Source: Caulochytrium protostelioides | Taxonomy: Eukaryota; Chytridiomycota; Caulochytriomycetes; Caulochytriales; Caulochytriaceae | Assembly (NCBI GenBank): GCA_003615045.1 | Contig: ML014128.1 | Location: 118,356-182,355 of the forward strand | DNA length: 64,000 nucleotides | Direction of reading: 5' to 3' | Part shown: positions 1 through 64,000 of the stretch, piece by piece | Layout: each line of letters starts with the position of its first letter | Numbering within the stretch: position 1 is the stretch's first letter | Program-made: the position numbers and the translations under genes | The notes under the pieces: generated by a model | The model's input: the letters and a program-made list of their open reading frames with translations, nothing else | Database searches by the model: none | What the model was told of the DNA's origin: nothing

Positions 1-2908
1 ACGTCGCAATGGTCGCGCGCGCCGCATCGTAGACGAGCAAGGCGAGTCGGGGCGCATGGGGTCCCCAACGTTCGGCCTCGGACTCCGCCCTGGCTTCGAC
101 ACCGCTCGCTGGATCCGTGGGGAGGTCCGTGTCGCAACGGTCTCTCGGGGCTTCACGCAGCGACCGGCGCGCGCTTCCCTGCACAATGGTCAGTTCATAC
201 CGGATCGGCGCGTTTAGTTCGGCCGCCCAAATATTGGCCTGCAGCACGTGGGGCGCTTGAGCGGCCGCGTCGCGAAGGAGCGCTTGCAGCCAGACGGCTT
301 TCCACGTGCGCAGCTGGCGGATGTGTTTCAGCACACGCGGCGACCACGGCGACGCCGACGACAAGGGCTGGCCTCGGTCTGACACAGGGTGTACTGCTGT
401 GGCGGTCGAGACGGAGCCGGGGGTCTCGCTGGAATGACTCCAGCCTCGATGCTGCGTGCTGCTGCAACTGCTGCGACTGCTGTGGCTATCACTGCTCTTG
501 CTCCTGCTGTTGCTGGTAGAGCTGCTCGTCATGCTGCAGGGATGGCAGGGCGGGTGGATCGTTCGTTCGCCCAGAGGATTCATCACAGGGGACGACAAGC
601 CTGGCGCCATGAGGGCTTGCATGCCAGCGGCCGCATCGGTGGACGCAAAAGGCCATCCAGGGGCCGCGGCCAGCGACGGCGGGTCCGCAACCGCTTCGCC
701 ATCACCGACACGGGTGCCAGCCCCATCCCACGCTAGCGGCGGAATAGCCGGCCGGAGAGCCGGCGTCTCGTTGGGATGGGAAGGTGGTGGGGCCGTGGAT
801 CGCGCTTCGTAATCCAGCAAACGGCGTTTGAGGTCGTCGATTTCGCGCTGAAGAGCTTGGACGAGGTGGTCGGGGTTCGGCTGGGAGGTGGCATCGTTCA
901 CGTGCGCGGCATTCACGATTCGTTTGGCGCGTTCCGCATACCGGAGCGTACTCAGCGTTTCCTCGAGCGAGGCCCGTGTTGGCGAGATGGTCGCGATCAT
1001 GAGCGTCTTGGCATTGCCGCCGAGGCAGTCCTTCAGAAGCCATGTCAGCAGGCTGTCCCGGTAGGGAATATGCGTTTCAGACGAGAGGGGCGCGGCTCGC
1101 TTGATGGTTGTCGCGGTTGCCGCTGCGGACATGGTCGTCATACGTGGTCCGAGAGCCGTTGTCGATGCTGTTGTCGATGCCGAGGCCGATACAGAGGCCG
1201 ACAGGTTCGGCGTCGAAACTGTCGCGCTCAAGCTGCGGGTGGCCGTCACTCGGCGCGAGGCTAGTGGACGCACGGGTGGGATCGCGCGAGCCGCAGCGGA
1301 TGCTAAAGGGGCGGAGGCCGAGGGCGCAAGCAGCGGTGGGCCGGTCTCAAGATGCCGCTGACTGGGGCGCCGGGACAGCAGCGAGCGTCCGGTCTCGCTG
1401 CCTGCCGGCAGTCGAGGGCTGCCACGTGGGCTGGCGCTGCAGCTGGTCTGGTGCGGCGGCGGTCGCTGCGCTCCCGCACGCCCCGATGGATGGGGTGGAG
1501 TGCAGAGACGCCCGACGTCGCGACTTCGCCGAGGGTCGAGTCGGGGCTCTGGCAGCGCGTTTTCAGGGCGCGGCGTTCGATCCGTTGAGCGGGTGAGTGC
1601 CGAGTCTCGGGCGCACCCATAATCTGGCGAGCTGTCTCGACGACGGCGCAGCAGGAGGAATGGCGTGGACGCGGCAGGCGGAGAAACCGGCGAGGCCGCC
1701 GGCGGCGTGGGCGTGGCCATCGGTGCGTCAATGCTGGCCGGTCTCCCGGTCACCGTGGAGGACGAGGAGGCGCGTGACGACCAAGCAGACGACGGCGCGT
1801 CTGCCGGGGCCGATCGTAGGGGCGGCGGCGGATCGGCGGCGCGCGAGCGCTCCGTCAGCGCATGGATGACTTTTCCGAGCGCCGAAAGACTCTGGTTGAT
1901 GGTGGCACCTTCCTTGAGCCGCAACCCGACCGCACCCGTGGCCTGCGCGCGCTCGCTGCCGGCCAGGTCCACCAGGCAGATACGTGACACTTTGGTGTGG
2001 ATGCCGCCGCCGGTAGGGTCGCCTGCTGGACGGGCTGCGGCTGCAGAAGAAGCATCGATCGCGCCCACGGGCGACGAGACGGTGAGGTAGAGCGTCAGAA
2101 TCGCATGGCTGCGACTGGAGGTGTCATTCATGGCGGTCGCGGCGGTGGTCCGAGTCGTCGCGCCGAGAGCGAGCAGGGTCTGGATATCGTCGAGAGTGCG
2201 CACCCGCACCCGCGTCAAATCCTCGACAAAGGGCCCGTCGATGGGATGCTCGCGGATGCGCAGGGTGGGGCCGCCCGGGTTCAGCAGGTCCCGGGCGCGC
2301 TCGTTGTAGATCTCCATTGACGTGGCTTCCACGCAAAACGTATATGCCGGCCCCTTGGCTTCGTGGGCCGCCATCGCCTCGAACAGCTGGTGGCAGGCTC
2401 GCGGCACGATCCCGGCCGCATCCGCGACCACCGCGCCACAACGCCCGACCGGCGAAGCGTCCCCATGAGCCGTGGCGGACACGTCGCCCAGCATCGTATG
2501 CGTCTTGCCGCTCGCCGTCTGGCCGTACGCGAGGATGCACACATTGTACCCCTCAAGCGCGTGATCCAGCATGCCGCGCGCCGCCGTCTCGTAGACGGTG
2601 TGCTGGGACGCTGTGCCCAGAAGACAGTGATCAAAGGTAAACGTGCGAGCTGATGCTGCCGCTGTTGTTGTTGTTGTTGTTGTTGCCATATCAGAGGCGG
2701 AAACAATGGCGGATGTCCATGGCGAGGCTCCCCAGCCTGGCCCAGGCCCAGCACCTGTTCCCGACGTGAGGGGGGCGGATGCTGGCGGCGGTTCACGCAC
2801 CACGCGGATCGTCGTCCCGTTGACGGTGAGAAAGGAAGTTCCCGCGAGGTCCGCCGCCTCGGCCGGCCGTGGCGGGCGGACGCGAACAACCACTTGAACC
2901 GACGACAT
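1..2908 (-). CDS. Kinesin-3 family motor protein (N-terminal part; runs off the window start)
   Basis: Microtubule motor of the kinesin-3 (Unc104/KIF1) type. The frame is open from the ATG at 2908 to base 1, giving about 968 residues with the C-terminus outside the window. Seen: N-terminal VVVRVRPPRP strand, P-loop GQTASGKTHTM near residue 128, switch I NDTSSRSH near 265, switch II LVDLAGSE near 317, and IPYRDSLLTWLLKD near 613 followed by LSTLRYAERAK. The segments LRIREHP and FVEDLTRV, and the post-motor block QANIWAAELNAPIRYELTIV, are typical of kinesin-3. The P-loop has A where most kinesins have G. Odd: about 260 Ser/Pro/Ala-rich residues (bases about 1080-1860) interrupt the motor at loop 12, the K-loop. 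No stop or shift occurs there, but an unrecognised intron cannot be excluded. I see no FHA domain before the edge. The upstream ATG (SSVQ) directly precedes the first conserved strand, so the start is well placed. Confidence 0.9.
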   Translation of the reverse strand, partial: MSSVQVVVRVRPPRPAEAADLAGTSFLTVNGTTIRVVREPPPASAPLTSGTGAGPGPGWGASPWTSAIVSASDMATTTTTTTAAASARTFTFDHCLLGTASQHTVYETAARGMLDHALEGYNVCILAYGQTASGKTHTMLGDVSATAHGDASPVGRCGAVVADAAGIVPRACHQLFEAMAAHEAKGPAYTFCVEATSMEIYNERARDLLNPGGPTLRIREHPIDGPFVEDLTRVRVRTLDDIQTLLALGATTRTTAATAMNDTSSRSHAILTLYLTVSSPVGAIDASSAAAARPAGDPTGGGIHTKVSRICLVDLAGSERAQATGAVGLRLKEGATINQSLSALGKVIHALTERSRAADPPPPLRSAPADAPSSAWSSRASSSSTVTGRPASIDAPMATPTPPAASPVSPPAASTPFLLLRRRRDSSPDYGCARDSALTRSTDRTPRPENALPEPRLDPRRSRDVGRLCTPPHPSGRAGAQRPPPHQTSCSASPRGSPRLPAGSETGRSLLSRRPSQRHLETGPPLLAPSASAPLASAAARAIPPVRPLASRRVTATRSLSATVSTPNLSASVSASASTTASTTALGPRMTTMSAAATATTIKRAAPLSSETHIPYRDSLLTWLLKDCLGGNAKTLMIATISPTRASLEETLSTLRYAERAKRIVNAAHVNDATSQPNPDHLVQALQREIDDLKRRLLDYEARSTAPPPSHPNETPALRPAIPPLAWDGAGTRVGDGEAVADPPSLAAAPGWPFASTDAAAGMQALMAPGLSSPVMNPLGERTIHPPCHPCSMTSSSTSNSRSKSSDSHSSRSSCSSTQHRGWSHSSETPGSVSTATAVHPVSDRGQPLSSASPWSPRVLKHIRQLRTWKAVWLQALLRDAAAQAPHVLQANIWAAELNAPIRYELTIVQGSARRSLREAPRDRCDTDLPTDPASGVEARAESEAERWGPHAPRLALLVYDAARATIAT

Positions 2909-4676
2909 GGCGCAACAATCGTCGTCAGGGTATGGTGGCCACGTGGCGGGCCCGTGGCGGGCCCCAAGCCTGAGCCGAAGCCAGCTCGGCCCGAGCAAGA
3001 GGGCGGCGCCCGGCGGCGCCGTGTCCTGCGCTCTCGACAGAAGAAGCTGGTGACGGGGACCAGCGTGTTCGCCGAAGGAAAGCTCGATGCTCCTCGTGAT
3101 CGCCACAGACCAATTCTCGTAGTGGCCGTCGAGGCTGTGGTTAGCGCCGCAGCAGAAACCACGATGAGGCAGAGCGTCGTGGCTGTCCACGTGATCAGCG
3201 GCGGTGGCCACGTTGGCGACGGCCTCGGCGGCGACCACGGCGGCGGCGGCGGCGGCAGCAGCACCCGCAGTCGCGGAGGACGACGGCAGCGGGCGGCACT
3301 TAGGCGGTGTCAGCAAGAGCCATGCGTCAGGGTGGTGGGACCGACGGCTGCGAGGCAGTGACACGGCGCGGCGACGCCCGCGCGTGACATCTGATCCGGA
3401 ACGGCGGCTGTGGTCGGCGTCGCAGACCCACCGTGAGCCCTGTTCAGCGAGGCGGGTGACGCATGACGGCTGCGGCGTTGTCGTGTGGGGTGTCGAGGAG
3501 GGACGGGATGAGCGTGGCCCGACAGGGCCCGACGGGATCCGAGGCCGATGTCACCGACCGAAGGCCGTCTCGGACCCGTCTCGATGTCCGTCGCCACCTC
3601 CGTCGCGCTCTTGATCGATCGCCGTCATGGGTGGAGCCCTGTCCGATCAGATCGGAGGCGACGGGGGGCCATCCCGCCACCGGCGTCAAGCGCCGGCGTC
3701 AAGAGGCGGCGCCGGCGCCGGCGCAGCAGGGGCGGCGCCATCGCCTCCCGCGACAAAGAAGGGCGGCCCGCCCAAGCGGCGTGAGCCGAGGTCCGTGGCG
3801 CGGCCATCGCTCACGGCGGTGGCCGCGGCACGATCCCTACGCCGGCGGCGATATCGATCCAGCGATCGAACGCGCCGACGACGACCGCCATGAACGGCGC
3901 CGCCGAGGATACCTCACGGCACGGATCACCGCGCCGCCGCCACGAGCTGCGCGTTCGCCAAGGACCCGCCGCGTTCGGGACGCGTGGGCCACGCGAGGGC
4001 CGTGCGTCGCGCGACGGGGGTCCGCGCACCCGCGCCGCCCGTGACGGCGGCGACCGCGGGCCCGGCCCCTAACCGGTCGGCCGTGACTGCGCCACCGGCC
4101 CCCGGCACGGCCCGAGGGAGTGGCGCAGTCGGTGTGGCGCAGCCCTGGCGGGAGACCCCCTTTGACCCGACGGGACCCGACGCCGAGGAAGGATGGCGGA
4201 GGGGATGGGCCGTGATGGGCCGTGATGGGCCATCGTGTCGCCTGGCGTCGTCGCGCAGCCATCACGTGGCCTTCACGTGGCCATCGCGTGGCCATCGCGT
4301 GGCCTTCGCATGGACGGCGGAGGATCGGCTGCGCATGGTCCTCCGCCGGCCGCGCCCACACCCGGGGGGAGATCCGGTCGAGGCCGAACGGCTTTTGGTC
4401 GGCTTCGGTAGCCCAGGCGTCCCAGGAAACAGCGACCCGGATGACGGACACCCCCCCCCGACGCAGCACGAACCAGCGATCTCTTTCCAGCGCCACCACG
4501 ACCCCTGGCTCCTGCTATCCACAGTAGCGGGACCCCCGCGTGTGTCACGTTCGGCACGGTAGCAGCACGCATCCACGCACGGGACGCCGTCGGGCCGCCG
4601 CCCTTCCTCGACATCCTCCTCCGCCTCCGCCTCCTCATCACTCCCCGCTCCCCACGCGAATTCGCCGCTGACCACC
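2909..4676. other. Intergenic region between divergent kinesin and ALAD genes
   Basis: No gene is supported. Open frames here are low-complexity Arg/Ala/Pro products of high GC. It must hold the promoters of both flanking genes, which are transcribed away from each other. A degenerate short repeat built on GTGGCCATCGC/GGGCCGTGAT lies at about 4203-4315. Confidence 0.6.
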
Positions 4677-5741
4677 ATGGCGGACATCCAGGAGGGGTCC
4701 CAGGCGCCGCGGCCGTGCCCGACGGCGTCGCTGTTGCACTCCGGGTATGCGCACGCCACGACCCGCCACTGGCAGGCCGGCGGCCGCGCCATCACGAAGC
4801 GTGACCTCATCTACCCGGTGTTTGTGACCGACGGCGACGTCGACGAGCCGATCGCGAGTATGCCGAACCAGAAGCGCCACGCCCTCGCCCACCTCGAGGC
4901 CTTCCTTCGGCCCCTCGTCGACCGCGGCCTCGCCGCCGTCATGCTGTTCGGCGTGCCCCAGCGCTGCGTCAAGGACGGCCGCGGCACGCCCGCCGACGAC
5001 CCGCAGGGTCCCGTGATCCAGGCGATCCGCCTCCTGCGCCGCGCCTTTCCCGATCTCCTCGTCACCTGCGACGTCTGTCTCTGCGAGTACACCGACCACG
5101 GACACTGCGGCCTCCTCACGCCCGACGGAACCATCCGCAACGGCCCCTCCATCGCCCGCATCGCCGCGGTCGCCGCGGCCTACGCCCGCGCCGGCGCCCA
5201 CGTCGTCGCGCCCTCCGACATGATGGACGGCCGCATCGGCGCCATCAAGGCGGCTCTCACCGCCGCCACCGTCCAAGCCACGGCGGATGAGGCCGCCGGC
5301 GAGTGGCAGGCCACCACGGCCGTCATGGCCTACAGCGCCAAGTTCGCCAGCGCCTTGTACGGCCCGTTCCGTGACGCCGCCGGGTCGAGCCCGTCGCGCG
5401 GGCCGTCCGACCGCAAGGCCTACCAGCTGCCGCCGGCGTCCCGTGGCCTCGCGCGCCGCGCGACCCTGCGCGACGTCCGCGAGGGCGCCGACATCCTCAT
5501 GGTCAAGCCCTGTGGACCCTATCTCGACATCGTGCGGGAGACGCACGACGCCGCGCCCGACCACCCGCTGGCCGTCTACCAGGTGTCGGGGGAGTACGCG
5601 GCCCTCTGGGCCGCCGCCCGCGCCGGGGTGTACGACCTGCGCGCCGCCGTCATGGAGAGTCTCGCCGCGGCCCTGCGCGCCGGCGCCAACATCTTTATCA
5701 CCTACTTTACCCCCGAACTGCTCGAATGGCTGCCTGCATAA
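4677..5741 (+). CDS. HEM2: Delta-aminolevulinic acid dehydratase (porphobilinogen synthase)
   Basis: Condenses two 5-aminolevulinate molecules to porphobilinogen, the second common step of heme synthesis, in the cytosol. The single exon gives 354 residues, a normal length for the family. The cysteine-rich zinc-site loop [15 protein letters not shown] lies near residues 130-145, so this is the zinc-type enzyme of fungi and animals rather than the Mg/Asp-rich plant type. The two active-site lysines are present: YSAKFAS near 220 and the Schiff-base lysine in MVKP near 275. [10 protein letters not shown] and YQVSGEYA are also conserved. The start ATG has a strong context (ACCACCATGG). The stop is followed by about 200 bp before the convergent phenylalanine hydroxylase gene. 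Confidence 0.97.
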
Positions 5742-5945
5742 GCCGCGTCTCGTGCGATCGTATTGATGTTCGAAATGATTTTTCCTTGCGATCGAAAGCG
5801 GTTGGATAAAGACATCATTGAACGTGGGGTTAGGAGTCGAGCCGGGTTGGCTGGATCACGGGCCGTTCGGGGAACCGCAGGCGCGCAAGAGAATCGACTA
5901 GGGAACACAACAGCAACGGACCGCAACGGACCACGGCGCAATGAC

Positions 5946-7631
5946 TCAGCGGCGGTGGGTGGGTTCAGTCTCGGTCGCCGCTGCGGTCCCGGTCGCAGTG
6001 GTCTCCGTCGCGGTGGCCCGGTGGGCCGCCAACAGATCGGCTGGGTCGCTATGCGGGGTCTTGCCCAAGGCCGCAATGAGATTCATGAGGTCGCCGCGGA
6101 TGCCGTTCGCGTAGCGCAGTAAAACGTCACGGTTGTCCAGAATCTCGATGTTCTGGCTCAGCGCGTTGTAACGCACGGCAAAGGGGCGTTGGAACGTGCG
6201 AGCATACTCGCGCACCTGCTCCTTCATGTGGTGGAAGCTTTCCGCGACGTAGTACAGCGGCTGGTACTCGGTGATCGGATACGCGGTCACGGCCGTCTTG
6301 GACGGCTCAAAGGGCACGCGCTGCGGCTTGTCGGAGAGCGCATAGCTGAGCTCGCCGAACGAGGACAGCAGCCCGGCGCCATACGCGCGCACCTCGGTGC
6401 CCTGCTTGCACAGCCCGAACTCCACAGTGAACCAGTAAATGGTCGCAAGGCGCTCGATTTCCTCGTCGCTGGCGCCGAGACTAGCCAGGCCGATTTCATG
6501 CGAGAAGTCCGCAAAGTCGGGGTCAGCAAACAGGGGGATGTGGCCCAGCAGCTCGTGGCAGCAGTCGGGCTCGGGCGTGTACAGCGGGCTCGATGCATGG
6601 CGGATGTACTGGGTCGAGTGGAACACGCGGAACGCAAAAGCGTTCAGGAAATCGCGCGACGACAGCAGCCCCATCACGGGCCGCAGCGTCCACCCAGTAC
6701 AGTCGCGCAGGAAACTGGACACGTCCGCGATCTGGGGCACCCGGTCAGGCCCGAAGTGGCAGTTCTGCACGAGCAACGGCAGCACATAGTTGTACTCGCG
6801 GCAGGCATGCGTCGGGTAAAGCTGAGAGAGCTCCTTCCAGACCATGCCCCAGGTCTTGTGTTCCTCAGGCGTATACTCGACGTGCGGTAGCGGCATGCCG
6901 GTGCGGTAGCGCCGCGCATTTTCGGTGATGTGGGCGCGTCGCTCGCGGTACGCGGCATCAGTGAACCCGGGATGGTCAGCGTCGAGATCTTCACCGTAGC
7001 TCAGGACCTTTTCAGCAAACGTGTCGAGGTCGCGGATCTTGCGGGGAAACCACGGCACCGATGTGGTGGCCGTGTTGGCCTCGTGGGTCAACGTCTTGAC
7101 ATCGGTGACGGCGTCGTGGCTGCGGAGCATCTGCACGGCCTGCTCAATGCGGTTGGGCGCCACCGGCTCCAGATCGACAAAGAAATCATACACGCCCTCC
7201 TTGCCGGGCCGCGACTCGATCGAGACGAGGTTGATGTCGCATGCGCGGAACCGCGCCAGCACGCCTTCGAGCACGCCGGGGCGGTCGACCACCGAAAAAA
7301 GCAGGCTGATGGGCGTGGTCGCGTCGGCGCTCGCACCCATATACGCGGCCCGCGCTCGGGCTTCCTGCGGCGAGGCGAGGCCCCGGCGCCGGGGCAGTCC
7401 GGTCACACCGGCGTTCAGACGGGCCCGATCGTGCCGCCACAACGACGGCGCCGTGCCGACTGCAAATGACGATCGCAGCGGCATGCCATGGCGCAGAAAG
7501 CGGCTGGTATGGAGCGCCGCGGCACAGGCACCGGTGCTGGTACTGGCAGCGGACGTGCCCGACGGACGGCGTGCCGCAAGGACTGCGAGGCGTGCCAAGC
7601 GCCATGCCCCGTGTCGTGGCCCCCCGTTCAT
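5946..7631 (-). CDS. PAH: Phenylalanine 4-hydroxylase (aromatic amino acid hydroxylase) with N-terminal extension
   Basis: Pterin- and non-heme-iron-dependent enzyme converting phenylalanine to tyrosine. The single exon encodes 561 residues. An ACT regulatory domain (ISLLFSVVDRPGVLEGVLAR, about residues 108-180) precedes the catalytic domain. The iron ligands are visible: the two His in CCHELLGHIPLFADPDFADF near 359/364 and the Glu in IYWFTVEFGL near 404. The motif ACREYNYVLPLL is also typical. Odd: about 100 N-terminal residues rich in Arg/Ala/Ser with LHTSRFLRHG look like a mitochondrial presequence, whereas animal PAH is cytosolic. The C-terminus ends in a Thr/Ala tail (TATETTATGTAAATET) in place of a clear tetramerisation coil. 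Tyrosine or tryptophan hydroxylase activity is possible in principle, but the single-gene context suggests PAH. Confidence 0.93.
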   Translation of the reverse strand: MNGGPRHGAWRLARLAVLAARRPSGTSAASTSTGACAAALHTSRFLRHGMPLRSSFAVGTAPSLWRHDRARLNAGVTGLPRRRGLASPQEARARAAYMGASADATTPISLLFSVVDRPGVLEGVLARFRACDINLVSIESRPGKEGVYDFFVDLEPVAPNRIEQAVQMLRSHDAVTDVKTLTHEANTATTSVPWFPRKIRDLDTFAEKVLSYGEDLDADHPGFTDAAYRERRAHITENARRYRTGMPLPHVEYTPEEHKTWGMVWKELSQLYPTHACREYNYVLPLLVQNCHFGPDRVPQIADVSSFLRDCTGWTLRPVMGLLSSRDFLNAFAFRVFHSTQYIRHASSPLYTPEPDCCHELLGHIPLFADPDFADFSHEIGLASLGASDEEIERLATIYWFTVEFGLCKQGTEVRAYGAGLLSSFGELSYALSDKPQRVPFEPSKTAVTAYPITEYQPLYYVAESFHHMKEQVREYARTFQRPFAVRYNALSQNIEILDNRDVLLRYANGIRGDLMNLIAALGKTPHSDPADLLAAHRATATETTATGTAAATETEPTHRR

Positions 7632-8349
7632 CTTCGGGGATGCGGAGATGGATCAAGAGGGATGAGGGAGCAACAGGAGCAGCAATATCAGTGAGATCTG
7701 CAGGAGCAGCAGGAGCAGCCAGAGCAGCAGGAACGCAGCAGGAACGCCGAGACAGCGATGGATCGCGATGGATCAGAAACCAACAACCGTCGGAGATGCA
7801 GCAGCGTGGGGCTCAGCGTTCGAGATGGGCCCCACATCCATGCCGACCGCTGTCGACGCCCGAAATGCGTGAGATCGCTTGGCTCGCGCCTTCCGTACCC
7901 ACGTGGTCCGCAGACCGCCCTCGGAAATGCCATGAAAGCAACGAAGCCCTCGAGCGTCGCGCATCTCGTGCATGGCGCCATGGTCCACGACTAGTGGTCG
8001 TCCCCGACGTCGCGCCTCCGATGCATCCGAAGGTGGCCTCCGATGGCCCGTGGCGCCTTTGCGCCACGGATGGTCGCCCGGCCCCGCCGGTGTGACGGTG
8101 ATCAGACGCCTCGCGGTGGCGGCGGAGGCGGCCGCGCGGCCCTGGAATGGCGGCGATGCATCTACCGACCACCGTCTTCCGGCATGGACGTCGCGTGGGC
8201 CTGTGGCGCCGCAAGGCGTGGCGCTGCGCCGGCGTCCCGCCCCACCAGATCCCGCTCGACGTCGGGTGATCGCTCGACTCGGCCCAACAGATCGATGGCC
8301 CACAACGTCCAGGCCCACCCACTCCGACCCCACCCGCACCCCATCCGTA
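7632..8349. other. Intergenic region upstream of PAH
   Basis: No gene is supported. The first 150 bases carry a purine-rich AGCAGGAGCAGC-type stretch (about 7670-7760) upstream of the PAH start. The rest has no recognisable product on either strand. Confidence 0.5.
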
Positions 8350-9330
8350 ATGGCCCCCAGGGGGCCCCCACCGAGGCAGTAGCGCAGTCGATTCATTTCC
8401 GGATGAGCTTGCCGATCGTGGGCTGCCGCCGCGCTGACCCGGAGGTGCGGCACACTGTGACGGGTAGGGCCAAACAGCGTCGACGATGAACGCGGCATGG
8501 AGATCGCGGTTCACCAACTGGCCATTGGTGGAATCACACCACAGCAACCCCCGAACCACGGTCTCCTGGCGCCCGCCTTGACTTGGGTTTCAGGACCACA
8601 TGCGTCAGGGCATCCACTCGGGTCTTGCGGACCGGGATGACCGGCGTCGGCGCGGTGGAGGGAGCGCCCATCTCGGTCATGCGGACCCGATTGACTGCCG
8701 TCGGCCCCGTCGAGGGAGCGTCGGCCCAGGTCGCGCGAGCGAACGGCACGGCCGTCGGACCCGGAGTTTCACCTTGGCCAGGACCCGATGGGTCTCGGCA
8801 AGTATCGGGGTCGTGCGGAACTCTTCGACCAGGACGGTGCGTAGCCGCTAGGCACATGCCGGGTACGCGCGAGATGGCGAGATGGCGATCTCGCCCTTGC
8901 CTCCGGGGGGAAAACTTGGATGCGCCATAGGCGACCACCACTTCAGCGACCACAGGCTCCATCGCCGCAGCCGCCCCCTAGGCGACGCGGTTCAAGAACG
9001 GGGCAAAACACGCGCTGCTTGCCTCGGTACAGCCGTAGTCGCTGGCATAGCCAGCGCGGCTTTAGATCCTCGGTCCACAGCGGCTTATACTCGGCGAGCC
9101 ACACCTCCAGGATTTAATGGTGCGCTGCGAGCGGTGTGCCTTTCATGCTGACCTCCGATAGCCGCTGCAGGGGCTTCTGGAGATCGCACCGCCAAGTCAC
9201 TGACTACTTTTGGGCAGCTTTCATGCCAGCTTCCACATCGTCTTGCTTTCGGGTCAACCTCGAGCTCTCGGCGTGGTCGTCGGGCCGCTCCATAAAATGG
9301 TCCGGCGGGTGTCGTTCCCAAGAATGTTGT
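8350..9330 (-). mobile_element. Fanzor (eukaryotic TnpB-like, OrfB_Zn ribbon) element relic 1
   Basis: Decayed C-terminal half of a Fanzor nuclease gene, read on the minus strand in several frames. In order: SRLTRKQDDVEAGMKAAQ (about 9270-9215), then LEVWLAEYKPLW and KPRWLCQRLRLYRGKQRVF (9115-9000), a typical Fanzor basic segment. After a frameshift near 8955 come VVAEVVVAYGASKFSP, then RTVLVEEFRTT (8842-8808), HVVLKPKSRR, VVRGLLWCDSTNG and the RuvC-III-like VNRDLHAAF (8520-8486). The last retains the catalytic-position Asp, and the Glu before FRTT is also kept. At least two in-frame stops (near 9212 and 9116) and several frameshifts make it non-functional. The 3' edge carries a GGCCCCC/GGGGGCC palindrome at 8352-8366. 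No 5' end was recognised. Confidence 0.85.
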
Positions 9331-10134
9331 CCTCATGTGAGCGGGGGCGGGGGTATCTGAGGAGAGAGGCTGATTATAGGGTGGCGCTTGCGAAATGCCA
9401 GGGTGGCCGCATACTGCTCTGCGGCCCTGACCAAGGAGGTGCCTTCGTTGCAGGCCCCTATCAATCATGGCCAACCCCTGCATTTTCAGGGGTCCCTGCG
9501 TCCCACACGCCAGGTTCTTCGTCCCGCCCCGTGCGCCCCCCTGCATGCATCGCCCCCAACCGCCCTGCACACGGAAGGCATCTCAAGCCATACCTCGTGT
9601 AGGCGCAGGGGCGACTTACGCGCCGCGGTCCTACCCGGCCCACATCATACGAGGTGCAGCAGCGGAAGGCCACCCGCATCGCATCATGCATTCAAACACC
9701 CCTTGGCGGGGCTGCTACCGTTGTCTCGGGTCAGCCAAGACGGGGAGACGCGTGAAGAGCATCGCCTGCGCCATCTATCAGACCCCCCATCGCGATGCCC
9801 TATGCATTCTAGCGCGACTATATAAAGCAGACAATCGCGACATGATGATGATGCTGCCCGCACAACGATTGAAGAGTTGGAGCCGATGCAGAGCCGGATG
9901 CCGATATCGTTGCCGCCCCCATGCATTCGACACTAAAGCGTCGCTGAACTCCATCCTCCAGTTCCTGATTAGCGCCGCCGTTCGCGGGTGTGCCAGGTGG
10001 TATTATAGCTGCCGGCGTATTGCTCTGGGGCTATCTGTCTGCTCCTGTCCGTCCTGCGGGCTGTTTCCACTTCTCCCTCGCCCCGTCCCCCTCTTGCCGC
10101 TCTTCTGTCACTGTCCCTGAGCCAGCAGCCTGTC
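9331..10134. other. Region 5' of the orphan secreted-protein gene
   Basis: No gene recognised. The N-terminal part of Fanzor relic 1 could extend into it but is not identifiable. It includes the probable promoter of the gene starting at 10135. Composition is noticeably less GC-biased than in the housekeeping regions. Confidence 0.45.
9819..9827 (+). promoter_or_regulatory. TATA-box candidate (TATATAAAG)
   Basis: A canonical TATA sequence lies about 310 bp upstream of the ATG at 10135 in an otherwise GC-rich neighbourhood. The distance implies a 5' UTR of about 280 bases if it is used. Confidence 0.4.
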
Positions 10135-11622
10135 ATGTTTCGCTGGTGCCAGGCGAGCCTGGTGCTTGCACTGACCGTGTCGAGCACGTGTCCGTTGGCA
10201 ACGGCCCTCGCCGCGCCATCTCAGCTCTCCATCAACCATGTCTCGTTAAAAGTCGATCCATCGTCGAAGCATGTCTCGTTCAAGGGCAATCACATCAGCT
10301 CCACTCATCAGGATGCCGAGACTGCAGTACCATCGTCTCAACCCAACAAATTTGATCAAATGATGTGGCTTCCTGCCGAATGGCCGACTCCGACCTCTCT
10401 CCGCTCTGACTATACTAAAGCTGCCGGTACCCTCCAAACTTCCCTTGGTGATGTAAAGGGTATGTGGACCGATCCCACGCTACCGTGGGTTCCATCGCCG
10501 GGCAATCAAGGAATCCATGTCGAACTGCCACGTATGCGAGCCGTTCTCTTGAATGAAATCAAAGATCATACCGGCTCAAACATCAGGGACCCTCTGACAG
10601 AATTTGCACTCGCCATCCAGAATTTGGATAAGTCCCTGCCCGTTTCCGAGGCGCTCACAGGAGAAAGCGATGTGCCACGTTTTGAGATGGTTGACGTTGC
10701 TCGAGTGAGCGATAATTTTGAAACAGTCCATCAACGCTTCGTTGATGTGGCTATGGCCGCAAGCCCTCCAACGCAATCCAGTAAAACCGAGATCGATAGC
10801 TTGTTCTGGTTTGTCGAAGCGCTGGACACGATGGTCGGCCCGGATACCCATCGGGAGCCGTGGATAGATTGGCTCCCTGAGCTGGACGAACAAGGACTGT
10901 CGAAAGTCGCACTGCGTCAACTGGCTGAAATCATGAAATTCAACGGATTGCAGGTCAATCGCCATCACGTGTTGCGGCTGTCAATTGCCTACGCCGATCT
11001 CCTCAAACTTTGCAGCAAAGACGATGCCGTCTCTGAAATATCTGAAGTACACCAACTCCCGCATGGTTACAACATGTTGTCAGAATACGAACGATACAGT
11101 GTCATCGTGCGTGCAAGCTGGTTGCCTCGAGAGATGACGTATCAGCACAGATTCGAGTCAGCGATGCAGGCGGTTCTGCACGCCCGTGGGCTCGGTGAGT
11201 CCATGGTCGACTTGAGCCCTGAAAATTTCCAATCAGAAATGAACCGCTATGTCGACGAAATCGCAAGCTACTACGTTTCTGAGCGCGAGCGTGTCAGGAG
11301 CGACCTATCGGAATTCAAGAACAAGAACCCCGACTGGCCGCCAGCCTCATTCACGGTGAATGACTATTTTTCACAGCTTATCAACGCCAAACTGAATCGC
11401 CACTTCGTGGATAAGACTCGGCAGTGGCTTGCGCCTACCAAAACTTCAGGCCATGCAAATCGCGATGCAGCTGAAAACAGCAGGTTCATTTCTCGTCAGA
11501 ATCCCTTGCGCCCGGTATCTCGGGAGGCAGCACCGACTTCGGGTGCTGGGGTGCTCTCAACTTTTCATAGGTTTGGACACGAAACTGATTTTGTTCGTTT
11601 GAGCAAATCCCTGGGGAGATAG
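10135..11622 (+). CDS. Orphan secreted protein (495 aa) of unknown function
   Basis: Not recognised as a member of any known family. The N-terminus has a textbook signal peptide (MFRWCQASLVLALTVSSTCP, then LATALAAPS), and no later membrane segment is seen, so a secreted or lumenal protein is likely. The rest is predominantly alpha-helical by eye, with few Cys, no catalytic motif and a basic C-terminus ending KSLGR. Codon use and base composition differ from the neighbours: many A/T third positions against nearly all G/C in the housekeeping genes. The gene lies between two Fanzor relics of the same orientation (8350-9330 and 11840-12425). That composition and setting suggest a lineage-specific, possibly transferred or fast-evolving gene. 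An effector-like role is speculation. Confidence 0.75.
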   Translation: MFRWCQASLVLALTVSSTCPLATALAAPSQLSINHVSLKVDPSSKHVSFKGNHISSTHQDAETAVPSSQPNKFDQMMWLPAEWPTPTSLRSDYTKAAGTLQTSLGDVKGMWTDPTLPWVPSPGNQGIHVELPRMRAVLLNEIKDHTGSNIRDPLTEFALAIQNLDKSLPVSEALTGESDVPRFEMVDVARVSDNFETVHQRFVDVAMAASPPTQSSKTEIDSLFWFVEALDTMVGPDTHREPWIDWLPELDEQGLSKVALRQLAEIMKFNGLQVNRHHVLRLSIAYADLLKLCSKDDAVSEISEVHQLPHGYNMLSEYERYSVIVRASWLPREMTYQHRFESAMQAVLHARGLGESMVDLSPENFQSEMNRYVDEIASYYVSERERVRSDLSEFKNKNPDWPPASFTVNDYFSQLINAKLNRHFVDKTRQWLAPTKTSGHANRDAAENSRFISRQNPLRPVSREAAPTSGAGVLSTFHRFGHETDFVRLSKSLGR

Positions 11623-11839
11623 TGCGCACCGTCGCCTGCCTGGGACTAGGGAGTGTGGAGTGAGAGACTGCTCTTAGCCGCTCGCCAGATGCCGCGTGGA
11701 CTGCATGGCGGGTCGTGCTGCTATTGGTCATATTTTTTAATGGATATCACCGCTTTCGGAGTCTTGCGATCCACGTTTGTGTTTTTGTTCTTTGAGCTGT
11801 GCTCCAGTACGGGTCGGGCGAGGCGAGCCCTACTTTTCT

Positions 11840-12425
11840 AAGAATATAAAGGTTGCCCGGTGAGATAACTTAACCCGACCAACATGGTCGCCTTAGTGCC
11901 CCCAGGTGGGGGCCTCAAGGAGGCAGCCCGCATGAGATTTGGCGCACAGATGCGCTTGCTGACGACGGGATGCAACCTGTCTAGTCCCGAGATGCGGCGC
12001 AGCGCCGCAGGTTTGACCTCTGAGGCCAGGCAGCGTCGGATGTTCAACGCGGCATTGGGAGCGCGGTTTACGTACGTACCGTTGGAGAAATGGTATTTCA
12101 GCAAACCTCGAACCACGGACTTCGTGTGGCGGCGTGGCACTTTAATGGAGGACGAGAGTCGTCCCTGCATGTACCTGAGTTGTCGGCAACACTTCAACCG
12201 ATAGGCTGCGGCCACGCTGGGCGCGCGCCTTGTACGCCCAGGATGTTAGGAGATGTTGGAACGGAGAGCTCTTGACCGCGCCTTCGGCGACGCGGTTCAG
12301 GACTGTAGCCAACCCACGCTTCTGGAAAGTCAGTCGCCTGGCCGATCACGGGTGCGACGACTTTGTTGTTCCCTCGTACCGCCACTGGCGGCTCGGAACC
12401 CACCGCGCGGCCTGCCCATTCGCGC
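11840..12425 (-). mobile_element. Fanzor element relic 2
   Basis: Second decayed copy of the same family on the minus strand. Seen: VVAPVIGQATDFPEAWVGYS and PEPRRRRRGQ (about 12365-12275), IKVPRRHTKSVVRGLLKY (about 12140-12090) and the RuvC-III-like block YVNRAPNAALNIRR (12075-12034). The catalytic-position Asp is lost: the NRDLNAA type has become NRAPNAA. A long in-frame tail runs to a stop near 11838. The 3' edge carries a perfect GCCCCC-AGGT-GGGGGC hairpin at 11898-11913, in the same relative position as the palindrome in relic 1. Only the last 120 or so codons stay in a single frame. Confidence 0.82.
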
Positions 12426-13429
12426 GTGCGCGGCACAACGATTGGTGGTCTTTGCCGATCGGCCGTCACCGTCGCCGTCGCCGGCATCGCCATCGCCATC
12501 ATCGCTGACTGCTGGTCGATGATCGCTGGCCGATCGCTGGCCACCGCATCGGCAGCCGGACCGTGCCGATCCCTGCGTCAGAGTGCGCGGCGCTTAAAGC
12601 CCTTCCGCGCTCCCGGCTATGTGGGCACTGGTGTTCGCCTCCGTCCTGACGACTCACGGTCATGCCGCAGGCCTTCGCGCTTGATCCCACCTTCCAGCCC
12701 GGCTGAGCCAGGGCCTCCCTTGGGGCCGCGACAAGGCTCAGCCGCAGGCGGCCGTCGCGCCGCTCGAGTCTTGGCGCAGCGCCTACGAAGGCATGAGGCC
12801 GGACGCGTATGGCACGGCCGGCCGGCCGACCCCGCGCCGCACGGCGCGCCATGGCTCCCCGTCGAGGCTTCCCGCCGACGCGTTCGTCGTCCCAGCGCCG
12901 CCCGGGATGCTGCCGCATGGCGCAGCCGTTCGAGTCCGCGTCGCCCGGGCTCGATGGGGTCCTCCGCGGCGCCTTCGAGCATCGAAGCGTCAGCCACGTG
13001 GCCGTCTGGTCTCGCTGTATCGGCGGGGCAGCGATCGTCGTTGCTTCACGCGTTTCATCATCGAGTTCGATGGGCGCACCACTCGCTAATGCTCGACAAT
13101 GCTCTGCTCCATCCCCATCCCGTTTCCGTTTCCGCTCGACTTCACGGAGCTCCGCTTCACTGGACTCGATGCTTCGCTCTGCTCCGCTCCGCTCTGCCAT
13201 ACGCTGCTTTTCTCCGATCCAGCCCAATCCGGTCTGATCCGATCTGACTCCCTCTCCGCCGACTCCGAAAATCTCCATCCCTGCCAGCGTTGCCGTTCCT
13301 AGCCATCGCGAGACTCGCGTCGGGCTTTGCTTCAGACCGGCTGCATCGCCCGCCTCCGCCATCCGAGACTGGTCCGACATCGCCCGCCCTGCTGCTGTCT
13401 CCGACCGCGCGTGTGTCGATACCCGCACC
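12426..13429. other. Intergenic region upstream of the BAG-domain gene
   Basis: No gene supported. About 13100-13260 holds pyrimidine-rich, CCGCTCTGCTCCG-like repetitive sequence that could be the promoter of the gene at 13430. Open frames on both strands are low-complexity and unconvincing. Confidence 0.5.
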
Positions 13430-14705
13430 ATGCGTCTCCACATCAGCTGGCAAGGCCAGCACTTCGACGTCCAGCTGCCCGACGCGTATGCAACGCTGGC
13501 GCAACTCATGGATGCCTGCTCCCGCAGCACCGGCGTGCCCATCACCGCCATGAAGCTCCTGCGCAGCGGAGGTAACGCCCCCATGCTCTCGAACCCCTCC
13601 ACCGCGTCACCGGCGCGAGCCACGGCGGCGTCCCCGCTCCCCGGCGCTCATGCCAACGCTCAAACCGGCTCCCGGACCGGCTCCCACCGCGGCGGTGGCG
13701 GCCCCTCACGTCGATCGCCGGCCGCGCCGTCCAGCCCGGCGCCCGAGCGCTCTCGCTTCGTGCAGGACATGTGGCAATCGGCGACCAGCTGGCTGAGCAC
13801 GACCGCGGCCGAGCTCGGCGTCGGCAGCGGGCCGCGGCCCTCATCGGCGGGCGCCGGACCGGCAGCCAACCCGGTTCCGACCGGGGACGGGTCCTGGAGT
13901 AGGTTCGTCTCTCTTTCTCTCTACTCTCGCTGTCTTCCGATGCTTCCGATTGCTCTTCGGCGACGCGCGTGATGGGCGTGGTGCTGACTCCCATCCGGAC
14001 GCGATCGACTCACCCTGCCATGCTTTTTTTTTGTTTCCGCACGATGATCTGATGCTGGAATGCTGGGATGATCTGATGGGTTGGGATGCCGCCCCGTCCT
14101 TAGCCATTATGCGCGACCCCGGGCGGCCCTTGGCCGATTACGATGTGGGCGACGGCTGCAGGATTATGATGATCGGCAGCGTTCAGCCCGCGCCGGCGCC
14201 GCCCGCGGCCCCGGCCCGCGCCGCAGCCGCGTCGACCGCCGTCGTCCCGCCTGAACCGACGAACCCGCTGATCCGCATTAACCAGATTTTGGCACGCGTC
14301 CAGCGCGAGTACGAGCCAAAGGTCCGCGCCTTCGTTGCATGGTCCCAAACCCCCGGCGCGTCGACCGCCGACGCCGCCATGATGGGCACGCAACGTCATA
14401 CCAACGAAATGCTGGAACGCACTCTAGAGCAGCTGGACGCCGTGGCTGTGCCGGCCGGCGGCGGTGGTCGCGATGCGATGGCGGGCGCCGGGGCGGGTGC
14501 CTCCGCAGAGGCCTCGGACGGCGCCGACGCCGTCGGAAGCACGGCCGCGCGCATCAAGCGGAAAGAAGCCGTACAGTTCACGCAGAGTCTGTTGTCACGG
14601 CTGGATGCCGCACGGGGCCGCGCCGTGGCGGCGACCGAGGCGGCGCAGCAAGCGCAGCAGGCAAACGCATCCGCGCATCCCCGCTCTGGCAACCGGCGAG
14701 GGTGA
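13430..14705 (+). CDS. UBL-BAG domain co-chaperone (Hsp70 nucleotide-exchange factor), two exons
   Basis: BAG proteins bind the Hsp70 ATPase domain and promote ADP release. Exon 1 is 13430-13898 and exon 2 is 14104-14705, with an intron at 13899-14103 (GTAGGT donor, TTAG acceptor). Exon 1 ends one base into a codon, and joining restores the frame. An N-terminal ubiquitin-like fold (MRLHISWQGQHFDVQLPDAY, then ITAMKLL) is split by an insertion of about 100 Ser/Pro/Gly residues and resumes in exon 2 as IMRDPGRPLADYDVGDGC and RIMMIG. The BAG domain is near the C-terminus: NEMLERTLEQLDAVAV, then ARIKRKEAVQFTQSLL and SRLDA, with a Gly/Ala insert between the helices. The predicted protein is about 356 aa. 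Without the intron, exon 1 would stop soon after the donor and the second half of the UBL would be orphaned. Confidence 0.85.
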
Positions 14706-14826
14706 TGGCCATACCCGCCTCGATAATAAAATACCCGATCAGTCATACAAGAAGCATCGTATCTTCTTTCCTTCCTCCAAGAGCAGCACGGTCCGTTTTC
14801 ATTTCGCGGATTGACATGGAAGCGAG

Positions 14827-16014
14827 TTACGACGTCATCGCAGGCGCGGGCAGGTCAAACATGACTTCAAGGACGCGGGCCACCGCGTCGTCGTCGTGCG
14901 AGTGTGGTGAGACGTGGTCGGCCACGGCCTTCAGCGACGGAAGCGCGTTGCCGACAGCGACGCCGATCGCGGCCTCGGTGATCATTTCGAGGTCGTTGCC
15001 GCTGTCGCCAAAGGCCACGCACTCAGTCGCGACGTCGAGGCCGAGCATGGCGGCGGCTTCGCGCAGCGCGGTTGCCTTGCTCACGCCCGCTGGCATCACT
15101 TCCAGGCACGGCGGGATGGTCGCGGCGACCGTGATACCGCGTGGGGCGGCGCAGGCGACAAGGGCCGGCCGCAGCGCGGCGATGCGCTCGGGGGCGCCGA
15201 TGTACAGGACTTTGTGGAAGCGGATCGCGCCGTCGCGCGCGCGCTCGATAAAGCGCTGGCGCTCGATCACGGTCGCGCCATCGTCCGTGGCCGAGACGCC
15301 GTGCACCAGCGGCGTCGGCTCGTGGTACGGCGCGAGCACGTCCAGCTCGGCGTTCACGCCCGTGTACGAATGGATGGTGTTGCCGCAGTACAGCGCCAGC
15401 GTCAGCTGATGCTCCTCGGCAAAGTCCATGAACACGGCAATGTCCTCAGGCAGATGCGTATGCTCGCGCAGCACGTCGCCGTGAATGGGCTCGGTGCCGT
15501 CCGCGTCGGCCACGGCAGGCGTCGCGGACGCCGGCGCGGATACCGGAGCGGACGTCGATGCCGGTGCCGGGGGCGGCGGGGCAGCGGTATCGCGGAGACG
15601 CACGAGCAGCGCGCCATTCAGGTGCACCGAGAGCGTCCCGTCGGGGACGGGGACGCTACCGATGACGGCGCTGGGGCACTTCCCCGTCGCGATCATAAAG
15701 ACCGGGCCAGCCTCTCGGGTCTGGCTGTGGCGCTCGTTGCCGTCCTCCTCCTCTGCCGCCGCCGCCGCCGCCGCTGCGGGCTGTTGGGCTCGCCGGTCGG
15801 CGCGCAGTTGGGCCAGGCGCTGGACGGCGAGCGCGTTGCGTGGCGAGAGCGCGTGGTGTGCGTTGAGGAGGGTGCCGTCCAGATCGCTGGCGACGAGGCG
15901 GATCCGTGTGCCCCAGCGGGCGAGCTCGTCCTGCGTCAGGGACTTGGCGGCGTCGCGCGCCGACGGCGCCGGGCCCGACCCCGGGTGCCCGTCGCTGGGG
16001 GCGCAGATGACCAT
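14827..16014 (-). CDS. HAD-superfamily (Cof-type) phosphatase
   Basis: Haloacid-dehalogenase phosphohydrolase of the Cof/YbjI type, probably acting on a small phosphorylated metabolite. It has 395 residues in one exon. Motif I is DLDGTLLN near residue 45 with the nucleophile and acid Asp. Motif II is the MIATGK region near 105. The motif III lysine is in GVSKATALRE, and motif IV is FGDSGNDLEMI near 335, followed by GVAVGNALPSLKAVAD. The C2-type cap lies between motifs II and III and carries a poly-Pro/Ala/Ser insert; a second poly-Ala/Glu insert follows motif I. The substrate cannot be inferred. It converges on the BAG gene with about 120 bp between stop codons. Confidence 0.9.
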   Translation of the reverse strand: MVICAPSDGHPGSGPAPSARDAAKSLTQDELARWGTRIRLVASDLDGTLLNAHHALSPRNALAVQRLAQLRADRRAQQPAAAAAAAAEEEDGNERHSQTREAGPVFMIATGKCPSAVIGSVPVPDGTLSVHLNGALLVRLRDTAAPPPPAPASTSAPVSAPASATPAVADADGTEPIHGDVLREHTHLPEDIAVFMDFAEEHQLTLALYCGNTIHSYTGVNAELDVLAPYHEPTPLVHGVSATDDGATVIERQRFIERARDGAIRFHKVLYIGAPERIAALRPALVACAAPRGITVAATIPPCLEVMPAGVSKATALREAAAMLGLDVATECVAFGDSGNDLEMITEAAIGVAVGNALPSLKAVADHVSPHSHDDDAVARVLEVMFDLPAPAMTS

Positions 16015-17322
16015 GCTGGTCTGTGTTCAATGGCGTGGAGAGCAGCACCACGCACCGTCGATGATACCGGGCTCGCGGGGACCTCGTACGGCGCGACGCA
16101 GTGCAACGAAGCGAAGTGAATGCGATGCGATGGCGTCCTCTCGGAAGACCGCACACGCCGCGAAGGGGTCCGGCCACCTCGGTCGCGGCCTGGCTGGGTC
16201 GGGCCCGACCGCGCCATCCTGGCCAGCAACGGCATCGGCTTCAGCATCCGTACCGGCCGCGAGTATCCCGAGCAATCACCGATAGGGCCGCGCGGCGCGC
16301 TGTCGACGCCGCTCATCGGCGGCGAGCCGGACACGAGACGGGGCGGGCGCGGCACCAAGCACCTGATGCCTGGAAGCGCCGACGCTCGTCAGCTCACGTT
16401 CGGGCTTCCTGGGGCGCCGGCGGAAGCTGCGCCACATCCACGGCCGATCCCCCGCATCCGGCCAACGCCGCGCCGTTCGTGGGCCTCAGCCCGCAGTTCG
16501 CTGGCTATCGCCTGAGACGGCGTCGTTCGTTTCGGGCACCACGTAAATGCCCAACGAACAACCTATCAAACAGCATCGTGGCTTCCGTAGCTGGTGCGTC
16601 CTGATTCCCTCCTGCGCAGAGAGCGACATGGCGGTGCACCGACGACCCCCGACCAAGCGGACCTCAGATGTCTACCGTCAAGCAGCGCGCCAAGCGTCCA
16701 GCACGGCGTGATCCCGCATTCAACACTCTGCTACCCCTTCGGTCATTGGCGCCATGGATCGCGTACGTCGTCATAATGCATTTTTAGTACGACACCGGCA
16801 TGGTGTGGTGACCGTGACGGCGTCGCCGGCGACGACACCCAGGACCCCGCAGCCGACGGGTCATTCGCATCGCCTCGGCTCGCTTCATGGGCGAACGGGG
16901 GCGTCTTGTCGTCCCATTAATTGATTTTTTTGGCTCGCGCTCTCTGAGCTCAGCTCACGCACTCATCTGATCGCCTCTTCCCGCGAGCGCCGCCGCTGGA
17001 GCGAAGAGCTGGGGCGGCGGCCGTGCCGAAGCTTCTGGAAGCCGGCGGCTCGTTTCTTCACCGCCACCGGCGGCGGCGGCCTAGGCGCTGGCGATGGCGC
17101 CACGGGGAACGCGGGCGCGGGGCCTCGTTGGCGCGAGAAGGCGCGGGACGGCGTCGTCCGCCTCCGTTGCGCCGTCGGTCGCCCCCGGCGAATGCCACGC
17201 CGACCGCAGGCCACGGCGCCACGCCTCCGCCGCGGGATCTCGCTTCATGTCGGCATCGCGCCCGCCGGCCGCCGGTCCGGCGTCCGGAGCGCGTGTCACC
17301 GCGTGACGGCCACGCCCGCCGC

Positions 17323-17353
<31 letters not shown>

Positions 17354-17659
17354 GCCGCCGCTGCTGCTGCCGCTACTGCTGCTGTGGCGATCACCGTCCA
17401 TCCGCCCGCCCCGGGCTCCGATCGACGACGCCATCGGCCCCCGGCGCCGCCGCCGCCGCCGCTCAGCCCCGCGCCGCCCGAGGGCGTGCCGAGGGGATTC
17501 GGGCGCCGCGCGGTCCAGCACGCGGCGCCGGGGGCCTTGCAGGGCCGCGCGGCGAGGAGTGTGAAGGAAACCAGTTTTTGCGGATCCGTCGGATTTGTTT
17601 TTAGGAAAGGGCCGAACGTCGCGGGATTCAGAGCCGTGAGGGCGGCGGCGACGGCGGCG

Positions 17660-17697
<38 letters not shown>

Positions 17698-18682
17698 AAG
17701 GACACGGAGCGCCGGTGGCGACTGCTGCAGTGGCCGTTGGCCTGTACGCCGCGGCGAGGCGGCGTCGGTACGCCTGAGTTCGCCGAGGACGGATAGGTCG
17801 CATCGCGGCTTAAGGCGTTTCTTGCGCACGCGTGGTGCGGACACACGCGGCGTTGACGGTGGCGGCGGTGGCGCCGTCTCAGAGACGGGAGCGGCGTCGC
17901 CGCATGTCGCCGCCATGCCGTATAAAGTGGAATCGATGGATGGGGATGGATGGGGCTGCTTCCGGTTGACACGCGGGATCTCGTTGGTGGAGGCGCGGGA
18001 TCGGCCTGGGTCGTCGACAAGGGCGGTGGGAACGAGACATCCCGGTGCGACGGCCCCCAGGCTGACACACGTGCCTTCTTGTGCTGTCGTCCGTAGGCCA
18101 TGCCGCTTCCCATGTCCCGCTCATACCACGCGACGCATTAGACAAGACCCAGTAGACCCATTAGAGCGATATCCTGCAACTGTCCCTTCCCGCATCACCG
18201 GTTCCGCCCGACGTCGGCGCGCTCGACCCCCCTCCATCATTCTCCTTCGCTGCATTCTTCCGCATTCTCCTCGCGCCGTCGCTCCCGTCCTCGCGGATCG
18301 CCCGCGGACGCTCCCGATCTTCCGCATTCGTGCCGCCCGTCGTTCCACTGCCATCATCGACACATCCCGTGAAAGGGCGCTCGCCGGGGTGCGGAGCCTG
18401 ATCGTGCCGATCCCCTTCCGTCGTGCTCCGCTCGACCCTCTCGTCGGCGACATTCAGGGAATTTGGTCGCGGGGCTGCTTCGGTCGTCGCCGTGGGATAC
18501 CGGACGCATTCCGCCGAACGCCTGGCGGCGCCCAGCGCGAGTCGCCTCGGCCCTTTTGAACGGGTCGGCAGGACCGGATGGCAAGCACTGCGGCATTTCC
18601 GCGAGATATCCCCCGGTGGTCGTCTCTGCCGCCCTCGTCCCCTCGGGCCGTGCCGGCGCTCGATCCGCTGATCTCCGCCACC
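16015..18682. other. Long intergenic region with GCC/GGC runs
   Basis: No gene is supported over about 2.7 kb. Long open frames at about 17190-18560 (+) and on the opposite strand are produced by GC-rich triplet runs and have no conserved motif. The region separates the divergent HAD and zinc-finger genes. Confidence 0.5.
17309..17370. repeat. (GCC)n-type triplet repeat
   Basis: An imperfect run of GCC/GCT triplets in the intergenic region. A second (GGC)n run lies at 17641-17697. Both inflate apparent open frames as poly-Ala on one strand and poly-Gly or Arg on others. Confidence 0.85.
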
Positions 18683-20401
18683 ATGGAGGCGTCTGCATCG
18701 GGCCGCCACGACACGACGCTGCCGCCGCCGACGCCACACACGACACGTGACCACGTCAAAGCGCTGCCGATGCCGCTGCCGCTGCCCGCCATGGGCGCGT
18801 CGACCGGATCGCATGCGCTGCACACGGCCGTCAGCGGCCTGTCGCTGATGCAGCTCCGCACCCTGCTCACCGAGGCCTGCACACGCGACCCCGTGCTCGC
18901 CCATCATGTGCTTCTAGAGGCCGGCATCCACGTCGGCGTCGGGACCTACTCGGCACGGCCCATCACGCCGCTCTCGCCGCCGAAGTCCGGGTCCATGTCG
19001 TCGCTCATGGCGCCGACCATGCCGTTGCTCTCGCCCGAGCGCCGCTCCCAGACCCCCGTCACCGCGCACGCCGCCCTGCCCCCCGTCCACGCGTGGTACC
19101 CGGACCACGGGCCCGCCGAGATGGCCGACCGCCCCGAGCTCTACCGCCGCCCATCCCGCGAGCACCTCTCGAGCCTCGAAGGGCTCGCGTCCGCCTCGGC
19201 GTCCGCGTCCGCCTCCCACTACGCCGGCCAGACCTCGCGTCGGACGCCGGCCGACCGGCAGTCCCCGACCCAGCCCGGATCGATGCCCCACGGCCCAGCG
19301 CCCATCGAGGAGCCGGGCGCCGTGCATGCGCTGTCGGTGGCGCAGCTCGAGCATGCCGCCCAGCCGCCCGCGCGCGCCTCGCCGGGCAGCGCGCTCGCCA
19401 TGGGCCCCGCGGCGCCCCAGACGGCCCCCTTGCCCCGCACGACGACCACCACGCCGCCGCCCGGCCCCGTGTCGCCGTACCGCGGCCCGCTCTCGGCCCC
19501 CTCGCCCCTGCCCATGGCCATGCACCTGAGCCCGCGGGACCCGGCTGCCCACCCCAGCAGCAGCGGCAACAGCGGCGGGTACAGCCATAGCGGCGTCCCA
19601 ACCCACCTGCCGCTCAACCCGCCGCATGGCCATGCCCCGCCCCCGCCGGCCAGCGTCGGGCAGAGCAGCGCAAACGCCCCTATGGCGAGCCCGCCAGGGC
19701 CGTCCCCCGCGCCGGCGGCATCGCAGGCCGCTCCAACAGCAACCGCCGTCGCGGCGGCCGCCGGCGCGCACCCGGCGCGGCTGGCCCAGCGAGCTCGCCG
19801 CGCTTACCGTGCCGGCGCCGTCCGCGTCAACACGACTCGCATCGTGAACCGCCCGATCCGGCCGGTGCTGGTGTCGGCGGCGGCCGCCGCCGTAACAGCC
19901 ATCACGCAAAGCGCCGGCGCGTCCGGTCTCCACTCGGCGCTGGCCACAGCGTCCGCGACGCCCGAGAAGCGGCGAATGGAGCTGCCGATGGGTGGGCCGA
20001 GCGTGCCGCCGCCGTACCGGTCCTCGGGATCCGGGGGGTCCACCGGCTCGCTCGCCCACGCGCCGCCCATGGGCGCCTCGCCGGGACTGACCGGTCCGGC
20101 GTTTGTCTCGAGCGAGGCGCTCGACGCCGCTTTCGATGCCGCCACCAGCACCTACGTCTGCGAGCTGTGCCAGACAAGCTTCGGACGCAAGTATGATTTG
20201 GAGCGGCATCTGCGGGCGCACGCGGGCGTCAAGCCGTACCCGTGTGGCGGGTGCAGCAAGACGTTCACGCGCCGCGACATCTTGCAGAAGCACATCCAGT
20301 CGTTTGGTCGCGAGTGCGAGCGCCGCATCGCGGCCCGGATGGCTGGCAGTAGCCAGCCCCATGACACCGGCGGGCTCTACAGCGCGCACAGCGCCTCATG
20401 A
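18683..20401 (+). CDS. C2H2-type zinc-finger protein (putative transcription factor)
   Basis: Likely DNA-binding regulator, about 572 aa. The start at 18683 has a perfect Kozak context (GCCACCATGG). An in-frame ATG at 18578 would add 35 residues but is weaker. The first 480 residues are Ser/Pro/Ala/His-rich disordered sequence with one helical stretch (LSLMQLRTLLTEACTRDPV). At the C-terminus are two adjacent fingers: YVCELCQTSFGRKYDLERHL with a spaced second His, then YPCGGCSKTFTRRDILQKHI followed by a Cys in FGREC. The second finger therefore looks C2HC-like. The TGEKP-type linker is represented by AGVKPYP. Two fingers allow DNA binding, but no target can be named. Confidence 0.82.
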   Translation: MEASASGRHDTTLPPPTPHTTRDHVKALPMPLPLPAMGASTGSHALHTAVSGLSLMQLRTLLTEACTRDPVLAHHVLLEAGIHVGVGTYSARPITPLSPPKSGSMSSLMAPTMPLLSPERRSQTPVTAHAALPPVHAWYPDHGPAEMADRPELYRRPSREHLSSLEGLASASASASASHYAGQTSRRTPADRQSPTQPGSMPHGPAPIEEPGAVHALSVAQLEHAAQPPARASPGSALAMGPAAPQTAPLPRTTTTTPPPGPVSPYRGPLSAPSPLPMAMHLSPRDPAAHPSSSGNSGGYSHSGVPTHLPLNPPHGHAPPPPASVGQSSANAPMASPPGPSPAPAASQAAPTATAVAAAAGAHPARLAQRARRAYRAGAVRVNTTRIVNRPIRPVLVSAAAAAVTAITQSAGASGLHSALATASATPEKRRMELPMGGPSVPPPYRSSGSGGSTGSLAHAPPMGASPGLTGPAFVSSEALDAAFDAATSTYVCELCQTSFGRKYDLERHLRAHAGVKPYPCGGCSKTFTRRDILQKHIQSFGRECERRIAARMAGSSQPHDTGGLYSAHSAS

Positions 20402-21031
20402 ACAGTGGGATACCCATGATCCCGCGAATGGATCGACCGCTCCTGTTCGAAACAACGCGACTGAGGCCTTTGGCTGATGCACGGCAGGGCATCCGCATTA
20501 TCGCCCGACGTGCCCTCGCGCCTCTGAATGGTCCGTCGCTGCCCATCTGTTGGCCCGCCCTCCCGCCGTGGATTGGCGGGTGCTGGACCCGACTTCCGGA
20601 CTGGGGTCGATGCGGTGTCCACGGAGACGCCGCGTGGCGTGACGGCAGTCGTGCGGCACGATGCATTGATGGCGAAGGGACTTCATTCTTTCCAAGAGAT
20701 CGGTAGAGCAAGCCTGCAAGCTGCGAAGGCAGCTGTTCTATCGATATTCATTCCGTTAAATACACTTCATTGCCTTCATGATCTTTCACGCGTTTGATGG
20801 CGGATCGGCAGAATGTTATTCGATTGTTCGATTTTGTGTTCGATTTTGCGTGGCTGGCTGCCTGCGGAGGAAAGGTGGGCGGGTGGCAGCGCCATTGGGT
20901 GTGTTGCCAAACACCGGCACTTCCAACCCAGTCGAACAGGGCACCGTGGGCCATTCAATGATCCGCTCCAGCTTCGCTGATATCTTCGCCGTGCCGCCGC
21001 GTCCTAAGGGGGGAGGCAGCTCTCCTTCCAA
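20402..21031. other. Intergenic, lower-GC island edge
   Basis: No gene is supported. GC falls noticeably after about 20700. A minus-strand stretch (AIKRVKDHEGNEVYLTE, ending near 20748) looks protein-like but is isolated and may be debris. Confidence 0.45.
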
Positions 21032-21253
21032 CTCTCTGAAGCAAGATGTAAAATGAAGTGGAAAGCTCGATAGGGTACGGGGCTTTCCATTCCTTAAGGC
21101 GAAGCCACATCGGCGCTGTCGAGCCAGGACGAGGTACGCCTCTCGCGAATCCTCGCAGAGGCCGCGAAGGGCAGCACCACGCTCTCGATCGTCCACCGGT
21201 TGTCCAGCATCCTGCATGTCGACCGCATCCACATGTTCCATCTGCGCGACTGA
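21032..21253 (+). pseudogene. ABC-transporter nucleotide-binding-domain fragment (pseudogene)
   Basis: A remnant of an ABC exporter NBD in one frame. Seen: GEATSALSSQDEV (21098-21136), matching the Walker B end and D-loop (consensus DEATSALDSQ-E) with the Walker B Asp replaced by Gly. It is followed by RILAEAAKGSTTLSIVHRLS and SILHVDRIHMF, a clear H-loop (switch His) segment, ending at a TGA at 21251. Upstream in the same frame are two stops (TAG 21071, TAA 21095) and a barely recognisable signature region starting LSEA at 21032. No Walker A or transmembrane part is present. The fragment is truncated at its right by a Fanzor relic. It is too short to assign a subfamily. Confidence 0.75.
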
Positions 21254-21269
21254 GCACTCAACGGCCCGC

Positions 21270-21410
21270 AGGACCCGGGTATGCCCAGACGCATGAGGTC
21301 CTGATACCAGGGCAACGCCGGCATCAGGGGATTGTAGTCCGAGGTTTGCTGGGGTATAAAGCTACCAACGGCAACTCAATGCCGCCTTAAACAGCCGGCG
21401 CTATCTGCCT
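21270..21410 (+). mobile_element. Fanzor element relic 4 (short 3' fragment, plus strand)
   Basis: A short C-terminal piece of the same Fanzor family, opposite in orientation to the other four. YAQTHEVLIPGQRRHQG then IVVRGLLGYK matches the corresponding block of relic 3 (YVQKNVVLKPGQRRRQG). After a frameshift, NAALNSRRYL at 21378-21407 is the decayed RuvC-III-like motif; the catalytic Asp region is deleted. It directly abuts the ABC-transporter fragment, whose stop lies about 20 bp upstream. Confidence 0.75.
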
Positions 21411-21807
21411 GCCTCCATCTGCCTGCCTCCATCTTGTTTTGCGACATCAAACTCATTTTCCCCCTTTTCTTACCGACGAGATTCCGCTTCTCACCCTGTA
21501 TGAATATAGAAGATAAAGGCTCTCCTGTAAATAGAGCTGAACACCATGCCCCCTATCCTCGGGCCTCTCCAGGAGGCCATTGATGGCTGGTGTCGAAGAT
21601 AGCATCGTGTACGTGTTCTGAGAATTTTGAACAGGTTTTCAGAATGATACTGCGACGAAAGTTTCATTGTTAAATTACACGTTTCCGCAGCCCTTTCTGG
21701 TACCCTGCGAATGCACCTCCTCCGAATGAGGTTAACGCGATGCGTCCGTGGTCGGGGATGCGGGATCGGAAACCTCGGCAGGGACAACGTCCTGAGATCG
21801 TAGACAC
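21411..21807. other. Intergenic, AT-richer, 3' of the SMP-like gene
   Basis: Nothing coding is recognised. It contains the 3' flank of the small minus-strand gene that ends at 21808. Confidence 0.4.
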
Positions 21808-21981
21808 TTATTTCCGCTGGGCGCCATTGGCTGCTCCAGTAGTGGCGCCGCTGTTCGTGTTCTTAGCGGCGGAACTCTGGGCGCGGGCAGCAAACCCGCT
21901 GCCAGACTTGTCTCCACCAGACTTGGCCTGGGAAGACTGGATGCGAGAGGCATCGCTCGAAGTCATCTTGGTGTTAGGCAT
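21808..21981 (-). CDS. Small SMP/LEA-like protein (57 aa)
   Basis: A complete small gene: ATG at 21981 and TAA at 21808. The protein contains SSDASRIQSSQAKSGGDKSG and GFAARAQSSAAKN, a pattern matching short fungal proteins with a seed-maturation-protein (SMP, LEA-type) signature. It is Ser/Ala/Gly/Lys-rich, hydrophilic, and has no Cys or Trp. LEA-type proteins are associated with desiccation and stress tolerance; the role here is inferred from family resemblance only. A strong TATA box lies about 210 bp upstream (CCTATAAAAG at 22191-22200), consistent with a regulated, highly expressed gene. It is the only apparently intact gene in this debris-rich island. Confidence 0.78.
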   Translation of the reverse strand: MPNTKMTSSDASRIQSSQAKSGGDKSGSGFAARAQSSAAKNTNSGATTGAANGAQRK

Positions 21982-22190
21982 GATGATAAGCTTGTCGAAG
22001 GGGTGTAGAAGTGGTACAGGGATTGTTTCGATAGTGGGTCTGGAGATGGTGTCGTTCAGGCGATGCCGTTAACGAACGAGCGGACCGTCTTCCGCAATAC
22101 GTGGAACTTCAGCGCATTAATCGCGATCCGTCGAAGGCAAGTAGCAACATGCGTGACAATCGAGCGGAGCAAAAGCTGGAAACCCGTGGC

Positions 22191-22200
22191 CTTTTATAGG
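22191..22200 (-). promoter_or_regulatory. TATA box of the SMP-like gene
   Basis: CCTATAAAAG on the minus strand, about 210 bp upstream of the ATG at 21981. It is a canonical TATA sequence with GC-rich flanks. Confidence 0.55.
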
Positions 22201-22707
22201 GCGGTCGTCAATTGATGGTATACGAGACGGAGTCTGGTGGTACCCTCTCACAAATGGCGTCATGGTGCAATGAGTGGGGCACGCTCTGGGCAGCGTTGAG
22301 CGTCAACCTCGCACAAACACAATCATGGCATGGTCGTCCTGTGCGGCGATGCCGATGCGTGTGGCGTCCCGCGCATCCCCCAAATCCTTTCAAATCATTC
22401 TGACAAGACATTGATTCAGTAACACCGCCGATCCTTCGTGTTAGCTCTAGAGAATCATCTCGCCTGGGGTCGACTTCCCGTTTTGCCCCATATTTTGAAG
22501 CGTCATTGTGTGAGACAAAGTTTCTAATTTGGACTTTGGACTAGCTCGGGTACAGCAGACTTCAGAATCCCCTGGCCCTTTGGAGTACCGGTCATACCTA
22601 AACGCTTTTACAAGTTGGCCTCTATATTTGAGCATTCATCATCATGTAAAATATATATGGAGAGGGCGTGGCGGAGAGAAGCTGACTCGGAACAGGAGAA
22701 GGCCGCA
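22201..22707. other. AT-rich spacer 3' of the myosin gene
   Basis: One of the lowest-GC stretches in the window. It includes the myosin 3' flank and a possible kinase-like remnant (22514-22620). No complete gene. Confidence 0.5.
22514..22620 (+). pseudogene. Possible protein-kinase activation-segment fragment
   Basis: One frame reads KVSNLDFGLARVQQTSES then PGPLEYRSYLNAF, resembling the DFG-to-APE activation segment of tyrosine-kinase-like kinases (consensus type KISDFGLARV...GPLRYMAPE). An in-frame TGA lies immediately upstream at 22511, and no HRD or P-loop is visible. It could be chance. Its location among other gene fragments makes a remnant plausible. Confidence 0.35.
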
Positions 22708-25700
22708 TCATGAGGCAGCGGAGGGGGCCGCGGCCGCGGCCGCGGTTTGGCAGGCGATGTAGTCGCGCATGAGCCCCGCGATCTGGGCCGACTGCTGAGT
22801 GCTGAACACATACTTGGTGCCCTCGGTCACGACGAGCAGGTTGCGCGGGGATGGGCTGAAGCTGAGGATGTCGGCATACGCGTGGTGGACAATCGCATCC
22901 TTGTCGTAGCGCTGCAGGATGTAGACGCCGTCGTGGCCGACGGCCAGCCAGCAGGCGCGCGGGATGGCCGTGGTGTAGGTCTGGACGACGTCGAAGACGG
23001 TCACACCGTAGAGCGGCCAGGCGCGCACGCGCTGCATGTACGTCTGCTGGGCCTCGGCCACGCTCATCTTTTTCATGCCAGCATGCTGAACGCTGATGGC
23101 CTGCTTGAGGAAGTCGTGGGCCGACTCGGGTGCAAGGCGGGCCGGAATCGTTTCGACGACGATCGCCCCGTAGTCCGAGGACGAGCGAATCTGGCACTCC
23201 AGCGCAGCCAGGTAGATGGCTTCCTCCTCAGTGACCGGGTACAAATCGTTGCGGATCTCCCAGCTCGCCTGCGCCTTCAGCAGCGTGCTCTCCAGGTCGT
23301 TGCCCGGCGGCTCATTCGTGAGGAACATGCGCTTCTTGAAGATGAACTGCACCGACTCGTCGGTCGCGTTGTGCTGGCGGGCAAAGTACTCCCACTTGTA
23401 GAGTATGTCGGAGATCCGCTCATCCGCGCCCAGGTGCCGCTCTAGGCCCGAGTAGGTCTCGTAGATGCCGAACCCCCCCGCATTCTTGAGCTTAATCTTG
23501 TCCGTGAAGTGCCGCTGCACATCGGCGGCCGTGTCCCACGGGTCAACCGAGACGGCGCGGTACTGCCCGTCGAGAAATCCAAAGCGGATGCGCAGGTGTT
23601 TCATCTCGGCCGCGGCCGCGATCTCTGGGAACGACGCCGGGAACTTGCGCGGCCGGTCAACCAGCGCGCACCCGCGGTTCAGCATCTTCGTGCAGAACAC
23701 GGCGCACGCGGCTTCCTGACGTCGCGGCTTCTTGGACGCCATGTTCACGTGCACATACTTGCGCAGGTGCGCGCGGTACAGATCGAGCAGCTTGCCGCTT
23801 GGCGTGCACAATCCCAGCAGCGAGACCATCAGCCGCCAGCCTGTGAGCGCCGCAGGGCTGTCGGGCAGCTGGTGGCTCGTCGTCAGCTTCAGCAGCTGGG
23901 CGAAGATCTCGGCCGCGAACACCGGCGCTTCGAGGCACTTCTCCATGATGTTCTGCAGCTTGAGCATGTGCTCCGGATGGAACTGCGGCCGCGGCGTCGC
24001 CTTGGCGCCCATGTCGATAAAAAGCTGCGAGGCCGCGACCGCCAGCAGCTCGAACCCTTGCGGCAGGTCCTTTGTGAGCGGCCGCAGCAGCGGCGCCGGG
24101 TGGTAGGACCAGTCGGCAAGCGTGTACGCCCCTGGATCCTGGCTCGGCGTGGGAAGCGCCTCGGCGCTCGTAAATGCGTTCGAAGACAGGTTGCCGTGGT
24201 CCGCCAGGGACTGCGTCGAGTTCTTGGCGTTGCGGAAGCCGAAGCGGCGCAAGCTGGCACTCGGCTTGGCGTTGCTGCCGGCGTTGCTGCCGCTGCTGCC
24301 GCCCGCAGCGCCACCGCCGGCACCCAGTGCCACGAGCGTCGGCGAGACGGCGGTGCCGTGGCCGCCGCTGCCGCCCGAGGTCGCCTGCGACCACAGGTAG
24401 GACGGGCCCGGGATGGCGAGGAAGTCGGTGCTGAGAAGCTGAGCGCGGCACTTGTCGAGGTCACGGCGCAGCAGCTGGTAGTCAGCCGCGGACAGCGTGC
24501 TGTCCTTGATCTTGCGGCGGTTCTCGTTGTCCGGATAGTAGTCGCGGATCAGCGCGACAATCTCCTCGCCCTGGCCGGTCGCGAACCGGTAGGACTCCTG
24601 GCGCTCGCCCTCTTCTTCGTCGTAGATGTTGGCCTGCAGCAGAATCTCCTGTTCCTCGCTCTCGAACTGCAGCACGTTCGCATAGTGGAATTTCTGAATG
24701 GTTTCGCGCGACTTGGCGTGCACGAACTCCATGCCCTCAGCCGAAATCACGAGCGTAATCGTCTCCGGCCACGACCAGAAGCCCTTGTAGCGCACCTGGA
24801 ACTGGGCCGCGCCATAGAAGCGTAGGTTCTTGACTGTCTCGAGGAACAGCGCCTTGGCCCGCGCCGGCGACGTCCCGCGGAGGGCGCTCCAATTCATCGT
24901 GATCTGGGCGACAGTTTCTGTGAGCGACTCGCTGCTGCTGAGCACCCGCGGGCTGAGCCACATGGACGGCGCCTTAGCAAACACGGCCGCCGCATCCTGC
25001 GCGTCAGCAGGCGCGTCGCCGCCGGCCTGCGCACGCAGCGCCGCCAGCTGGCACGCCGTCTTCAGCGTAATCGGGAACTGGTCCCGCGCGACCGCATCCA
25101 CCGCTTGCGAGTACAGCAGCAGGTACTCGATCTGATCCGTGATCGGCTCGTAGATGTTGCGGAAGTGCCGCTTCTTGAGCACGAGATTCGCGTCGATGTT
25201 GACATAAGCGCCGTTGGCGCCGGGCGAGAGGACGCCGCTGCCCGTGGCGCTGCCCGCTTCCTCGCTGCGGCGCTTCTTCATGAGGCCGAACCCGCGCAGC
25301 GTGCCCATGCCCGAGGGCTTAGCTGTGGCGGTCTTGGACTGCGCGGCCTCGCGCTCCCACAGCGAGAACACATCAAACACGTATTCAGAGCCGCGGATCG
25401 CGCGCTCCTGGCCCGTGCGCCACAGCACTTCATAGATCGACCAGCCCGAGTAGTCCTCGAGGTTGATGAACTCGGCCATCATGCGGACGATCTGCGCTGC
25501 GGTCGTCGACGCCTGGACGCGGATGTCCATTTCCTGGCCGTCCGAGAAGTGGAACTTGGCCAGAATCGGCTGCGCCAGCTTGGTATGCGTGATTTCCAGC
25601 GCCGACGGCGGCATGCGCCGCGGGCCGTTGAGCACCGTCGTTTTGATGTTGTCCTGCACGAGCCGGATGAGCTTAGGCACGAGCGGCGACCGCGACACAT

Positions 25701-28700
25701 CCGTCTCGGCCTGGGCGCGCGCTACGTGGGCAAAGAGGAACTTGGAGAGCTGCTTCGTCGGCGGGAACGCCGCACTTACTAGGGCGAGGGCGACCCACAC
25801 GCACGGCAGCACCGTTTCGGCATAGTTCTTGGGTGCCTCGTCGCTCACCAGACCCTGCCGCATCAGCTGCACAAAAATCTCGTCCCGCAGCTCGGGATGC
25901 AGAATGCCCAACTTGATCAGCTCCTGCAGCGCCGCGGTCTGGTCCTCGGGTTTCTTGTGGCCCGACTCGATCGACCGCTGCAGCTGGCGGAAAGCCTCCA
26001 TCGACAGCTCATTGAGGTCGCCGGCGCCGGAGATCGTGATGGCATGCGGCAGCCCGCCGCGGGTGTACCCCATGAAAGCGTTCATCAGCTGGCGCTTGAG
26101 CGAGGCGGAGGCCTCGCCGCCCGCGCGGCCGCCCGTGCTCGCGAAGAGCTTGGACTCGCGCTGGCTGAGAGCGCCGCTGCCGCTGCCGGGCGTGAGCGTC
26201 GATGCCGCGACGTAGCCGGGCGCCATGCAGACAAAGTGACGTTCCGCATACACGGCAAAAGCAACCTCGGGCGCCTCCGGATCAATCTTGGAGCGCATCT
26301 CGACCTCGAGCGAGCTGTGCGAGATCGAGGCCGCCAGGTGCTGTGTCGAGCTCGCGAGGCGGTCGCGGCTGCCGGCGGCGGTGGTGCTCGCGAGCTTCAC
26401 GCCGGGCTCCTGCTGCGCCAGCGAGTGCAGCAGCGACGCCGTCGTCGTCGGCGTCTCGTTGCCGACGCCGTCAGCCGTAGGCGCAAACGAGCTGGGTGAC
26501 GCGAGGCCGCTCGCATTGAGCGCGGGCGTCGACTTGCCGGCCGACACATCGACCGACAAGCCCGATTTGCCGGGCTTGCCTGCGGCGCCGGCGGTGCCAC
26601 CGGACGCTGACGACATGACAGCGCTGGAGAGCCCCGCGGCAAACGAGGCCTGCTTCGTGGTCCCCGCAGGGGGCGTCTGGATGAGCGAATCGATCTCGGA
26701 CGCGAGCAGGTTGGCCATATGGGCTAGCTGCGCCGCGCCGCGGATGGTGCCGGTGGCCGCCGAGGCCGGGTCGAACGTGGACAGGAACGAGAACATCGAG
26801 TCGAGATCGCGGCTCTGGGCGCTGGCGAGATTGTTGGGGTCGGCGCCCGGCGCGGCGGGCGGGCCGAGGGTGGCGGTCGTGATCGACGGCGCGGCCGCGT
26901 TCTTTTTCTTGTTGAGCTCCTGCATCGCCGTGATCTCGGCAAAACGCATCTGCGCGGCCTCCGTCTGAATCGGCAGCTTCGGCCCCGCCGTGTGCTTCTC
27001 CACGGCCTCGCCGGCCTGCGCGACGCTGGCGCTGGCGCGCGTGGCGGCAGCCGTCAGGGAAGCGAGGGTCGTGGGGTCTAGGGACTTGCGGTGGCCGGTG
27101 GCGCACTCGCGGAGCCGGTCCTCGAGCACGGCACGGACGGCGCGGCGCACGATGAGGCGGCGCACGCAGGCCTGTACCTTGATGATGGCCTGGCGTTGGC
27201 GTCGGTAGCGGCAGCGCTGGACAAAGCCGCGCATGACGGGCGCCAGCACCTGCGCGGCCTGCCGCAGCCGCAGGAACTTGCGGCGCGCAACGTTGCTGCA
27301 CATCGCTTGTTGGATAAGGAGGACTTTTTCACGGAGGACGGCGTCGGCGCGCTCCTGGACGACGATGAGCGCCTCGGCCTTGAGGAAAACTTTGGTCTTG
27401 CCCATCTGGCAGTGCTCGGGCCCGAGCTGGCACGCGTCGATAATCTGACGCGCGGCGGCACGAGCATCGGCCGCGTCGCCGGACCGTAGGCATCGGTACT
27501 GCTTGCTGAACACGTCGAAGGTCATGCGGTTGGGGTAGCCCGCCTTGCGGATGCGGATCGTGTCCAGCATGCCCGAGTACCGCAGCTGCGAGAGCACCAT
27601 GTCGTCGTCAAAGCCGAAAGCGACTTTGCTCGGGTTGGGCTTGATGCAGCGGACATAGTGGGGCGTCGTGGCCGCGAGTGTCGTGACGAGCGAGACGAGC
27701 TGGTTCTTGAAGAGGGTCGACGCCGTCGACCGCGTCGGCTGGCGGACCGTGCCCTTGCTGTCGGGCTCGGCTGTCGGGCGCTTCAGCATCGCCTTGACGT
27801 AGGGGTGGCTCGAAGCGCCAAACACATCAAACACGTCGTCCTGCATCGCGTCGCGGTTTTTCACCAGGAAACCGGTCACCGTATACAATACTTCGCCCGC
27901 ATAGTGCTTGACGCCGAACACCGAGCGCGCCAGCTTCGGCTTGTAGAAGCACGGCTGCTTCGGAAACGTCGCTTCCAGCTTCTGGAGCCACGTCTCGTCG
28001 GTCGACTTGGGAAACCGGGTCTCCTCGTCGAGCAGGGCGAGAATGCCCGCGGGCCGGGCCTCGATGAGGTCCAGACAAATCTGGTTGTCCGAAAAGGCCA
28101 GCTTCGCCCAGCTGATGGCTTCCTTGTCGTACTCCTCCTGCTCCAGCTTGAAGATAAACTGGTTGAAGAACTGCTGCAGCTTCTCGTTCGTGTAGTTAAT
28201 GCAGAACTGTTCGAAGCTGTTCGTCTGGAAGACTTCGAACCCAAAGATGTCGAGCACACCGACAAAGTTGGCGACCTTGTCCTTGGCGACCAGCGAGGTG
28301 TTGATGAACTCGATAATGCGCTGGAACAGGCTGTCGTAGCAGAACTTGGCAATGACGTCGCGGTTGTCGACGGCTTGGTCCAGCTTCAGAGGAACCACGG
28401 TCGTCTCGCCGCGGATCGTCAGCCGCCGCGCGACCAGCACGTGGGTCAGGGCCTTGGCCTCCAGCCCGAACAGCTGCGCCACGCGCTCCACGAGCGCCGG
28501 GTTCGCCACCGTCACGCTTTCCTTGCTGGCGTCCTCCGTGAACTGGATGTTGCCCATCCACAGCACGGCGGAGAGCGCGCGCAGGATGCCGTCCATGTCG
28601 GTCTCGGGCAGGTGCAGGACCTCAAACGCGAGCTTGAGACCTTCCCAGCCATACTTGTCGTTCACACCATCAATCTCGGTGCACTGGCTCTGCGCGAGGT

Positions 28701-29360
28701 AGTGATAGTCGTCCATGGCCCCCAGCTGGTAGCGCTGCTGCTCGTCCGGGGTCGCCCCCGACACCAGCTCGTAGAACACATGGTAGTTGCGTTCGCCGAC
28801 GGCGGGCTTGGCGACACGCGATTTCTCGAGCAGGTAGTTGATGATGTTGGCGCCGATGATCTGCTTCTTGCTGTTGAACAGCACCTGGATGAATTTGCCA
28901 AACCGCGAGGAGTTGTTGTTGCGGATCGTTTTGGCATTTCCGAACGACTCCAGCACCGTGTTAGCCTCCAGAATCTGCTGCTCGACCCAGGACTCCTGGT
29001 TCTGACTCGACGTGACGGCCGTCAGGTACTGCAAAATCACCTTCGTCGACTCCGACTTGCCGGCGCCCGACTCGCCGCTGATAATGACGCTCTGGTTGAC
29101 CCCGAGGTTGCGGACATTCGCATACGCCGTCTCCGCCAAGGCGAAGATGTGCGGCGCGTTGTCCGGCAGCCGCTTGCCGTTGTACCTGCGCACCGCCGCC
29201 GAGTTGTAGATATCGAGCTGCTCGTATGGATTCAGGGCGACGAGATCGCGCCCGTATACGTATAGATCAGCTTCTCCGCATACCGCGCCTTCAAGTTCTC
29301 CAGGATCGCGTCCTCCGTGAGCACATCCAGTGTGATCATATCATCCACGTGGGCAGCCAT
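22708..29360 (-). CDS. MyTH4-FERM unconventional myosin (about 2,216 aa; apparent 1-base frameshift near the N-terminus)
   Basis: Actin-based motor with two C-terminal MyTH4-FERM cassettes, the architecture of myosins VII/XV/XXII, which link actin to membrane or microtubules. The start ATG at 29360 gives AAHVDDMITLDVLTEDAI and LIYTYTG without an SH3-like N-domain. The frame then shifts by one base at the CCC at 29251-29253 and continues as DLVALNPYEQLDIYNSAAV. P-loop GESGAGKSEST is near 94-104, relay LDIFGFEVFQTNSFEQFCIN follows, and IQ-like helices are at about 672-745. A Ser/Thr/Ala-rich linker follows. MyTH4-1 starts near 1092 (MGYTRGG), then FERM-1. MyTH4-2 is near 1753 (LLRPLTKDLPQG), and FERM-2 starts near 1920 (LRIRFGFLDGQYRAVSV) and runs to the end. 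No SH3 is seen between the cassettes. The long tail frame has no other break. Confidence 0.93.
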
Positions 29361-30950
29361 GGCGGCAGCGGGGCCCTTTTGGGGCGGTGGTGAGAGGCGG
29401 GGAACACGGTCAGGAAGGGCCGTGGGGCGGCCGCGGTGGCGCGGTCAGCTCGCAGCGGCAGCCCACCGGAGGGTAGCGACGACGCGCGGTCAGGTCCAAA
29501 GGAAGGTCCCGCGGTGCTCTGCAGCGGACGAACGGGGAGCACCAGGCCACGTTGTGACGCCGGCACCGGGAGGCCTGTGGCGTGCCGACAGGCTAGCGGG
29601 AAGAGCAATGTCGAAGCGAGGCGCCACCGTCAAGACGGCATGCGTGGCGTCAGTGACTCAAAAAGCGAAGCGTATGCCCGGGCAGCCCTAGCGGAGGAGT
29701 AGCCGCTGAGTGGTGCGCGTCGGCTGGTGGGTTGGGCAGCGCGGGCGACACGTGGGTCACGAAGCGGATGAGCATCACGACGACGACGACCACGACGACG
29801 ACCACGACCACCGCATAGCGGCCACGCGCGATGCGACGACGGCGGCATGTAGAGGTCGCGCGATTGGATCGGACCCGATGCCCTCCGCAGGATGCGATCG
29901 GCGCAGCAGGATGGCGTCCGTGGTGCCGCGGCGTCCATGTGGTTTTGCCGCGGCGCGTGCGACGTCGTCCTGGCGTGCGCGCGGCCACGCGCCGTACGGC
30001 GATCGCGCGGGCGGCCGGACCAAGCGCGGCCGGCGCCGGCACCATGCCACGGCGTTCGCCGGTGACGACGGCGGTCGGCGCTGGCCCGCTGGGCCTTCAT
30101 GGCGCGGTCGTCGGATCCCGGCCCACGGTGCGGCAGCCTCCCGTGCAGCTCAGGCGCTGTCGATCACCCGCGGCCGATCTGCCGCGTCGTCGCGTTGCAT
30201 AGCATGGCATGGCATGGCATGGCATGGCATGGCACGGCGTGGCATGGCATGGCATGGCACGGCATGGCATGGCGTGGGGTGGCATCGCATCGCATCGCAC
30301 CGCATCGCGCCGCATCCCATTGCTGGGCGTGACGCCCGACGCCGGCCCCGCAAGGACCGCCGCGCGCGGGACCACAGCTGCCACGCGCGGCGGCTCGGGC
30401 GGCGGCGGCGGCGGCGGCGGCGGCGGCAGCGGCGGCAGCGGCAGCGGCAGCGCCAGCAGCAGCAGCAGCAGCGGCAGCGGCAGCAACACGGAGGAGCGGC
30501 GCGCCAATCGTGTTTCCGGCTTCCCTTCCGTTCATTTCACGGCGGTCCCCCGCGGCTGGAGGCTGATCTGCGGCGCCGGCGGGCGCCGGCGGGGGCGCGG
30601 CCGGGGCGCGCCGTCGGGCTCTTGGCCCTTGGCCGGGCAGACCGAGCGTGATCTCGTGCGCCCGGACGCGCTGCGCTTCCCCTGGTTCCCGAGGCGCTCG
30701 CGCGCCGTCCCATCAGCATACACGCGTCGTGGGCGTGAGGACGGCGTGGTCTCGCATCGCATCGCCACCGTCTCGACGGCCGCGTGGGGCTGCCCGAGCA
30801 CGACGAGCGCTGGCGCCCTCGAATCGACGCGATCCTGTGAACTGTCGTTTTTTGATGGGGTCTCGTTTATCCGTTTCTTATACACAGACATCCGCAGGGG
30901 ACGCCGAAGAGAACCACTGTTGTCAGAGGCCCGCGGGACACGACATGTGG
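29361..30950. other. Intergenic region between myosin and alpha-SNAP
   Basis: No gene supported. It contains CGACGACGACCA repeats (about 29778-29812), the GGCAT pentamer array and GGC/AGC triplet runs (about 30396-30480). Long frames on both strands derive from these repeats. Confidence 0.55.
30195..30320. repeat. GGCAT pentanucleotide microsatellite
   Basis: More than 15 tandem GGCAT units with scattered substitutions (GGCAC, GGCGT), grading into CGCAT units toward 30320. Confidence 0.92.
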
Positions 30951-31808
30951 TTAGGTGAAGTCGGGCTCTTCGCTGATGCTGTTCTTGACTTTGAGGAGCA
31001 GCGCGGTTTTCCAGGGATCGAGGCGCGTCAGGCGGTCGAAATCCTGGACGACGGCGGTGAAGCGCTCGAGGTCGGCGGCCTCGACGGCGTCGAGGATGTC
31101 CTTGAGGAACGCGCACTCGCGCGTCGTGCCGAAGGTGATGTCGAGCGTCTCGTAGCGGTCGATGGCTTGGCGCGTGCGCACGTGGTCCCCGACGCAGAGG
31201 TGGCACAGCCCCGCCTTCAGGAGGTATTCGCGCATGGACCACTTGGTGATCTCCTTGGTCGCGGCGTTCGACGCGACGCTCTCGAAGCGGTCGATGGCTT
31301 TGTCAAAGCGGCCGAGCTGCGCGGCAAAGGTCGCCGCCTTCAGCAGGCACTTGTTAGCCCGGGCCTGCGCGTCGTCCCCGATAAACCAATCCGCGGCGAT
31401 TTCGTAGGCGTTCATGGCCTTCTCGATGTCGCCGACGTCGGTCTCGTACATCTCCGCCAGCTGCTCCTGGTTGGACGCTGCGGCGCTGAACCGCCCGCGG
31501 TCCGTAAAGATCTCGACAGCCTGCTGCAGCGCGGCAATCGCCTGCTGCGGGCTGATGCGCTTGAAGACCTTGCTGGCGTTCAGGTAGGCGGTGGCCGCCT
31601 CGTCGCGCTCGTTCATCCGCACGAGCACGCCCGCCTGCTGCATGTACGCATCGCCGGCCTCGTTCCAGCGCTGGTTCAGGCGGAACGTGTTGCCGGCCTT
31701 GGCAAACAGGTCCGCGGCCTCATCGAGCTTGTTGCCCGAGAACCAGCCCGTGGCCGTGGCCTTCTTCTTGGCCTGCTCCAGGTATTGCGCGGCGTCGCGG
31801 TCCGACAT
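30951..31808 (-). CDS. SEC17: Alpha-SNAP (soluble NSF attachment protein)
   Basis: Adaptor that recruits the NSF/Sec18 ATPase to SNARE complexes for disassembly after membrane fusion. It has 285 residues in one exon, essentially the family length. The N-terminal membrane-binding loop region KKATATGWFSGNKLDEAADL, TPR-like helical repeats (FRLNQRWNEAGDAYMQQA; EIAADWFIGDDAQARANKC) and the acidic C-terminal end KNSISEEPDF are visible. The C-terminus stimulates NSF in known members. The start is well placed, with the ATG right before SDRDAAQYLEQAKKK. Confidence 0.96.
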   Translation of the reverse strand: MSDRDAAQYLEQAKKKATATGWFSGNKLDEAADLFAKAGNTFRLNQRWNEAGDAYMQQAGVLVRMNERDEAATAYLNASKVFKRISPQQAIAALQQAVEIFTDRGRFSAAASNQEQLAEMYETDVGDIEKAMNAYEIAADWFIGDDAQARANKCLLKAATFAAQLGRFDKAIDRFESVASNAATKEITKWSMREYLLKAGLCHLCVGDHVRTRQAIDRYETLDITFGTTRECAFLKDILDAVEAADLERFTAVVQDFDRLTRLDPWKTALLLKVKNSISEEPDFT

Positions 31809-32325
31809 GGCGAGAGCAACGAGCCACCAGCGTGGGCGACGTGGGCTCGATCAGGGGGATGCTAGGTGGCGAAGGGATCCGTCGGGAGGAGGAGGAGGAG
31901 GAGGAGGAGGAGGAGGTGGTGGTGGTGGTGGTGGTGGGGATACGGCAAGCGGCCAACGACGGACGGACCACGAAGAGACTACGGACAGAGCCGAGCCGAG
32001 CCGAGCCAAGCGCAGACTCGGGCACTCCACCGCTGTCTGCGGACCACTGGCTGGCCGCGGCGAGTCGCGGCTTGACGCGCACCCGAGCATCCCGGAGGTA
32101 CCACGTTGATACCCGGGATGGAAGCGCCGCGGGGATTCACGACGCGATCGACGCCGCCGCGTGGCCGCGGTCGCGCGGGAGGTCCCGTGGCCGGCCTGCC
32201 CACGGAGGGATCGGCCGCAGGCCCGCCAGCGGTCGATGCGGCGGGCGCGTGGCGCGACGGCGTGGCCGCCGCCGTCAATGCCGTCGGTGCGGCTGGCCGG
32301 CGAGCGGGGCGATGGGCTTGGTCAC

Positions 32326-32363
<38 letters not shown>

Positions 32364-32813
32364 CTCGCCGGAGCGTCAGGACCCACGGCGCTCATGCCCA
32401 CGCGACCCGTGGCGCGGCGCCGCGTCACGGAGCCGTGGTACGACGGGCTCGACGGGCCCCGAGCGGACGGAGAGCCGTGAGCGGCGGACGGCGGCGGTCG
32501 CCACGAGGGTCGTGCGGATCGCCCGCGGCTCGCTTCGGATGGTGACAGGACCGCGGTCGCTCCGGCCGCACCCTGTTCTTCGGATCGCGACAGCGCTTCC
32601 GAGCACGACGCTTCGTGGCCTCGCTCGTCCTGGCTCGCTCGGCCCCACAGGACGCGGGATTCCAGCGATTCGCCACGGGCGATCTGACGCGGCCGAGCGG
32701 GTGAGATGCCCGATGCGTGGTCCTTCCGTCCTGTTAATGGCCGCACGCCTCTTTTCTGGATCGTCCCCGCGTTCCCGGGTCCATCGCCTCGTTGGCGCCA
32801 ATCGTCGCCCATC
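31809..32813. other. Intergenic region with GGA/GGT and GGC runs
   Basis: No gene supported. A (GGA)n(GGT)n run at about 31885-31937 lies close to the alpha-SNAP start and may be in its promoter. A (GGC)n run is at about 32327-32362. Divergent promoters for alpha-SNAP and the VTC1-like gene must lie here. Confidence 0.55.
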
Positions 32814-33374
32814 ATGCCGGCCAGCGACGCCGGGTCCGACGGCGCCGCGTCGGCGTTCACCGACGGCATCGGCGCTTCCGACCCGAACCTCGCGCGCTCG
32901 CGCTTCTTCAAGTTCCTGAACCGCGCCTACCCCCCGCCGCGCGCCGCCCATGGCCACGCCGACACCGATGCCGCATCGACCACCACGTCCACGGCGGCCG
33001 CGCCACCCGCGCTCACACCCGCCGAAGCCGCCGCCAAGGCCGCCGCCGAGACGCGCAAGATCGGCGCCTCGAAGCTTCACTTCGCTAACGAACGCACCTT
33101 CCTGTCGTGGATGAACCTCTGCCTCACCATCGGCGCGCTCGGCATGGGCCTCATCAACTTCAGCGATCTGCGCGGGCGCTACATCGGCGTCGGCTTCATG
33201 GCCATCGCCGTGGGATTCATGGGGTATGCCCTCGTGCGGTACCATGCCCGCATCCGCGAGATCAACCAGAAGACGCGGGGACTCGCGTTTGAGGAATTCC
33301 TCGGCGCGATGAGTCTGGTCGGGATCCTTTTTGCCGCGGTCGGCATCAATTTTGGCCTACGCCTCGTCAACTAA
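32814..33374 (+). CDS. VTC1-like DUF202 membrane protein
   Basis: Small integral membrane protein of the VTC1/DUF202 type. In yeast Vtc1 is a subunit of the vacuolar transporter chaperone that makes and imports polyphosphate. The diagnostic block KLHFANERTFLSWMNLCLTI begins the first of three membrane helices, followed by YIGVGFMAIAVGFMGYALV and FLGAMSLVGILFAAVGINFG. An Arg/Lys/Gln stretch (RYHARIREINQKTRG) separates helices 2 and 3. The start chosen (PASDAGSDGAA) gives 186 aa; an in-frame ATG at 32706 would add 36 poorly conserved residues. The N-terminal extension is disordered. No SPX or catalytic VTC4-like domain is present. A generic DUF202 role is an alternative. Confidence 0.85.
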   Translation: MPASDAGSDGAASAFTDGIGASDPNLARSRFFKFLNRAYPPPRAAHGHADTDAASTTTSTAAAPPALTPAEAAAKAAAETRKIGASKLHFANERTFLSWMNLCLTIGALGMGLINFSDLRGRYIGVGFMAIAVGFMGYALVRYHARIREINQKTRGLAFEEFLGAMSLVGILFAAVGINFGLRLVN

Positions 33375-33552
33375 CGGCATGAAAGAATGGCCCCCTTACG
33401 GAAGGGGATGTGTCACCCGGCGATACGACGTTAGCGAAGACCACGCCCCGACGACATCATGTCATTTCATACCATACCGTGCTAGGCCATGCCATGGGTG
33501 GCGACGGGAGCCCGCCGTCATTAGATCGTTCCGCAGTTAACGCGATGGCGCT

Positions 33553-36500
33553 TCAAGTGAGATCCCGACGCAGCTCCCAGTGTCCTTTGCCCTGGGCCGC
33601 GCCGCGGACAAACGTCGCCATCTCCTTCAAGATCCGGCGGAACAGGGGGACCGCGTCCGGCGTCACGACGCCGCCGAACTGCGCCAGAATCGACTGCGTC
33701 GGCGCCTGCCCGCCCTGCGAATCGAGGTAGGCGTGGATCGCGGCCGCCAGCGCTTCCGGCGTCATGGGCATCGACGGCGCGGACGTCGCTGGCGCCGCGG
33801 ACGTCCCCGGGACCGATCCAGCGGCCGTATGGGCCGGCGACGCGGTGGCGGTGGCGTTGGCCGTGGTGGCGGCCGTGGTGGCGGCCGTGGTGGCGGCGAT
33901 GGCGGCGGTCGAGGCCGCAGGCCGCCGGTCACCGCGCAGCTCTGCCAAACGTGCCAGAATCGCCCGCGAGCCGCCCGCCGACGCCGGTGGCGCGCTCCCC
34001 GCGAGCCCGCTGCGAGCCGGCGAGGCGTCGGCGCTCCGCCTCGCGGACGGCGTGGTCGGCGCGGCCGTCCGGCCGAACCGCGGCGCGGTGCTCAGGGCCG
34101 CGCCCGGCGCACCGGCGGCGCCTGACCGCCCGGTCCACGTGGGCACGTACGCGGCGCCCTGCTCCCGGACGGCGCGGCGGCTAGCTTTGAGGGCGGCGAC
34201 GGCGTCCGCCGCCAGTTTCGCCGCCTCGCGCTCCACGAGGAGCTGCTCGCGCTGCGCGCCCTCGCTCGAGGCGCCCATGATGGTGTCGTGCTGCAGCGCG
34301 GCGTGGACGCCTGTCGCAAACAGACTCCGCAGGATGCGCGTCTCGTCGTCCAGCGAGGCTTCGTCCGAAGCTCCCGGCGCCCCTGGCGGGCTCCCGGGCG
34401 TCTCGCCGGCGGTGGTGGATGCCGCGCCCGGCAGCGCCGGCTCGTAGTGGGCCAGCCCCGCGACCTGGGTCGGATCAAAGCCAAGCTCGGCATCGGCGGC
34501 GTCGCGCGGCGTCGGCTTGGAGACGTTCGGATTCAGCAAGCGCCGCGCCGCGGGCTTCGCGCGCTTGGGCGGCGGGCGGCCCTCGGTCGTCGCGGCGCCC
34601 GCTTGGTCCGTGCCCGGGACGGGCACGACGACGTTTCGCGTGCCCTCGAAGAGATCGGCTGTTTCGGGCGGCTGGCCGTCCTCGTCGCCCAGTACAAACA
34701 GATCGTGCAGGTGGTGCGAATGGAAGAATCGACGTTGCTTCGGGTCTTTGAGGATCTTGTTCGTCAGGAACTGTTTGAAGATCTGGCGGTGATAGATCTT
34801 TTCCTCAATCGTCCCCGCCGTCATGAGGCGGTAAATGACGACGTCGCGGCGCTGGCCGAGGCGCCACGCGCGCTCGCGCGCTTGCATGTCAGTGCTCGGA
34901 TTCCAGTCCGGATCAAAAATAACCACGCGGTCTGCGCCGGTCAGATTGATGCCCAGGCCCCCGACTTTCGTCGTCAGCAGGAACATAAACACGCGATCGT
35001 CCGTGTTAAACTGGTCCACCAAGCCGATGCGGCTCTTGATGGCCGTATCGCCGTCCATGCGGTAGTACGTGAGCTGCTCGTCGCGAACCATCGCTTCCAC
35101 AATGTCCAGCATCTGTTTGGTCTGGCAGAACAGCAACACGCGGTGCTTCTGGGCATGCCACATGCGTAGCAGACTCGCTGTGACTTTGAGCTTACCCGAG
35201 CGCTCCGGGCTGCCGTAGTCGGCGATCTCGGCGCGCTGGTCGCGGCGCACGAGATCCGGGTGGTTGCACAGCTTCCGTAGGATATCCACGCCATACAGCA
35301 CGTGGCGTTTCCCGTTGAGGATATTGTTGACTTCACCACTTGCCAGAAAACGCTGGTATTCTCGGCGCTGGAACGGCGTCAATCGACAAAAGAGCACCTG
35401 CTCGTTCTTTTTCGGTAGATCGGTGGACACGTCGGCCTTGAGTCGACGCAGCATGTACGGCGCGATCAGATCCTTAAGCACCGTGGCGCAGCGGTAGGCC
35501 GCCTGGATCTGGACGTTACTGGCGTTCGCATACCCGCCCATCTGGATGGGAACGGCGAACTGGGTCTGGAACACCGGCAGCGTGCCGAGCCGGCCCGGAT
35601 AACAGAAATCAAAGATACTCCATAACTCGGTCAGGTTGTTCTGGATCGGCGTGCCCGTCAGCACGATGCGGTTCGTGCACGCGATGCGCTTGCACGACAG
35701 CGTGATCAGGGCGTCCGGGTTCCGGATCTTGTGGCCTTCGTCCAGCACGCAGTAGGCCCAGCGGCGCGTCAGCAGCAGCCGTCGGTGCACACCGAGGCCC
35801 GCATACGTCGTGAGCACCACGTGGCCCTTCGCAAAGATGCGGTCAACCAGGCGCGCGGCCTGGCGCTGGGTCTCCGGATTCGCCTTGATCACCCGCTTGG
35901 GCTTGCTCGCCCTGCCGGCTTGGCGTCGCCCGCGACCCCACCCGCCGCCACGGCGACTGCCGCCGCGACCACGACCGCGCGGCACGTCCGTTTCAGTCTT
36001 CCCGCGCCGGTCTTCGGGTAGATCGAGCGGTCCGTCACCATCGTCGTCTTCGTCACTACGATCGATGTCCGTATCCGTGGGGTCATCGTCGTCATCTTCG
36101 ATACGGCGTCCACCGCGCTTAGAAGCCGGGGTCAGCCCGCTGCCGCTGCCGTGCAGGATGGCCACGCGGAAGGGCGGGTACCACTTGTGGAATTCCTGAA
36201 CCCACTGCCGCAGCACGGTGGCGGGGCAGACTATGAGCACCGGCCCTTGGAGCTTCTTTGAGGTGGCGAGCGCGGCCAGAAACGCAATGATTTGAATCGT
36301 CTTGCCGAGACCCATTTCGTCACCAATGATGCCTCCGGTCCCCTGACAGTACAGCTCCCAGAGCCACTGGATGCACGTCTGTTGGTGCTTATACAGCCGG
36401 TCGTAGAGATCGCCTGGCACCAGCAAGCCGCCCGAGAGGCGGTGGTGCGGCCGGTCAACGTCTTCCTCATACCATTCTTCGCCGGGGTCCATCAAGAGCT

Positions 36501-38127
36501 GCTCCGGGGTAAAGTGCATGGTGGCAAACCGCGCGTCACCGACCATCTGCCGCAGGCGCTTGCGGCGGCGCGTCATCACCCACTCTGCAAATCGTCGCTG
36601 GTAGACGCTCTCATCGCCGTCGTCATGATATCCGTCAGGTCCTGCAGGCGCCGCTGTATGCCGCGGTCCGGTGTGGGCTTCGTTCTCGTCGTCTTCCTCG
36701 TCGTCTGCCGACTTGACTCGTGCGCGGCTGCGACCGCGGCCACGACCATGACCAGGAGGCTTGGTCGATCCAGAGGTGAGAGCAGACGTTGTCGCTTCAT
36801 CTACGCCCGCATCGGAGAGGTCGGATGCCGAGCTGGCTTCGTCCTTGACGTTGAACTCGGCGTCGCTGCTATCGTCGTCGGCGTCGTCGGCGTCGTCATC
36901 ATCGGCGTCGTCATCACCATCGCGCACGGCTCTTGCTGTTGTCGACAGCAGGGACGCGTCGGGATTCATGTCTAAATCGGAAGGCGGCGCCAGCGCATCT
37001 TCGTCGTCGTCGATGCCCTCGTCATCCAGCGCCACGCCATCGCCGTCACCGCTCAGCGCCATGTCCGGGATCGGCACATCACTGGGGAGGGCATCTCTCT
37101 GCGGCGTCACGACACCCGCGTGGGATGCTGACGTTTGCTGCGCCAGGATGTGCTGCATCAGCGCCGAAACGGGCTGACGGGCGCGTGGCGTAGACGGCGA
37201 CGACGCTCCACTCGGCGCATCGCTGCCGTCACCGGCAGCGGAATGGGTGCCGGCGGCTCGCGCATCGAGCCGCGCGAACGGCGTGATCTGGCCCGTCGCA
37301 ATCAAGGTCTCGCGGTCGGGGACCCCCGAGGTGTTCGCGGCGCCACGGGCTGCCGCAGCGCCGTCGCTGTCGCCGTCGCCGCTTGCCGCCCTTCCCTGCT
37401 GGCGGTCCGCGATGCGCTGCTTGACGGCTTTCACTTCGTCGCGCAGCGCGTCGAGCTCGGCCTCGCAGGCCTCGACGCGCTGCAGCCACTTCATGCGGTC
37501 GCCGGCGCCGCGGGCGGCGTCGATGCGGGCATCGAGCGTCTCGATCTTGCGCCGGCATTCGCGACGGTCCCGCCGTAGCCGCTCGAGCCGCGCGCGATCC
37601 CGCTGGTCGTCCTGTGCCCGGAGCTGCGCGTCGACCTGCTGCATCACGTTGGCCTCCAAATCCTGCTGGTTGCTGACACCAAGCAGAAACGCCGTGCCGT
37701 CGTCGACGGCGGTGCCGTCGTCTTGCCGTCGATGCGCCGTGGGAGCCGACGTCGACGTCGACGTCAACGGCACGACCGACGGCGAGCGCGAGGGCGCCCG
37801 AGGCTCTGTCGCCCCGAGGTGGCGGAGCTCGGCATCGTCCTGCGCCGCATACTGCGGGATGTCGCGGGAGTCAATCTGGATCAGTGGTGGCGCTGCTGCC
37901 GATCCAGTCTTTATTCGGGCACTTTTCGCTGAACGCGAGCCGGGCGGGCCGTTCGACTGCCGCTTACGCGGCGCCAAAGCGAAGCCGGGATCATGATCCT
38001 GAAGGCCATCATCGCTGTGGTCGTCAGCGACCTGAGTTGCGGCGTCACCAGGGCCGTCGGTGTCGCGAGCAGGCTCGATGGGCGATGAGAACCCGCCGGG
38101 CGGGGTGGAACCCGTGGTAGGAGCCAT
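33553..38127 (-). CDS. RAD26: Rad26/CSB (ERCC6)-type SNF2 ATPase
   Basis: Swi2/Snf2 DNA translocase of transcription-coupled nucleotide-excision repair, acting on stalled RNA polymerase II. About 1,524 aa from the first true ATG at 38127; upstream in-frame codons lack an ATG. The N-terminal half is acidic and disordered with a coiled coil. The ATPase has Q-motif-like LYKHQQTCIQWLWEL, Walker A DEMGLGKT near residue 605, a DEGH box (typical of CSB) near 793, and GTPIQNNLTELWSIFDF. The helicase C domain includes LLTTKVGGLGINLTGADRVV and QARERAWRLGQ. A roughly 90-residue acidic/RGG insert sits between motifs I and II. The C-terminal 100 residues (ILARLAELRG; LRRILKEMATFV-like region) resemble the ubiquitin-binding/winged-helix end of CSB. 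Confidence 0.93.
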   Translation of the reverse strand: MAPTTGSTPPGGFSSPIEPARDTDGPGDAATQVADDHSDDGLQDHDPGFALAPRKRQSNGPPGSRSAKSARIKTGSAAAPPLIQIDSRDIPQYAAQDDAELRHLGATEPRAPSRSPSVVPLTSTSTSAPTAHRRQDDGTAVDDGTAFLLGVSNQQDLEANVMQQVDAQLRAQDDQRDRARLERLRRDRRECRRKIETLDARIDAARGAGDRMKWLQRVEACEAELDALRDEVKAVKQRIADRQQGRAASGDGDSDGAAAARGAANTSGVPDRETLIATGQITPFARLDARAAGTHSAAGDGSDAPSGASSPSTPRARQPVSALMQHILAQQTSASHAGVVTPQRDALPSDVPIPDMALSGDGDGVALDDEGIDDDEDALAPPSDLDMNPDASLLSTTARAVRDGDDDADDDDADDADDDSSDAEFNVKDEASSASDLSDAGVDEATTSALTSGSTKPPGHGRGRGRSRARVKSADDEEDDENEAHTGPRHTAAPAGPDGYHDDGDESVYQRRFAEWVMTRRRKRLRQMVGDARFATMHFTPEQLLMDPGEEWYEEDVDRPHHRLSGGLLVPGDLYDRLYKHQQTCIQWLWELYCQGTGGIIGDEMGLGKTIQIIAFLAALATSKKLQGPVLIVCPATVLRQWVQEFHKWYPPFRVAILHGSGSGLTPASKRGGRRIEDDDDDPTDTDIDRSDEDDDGDGPLDLPEDRRGKTETDVPRGRGRGGSRRGGGWGRGRRQAGRASKPKRVIKANPETQRQAARLVDRIFAKGHVVLTTYAGLGVHRRLLLTRRWAYCVLDEGHKIRNPDALITLSCKRIACTNRIVLTGTPIQNNLTELWSIFDFCYPGRLGTLPVFQTQFAVPIQMGGYANASNVQIQAAYRCATVLKDLIAPYMLRRLKADVSTDLPKKNEQVLFCRLTPFQRREYQRFLASGEVNNILNGKRHVLYGVDILRKLCNHPDLVRRDQRAEIADYGSPERSGKLKVTASLLRMWHAQKHRVLLFCQTKQMLDIVEAMVRDEQLTYYRMDGDTAIKSRIGLVDQFNTDDRVFMFLLTTKVGGLGINLTGADRVVIFDPDWNPSTDMQARERAWRLGQRRDVVIYRLMTAGTIEEKIYHRQIFKQFLTNKILKDPKQRRFFHSHHLHDLFVLGDEDGQPPETADLFEGTRNVVVPVPGTDQAGAATTEGRPPPKRAKPAARRLLNPNVSKPTPRDAADAELGFDPTQVAGLAHYEPALPGAASTTAGETPGSPPGAPGASDEASLDDETRILRSLFATGVHAALQHDTIMGASSEGAQREQLLVEREAAKLAADAVAALKASRRAVREQGAAYVPTWTGRSGAAGAPGAALSTAPRFGRTAAPTTPSARRSADASPARSGLAGSAPPASAGGSRAILARLAELRGDRRPAASTAAIAATTAATTAATTANATATASPAHTAAGSVPGTSAAPATSAPSMPMTPEALAAAIHAYLDSQGGQAPTQSILAQFGGVVTPDAVPLFRRILKEMATFVRGAAQGKGHWELRRDLT

Positions 38128-39206
38128 TAGGGGACGCCGGTGGCCTTGGCCGCAGTAGAACCGTGGAGACCGGGTTGACGACAAGAGAGGATGGATGAAT
38201 GGATCAATTCACACCGCATCCGTGGAGATGGGTCAGAGGCCAACGGCGACGCGGAGGAAGCAGGAAGCAGAAGCCAACGCCGAGGCCAGGTCCATGTCTC
38301 ACATGGATACCGATGCGAAGGCTTTCATCGAATGTGATCGCCGCCCCATCCACGCGCGGCCTTCACGTGCGATGGCGAGAAGCGGAGTGTCGACACACCT
38401 CATGGTCGACCTTGCGCCGTGACGTGTCTGCACGGGCCTGCATCGGCGTATGGATACCACCAGTTCCATGGGCGGCGACACCCACGTGGCGCGTACCGCG
38501 CACGTCGGAGTGCTCCGCCGCGGGATCTCCGCCGCTGGCCGCTGCCGCCGACCGGCGGACCGGTCGGCCAGCCCGCCGTGCGTGGCTCAGCACGAGCGCG
38601 CCCCGTCGCGCTAGCGGGATGCGGCGCCTTGATTCCGTCACCCCGAATGACGTTCAGGACGCTGGCCCAGGCCCAGGCCGGCCCAGGGTCTCGTGGGTGC
38701 CGTCGCCGGACGTGGCGATCGAGTGATGCCCAATCAGGCTCACGACGCCCGGTGGCGCCCGGGAGCGTGTGGCGCAAGCGCGTGCGTAACGCGGGTCGTA
38801 ACTCCGACGCTGCCGCTGACGCGGTCCCCACCAACTCCGACGTCGCGACTGGCCGCTCACCCCGTGACCGCCGCGGGGCACGTGCGATCCTCATCGAAAC
38901 CTGGCCCACGTGGTGGCCCCAAGCGCCCAGAGGAAACGACGGTGGACCTTCTCGCCAAAGAGCACAATGCCCGCGTCGCCTTCACCGACGGCCAGGACAA
39001 AGCGGCCCATCCGAATGGACGATCGGCACCGTCGATCCCCATGGCGCGGCAACCGTTGTCGTCATGCGCAGGTCCGTGCGACAGCACCCGGTGCTGAGCC
39101 GTCGACCGCCGGCAGGCCCCCTCATCACCGCCCACAGGCCCTCCTCACCACCGCCGATTCGAAACGTCTCGAGCGGTTGATGCTTCACCGCGCCTCGTGA
39201 GCTCTG
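38128..39206. other. Intergenic region between divergent RAD26 and PPR genes
   Basis: No gene recognised. Open frames are short and without motifs. It presumably holds a bidirectional promoter. Confidence 0.55.
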
Positions 39207-42002
39207 ATGCATCTCCCGTCCGCGGCTGGCGCCGCATCGCCCGCATGGGCCGCCGCAATGCTCACGGCCGCCGCAACGCCGCGTTCGGCTCGGTCCCTCG
39301 TCCGCGTCTCCCACGGTCTCGCTGCCGTGGACCGCGTCCTTGCCCTGCGCGCGCCGACCCGCATGCCCTGCCGAAATAAGTTTACGAAACGGGATCGCCT
39401 CCGCGTGATTCGCGGTGATGCGACATGGTTTGCGCAGGGATCGCTGCCCCTCGTCAGTGCTCCCTTGCCGACGGCGGGAGCAACGATGTCCTCGACGGAT
39501 CCGGCCCTCCCAGCCTCGGAAGCGGCTCCACGGAAAGAGACGGACCCCGCTGCCGCCGCGCCAGCACGCACCCTCACGCCGTCGGCACCAGCAACGCCGT
39601 CATCGTCGCCAAGACCCGTGTCGGCGTCTCTGTCGTCGACAATGGTGGATGCGACCGACGCGGCCTCGGCCGAGACGAGCACGGGCCGAGTCTACTGGTA
39701 CACGGATCCCTACCTGTTGGACCGCGCGTGTACCAAGCTGGCGCACGAGCGCCGGTATGACGAGGTTGTCGCGCTGCTCGCCCGGCACCGCATGTCCGGC
39801 ACGCCTGCCGTCTGGGCCCACGTGCTACGCCACCTTGAGCAGGCGGGGCAGACCCAAGTTGCCTGGGATCTCTATCGGACGATGCGCGAGCGTCGGGTCG
39901 GGCTGACGCCGCAGGCGGTCACAACCGTGATCCGCGTGCTAGAGCATGCAGTTTCGGCTGCTCGATCAAATCGGCGGACGGCCGTCTTTCCTGCTGACGT
40001 TGCGCCTGCCGATATTGCGCCTGCTGACGCTGCACCTGCCAGCGTCGTGCTTGCTCGCGCGACTCCAGCGACCACCCGTGCTGACGCCCCTGCGGATGCC
40101 CCAACGGCTAACGCATGGGCTCACACCCGCGCGGCGGATCCCTCGTCCGAAGTGGACGTCATGACGCTGCGCCACCCGACCGTGCGCACGCTGAGCGATG
40201 CGCCCGTTCCTCATCTCATCAGTCAGGCCATCCGGGTCTGGCGCCACGCGGTGCACCAGGAAGCGAGATCGCGTCAGCAGGCGCGAGCCGCCGCGCGTCG
40301 CGCCAACGCACCCTTGTTCGCGGAGGGCCCGAACCACGAACTCGTCATTGAAGCCGACGCCGACGCCGACGCCGACGCCGATGCTGCCGAGCCCGGCAGC
40401 TGGGGCCTCGCCGCCGACTCGGCACCGCCGAACGTGTTCCACATCAATGCGCTGCTTTCGCTGCTCTGCCGTGCCGGCCCGGCGTACGCGCCTTGGGTCG
40501 ACCACCTCTGGGACCATGCCGATACCACGGGCGTCGTCGACAAAGTGACCGTGACCTACATGTACGCATATCTCGCGGCGCTGCCGGATGCCGCCGCTGC
40601 CTGGCAGCGGGCACGCATGATCTGGGCGCGGCTCGTCCGAGACGACGCCACGACAGCCGCTGCGGCTACCGTAGCGGCTGCGGCAACGGCGGCCCCAGCG
40701 CCGTCCAAGGGCCAGGCCGCGGCCCGTCCGCGCGGGCCGACGGAGCCGGGCGGCCGCGGGCGGCCGTCGCGCCAGTCGTCGCCGTCGCCGGCATCCACCA
40801 ATGTCCCCGCCGTGCCGTGGACCGTCACGCCGGACAGTTTCCACGTGATGTCCCATCTCCGTGTCGCCCTGGGCACCCGCGATCGCGCTGCGTACGCCTT
40901 GGCCTGGCACGACGTCGGGCCCGTGCTCACGACCTCGCTCACCCTGTTCAGCGCCGACCTGCCGACGCCCGCTCCCTCGCCTCCTGAGACCGCGGCGTCG
41001 CTGCGGCGGTCGATTCGCGTGACGGCGCCCGTCCTCAGCCTCGCGCTCCGGATGGCGGCTTCGGTCGCGACGCCTGCGGCGCCGTCAGGGACACCGCCCG
41101 TCCAGTCACGTCGCGATCGTCTCGGCGCCGCCGCACCCGCCGCACCTCGCGCTGCGGCGCCCGACGCCGCGACCGCGGCTATCATGGCCGACGCGACCCG
41201 CTTCCTCGACCGCCAGACAAAGCGTGTCAGCGCCGGCATCGGCCCCGGCGGCGCCATCGATGCGCGCGTGATCCGCGAATGGGTCTGGCTGCTCCACGAC
41301 TATGCACCACAGCAGTTCGAGTCGACCGCGTTCCTCTGGGACCGCTTTTTCCGTCGTGACCGCGAGGCTCAGGCGTCGCCCAGCACCTTGCTCGAGCCGC
41401 TCCTCCTCTGGTGCCATCTGGCGGCCCGCACGGCCGCGTCTCGGCCACCGCCGTTTTCAGGGCATCTCCGGGGCTCCCGAGACTCGCCCGCCGGGGCTCG
41501 CTCGCCCGCACCTGCCGCGGCGGCCGTCGCCGGCACGTTGCCGGAGGATGCCGTGACAGCTGGCGCAGCATCGCCGTCGGCACAGGTAGCCGCATGGGTC
41601 CAACGCGCGCAGCGGCTTTGGATGGCCACCGAACACGCGTGGGATCGTGATCGCGCGCCTTGGCGCGCGCTGATGCACACGTTGCATACGATGCGACTGC
41701 ATGCGCAGCTGAACAGCCACGCCGCGGTCGATCATGTCGCGTGGCTCACGGCGCACCCCTTTCTACGGGTCTTGCTCGCGCTGGCCGATCAGGAGGCCAC
41801 ACCTTTGTCGTCAAACCAGGTCAAGCAGGCGTTGGAACCGCAGGCGAAGTGTCTGGAGCTCTACCGGGAGCTTCAGGCACAGGCGACGCGGGCCGCCCAC
41901 CTGCCACCGAGATGCGTTCCATCACGATGTGCCTCAGGCGCCGCTGACGCCAGTAGCAACATCGGCACGCCGACGGCATTAGCCTCTACCACCCGCTTGT
42001 GA
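39207..42002 (+). CDS. Pentatricopeptide-repeat-like protein, probably mitochondrial
   Basis: Likely organellar RNA-binding factor. It has 931 residues in one exon. The N-terminus (about 60 residues) is rich in Ala/Arg/Ser without acidic residues (MLTAAATPRSARSLVRVSHG), typical of a mitochondrial presequence. PPR-like helical hairpins occur at about residues 175-230 (RRYDEVVALLARHRMSGTP; QTQVAWDLYRTMRERRVGLT) and again near 410-480 (NVFHINALLSLLCRAGPAYA; TVTYMYAYLAALPDAAAA). Long Ala/Thr/Pro and Asp/Ala (ADADADADAD) insertions separate them. No SMR or endonuclease domain is evident. Fungal PPR proteins act in mitochondrial mRNA stability or translation, but the target cannot be inferred. Confidence 0.72.
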   Translation: MHLPSAAGAASPAWAAAMLTAAATPRSARSLVRVSHGLAAVDRVLALRAPTRMPCRNKFTKRDRLRVIRGDATWFAQGSLPLVSAPLPTAGATMSSTDPALPASEAAPRKETDPAAAAPARTLTPSAPATPSSSPRPVSASLSSTMVDATDAASAETSTGRVYWYTDPYLLDRACTKLAHERRYDEVVALLARHRMSGTPAVWAHVLRHLEQAGQTQVAWDLYRTMRERRVGLTPQAVTTVIRVLEHAVSAARSNRRTAVFPADVAPADIAPADAAPASVVLARATPATTRADAPADAPTANAWAHTRAADPSSEVDVMTLRHPTVRTLSDAPVPHLISQAIRVWRHAVHQEARSRQQARAAARRANAPLFAEGPNHELVIEADADADADADAAEPGSWGLAADSAPPNVFHINALLSLLCRAGPAYAPWVDHLWDHADTTGVVDKVTVTYMYAYLAALPDAAAAWQRARMIWARLVRDDATTAAAATVAAAATAAPAPSKGQAAARPRGPTEPGGRGRPSRQSSPSPASTNVPAVPWTVTPDSFHVMSHLRVALGTRDRAAYALAWHDVGPVLTTSLTLFSADLPTPAPSPPETAASLRRSIRVTAPVLSLALRMAASVATPAAPSGTPPVQSRRDRLGAAAPAAPRAAAPDAATAAIMADATRFLDRQTKRVSAGIGPGGAIDARVIREWVWLLHDYAPQQFESTAFLWDRFFRRDREAQASPSTLLEPLLLWCHLAARTAASRPPPFSGHLRGSRDSPAGARSPAPAAAAVAGTLPEDAVTAGAASPSAQVAAWVQRAQRLWMATEHAWDRDRAPWRALMHTLHTMRLHAQLNSHAAVDHVAWLTAHPFLRVLLALADQEATPLSSNQVKQALEPQAKCLELYRELQAQATRAAHLPPRCVPSRCASGAADASSNIGTPTALASTTRL

Positions 42003-42074
42003 TGCCACATCGATTATTGTTATAAAGATGTAGGACTGTTCGGGGACAAATAAACGCAACCACCGTACCCTCCT

Positions 42075-42430
42075 TCGTGCCCCCAAGGGATCCCCCAAGA
42101 ATGCAGTCCGCATTAAAATGTTTCGCTGAATGTTCTTGCTGACCACGGGCTGCGACGTGGCTTGCCCGGGGATGCAGGTTCAATGACGGATGCTCAGGAT
42201 GGCATTGAGGTTTTGGGTCACAAAATAAACCCGCTGGGAAAGATGACGCATTCCCAGGTCTCTGACCGCGACCCTTATGCACCAGCTCTACCATGGTCTC
42301 AGAAGCACATTGATCCCTGCATGTCCCTGGCACGTCCGGAACTCGGCGACCGGTGCGGATTCGCTGAGCGCACACCTTGGACGCCTCGCGCAACGGAATG
42401 GTGGGCTCTTCCTTTGTCCTCTCAGACTAG
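42075..42430 (-). mobile_element. Fanzor element relic 5 (highly decayed)
   Basis: The most degraded recognisable copy, on the minus strand. In order: PLREASKVCAQRIRTG (about 42404-42355), which aligns with relic 3 PTARAYKACVQRFRTV. After a frameshift comes VAEFRTCQGHAG (about 42352-42315, the idEFRTS-type segment with its Glu kept). Then FVTQNLNAILSIRH (42225-42184) aligns with FVNRDLNAALNIRR, with the catalytic Asp changed to Asn and a stop directly after. The shared 3' edge (GTGCCCCCAAGGGATCCCCC at about 42077-42096) is present but its stem is mostly lost. Confidence 0.68.
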
Positions 42431-43078
42431 AACCGCACCATATTCAGTATCTTTATTCCAAGATAAATAAATCCGCGCTGGTCCGTGATGATGACGACGC
42501 CCTACACCGTAGAGGGCGCTTGCACTCACGTCGAGCGGTTGACCGTTATCGCGTGTTTTCAAATGGATTTGCCGGCGCAGGCCATAACCCAAAGTCAGCA
42601 GGAAGTGATGGACTCGAAGCCAGGCGAGTTTCTTCGAAGATTCAATCAAGAAAAGGAAGCGTCATTCAAATCTGATATTGCGAATGCCGCTTCACCAGTT
42701 CCGGTAGGAGATTGGAGAGCGATGTGGTCTTCACCACGTCGCCATCTTGACTTTCTGGTCGAGTATGCGCCGGTAGTGTTGGGAGTGGGAATTACATTTT
42801 CAAACCGCCTCTCATTAGCGTGATTTTGGCCAGCAGGATCTCACCCATCATTTGCTTCTCAAGCGAAGAGAGCCGGGCGATCGATTGCTTCCTGATACAC
42901 GCGCCACCGTCGCGGAAACTCATTGTTTCGGCTGTGGCCCTGTTGGGCCGGAACAGTTTAGTACCTTCTCTCTCTGCCACCACCGCCTTTTCGTGCCGGC
43001 TTCCCTCCGGAGGGACCCGGAGGGATCATGGTGATCGTATCGATTGTCTCACCGGATAGCCAAATATGCCTTAAAAAA
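42431..43078. other. Lower-GC island, no assigned gene
   Basis: A 112-residue open frame (+, 42485-42823; contains DLPAQAITQSQQEVMDSKPG) and a short minus-strand frame (42792-42983; IARLSSLEKQMMGEILLAKI) look more protein-like than the average chance frame, but neither is recognised. Their composition resembles the orphan secreted genes. They may be remnants. Confidence 0.35.
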
Positions 43079-44176
43079 TTAGCGGCCATGGAAGACAGGC
43101 TTTCGCTTTTCCCGGAAGGCGTTAAGACCTTCGAGGCGGTCCTCGGTCTGAATCACCTGCGCATAGCACTGCTGCTCGAGAATCATGCCCGACGCTTGAT
43201 CCATCTGGCTTCCCTGATGGATCGCGACCTTGGCCATGCGCATCGCAATCGGGCCTGCGGGCAGCATTGCCTGCGCCAAATGCAGAGCCTCATCGTATGC
43301 TGAACGACCCTCTGAAGCCGCGCGATTGGCTAGACCGATCCGGACGGCTTCGTCGGGACCCACCGGCGTTGCCGTAAACGCTAGTTCCTTGGCCTTGGCC
43401 AGCCCAACCACGCGCGTCAGCCGCTGGGTGCCACCAGCACCCGGGATAATGGCGAGCCGAGTCTCGGGCACGCCCAGCCGCGCCTTGGCGCCGCCGACGA
43501 CCCGTAGGTCGGCCGCGAGTGCGAGCTCCAGCCCACCGCCGAGCGCGGCCCCGTCGATCGCAGCGATCGTGGGCATCGGCAGATGCTCGAGACGCGTGAA
43601 CGTCGCTCGCAACGCATTGACAAACGCGCGCACTTCCTGCGGCTTCATCGCGGCACGCTCCTTGAGATCCGCGCCGGCGCAGAACACACCGGCCACGGCG
43701 CTGCGCACAATAAGCACGCGCGCCAGATCGGGCTCCGTCTCGAGCTGCGCGAGGCACGTCGATAGCTGGCTCAGTAGCCGAACGCCCAGTGCATTCATGG
43801 CCGCCGGGCGGTTCAGCGTCAGCACGGCGATACCCGCATCGGCCTCAGACGAGAGGAACTGGAGCACGCATTCGCGTGGATCGTGGCCCTTGTCGATAGT
43901 GGTCGCTTGGGTGTCAAGCGGCACGGCGCCCCCGGTGGTCGCTGATGGGATCGATGTCGCTACCGACGCCGCTGGTGCTGATCCTGCCGATGAGGGGCGT
44001 CCGGTAGTAGTCTTCAGGCCATGCACGCGGGGCAGCGCTGACCCCACGGACGCCAGCGCGGGCACGAAGAGCCCTGATCGCCTGGCCGAGGGCACACGAG
44101 ATGGCAGCCTGGAGAGCGCCGCACACGGTTCCGTATGCAGCCGGAGCCCGAGCCGGAGCGAAGTATATCCCGCCAT
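43079..44176 (-). CDS. Mitochondrial enoyl-CoA hydratase / AUH-type methylglutaconyl-CoA hydratase
   Basis: Crotonase-family hydratase, 365 aa. The ATG at 44176 (AGYTSLRLGLRLHTEP) opens an Arg-rich presequence, so the protein is likely mitochondrial. The oxyanion and acyl-CoA segments (LNRPAAMNALGVRLLSQLS; FCAGADLKERAAM) are present. Both catalytic glutamates of hydratases are kept: GGGLELALAADLRV and GVPETRLAIIPGAGGTQRL. The ADLKER and GAGGTQRLTR motifs resemble AUH, which hydrates 3-methylglutaconyl-CoA in leucine breakdown, but generic short-chain enoyl-CoA hydratase is possible. It is housed in an island with Fanzor relics on both sides, yet the gene itself is intact and GC-rich. Confidence 0.92.
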   Translation of the reverse strand: MAGYTSLRLGLRLHTEPCAALSRLPSRVPSARRSGLFVPALASVGSALPRVHGLKTTTGRPSSAGSAPAASVATSIPSATTGGAVPLDTQATTIDKGHDPRECVLQFLSSEADAGIAVLTLNRPAAMNALGVRLLSQLSTCLAQLETEPDLARVLIVRSAVAGVFCAGADLKERAAMKPQEVRAFVNALRATFTRLEHLPMPTIAAIDGAALGGGLELALAADLRVVGGAKARLGVPETRLAIIPGAGGTQRLTRVVGLAKAKELAFTATPVGPDEAVRIGLANRAASEGRSAYDEALHLAQAMLPAGPIAMRMAKVAIHQGSQMDQASGMILEQQCYAQVIQTEDRLEGLNAFREKRKPVFHGR

Positions 44177-44269
44177 CGGAAAACACAAAGTGGACGATCG
44201 TCCGGCTAGAGATTGAAGGAGAATTCGTGTAACAAATGAAACGGATGAACATCGCTCTGGGAATCGGTG

Positions 44270-44600
44270 GGATACTGGGCTCCCGTGCAGGGCGCCGATC
44301 TGAGTCCTGTCATCGGCCACGAAAAAGCGGGCGCGCCCATCAAATGCTACAGCCCCGAGCTCATGGTGCACCCGGTCATTAAGTTTCCGGGGGCTGACGA
44401 GGACGCGTCGCGGGCGGCGCGCCAATAGGCCGACCAAGTCATGAATCTCCTGACCCACCTGCACGTGCTGAAGATGGGGCCCGGCCTCGGCCAGCACCCG
44501 CACATGCCGCGGGTAGCCGGCGACGTCCTGGCCCGCGTCGCCGCCGACTGCCAAGCCCAGGCCGAAGCCTCGGACGGCGCGACCGCCCGGCCGACGGAGC
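44270..44600 (+). pseudogene. NAXD (ATP-dependent NAD(P)HX dehydratase) pseudogene fragment
   Basis: A remnant of the NAD(P)H-hydrate repair kinase-fold enzyme. One frame reads GYWAPVQGADLSPVIG, then APIKCYSPELMVHPVI, matching the family GADL...IKSYSPELIVHP block. After a TAG at 44426 the same frame resumes with LLTHLHVLKMGPGLGQHPHM, the GPGLG substrate/nucleotide loop. It lacks the N-terminal part, the segment between the YTGAP-like and GADL motifs, and everything after about 100 codons. It lies upstream of the AUH gene and 55 bp from the 3' edge of Fanzor relic 3. It is clearly non-functional. Confidence 0.8.
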
Positions 44601-44654
44601 CGCGGGGCTGGTTTTATTATCGACTGGGATCGCTGGGCTGGTTCCCTTAGATCG

Positions 44655-45240
44655 GTGGTGCCCTCTAGGGGTCCCCCGACCGAGGCAGCGCGCATTTTGG
44701 TTCATTGTCGGATGACTTTGTCGACCGGGGGGGCAACCTGGTTGGCTCGGGGTTGCGGCACAACGCCTCCGGTCTGGCGGGTAAGGCCAGGGATCGTCGG
44801 ATGTTCAACGCGGCATTGAGGTCGCGGTTCACAAACTTGCTGTGGGTGGCATCATTGCCGGGGGCGGCTTCATACCATAGCAACCCTCGGCGAACGATGC
44901 CCTGGCGCCGGCGTTGACCGGGTTTCAAAACCACATTCTTCTGGACGTACACCCGGGTCTTGCCGACCGGCTTGACTCGCATCGGCGCGGCCTGATGAGC
45001 GCCCGCCCGGGACGCGAAAGAGATTGACACGATCTTCGGGTCCCACTTTGGTCAGATCCGGCACAGACCAGGGTCGTCCGGAACTTGTCGAAGAGGACGG
45101 TGCGGAAACGCTGAACGCACGCCTTGTATGCCCGAGCCGTCGGAACCCCGGCGATCTTGGCCTTACTTGTTTTTCGACCAAAGCAGGCAGTCGGGCGAAA
45201 TTCTGTCAGCCGTGCAATGGCCGCTCACAGCTTCGACGAT
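44655..45240 (-). mobile_element. Fanzor element relic 3 (best-preserved 3' end)
   Basis: A copy of the same Fanzor family with the least decayed C-terminus. In order on the minus strand: KIAGVPTARAYKACVQRF and RTVLFDKFRTTLVCAG (about 45160-45055; the usual Glu before FRT is Lys here). After a frameshift: TRVYVQKNVVLKPGQRRRQG, IVRRGLLWYEAAPGND and SKFVNRDLNAALNIRR (44843-44796) with the RuvC-III Asp intact. The frame ends at a TAG inside the conserved 3' palindrome (CCCTCTAGGG, 44661-44670). The zinc-ribbon cysteines expected between FRTS and NRD are mostly missing. No full-length frame exists. Confidence 0.88.
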
Positions 45241-45884
45241 TGTTCGCCCTCTTCCGTCTGAGCAATGCCCCCCAGCGCAACGCCCCTAGCGCAACTACAA
45301 TGATCGCAGGAATCGTGGCCTTTCTCATCCATCTCACCGAATACGACATGTGTCAAGGTGTCGACGAACGTGTCCGGGGCGACTCGCTGAGCCCCCCTAT
45401 TCTTTAATCGTGGGATGTCTCCAGATGCGCGTTCTTCTGAGCAAGCAGCTCTTCCATTGCGATTCGAATCGTGAGTTTCTTCACAAGATAGTTCCGCGAA
45501 ATGGGATCACCTGGAAAAAATATGCGAAACAGTTGTTGCAGTAGCCGCAGAGGGACTTTGCTCTGAGGATAGAGCCGCACCAGGATGATAGGCAGCGAGG
45601 GGAACCCATGTAAGGGGCCCTTACTGGGCGCAGCCGATGCGGCGCCCCAAGAATGGGTTAGCCCGCGACAGTCTAGTCGTCGTATTTCCGTTACGGCGAC
45701 GCGGCTTGGCAAAGAGCCGTTATCCTACTGATGAGATGAGATTGAGAGAGTAGAGGGAAGGTTGAAGAAGGCTAAGAACCCGCTCCTGGTGAGCATGCAA
45801 GCTTTAGCTCCAATCGAACTCGAGGCCGAGGTCCACTCATGGCGAGGATAGGGATCTCGGCCCGATATTTATACTTTGATGGCT
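45241..45884. other. Lower-GC spacer between Fanzor relic 3 and the orphan membrane protein gene
   Basis: A minus-strand frame at 45404-45712 (LPIILVRLYPQSKVPLRLLQ) looks protein-like but has no recognisable family and could be a remnant. Nothing else seen. Confidence 0.4.
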
Positions 45885-48557
45885 TTACCACATGTTCCGA
45901 CGACGGAGACGGTGCCCGTCCCGTGCGACCGACTGGGGGTGCTGATGGACTCGTCGCGTCGAGGACGGCGCCGCATGAGCATGGATGCATAGCAGCACGA
46001 TCGCGACGAGCGCGAGCGCTACGCCTGCGACGATGCAGATGCCTTTGAGCGACCAAATCGCCTTGTCCTCTGCTAAATCGCTGACGGTGGTCCGGGCCAC
46101 GGCTGCGCTGTCCGCGGTAGTAAATGTGGACTTCATGACATCGCCGGCTCCAACGGGCCTCACGTTTCCAGATTTATGCGGCTTCGGGAGTCCGGTGGCT
46201 GGTTCTGCCGTGGGATGACCGGTCCTCACCACATCTGCGTCGGGACCGGAGACTATCGATGAAGTCTTGGGCACAACGGGGCTGGCTTTTACGGGAGGCA
46301 CCGCGGGCTCATCTAAAGGCATCGGTGTTTCTGGAACGCTGGCCTCCGTACCATGTGTGGACTTCATGACACCGCTGCCGTCAACGGGCCTCACGTTTCC
46401 AGATTTATGCGACTTCGGGAGTCCGGTGGCCGGTTCTACTGTGGGATGTCCGTTTCCCACCACACCTGCATCGGGACCGACGGCTGCCGACGGACGCTCG
46501 ATCAGGCCAGATTCACTTCTGGGGGCATCTTTTTGAGGCCGTTCCATCTCGACGTTCTCGGTCGATGGCCCGGTTGTGGCTGGTAGGCTCTGAGGTCGTG
46601 CCCATACACCATTTTGTACATTTTCGCAGTGCAGCTTGAAGTCCCTATATAGAGCTTCCCGAGATGTGAGAATCTCCTGTTGCTTTGGAAGACGGTCTGA
46701 AATGATGTTTCGCATTTTGTCGTAAAGGCCTGATTGACTCGGTGTGATGCCGAATGATGCGTCCCCGAGCGTCTCGCCACGGAAGAAGGTACTCACACTG
46801 TTGCGGAAGTCATCTAATCGGCATGTCAACAGATGATTTTTGAACTCTTCTGTAATACCGGGTCCGTTTGACAGATAATCAACGAATCCGGTGTCACGAA
46901 GTCCAAACAGAAGGTCGGCGAGCCAGTCACACACATCATTATGTGGGGTCTTTATCCAATGGCCTTGATTTTCAAGAATGGCAACAAAGTTGAACTCATG
47001 TGACTCAATGAATTCACAACCTTTTGTGATTACAAAGTCCCATGGGGCTTCGGCGAGCGTCGGTTTCTCATAACTGCCGATAGCACGGATGATTCCTGTT
47101 CCAGGAGGTTCGAGACTTGATTGGAAATCGGAGATACGAGTTTTGATATTGTCATAAAGTTCCAACTTCGCAGTCGAAACACTCATTCCATGCTGAGCCA
47201 ATAATTGAACCTTTCCGTGAAATCCGGTCAAGAGGCCTTGACGTAGGCCCGATTTCAGTGTCTTTGCTGGTGGAAAATGGCTTTCCAGTTTTTGGAGGCT
47301 CAACTCGGCCGTTCCGGCGCGACCAGGATAGTCCGATAAGACCAGATACGCCGCAAGATCATTAAGGGGCGGCTTCGACACATCCTTGGGAGTCGCATTC
47401 AATATTTCTTGCAGCCAATCGGCAGCTGTGGTTGCAGAGGACAACTTTGGCTCAGGGTCGAACTGCATCGACGCAAACCATTCCTCTATCTTTGCGCCTG
47501 ACGTCGGTGCCGTGGTGACCGCGTCATCCATCACAGCGGGACTACCTGAGTGCTGCTGGTTGCGCCATCCACTCGGAAGTGGCACATACTCTTGAAGGGT
47601 TGACTGTAAATCGGACAAAAACTCCCTAACGCCACGACGCTCGAGATGCACGCCATGGCGGTCCGGGTGAGCAGAAGACGTGGAAGTCAGCGGCGGGGAC
47701 GCCGGCGGTGGGGCCACAGTGGTTGCCATCGCCATCTTTGTGGCCAGCTTAGGGGTAATTGGTGCATAGGCATGCAGGCTCGCGATCATGGCGGTCGCCA
47801 CGGCGAGACGCAGCTGTTGTGCCAGCGAGACGCCTGGTGCCGTAAGCGACGCCGTGTTTGCCGCCGTGCTTGCCAGCGTGCCGGTCCCCAAGAGCGCTTG
47901 GGCCGCTGCGTCGTTGGCAAAGGCAGGATTGTCCTGGAGAGCTGTGGCAAGATGCTCCGATGCCGCGTGGCTCAGCTGCTCTGTGGCCTGCTGGCTGTAC
48001 GCCTCACGCACCTCGGCGTTCAGCAAAGCCACCGGGTTCACCCCCGCCGCCGCCATGTGCTTGGCATGCGTTCCAAGGGTTCGGCAGAGATGCTGTGAGA
48101 CGCTACTGTCGATCGCAGCCACATACACGTCCGCCTGAGCGCCCGTCCAGTACGCCCGGCCGGTCCGGGGATTCGTTTCGGTCTGCAAACGCAGCACCGC
48201 TTGTTGTAATGACTGCGATTGACGCACGCCCTTGGCAAGTTGCTCGTGCACAGCATGGAGTTGCGGCTGGTGCTGCGCTGCGTTAACGTCAGCGTCAGCA
48301 TCAGCGTTGGCCAATGTGGTTGTGTCGGCGCCGTGATGGGACCCCAGCGACGTCGCCATAGGGCGGGTCAGCGGCTGGGCTTTGCCGCGGTCAAAACCAT
48401 GAATGTCGTGAAGCGCATGGACGACATGGAGATTGTCGCTGGCAGCGCGGGCATCGCTGACCACCTCGCCGTGGGCTCCCATGAGCGGGATCGAGCGGGG
48501 CCCGAGCAGCACGAGGACGGCTAGGAGCGCCCCATGGTGCCACGTCGTGCACCGCAT
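45885..48557 (-). CDS. Orphan secreted/single-pass membrane protein (890 aa) with C-terminal direct repeat
   Basis: Not recognised. The ATG at 48557 gives a good signal peptide (RCTTWHHGALLAVLVLLGPR); upstream in-frame residues are unlikely coding. The N-terminal third is Ala/Gln/His-rich. The middle (bases about 46600-47650) is AT-richer and mixed-sequence, probably helical (WLADLLFGLRDTGFVDYLSN). It is followed by two copies of a Gly/Pro-rich repeat of about 40 residues (GLPKSHKSGNVRP and GLPKPHKSGNVRP). A membrane helix (GICIVAGVALALVAIVLLCI) lies near the C-terminus with a short basic tail (RRVHQHPQSVARDGHRLRRR). This suggests a type I cell-surface protein. Lower GC than its neighbours and a Fanzor relic 3' of it match the setting of the secreted gene at 10135, though I see no clear sequence similarity between the two. 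Confidence 0.75.
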   Translation of the reverse strand: MRCTTWHHGALLAVLVLLGPRSIPLMGAHGEVVSDARAASDNLHVVHALHDIHGFDRGKAQPLTRPMATSLGSHHGADTTTLANADADADVNAAQHQPQLHAVHEQLAKGVRQSQSLQQAVLRLQTETNPRTGRAYWTGAQADVYVAAIDSSVSQHLCRTLGTHAKHMAAAGVNPVALLNAEVREAYSQQATEQLSHAASEHLATALQDNPAFANDAAAQALLGTGTLASTAANTASLTAPGVSLAQQLRLAVATAMIASLHAYAPITPKLATKMAMATTVAPPPASPPLTSTSSAHPDRHGVHLERRGVREFLSDLQSTLQEYVPLPSGWRNQQHSGSPAVMDDAVTTAPTSGAKIEEWFASMQFDPEPKLSSATTAADWLQEILNATPKDVSKPPLNDLAAYLVLSDYPGRAGTAELSLQKLESHFPPAKTLKSGLRQGLLTGFHGKVQLLAQHGMSVSTAKLELYDNIKTRISDFQSSLEPPGTGIIRAIGSYEKPTLAEAPWDFVITKGCEFIESHEFNFVAILENQGHWIKTPHNDVCDWLADLLFGLRDTGFVDYLSNGPGITEEFKNHLLTCRLDDFRNSVSTFFRGETLGDASFGITPSQSGLYDKMRNIISDRLPKQQEILTSREALYRDFKLHCENVQNGVWARPQSLPATTGPSTENVEMERPQKDAPRSESGLIERPSAAVGPDAGVVGNGHPTVEPATGLPKSHKSGNVRPVDGSGVMKSTHGTEASVPETPMPLDEPAVPPVKASPVVPKTSSIVSGPDADVVRTGHPTAEPATGLPKPHKSGNVRPVGAGDVMKSTFTTADSAAVARTTVSDLAEDKAIWSLKGICIVAGVALALVAIVLLCIHAHAAPSSTRRVHQHPQSVARDGHRLRRRNMW
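46127..46484. repeat. Direct repeat inside the orphan membrane-protein gene
   Basis: Two copies of about 120 bp (about 46127-46250 and 46361-46484) sharing TGTGGACTTCATGACA and CGGGCCTCACGTTTCCAG. They encode the two Gly/Pro-rich protein repeats. Their high DNA similarity suggests a recent duplication or homogenisation. Confidence 0.85.
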
Positions 48558-49676
48558 GGCGCCACGTTGCACGGTATCGATCACGATGGCCGCCCGATCA
48601 GTGGCGAGGACAACCGGGCACGGCCGAGCCGGCCGAGCGTCTTGCACGGGAGCGAGAGAGGGCGCCGCGGCGTGGTCGGTACGAAGAGTGAGAAATCGTC
48701 GCGGGAAGCACGCGGGCAAGGCACAGAGAAGCAGGTGGGCTAGCCGGTAAAGGCCGAGTCGCGTCGGCTCAGCTCTGGTCAAGCTGACATGGGGCTTTCT
48801 GTTACGGCAAGATTTCCTCAGACGGTATGCCGAGCGGCAACTGTTATACCGGCGCCCAGCTCGAAGCTGTCCGTGCTCACATGTGACATCCAGAGCCCCC
48901 TTCGGACGAAGTGACATGAGGAGTGAGAAACTCCGCTAGCGGAGTAGGCGGCGCCGCATGGCGGAGAACCAGGTTCGCGTGCTGCAGAAACCCCCCCACA
49001 GTGTGCAGGCTCAATCATTGTCGCACACTTCGCTGGCCCACCCAGTCGACCATCCATGGATTTCGGCCCTCAGCCTTGCCGTGTACGAGCCCCTATGCCC
49101 AGCATTCATCTTTTCAATTTATCTTTTCCTCTTCCCAGCATTGTGGTGTAGTACGTTGTGCGCCAGTCGAAGCACGCTAGCGGATGGTTAGGCTCTTGGG
49201 CACAATGCAGGCCTCTCGCTATGGTGGCGGGCTTGGTAATCCTCAAGGGCGGGCTTGGTAATGCCGTGTTGGGCTGTCCCCGGGCAACTTATCTCCACTT
49301 TGAAGAAAAATGCATGATGGGTAGACGGCGCCAACAGAGAAGGCTCCCCAAGCCAGCAGCCGGCGGTGTGGGACCGGCTCGAGACGGATGGGTCCAAACG
49401 TCGCGGACGGCGCCCTCCCACAGGACACACGTGGTCCGTGCGATCTGCCCATCGCAGACAACACACATGTATACGGCGGAGATGATGAGGAGAGGCTTGT
49501 GACTTCTGTCACGCATGAGAGGTTGTCCAGACGTGGCGAGGATGTGGCCAACGCCGTGTTCGGGGGCCTCCGTAGGCTCGTTGTCTCGTGCAATACGCCA
49601 ACTCCGCTCCGCCCTGTGTGTTAGCGTTCGCAACACCCCACCGCCGAACCCGCGTACCGTGCGAACTGTCCCAACC
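48558..49676. other. Intergenic region between the orphan membrane-protein gene and SIR2
   Basis: No gene supported; short frames only. It contains the promoters of the two divergent genes. I searched by eye for Fanzor motifs here and did not find any. Confidence 0.5.
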
Positions 49677-51335
49677 ATGCCGATCACGATGATGGACGCG
49701 GCAGCAGCATCTCTCTCGCCCGCGGCCCGTGACAGAATGCCTACCCGGCGCCCGTCAGCGGATGCGGACGTGACGCAACGTTCGTTGCTGCCGCCGACGA
49801 GCCCCGCGCCAGTGCCGTCGCCATCGGCACCGTCGCCGTCGCCATCGTCGCCAGCCGAGGGAACTTTCCTGCCGTCGGCGGTACTGTCGGACTCGTCAAT
49901 CGAGGCCTTCGCGGCGAAGGTCCGGGAAATGCGGCGTCCGCGCATTGTGGTGCTGAGCGGTGCCGGGATCTCGACCGCGGCCGGGATTCCTGACTTCCGC
50001 ACGCCGGGCACCGGCCTCTATGCGAATCTCGCCAAGTACCGGCTTCCGGCCCCCGAAGCGATCTTCGATCTGAACTACTTCCGCATGCGTCCGGACGCAT
50101 TTTGGACGTTGGCCCGTGAGCTGGACCCGAGCCGCTATGTGCCGACGTATACCCATTTCTTTATCCGCGCCTTACACGAACAAGGTTGGCTCTTGCGCAA
50201 CTACACCCAGAACATCGACATGCTCGAGCGGAAGGCAGGGATCCCGGAAGACCTGCTCGTCGAAGCCCATGGGACCTTTGCAACGGCGCGCTGCCTGGGA
50301 CCACGGACGGCGGCGGCAGCGAGCGCCCCGCCAAGCATGATCACGACCTCTGCGGCCACAAATACGACCACGTGTTCGCTAACTCTCGACTTTACCGACT
50401 ACATGGCACGATTACAGCGCGATGAGGTTCCCGTGCGGTGTCCGTCGTGTGGCGGCCTCGTCAAACCCAGCATCACGTTCTTTGGGGAGTCGCTCCCACC
50501 ACGCTTTGATTTGGCGTGGGACGATTTGCCGCAAGCCGATCTGCTGATTGTGCTGGGCACGAGCTTGATGGTGCAGCCGTTTGCGTCGCTCATTAGTCAG
50601 GTCGGCGCCCACGTCCCGCGTCTCCTCATCAATCGGGAGGCTGTGGGGTTGCGGGGGCCTGGCCGGTTCTGGTTCGATCCGGCCAGTCTGACGCGCGGCT
50701 CCACAGGGTCTCCCGGGACGACCACGGTCACCGATGCCGCTGATGCTGGTGCCCGCTCAGCATCGACATCGTCATCGTCATCAGCATCAGCATCAGCATC
50801 AGCATCAGCATCAGCATCAGCATCAGCATCAGCATCAGCATCAGCATCAGCATCAGCATCAGGGTCGGACTCGGACTCGGAGACGGATTCGGATGAAGAG
50901 GCTTGGGCGCGCATGGCGCCGCTGCCAACCACGTCGACCCGGCGCGATGCGCTTTATCTAGGAACCACGGACGACGGCTGCCGCCGCCTGGCGGAGCTGC
51001 TCGGCATCGCCCCCCTCGTCCAGGCATTGCAGGATGCTTACCATGCGGCCCATGCGGCGGCCTCGTCGCCTGCTTCGCCGGCTTCGGCCGCGGCCGTAGC
51101 GGCCCTCGGCGTACCGGCCGCGTCGGGTAGCCCACCCCAGCCGAGTTCTTCCGTCTCGACGCCTGCTGCCACGGAGCCGCTAACGGCCGCTGATGCGACA
51201 TCGAAGGCAGATGCCGCAGCGACAGGGACCGACCGGAGCGTCGCAGCGGAAGCGGAAATGAAGGCCGCAACCACACGGGCCGCGGAGACATCGGCGGCCA
51301 TCGAAACGCTGCGAGCCCAGCTGGAGCAGCTCTGA
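49677..51335 (+). CDS. Sir2-family NAD-dependent protein deacylase (SIRT2/Hst2-like)
   Basis: Deacetylates lysines using NAD+. 552 aa from the ATG at 49677 (context CAACCATGC). The Rossmann segment VVLSGAGISTAAGIPDFRTP is near residues 93-112. NYTQNIDMLER and catalytic-His VEAHGTF near 197 are present, as are KPSITFFGESLP and VLGTSLMVQPFA. These fit class I sirtuins. The zinc module is odd: the usual first CxxC is replaced by one Cys (ATARCL) and another about 27 residues on (TTTCSL), before the normal second CPSCGG. The C-terminal 220 residues are low-complexity, with a (Ser-Ala)n tract coded by (TCAGCA)n and an acidic SDSDSETDSDEE stretch. An Hst2-like cytosolic role is plausible but unproven. 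Confidence 0.92.
   Translation: MPITMMDAAAASLSPAARDRMPTRRPSADADVTQRSLLPPTSPAPVPSPSAPSPSPSSPAEGTFLPSAVLSDSSIEAFAAKVREMRRPRIVVLSGAGISTAAGIPDFRTPGTGLYANLAKYRLPAPEAIFDLNYFRMRPDAFWTLARELDPSRYVPTYTHFFIRALHEQGWLLRNYTQNIDMLERKAGIPEDLLVEAHGTFATARCLGPRTAAAASAPPSMITTSAATNTTTCSLTLDFTDYMARLQRDEVPVRCPSCGGLVKPSITFFGESLPPRFDLAWDDLPQADLLIVLGTSLMVQPFASLISQVGAHVPRLLINREAVGLRGPGRFWFDPASLTRGSTGSPGTTTVTDAADAGARSASTSSSSSASASASASASASASASASASASASASGSDSDSETDSDEEAWARMAPLPTTSTRRDALYLGTTDDGCRRLAELLGIAPLVQALQDAYHAAHAAASSPASPASAAAVAALGVPAASGSPPQPSSSVSTPAATEPLTAADATSKADAAATGTDRSVAAEAEMKAATTRAAETSAAIETLRAQLEQL
50765..50864. repeat. (ATCAGC)n coding microsatellite in SIR2
   Basis: About 14 tandem hexamers encoding alternating Ser-Ala in the sirtuin C-terminal region. 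Likely length-polymorphic. Confidence 0.92.
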
Positions 51336-51555
51336 AGCCCTTCTTTCGCTGTGGCGACGTGCGACCGTCTGGTCTTGAGGTCGCCAAGATGGCTGATCCT
51401 CGGCCCCACCCGACGCTTTCCATGCGGTCGCTCATGAACGCGTCGCGACTGACTCGATCGTTCACCATCAGGACGTTTTTTAAATCTGTAAGACATCATC
51501 GTCGATGATCCCGACCGCCGTGCCGTATCACTACAAACGCCCATCGGCTGCGCCA

Positions 51556-54342
51556 TCAAGCACGATTAAAGAAGAGTTGGGCGACCTCCATCGCCGTCAG
51601 ATCGTGCCACGTGTAGATCAGGCCCGCGGCCTCCAGATACGCGGCGACATCGCCCGTGTTGTGGCAGTCGGTGAGCGGGTCGTCGCGGTCCGAGCTGGCG
51701 CAGGACTCGCTGACCGCGCTCGGAGACATGGACCGCGGCAGGAGCAGCGTCGCGCGCCGCGGGTCGGGTTCGTGCGCGCTGCGCGCCGCGGCCGCGCCGT
51801 GGGGCAGCGGCGGCGATGCCGCAGCGCCGAGGAACGCCTGGCTGCCCGAGCGCTGGCTCGACGGCCGCGGCTGCGCCCCGCGCGGCGCCGTGCTGCCGCC
51901 GCCGCTCGGCGCGCTCAGGCCCGCCAGCGTCGACGTCGACGACACCCAGTGGTTCTTTTCCAGCGACGGCGTCATGTTGTTCCACCACTCGCTGGTGGTG
52001 ATGTCGGCATGCACGCCGCCCATGGGGAGGCCCGAGGGCGGCGCGCCGCTCGCCGCGAGCCCGTCGCTGCCCGGGCTGGGGTGGGACAGCGAGTGCGAGG
52101 AGGCGTTGCGGGTGGCTTGCCATTCCGGCGACCGCGCGAGGGCGTCGCTGTCGGCGCCGCCGGGGGCGGGCGCCGTCCCCGTCGACTGGGAGGTGGTCGA
52201 CGCCGAGCGCGTGGCCAACCGCCGTCCGCGGAGACCGAGCTGCGACTGGGAGGGCGGCTCGGCCGACGGCGGCGGCGGGGATGCGCCGGTTGAAATGAAG
52301 GCGCGGCGCTGCTCGCGCGAGATCTCCAGCAGCTTCTGCTGCCGCTCAAAGCTTTTGGCGTCGAGGGGACGCAGCAAGTTGCGCTCGACCAGCACTTCGG
52401 TCAGCGTCAGTTTCTCGACGTCGAGGCTGTCGGCGTCGAGAAGCCCCTTGCGGAGAATGAGTTCCAGAATGATGTCTTTGAGCTCTGACTCGCGGTCGCT
52501 CTCCTCGTGCACGGCCAGCCGGGCGGGGAGATGGCGCTCAAGCTCGGCGAGTCGCTGAGCGCGCTGCTGCTGCACAAAGGCGTCCACCGTGATCGGCGCC
52601 GGCGTGCTCACATAGGCGAGCAGGGTCCCGACGTTGCCGTCGAAGCAGGCCGCAAAGTACGCGGCCGACGCGAGAGTGAAGGGCTCGACGTGCGCGGGCA
52701 GCCGCGGATTGACGTCGTGAACGATGTACTCGGCGACCGCCGCATCGGAGGGCGTCGCCAGATGCACGACGACGAGCGCGCGGTCCAGCTTGGAGAGGTC
52801 GCGCAGCACGCCGATCATGCGCTTGTCGTTGCAGCAAAAGGTGATCTCAATCAACTCGCGCTCCATCGCGTCGAGGAGCCACTGCAGGAAGTCCCACACC
52901 CACGGATGCGCGTCGTCGGCGAGGCGGGGCCGGATGCCCGGGGTCACGGCGTCCATGAGCACGTCCATCCCGTCCAGCAGCAGATAGGGCGGGGCCGACT
53001 CGTCGTGGGGCGCGGCGTCCTGGTGCTGTCGAATGAGCTGGAGCGCGCGCGTCAGCAGGCTGAGCGCCGAGGCCGGGTCGGCGATGCCCAGCGCCGCAAA
53101 GTGGCGCTTGTGGACGCCCATCGCGGCCAGCAGCAGCTCCCACCACGGCTTGATCTCCATGAGACTGAGCTCAGATGCCGGGGGCAAGCCCTCGTGCTCG
53201 CTCGACGCCGAGCCGGTGCGCCCGGTGCTGAGCGGCGACGCGTCGCCGGCCGCGTCGAGATGGGTGAAGCTGTGGTCCGAATCGAACCCGCCGAGCATGG
53301 CAGAGGTGTTCGCGAGCGATCGGTGCAGCGTGCCGACGCTGAAGCGGCCGCCGCCGCCGGCAGCTCCGGCGCCCATGCCAGCGGCGCCGGCCGCGGTCGC
53401 ATCGCTCGCGACATTGAGCGACTCCGCCAAATTCAGGTAGAACGATCCCGGGCGCGAGAGGCTTTCCTGCTGCACGCGGTGCTTGGCGAACGTCGTGAGG
53501 CCCGAGCCCTTCGGCGCCTCCCACAGCTGGACGATGCCGGGCCGCGACGGGTGTCGGGCGACTTGCTCGGTGAATGTCTGCGTCAGCTCGTGAAACGGCG
53601 GCAGGCTCATGAGCCGCAGCGGATACAGCGTGCTGACGGCCGCCGACGCATCGGTGGCCCCGGCCGCCGCGGCGGCACCCTTCGCATCGGCTTCAGACGC
53701 ACGCCCTGCGGCCGGCGCCGGCGCCGGCGCCGCCACCGCGCCGGCGAGTGCTTCGGCGAGCGGCGGCTGGGGATGCGCGCGCGGATCGAAGCGGTCGGCG
53801 AGGTGGCGGACGGCGTTGCGCGTCGCCTCGTACGCCTCGGCCAAGTTTTCCTGCGCAGCCTCGCGGGCGGTCCCGGCGAGGGCGGTCACGGCGGCGGCGG
53901 CGGCGGCGGCCGCGGGCGGCGCGGCGCCGGCGCGCTTGTCGGCGCTGGCGGCGGCCGGCTTGGCGACGGCCGCGCTCTCGTCCTTGGTCAGCAGCCGCGA
54001 GGGCGTCTGCAGCAGCAGGTTCAGCAGCAGGTTGAGGGCGTCGGCCTGCGGGTCGGTGGCGGGCGCGCGCGGCGGCCGGGGCTGGCGACGCGCGCCGCGG
54101 GACGGCGGCGGGGGGCTCGGGGCGCCCGGACCGGCAGCGCCATCGCGGCGCTGCCGGCGCTGTCGGGCCGCGGCGGCCTTGACGGCGGCGGCGGCGGGGT
54201 CACGGGGCGGGCCGTGGCCGCGGTAGACGGTCCAGGCGGCGATGCCGGCGAGGACGAGGGACACGCTGCCGATCAGAACGACCGCCTGCTGGTCGCGTGA
54301 GAGGCCGGCGAAGCGACTGAGCGCCTCGGCGGGCCGCGCCAT
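51556..54342 (-). CDS. Membrane-anchored P-loop ATPase-like protein (degenerate Walker A)
   Basis: 928 aa with one N-terminal membrane helix (AVVLIGSVSLVLAGIAAWTV, residues about 20-40) followed by basic and Ala/Pro-rich disordered sequence. A P-loop-fold domain starts near 265: LWEAPKGSGLTTFAKHRV, where the Walker A lysine is replaced by Leu (GSGLT rather than GSGKT). The Walker B-like strand PYLLLDGMDVLMD is near 455. ALVVVHLATPSDAAVAEYI and a helical EESDRESELKDIILELILRK block follow. The C-terminal 250 residues are Ser/Pro-rich, ending in an ordered stretch (LIYTWHDLTAMEVAQLFF). The family is not identified; it recalls membrane-tethered AAA/ATPase_2-type proteins. Nucleotide hydrolysis is doubtful given the missing lysine. 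Confidence 0.7.
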   Translation of the reverse strand: MARPAEALSRFAGLSRDQQAVVLIGSVSLVLAGIAAWTVYRGHGPPRDPAAAAVKAAAARQRRQRRDGAAGPGAPSPPPPSRGARRQPRPPRAPATDPQADALNLLLNLLLQTPSRLLTKDESAAVAKPAAASADKRAGAAPPAAAAAAAAVTALAGTAREAAQENLAEAYEATRNAVRHLADRFDPRAHPQPPLAEALAGAVAAPAPAPAAGRASEADAKGAAAAAGATDASAAVSTLYPLRLMSLPPFHELTQTFTEQVARHPSRPGIVQLWEAPKGSGLTTFAKHRVQQESLSRPGSFYLNLAESLNVASDATAAGAAGMGAGAAGGGGRFSVGTLHRSLANTSAMLGGFDSDHSFTHLDAAGDASPLSTGRTGSASSEHEGLPPASELSLMEIKPWWELLLAAMGVHKRHFAALGIADPASALSLLTRALQLIRQHQDAAPHDESAPPYLLLDGMDVLMDAVTPGIRPRLADDAHPWVWDFLQWLLDAMERELIEITFCCNDKRMIGVLRDLSKLDRALVVVHLATPSDAAVAEYIVHDVNPRLPAHVEPFTLASAAYFAACFDGNVGTLLAYVSTPAPITVDAFVQQQRAQRLAELERHLPARLAVHEESDRESELKDIILELILRKGLLDADSLDVEKLTLTEVLVERNLLRPLDAKSFERQQKLLEISREQRRAFISTGASPPPPSAEPPSQSQLGLRGRRLATRSASTTSQSTGTAPAPGGADSDALARSPEWQATRNASSHSLSHPSPGSDGLAASGAPPSGLPMGGVHADITTSEWWNNMTPSLEKNHWVSSTSTLAGLSAPSGGGSTAPRGAQPRPSSQRSGSQAFLGAAASPPLPHGAAAARSAHEPDPRRATLLLPRSMSPSAVSESCASSDRDDPLTDCHNTGDVAAYLEAAGLIYTWHDLTAMEVAQLFFNRA

Positions 54343-55326
54343 CGCGAGCCCACGTTTCCAGCAGACGGGCCAAGCAGGCCGTTCAGGCGGTCGTTACAGC
54401 CCGTGGGGGCGCCGCCGCCGAGACCAGCGCCACGCACGGCCACGGAGAAATGCGGTTGTCGCGGGAGCAGCGCGCGAGTCGGGAGACGGGAAGACCGACC
54501 GCCGAATCTCGTGAATCGTGCGGCGACGCAGGCAGGCGGGTCGTTCTGGCCGCGGATCCGGTATCCCTCTGGGGGTTCCCGTTGGCTGCCTCACGTGGAT
54601 GGATCCGTGGGGCTCGCCAGCATCCGCCGACGACGCCGACAACGCCGACAACGACAAGCACAACAACCACAACAACAGCCATAACAGCAACGACGACGAC
54701 GACCACGCCGTCGTGTCGTCTCGTTCTATCGACGGCCATCGATGTGAGCAGGTGCCGGGCACACGAGCCATTCGTCCCCAACGCAACGAGGGGTCGAGCC
54801 CTTCCGTGCCGCGTGCTCAGCAGTGGCGCAGGCGGCCGGCGGGTCGGCGGGGGGCGAGACGAGGCGCGCCGGCCCGATGCTGGCTGGCCACGGGCGGACC
54901 TGCGGCTCCTGCGCGCCCGCCGCGCGCCGATAAGCCCCCGCGCGCCGGTGGTCCGCTCGGTCCGCGGGGCCCTGTCGGCGCGGCGCCTCGCGGCCCCACG
55001 AGCCTCCTGCGCATGCGCCTGCGCAGGCCGCTGGCCCATACGCCCGCGCGAAGGTATGAATCGCGGCGCAAGACGCGAAGGTATGAACCGCTGGCACGTG
55101 CCTGGTCGACGTCGTATCAACGTCGTGGGTGCTCCCGACGGCGACGGCCGCACGGCGAACGGCGACCGGAGTTGCTGCCACGTGGCGTGGCCGCCGTGCG
55201 GGGGCCGCGGGGGCCGCCGGAGGCGGGGGTCGCCTCGGGGGCGACAGCCGTCGCACCTCGGTGCCCGATGACGCCCGATGGCGATGGGACGCTGGCGGCA
55301 GCCGGCACGTGCGTCGGATCGCCTCC

Positions 55327-55565
55327 GTGACGCTCCTGCATGACGCTCCTGCCTGATGATACTGCCTGACGCTCCTGCCTGATGCTGCTGCCTGACGCTC
55401 CTGCCTGATGCTGCTGCCTGACGCTCCTGCCTGATGCTGCTGCCTGATGCTCCTGCCTGATGCTGCTGCCTGACGCTCCTGCCTGATGATACTGCATGAC
55501 GCTCCTGCCTGATGCGATTGCCTGATGCGATTGCCTGATGCGGTGGCCTGATGAGACTGCATGAC
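55327..55565. repeat. 13-bp minisatellite (CCTGAYGCTSCTG)n
   Basis: About 18 tandem 13-bp units. In the central part they alternate CCTGACGCTCCTG and CCTGATGCTGCTG, giving a 26-bp higher-order period. The ends are more diverged (CCTGATGCGATTG). Confidence 0.93.
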
Positions 55566-55788
55566 GTGCGAGCCGAGCGCGCCGTTCCGAGCCAGAGCCG
55601 GAGGCACACCCCTCCTCCACCTGTGAGCGCCGTCACGGCCGCCACGACGGGGTGACGGCGGGGTGACACGCGGCATGACACACGCCCGCGGATCGGAGGC
55701 GAGCGGGCCGGCGGGTGGAGGCCGCGGCGGCACGCGTTGCCCCAGGGCGCCGCCTTCACGGGCTTCTGCCTTGGGAAAAGGGGGCGCG

Positions 55789-55789
55789 G

Positions 55790-55836
<47 letters not shown>

Positions 55837-55965
55837 GGGCCATCGTCCGCCATGCCAGAGCGACTGCTGCTGCTGCTGCTGCTCCAGCTGCTGTAGCTGC
55901 TGTAGCTGCTGTAGCTGCTGTAGCTGCTGTAGCTGATACTGTAGTCGCTGCAGTCGCTGGAGTCG
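55789..55965. repeat. 9-bp tandem repeats (CGCCATCGT)n and (CTGCTGTAG)n
   Basis: Two adjacent arrays: about six CGCCATCGT units at 55789-55845, then CTG triplets passing into five or six CTGCTGTAG units at 55863-55940. Confidence 0.9.
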
Positions 55966-56497
55966 CCGCGGCGGCTGCGGCGACTGCGACGGCGACGGTC
56001 GCCGGCGGCAGCTCCGCCGAAGGCCGCGTCCGACGCGGGTGTGGCCCCTAGCCGCCGCGTGTAGAAAAAGCCGACGAGGCGCCCCCGCTGATCGGGGCCT
56101 GGGCCCGCGGCGGCTTCCTGCGCGCCGCCACGGTCCCCAGCCCCGCTCGCGGCCGGCTCCCATGCCCTTCGTCCCCTTGCTTGGCCCCGCGACGCCGCAT
56201 CCTCGCCGACCATACCTGCCGTCGCCGCGTAACGTGCCAGCATCCGACTGCTCGCGCGCACCATCAGTCCAAGACGCGGCCACGACCGGGTGGCGACGCT
56301 CAGTGTGGGCCGTGCCTCCGGCTTCCGCGATCAGCGACGACCGTCGTTCGTCCCCTCCCCGCTTCCCCTGCCCCGCGCGGGGCCACCGCTGTCGCTGAGC
56401 GCCGCTCACGCGAGCCAGCCAACACCCGCGTCGCGTCGCGCCGCGGCATCCGATCCCTCGTGGCCGACGGCGACGTCCTCCCGCGCGTCACGCCGCC

Positions 56498-57315
56498 ATG
56501 TCCAACGGCGGCCACCAGATCTTCCTCGCGGATCCTGCCCCGATCCGGCATCCCGCGGCGCCGACGCTCGAGGCCCAGTCCGAGCTCCGCTCGCCGACGC
56601 ACCAGCGGCTGCGCCGCATCGAGGCGCGCTTCGGCTGGGTCCACCACCGCGGCGACGGGCCCGTGCTCGAGAGCGAGTGGGTCACCGAGTCGCTCAAGCG
56701 CCGCGAGGACTGGCTCGCGAACCCGTATGCCAAAGTCGTCAACTGGGTCCGCGTCAAGAGCAACGAGATCCCGTGGGGCGCCCTCCACGGCGGCCAGGAA
56801 AAGGACGGCCGCGCGCTGTGTAAGTCTCCCGCGACCAATCGCCGCCGACCCGCGCGGCGGCACATGACGGCAACGACATCGCCACTCACCTGACGATGTG
56901 GGGTGGATCTCCTCCCCTTTTTTTGTTTGGGTGTTCTGTGATATCGCGCGTAGACATCGCGCGAGGCTTCGTCAATGGCTCGCTGCAGGTCGGCAAGGTG
57001 AGCCGCGCCAACGTCGAGGGCGCGCATGTGACCTACGAAGGCAAGGAACTCGTGCTCTACGAGTATGAAGTCCTCGTGGCGAACTCGCAGCACCTGCGCT
57101 GGATCGATGCATCGCACGCCTGCGTGCCTTCCCACTACATCCCCGTCGAGGGCGGCCGCGAGGCCAACGGCGACCCGCTGTATGTGATCCACGCCCACTC
57201 CAGCGCCAGCATCCAGCCGGGCAAAGCGAGTGAAGTCTGGGGCTCGGGCGCCAAAATCATCAGCTCGAAGCGCGACATCTGGCGCAAGAAGTACAAGGTC
57301 CTCGCCTATGCTTAA
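56498..57315 (+). CDS. DM9-repeat (DUF3421) protein, two exons
   Basis: Small protein with two DM9 repeats, a fold known as a mannose-binding lectin in bivalves and responsive to infection in insects. Exon 1 is 56498-56819 and exon 2 is 56954-57315. The intron 56820-56953 has donor GTAAGT and an acceptor GCGTAG after a T-rich tract. Joining gives GRALYIARGFVNGSLQVGK across the junction, exactly a DM9 LYVARA...GK motif, and a 227-aa product. Repeat 1: WVRVKSNEIPWGALHGGQ through LYEYEVLVAN. Repeat 2: LRWIDASHACVPSHYIPVEG through KKYKVLAYA. The first 75 residues are unassigned; no signal peptide is seen, so a cytosolic protein is likely. Intron loss of frame in exon 1 (stop at about 56893) supports splicing. 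Confidence 0.9.
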
Positions 57316-58153
57316 CCTTCGACGACCTAGCCTTCGTAGCCCTCTTGCTCGATGGCGTCCGTCTGACGCAAGGCGATGTCCACGCCGCGGCCATGAAGGA
57401 GAAGCGCATGATGGGATGGAGGATGGCGTCGGTTCCATGCCATGCACTGGAACCCTGCCACGGCTGTATGACTTCTTACTTTTTTTTCGTTGTAGACAAC
57501 ACCCGGTGCCGGTCCGTGATCGAAGAGGGCCAGCAACGGCCGGCAGAGGCACCGTGTAGCGGCGGCGGCGGCGGAGGCGTCCCTCATGAACTGCGCAACC
57601 CGCCTCGCCGCCACTGCGGCTGCCCTCGTCGCGTCGACCGTCCCATGAGACCGCCCGACATGCGAGGGATCAAGACGAAGCTTACAGGGTACCGTGCAGG
57701 GTTAATCAAGGAATCAGCGTGACGAGCGGCAGGCCACAGGCCGGTCGCTGCCGAAGGTAGGAAGAAAAAAGAAAAGCGGGAAGGGAAGAAGGCGAGAGAC
57801 GAGAAACACCGTCGCGCTGGCGCAGGACCGCATCGATGCGGCCGGCCGGCCGCCGGCCTTCCAGGGCGCGCGGCAGCCGGACCGGCGGTGGCGCGCGCGT
57901 CGGGAAACGCGAAGGGCCGCCGAGGGTCGTTCGTATGAGGTGCATCGCAGAGGAGGAACAAGCGCCTTGCTCGCCGCGCGCGCCGCGGCGACGCGAACCC
58001 ACGGCGACAACGACGGCGGGGAGGCGCGGCTGCGTCCGGGGGGGATCCACACGCTCCACGCGTGCCATCAACACAAAGGGGGGTATCTTGGACGCAGCGC
58101 GGCCTACCGACGCGGCGGCCGCCGCAGAGACCGGCGGCGCGGACGGCGGCACA
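57316..58153. other. Intergenic region between DM9 gene and KH-like gene (convergent 3' ends)
   Basis: No gene recognised. A stretch at about 57475-57490 is T-rich (ACTTTTTTTTCG) and another purine-rich run is at about 57765-57800. Confidence 0.5.
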
Positions 58154-59962
58154 TCACCACCACCAGGGGCCGGCGGCCGCCTGGCCGCCGTGGGGAGGAA
58201 CGGGGCTGGGGCTGGGGCCGGGACCGGGGCCTAGGGGATAGCCGAGCTCGGGCGGCGCGGAGGACGCGCTCGCCGGCCACGGCGGTGGCGGGCCACCCAT
58301 CGCGGCGTCCGCCGGCGCCATGAACCGCGGCGGCGGCAGGCCGGCGTGATGCGCGCCATACGCGTACGCGTGGCCGTGGCTGCCCGGCGCCGCGACGCCC
58401 GACGCCGGCAGGCGGACACTCGCGCCGAGCGCCGCGTAGCCCGAGAGCGGCTCGGGGGCGCCGTCGCCGCCACCGCCGCCGCCGCCGCCGCCGAGGGGCA
58501 GACCCGGCTTGGCGGCCAGGCCGCCGGCGCGCGGCGAGGGGAGCGGCGTCGGGTGGCCGAGCACCGAGGCGCTGCCGCCGGGCAGCGCCATCGCCATCGC
58601 CATCGCGGTCGCGGTGGCGGTCGCGGTCACGGTCACGGCGGCCGGCGTCGCGCCACCGAGCACGGGATCGGCCGGACGCGATGCTGACAGCGACGCCGCG
58701 GACGCCGGGCGGTGGGCTTGGGCATCATGCGGCGCCCAGAGCGGCGTGCCGAGCTCGGTCCACGGCGAGTGGAGGAGGTACGACGGCGGCGGGAGCGGGA
58801 GTGCCCGGCTCGCCGGCAGACCGGCCGCCGCGTGGGACGCCGCGGCGAAGCCCGTTTCGTCGGCCGCGGGGCGCATCGGGGCCGTCGGGTCGACGGCGCG
58901 CGCCACGAGCGACCCGCCGCCCGCCGCGCCCGTCATGCCAGCCGCGGCGCCGCTCTGAAGCGCCGTGGGCGCCATGCCGACCGCGTGCGCGGCGCTCGCG
59001 TGGGCAGCGCCAGCGCCGACACGGCCGCCGAAGGGAGATGCGGGCGCGGCGGCCGACGCGCTGAAGGCCAGCGGCGCGGTGCTGAGGCCGCCGGGACTCA
59101 GGCGTCCGTGGGCTCCGGCGGCGTCGAAGGCGAGGCCGTGCGCGGCATGGCTGCTCGTGCGCGGTTCTGACCAGAAGGCGGACGCATGGGCGGACTGCGG
59201 GTGCGGCAGCGGCGTCGCCGGATGGCGCCGCGGGGTGCCGATCGGCGGCGCCGGCTGGGCGTGCGTGGCCGGCGTGGCCGCGGCCGCGGCCGCCGTCGCC
59301 GCCAGGGTCACCGCCATCGCCATCGCGTGGACGGCTTCCAGCGAGGTCGGCGTGGTCGCCATCGGCATGGCGGACGCCAGCGAGGTCGCCGTCGTGACGG
59401 ACGCGCCGCCGCCGCCGCCGCCGCCGCCATAGTGATGGAGCGCCGGGGGCAGCGCGGGGCCGTGGCCACGGGGCGTCCGCGGCCCGCCGCGGCCGTAGAG
59501 CCCCTGGGGGTCCGGGGCCACCAGCGAACCGTGCATCCCAGCGTCCGGGTGGCCGGGACCATATGCAGCGTGCAGGGGCGTCGCATGGAAGCCCGTGCCG
59601 GCGGGCAGCGCGCGATCCGCATCGGCCGGATGCCGGAGCGTCGAGACGGGTCCATGGGGGCTGTGAAGATGGGTCGGCGGCAGGCCCGGCCGCGCCAGCG
59701 GAGCCGGCGGGTGCCGGGGTGATGTGGGCGCCGACGCGGCTGGCGACGGCGCCAACGGCGCGGACGACGGCGCCGGCATCATGCCCGCGTGGAGCGCGCC
59801 CATCATGGGATAGCTGCCGCCCTGACCGAACGGGTCCCCGTGCAGCCCGCGGACGGACGCCATACCGGGGGTCCCGCCGTTCGGATGGCCGCTGCCGCCG
59901 TTGGCGAGGGCCGCGTGGGGGCCCCCGACCAGATGGGCGCGGGCAGGGATGCCGCCGTCGAG

Positions 59963-59995
<33 letters not shown>

Positions 59996-60970
59996 TGCCG
60001 GCGGCGTGCACCACGCCGGCGGCGTGGCCAGGCCGCCGCCGAGGTCGGCCGCGGCGCCCGTCACGAGGGGCCCCGAGCGCCACGGCGTCGGGATGAAGCC
60101 CAGCGAGCGCCGTTTGCCGGGCCCGGGCGGCGGGTGGCCCATCGCATGGCCCATCGCATGGCCGAGCGCATGGCCCATCGCGTGGTGCGGGTGGTGCGGC
60201 AGCAGATGCGGGCCCGTGCCGCCGCGGCCGGCGTGGGAGGGGCTGCGGCCGCGGGACTCCGGGGACGGCGTCTGGCGGGTCGGGCTGAGCGGCAGGCTGG
60301 CGCCGGGCGCCGCGCGCGCCGGCGAACCGGCCGGCGACGGCGCCGGCGACAGCGCGGCGCTGGCGCCGGAAGCCGCGGGGCCGCTGGCCGATCGCAGATG
60401 CGCGCCGCTGCTGCCGCCGCCGCCGCCGCCGCCGCCGTGGTGCGCGCCCATGCCCATCATGGCCATGGCGGCGCCCGGACCGGTATGGCCATGCTGCGAG
60501 GCGGCCGCGCCGCCGCCGTCGTGGGAGGGCGGCGGCGCGGGGGTCACCCACATCGGCGCGAGATCACGGCGCTGGCCCCAGCCACCGGGTCGGTCGGGCC
60601 GGGCCCAGCGCTTCTTGGGCGCGGTCTCGACGGTTTTGCAGAAGATGGCGCCGTTGAGGCGCGTCTGGGCGCGGAACACGGCGTCGTTGGACTCGCCGGC
60701 GATCCGGATCGCGCGCTTGTCGGGCGCGTACGCGATCGTGGTCTGCGTCGCGGCCGCAATAGCGCGGATCGCGGCCGCGTCCGGGCCGTTGGCGAGGCGC
60801 GCCTGCGACCAGCCCGGCGGGCAGTGCACAAAACCGAGCACGTCGCGCGGCCGCGACGGCGGCGGCGGCGACGGCGACGAGGACACCGGCGGCACGGACG
60901 CCGCGGTCGACGTCGCCGCCGCCGCCGCCGGCGCCGCCGCCGCCGCCGTGACCGACGTGGTCGTGGCCAT
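58154..60970 (-). CDS. KH-like RNA-binding, low-complexity protein
   Basis: 938 aa in one exon. After a poly-Ala/Thr/Pro leader, residues about 45-115 (VLGFVHCPPGWSQARLANGP, then IRAIAAATQTTIAYAPDKRA and IRIAGESNDAVFRAQTRLNG) fit the beta-alpha-alpha-beta-beta-alpha pattern of a KH-like domain, but the GxxG loop is replaced by ANGPDA. The remaining 800 residues are Gly/His/Pro/Ala/Ser-rich disordered sequence including HAMGHALGHAMGHAMGH repeats and poly-Gly tracts. This composition suggests a condensate-prone RNA-associated protein, by inference only. The start ATG (ATTTSVTAAA) has context GTGGCCATGG. The codon bias and continuous frame over 2.8 kb support coding, though GC-driven long frames occur here on the other strand too. 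Confidence 0.65.
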
Positions 60971-61170
60971 GGCGGAGCCCCCCCGTCACGTCGCCCCTGA
61001 CGGCGACGGCGGCGGCAGGCACGGCGGCGTTGACGACAAACAACGTCGGGTCGCGCCGCACGCAAGCACGGCAACAGCGGTAAACCCGTCTGCGGCGCCG
61101 TCGGTCGGTCAAGACGCCGCGGGCGGGAGGGCGGGCAAGGGCCGGCCGGGGTCGGCGCGTGGGGAGGGTG

Positions 61171-61226
61171 AGGTATCACTCGACAGGTATCACTCGACAG
61201 GTATCACTCGACAGGGATCACTCGAC
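61171..61226. repeat. 14-bp tandem repeat, four units
   Basis: Four copies of AGGTATCACTCGAC (the last AGGGATCACTCGAC), about 200 bp upstream of the KH-like gene start. A tandem regulatory site or simple duplication are both possible. Confidence 0.9.
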
Positions 61227-61635
61227 AGGGCTTCGGGCGGTGGGTATCGTACTTCGCGCGGAAAGAAGCGAAGAGAAAAACAAATGCGGTGGCGATGCCA
61301 AGACAACGCGACCATGGAGCCCCTCGCGCGTCGCTCCGACGCGCCAAGACCCGGCTCGCTACTTGGGCCGCGTTCCACCGCCTGGCTGTCGCGTCTCCCG
61401 AGCGGCCGCGGCCGTCCATGCCGGTCCCACGGAGACCCGGGCCTGAGGCCGGGAAGACCGCGGCGCGGCGAGGCGGTCGCGTGGCGCCGCCGCCGCGGGC
61501 ATGCTTGTAGCGCGTCGCCGAGCTTTGACGGCGGTCGGCGTCGCGTGCCGGCCGCCGCTGGCCGACGGGCGATCGCTCGAGGGGCATGGACGGCCGCGGC
61601 GGCAGCCACGGCGTGCCGTGCCGAGCTCCTCGCTG

Positions 61636-61666
<31 letters not shown>

Positions 61667-61942
61667 ATGGCGCCGACTGCATGGTCCACAAAGTCTCCGG
61701 CGCGTCGTCGGGTCTTAGGGGCGCCGCGGCCGGCCGCCCTCGCCAGGACCGCCGTCGGGGGCCCACGGCGTCGGGGTCGCCGCCGAAGCGTTGCGCCGCG
61801 CTGCGCGTCGATAACCGCGACAGGGTCGACGCGTCGCGCCGCGCGACGCTTCCGCGGGCGGACGCCGGTCGCTGCCCGCCACACGACACAAGCATCCTGC
61901 AAGCATGGCGTCGCGCGACGGGCCGCGCGCGTCGTCGTCGTC

Positions 61943-61973
<31 letters not shown>

Positions 61974-63000
61974 CCGCGGCCGTGCGGAGCGTGGCCGCCA
62001 TGAGCGGGGCCCGCGGGACCCGCGGCGGGGGGGTCGAGCTGCCCGCGGGCGGCAGGCGACGCCCGCCGCGCCAGGAGGCATCGCGGCCGCTGTGCGGGGA
62101 CGCGCGCGAGGACGACGGCGCTTTGGCGGACGCGACCGGGCCGCGCCCGCGGTGTGCGACGGGGTGCAAGTCCCCGCGGACGCACGTCCTTTTCGGGTCG
62201 CGCAAGGCTTGAGGGGGTCCGCCATGCGCCGCAGCGGGCCGCCTGCGCCGCCGACGCTTGGAGCGGCCCGGCGCCGAGCACGCCGCGGGCCATCGCCGGG
62301 AGAGGCACCGCGAGCCGGCGCCGGCATCCACGATGACACCCGGACCGTGACCGTGGTCCGCGGCAGGCAGGGCGATGCGCGAGCGAGACGCTGGACGCCA
62401 TCGCGTCGCTCGGCGCGCCTCAGGACCCCTGCGTCGGCCACCTCCCATGGCTCGCCGGTGCGTGAGGACCGGTACCCGCGGTGGGCGAGGGCCCTCGAGA
62501 CGCGTGCCGGTCCCGATCTGGCGCGGTCACCGCCCGAGCCGCGAGCGATCATGCTGGGTCGGCCGTGCAGGCACCCTGCTCCGATCGGCATGAGGGCGAC
62601 GACGCGCCCGCGGCCGACGAGACGTCGTCTCCAGCCGCGCGCGAGGCCACCGTCAACGCGGTCCCGCGGCCGAACCGTGACCGCCTGGGCGCATCCCGCT
62701 TGTCTCGGCCATGGGTGCCTCCGGACGCGGTGCATCGTGGACGCCTGCATCAGGCTGCCTTCAGGGCGGCCGCGGCCGCGGGCGTCGGAGGCGACGGGCA
62801 ACTCCCCGTGGGCGGACCGCTGCGACGCTGCGGCGCCGCGCCGGTCTGGTCAGCAGGCGTTGCCGGCGTCCGAGTGGGGCGGCCGCCGCGGAGGCCACCG
62901 CGGGGGGAAGGCGGGGGACGCGGCGTCGCGGCGGCGGCGCTTGCGACCGTCGGGTGGCGAGGAGGCGCTGGGAGGATCGCATGCCCTCCCGAAGTCTCGG

Positions 63001-63001
63001 C

Positions 63002-63061
<60 letters not shown>

Positions 63062-63075
63062 AGCGGCAGCGGCGA
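63001..63075. repeat. (GGCGAC)n hexamer repeat
   Basis: About ten CGACGG/GGCGAC hexamers followed by GGCAGC units; reads as Gly-Asp or Asp-Gly runs in the plus frames. Confidence 0.9.
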
Positions 63076-63932
63076 CGGCAGCAGGAGCAGGAGCAGCGAC
63101 CAGCTGCAGCTGCAGCCGAGAGTGCTCGCGGCGGCCGAGGACCAGACGCGACGGCGCTCGTGCCGACGGCGTGCGTCGCCAGGCGGCGGCCGTGGGCGCG
63201 GACCGGCGGCGGCGGGCCGGCGCGATGCGCGCGGAGACAGCGGTGCGCCATGAGCGGCGGCCCGACGGAGCCGCGCCAGCGGAGCCGTGGTGGCCGCCGT
63301 CGCGGCCGCCGTCGCCCGTCGCCCGTCGCCCGTCGCCGGACGATGCGCGCGCACAGCGGCGCGATGCCGCGACGGCCGGTCAGCCCGCGTCGCTGCCGCC
63401 GGCCGCGTCGGATCGGCTCGATCGGCTCGATGGACGGGAGGTGCTCGGGCCGCGCGACGGGGCGACGAAACATCACGTGCCCTGCGTATTCGCGCGGCGA
63501 GGCCGCCGCACGTCGGTCGGCGTCGGTCGTCGTGGGCGTGACGGCCGCCGCTGCCCGCAACGAGCCGCTCCGGCCCGTGGAGACCACGATCCGTCCATCC
63601 CCCGAGCGACGATGGGCGACACGGGACGACCGCCGCCGGCTGATCCACCGTGCCACGCCGATCCGGGTCGACCCCGCGAGCCCAGCGATATCCCCCGAGA
63701 CCCCCGCGAGTCACGTGGCCACGACGGTGCGTCTTGATCGCGGGTCGGTGGTCGCGCCGACGGACACGAGCCGTCGCCGCGCCGCCGTGGTCGTGGTCGT
63801 GGTCGTGGTCGCTTCGCGGCCCTCGTCCTCAGTGATCCTCAGGTTCGCGTCGCTGCCGCACCGCTTGACATCTCGCCGACGCCGCGTCTTGCTCCGCCCA
63901 TCGCCGCCGTTGCCGCCCCGCCCGCGCTTGGG

Positions 63933-63939
<7 letters not shown>

Positions 63940-64000
<61 letters not shown>
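63940..64000. repeat. (CCG)n triplet run at the window edge
   Basis: An uninterrupted CCG run of about 20 triplets continuing past the edge. Poly-Pro in the frame that is open upstream. Confidence 0.95.

Follow-up and report, generated by a model that had tools for sequence, protein, structure and literature searches.

This study asked whether five broken stretches of coding sequence in one window of the Caulochytrium protostelioides genome (the whole stretch of DNA analysed, 64,000 nucleotides) derive from Fanzor, and how such fragments came to accumulate. The original prediction had placed the same ordered set of C-terminal blocks at five places, and translation confirmed the blocks at all five and reproduced every RuvC-III residue reading made there. 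All five are dead copies, most of them shortened, of a fungal mobile element that carries a Fanzor gene, and they are unable to cut DNA at guide-matched sites. Their positions and the evidence for each are as follows.

8316 to 9456, reverse strand: copy A, a relic truncated at its 5' end, internally deleted and frameshifted, running from a RuvC-I remnant to RuvC-III and the 3' UTR (nhmmer 9358-8317, E 1.2e-286, locus L034 itself being in the profile; chain 9456-8316; tblastn pieces in three frames, matching P0002 residues 381-617).
9311 to 9313, reverse strand: codon for the RuvC-I Asp in copy A, the PG of DPG having become TR (translation).
11834 to 12323, reverse strand: copy B, a C-terminal relic in which Ala replaces the RuvC-III Asp (three nhmmer pieces, the best at E 4.1e-47; tblastn with P0002, residues 472-615; translation).
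21262 to 21407, forward strand: copy C, a short C-terminal relic with the RuvC-III RD gone (nhmmer, E 2e-35).
42023 to 42385, reverse strand: copy D, a C-terminal relic with the RuvC-III Asp changed to Asn, extending into the 3' UTR (nhmmer, two pieces, best E 1.8e-24; tblastn with P0003, E 1.5e-4).
44652 to 45166, reverse strand: copy E, a C-terminal relic with the RuvC-III Asp intact and Lys in place of the RuvC-II Glu (two nhmmer pieces, the best at E 4.9e-106, locus L001 itself being in the profile; tblastn with P0002, residues 509-608; translation).
44652 to 44690, reverse strand: copy E's portion of the conserved hairpin in the 3' UTR, about 12 nt past the stop codon at 44704-44702 (sequence; family alignment and covariation).

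By translation, RuvC-III reads VNRDLHAAF in copy A (8.5 kb), VNRAPNAALNIRR in copy B (12.05 kb), VTQNLNAILSIRH in copy D (42.2 kb) and FVNRDLNAALNIRR in copy E (44.8 kb), and its place in copy C (21.4 kb) reads QLNAALNSRR. Two further readings go beyond the original prediction: the altered RuvC-II of copy E is FDKFRTT, and copy A retains the RuvC-I remnant GNDTRRT near 9.3 kb. Copy A is the only copy in the window that spans the RuvC-I region, and it shows DTR there. A family DNA profile returned ten nhmmer pieces at E<=1, all within the five places, and zero in the reversed window. Because copies A and E contributed to this profile, only the hits to copies B, C and D, whose best pieces are given above, are independent. 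In addition, eight full-length relatives from other sources matched four of the five copies in tblastn (best E 2.2e-30, 6.1e-21, 1.8e-15 and 1.5e-4, the last from one of the eight relatives only). Copy C had no protein-level match with these eight relatives and was detected at the DNA level only.

Two lines of evidence place the family in Fanzor1: its profile matches Fanzor proteins of solved structure, and a close full-length relative has the Fanzor fold. The Fanzor identity originally proposed is supported. The profile match was obtained when relatives and relics were combined, the best being Parasitella parasitica Fanzor1 (PDB 9cf0, E 2.1e-15), and solved Fanzors were not found with one relic, the relic-only alignment A1 or the single relative P0002. 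The RuvC-I consensus is GNDPGRTNIF, with the Asp of DPG present in 21 of the 22 copies spanning it. At RuvC-II the consensus is DEFRTTQVH, which lines up with DEFRTSSFC in the P. parasitica protein; 50 of 56 copies keep its Glu. This Glu occupies the alternative position seen in Fanzor, which a passage of PMC10711439 places six residues ahead of the first zinc ligand. The RuvC-III RD is present and also aligns with that of P. parasitica, its Asp being found in 62 of 71 copies. That the blocks might instead belong to an unrelated DNA-binding family draws on the relics being below Pfam and PDB significance on their own (six relic frames gave no Fanzor/TnpB family above the Pfam cut-off, and PF07282 in one, far below it) and on the absence of a zinc ribbon. 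The profile and fold matches speak so strongly against this explanation that we give it almost no credence.

A further point beyond the original prediction is that the zinc-finger cysteines usual in Fanzor are missing. No C4 zinc finger lies between RuvC-II and RuvC-III: counted over the first three of the four ligand places, the family has His in 49 of 58 copies, Thr in 47 of 59, and Tyr in 48 of 69 (Cys in 13 of 69). A genome search with the zinc-ribbon family PF07282 gave no match, which fits this loss. Parasitella parasitica Fanzor1, in contrast, retains CxxC where the Caulochytrium family shows HxxT. The C4 finger is called 'strictly conserved' in a passage of PMC3627910, whereas a passage of PMC10711439 states that 'many' Fanzors have it. 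The sources thus disagree on whether the finger is defining, and profile and fold still indicate Fanzor1; the family is therefore described here as Fanzor1 without this feature. It sits in a Fanzor1 branch that lost the usual zinc-binding site. Among the relatives listed (the best 120 of 137 and the best 120 of 214 matches, 211 distinct proteins), the first CxxC was absent in 203 of the 204 that could be scored. Chlorophyte and metagenomic relatives, such as P0002 (617 aa) and those of Tetrabaena socialis and Chlamydomonas eustigma, belong to the same zinc-less branch. The nearest of them among at least 211 proteins show about 50% identity to the Caulochytrium family and, unlike the Caulochytrium relics, many are full-length genes. 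Between RuvC-II and RuvC-III, loci L077 and L061 carry a variable tandem insert that the aligned relatives lack.

The element is present at several hundred places in the genome, so five copies in one window are unremarkable. Three stretches of one outside protein, near-equal in length, found 93, 227 and 1015 candidates, with similar levels of identity, the numbers rising from 5' to 3', and the reversed C-terminal stretch found zero. Across the family the 3' end is shared, the 5' end varies, and internal deletions occur. The N-terminal start was reached in four, perhaps only three, of 25 copies examined, the fourth (L040) resting on a lenient cut-off and not borne out at the DNA level. Profile position 198 was rejected as the 5' end, since it is only where the seed copy departs from the others, and the family continues further upstream. 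Most of the 57 joints listed reflect the seed copy's variable insert; 11 copies, counted manually, jump at least 300 profile positions, and loci L082 and L021 have one joint in common.

It is improbable, in our judgment, that an ordinary transposon inserted complete copies that were later eroded at random, the C-terminal half being merely better preserved. Such loss could account for the internal deletions and for L083, one of two copies picked by their N-terminus, which has no 3' part within the following 1.9 kb. Thus not all copies are 3'-anchored, and 19 of 85 chained copies stop short of the 3' end yet are not cut by an edge. In addition, loci were picked mostly by C-terminal matches, which favours detecting 3' ends. 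However, the candidate gradient and the zero for the reversed stretch would not arise by random loss from complete copies. In the coding half, changes private to one copy look neutral, so selection acting on the copies has not kept that half intact.

With good confidence, we regard the five fragments as dead copies of a non-autonomous Fanzor1 element, probably seeded from few sources by 3'-anchored, one-ended copying. Against this stand the absence of target-site duplications, which many truncated CRe copies have, together with L083 and the 19 chained copies short of the 3' end. A few coding sources would have produced the many dead copies, and the machinery, by analogy with CRe-1, -2 and -3 of Chlamydomonas, may have been provided by another element, by a rolling-circle or a reverse-transcription route. 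Fanzor and TnpB proteins cut DNA at sites matched by their guide. The Fanzor1 protein would likewise have cut guide-matched sites and so favoured retention or spread of the element.

The pattern of changes bears on these sources. Changes common to many copies lean synonymous and private changes look neutral, showing a source lineage biased to synonymous change. Without CpG sites the signal is weaker (P 0.012 for changes in at least four copies, 0.044 for at least ten), and changes found in two or three copies carry none. The median private divergence is about 3% over 51 aligned pieces. An active full-length member, existing now or recently, had been proposed; the synonymous bias and this divergence support past activity, but no intact full-length copy appeared among the 71 of 1218 candidates scored against a full-length relative, the best of which covers residues 245-609 only and contains a stop. 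Separating dead copies from their source in this way gives evidence that the protein was itself important during the spread of the element.

A full-length element would measure about 2.1-2.4 kb and carry one Fanzor1 gene, in which no intron was seen. It begins about 20 nt ahead of the ATG (three copies, by eye) and ends about 105-120 nt past the stop codon. The 3' tail is short, variable and A/T-rich (by eye). Downstream of the stop codon the family alignment shows a conserved, covarying hairpin, which from its position and pairing is likely the guide (omega) RNA scaffold. Locus L065 has a 9-bp hairpin close to its 5' end, and by eye a 5' hairpin is present in three copies (fold z -2.7 in L065 and -0.6 in L082); in L082 it carries one two-sided change, also by eye. 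For target-site duplications, 60 copies gave 5.48 against 5.71 (sd 0.12) in mispaired flanks. Planted 8-bp repeats in one quarter of copies would yield 6.14, which excludes duplications of at least 8 bp in at least one quarter of copies, provided that the ends fall within the windows used; the test is insensitive to 5-6 bp repeats in part of the copies. T-rich tetranucleotides were not in excess at the 5' junction (15 of 66 vs 22 of 66 further upstream). Three 5' ends compared with reverse-complemented 3' ends (168 pairs) showed no terminal inverted repeats, scoring no better than shuffled sequence (mean 13.4 vs 13.7, maximum 23 vs 22).

Two routes for this 3'-anchored copying were weighed. 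First, a Helitron2-type non-autonomous element, copied one-endedly by rolling circle like CRe-1, -2 and -3, is a serious possibility that nonetheless falls short of an even chance. The same triad of 5' truncation, internal deletions and intact 3' ends is present, a hairpin lies near the 3' end and a putative one near the 5' end, and the lack of duplications is as reported for CRe insertions ending at the consensus 5' end; most truncated CRe copies, however, carry them. The 5' junction lacks the T-rich excess, and no asymmetric terminal inverted repeat was found between the two ends. There was also no RepHel match (zero genome matches to Helitron_like_N, PF14214), which is not decisive, as the control search was silent everywhere too. 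Secondly, Fanzor mRNA may have been copied into new sites, from its 3' end, by a LINE reverse transcriptase, usually stopping early, a route that we find conceivable but somewhat doubtful. It would suit the steep gradient, the mRNA-like ends, the absence of terminal inverted repeats and the reverse transcriptases in the genome (19 RVT_1 matches; the LINE-like locus L081). The duplication result, under its proviso, and the lack of a T-rich target count against it, as do two comparisons by eye: the internal-deletion joints have no splice signals, and the one LINE compared has no 3' tail in common with the family. It is rather unlikely that an RNA intermediate raised a zinc-less Fanzor1 lineage to several hundred copies, with an RNA-guided nuclease gene riding on reverse transcription and not on a DNA transposase.

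Among the open-licence papers listed on Fanzor and on Caulochytrium, none reported this family or a retroposed Fanzor. The family adds a fungus beyond Spizellomyces with Fanzor relics in the hundreds. The large branch without the first zinc CxxC pair makes the role of the zinc finger testable on intact natural relatives. SPu-1/SpuFz1 of Spizellomyces punctatus, as described in passages of PMC3627910 and PMC10432273, is bounded by terminal inverted repeats of 30-33 bp and has intact copies, whereas in Caulochytrium no such repeats, intact copy or first zinc CxxC were seen. The Fanzor1 elements CRe-1, CRe-2 and CRe-3 of Chlamydomonas reinhardtii (Bao and Jurka 2013, PMC3627910) differ, in the passages concerned, by 5 or 10 exons, by Helitron-like ends and by flanking duplications, about 7-19 bp long and following T-rich sites, in most truncated copies; neither such ends nor such duplications were seen in Caulochytrium. 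They are alike, in the same source, in carrying a Fanzor1 gene, in being multi-copy with frequent 5' truncation and internal deletions, and in 3' ends that are almost always intact. The Caulochytrium family is a second case of 3'-anchored Fanzor copying, here without target-site duplications, and brings the mode of movement of these elements into sharper focus as a question.

At E<=1 the family DNA profile identified ten pieces in the window, and each of them lies within one of the five places where the original prediction had put decayed copies of one Fanzor family; the reversed window gave no piece. The five copies are:

Copy A: 8316..9456 (-)
Copy B: 11834..12323 (-)
Copy C: 21262..21407 (+)
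Copy D: 42023..42385 (-)
Copy E: 44652..45166 (-)

Translation gave the predicted motif blocks at all five places, and both this observation and the Fanzor reading are right. Besides copies A and E (loci L034 and L001), the profile was derived from copies at other places in this genome; copies B, C and D did not contribute to it. When eight full-length relatives from other sources were used in tblastn, copies A, B and E were matched, copy D was matched by one of the eight and copy C by none. The window relics are ordinary decayed copies of the family. The flanks of copy E (window 44400-44608 and 45290-45500) are repeated elsewhere at 94-95% identity, and their matches sit apart (C170:35900-36108 and C18:101426-101636).

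Other features of the window and genome are:

Window 22708-29193 (-): 2161-aa ORF that may encode a myosin with tail domains
Window 46106-46490: 154-bp direct repeat, 82% identical, within a 1010-aa ORF at 45885-48917 (-)
Window 55296-55603: 13-bp tandem array within open frames of the minus strand
G000:C311:3600-6600 (locus L081): LINE-like reverse transcriptase frame with a cysteine/histidine tail, by eye
G000:C6:206925-207350 and 208883-210124: P0012 gene, a Fanzor relic piece (residues 1-142) and an unrelated downstream stretch 1.5 kb off

The genome contains 19 RVT_1 matches. P0012, annotated as CXG81DRAFT_23488 of Caulochytrium protostelioides, aligns to contig C6 at 100% (residues 141-554) and 99% (residues 1-142); the gene either is a chimeric model or contains a relic that has been exonised.

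The family is unusual in three respects. First, it occupies several hundred places in the genome searched (20.95 Mb, 337 contigs). A 17-base pattern around RuvC-III had 645 matches at <=3 mismatches, versus 158 for the backward pattern. Three stretches of P0002, a full-length outside relative, gave a 5'-to-3' gradient of candidates. Residues 35-208 yielded 93 first-look candidates, all 93 scored, and 84 matches; residues 234-407 yielded 227 candidates and at least 157 matches from the 150 scored; and residues 450-617 yielded 1015 candidates and at least 181 matches from the 150 scored. Matches outnumber copies because each match represents one piece. The reversed C-terminal stretch gave 0 candidates in the genome.

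The substitution test, which compared five in-frame segments with expectation under the same spectrum, indicates dead copies and a source lineage that was living in the past. Single-copy changes were 125 synonymous, 373 replacement and 24 stop (121/379/22 expected), and changes in 2-3 copies had no synonymous excess (119 vs 129 expected). Changes in at least 10 copies were 42 synonymous, 59 replacement and 0 stop, versus 27.5/70.1/3.5 expected. Synonymous and replacement changes differed between private changes and those common to at least 4 copies (Fisher P 3.9e-6); with CpG sites removed the synonymous excess persisted in weaker form (P 0.012 for >=4 copies, 0.044 for >=10 copies). Median private divergence over 51 aligned pieces was 3.1%, an upper estimate because the family was sampled in part only. 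No intact full-length copy was found in the P0002 search among the 71 of 1218 candidates scored.

Secondly, the family belongs to a large Fanzor1 branch that lacks the first CxxC pair of the zinc finger. The P. parasitica and S. punctatus Fanzors have CxxC after the DEFRT-type motif, whereas the Caulochytrium family has HxxT; its third zinc ligand place is Tyr in 48/69 copies and Cys in 13/69. Among the listed relatives P0001-P0211, 204 of 211 have the glutamate motif and are scorable. The first CxxC is absent from 203 of these and present only in P0120, which alone of eight relatives tested exceeded the PF07282 cut-off; in 12 of the relatives Cys is confined to the first place. The loss thus belongs to a wide branch, composed partly of green algae and mostly of metagenomes, and not to Caulochytrium alone.

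The third respect is 3'-anchored copying without duplications. Across 68 non-overlapping loci there is a common 3' end and many different start points. The 3' end is reached by 63 of the 85 chained copies; another 3 are cut off by an edge, which leaves 19 in neither group. Among copies with enough upstream DNA, 4/25 start within residue 50, the 25 including copy E twice and the 4 including locus L040, whose start is doubtful. By our count, 11 copies have internal jumps of at least 300 profile positions, and between RuvC-II and RuvC-III the copies inspected carry a variable insert of tandem, minisatellite-like sequence. By eye, the 5' boundary is the same in three copies, some 20 nt upstream of the ATG. 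Of two loci picked by N-terminus, one retains both ends around an internal deletion and the other lacks the 3' part. At L022 (position 2032) and L028 (positions 1414-1415) truncated copies abut head to head, with no intervening base, and the 3' end of each copy faces outward.

In 43 copies, the DNA profile runs on past the stop codon for a median of 106 nt. A hairpin after the stop codon had 41 two-sided pair changes in 59 copies (shuffle mean 19, maximum 30), a score that kinship of the copies can inflate and that comes from the same alignment as the structure. By analogy this hairpin may be an omega RNA, since the omega RNA of S. punctatus lies at the same position (PMC10432273).

Target-site duplications were not detected in 60 copies: their score was 5.48, compared with 5.71 (sd 0.12) when flanks were mispaired, and would rise to 6.14 if a quarter of them carried planted 8-bp repeats. 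Neither a T-rich target nor end-to-end inverted repeats were found in the family. It is possible that reverse transcription copied the family; rolling-circle copying holds a slight lead because of the precedent of CRe-1, -2 and -3, Fanzor1 families of Chlamydomonas that Bao and Jurka place in Helitron2. In their account of these elements, copies are often 5'-truncated and internally deleted with the 3' end almost always intact (PMC3627910). The Caulochytrium family has the same shape as CRe-1, -2 and -3, but differs from them in being without duplications.
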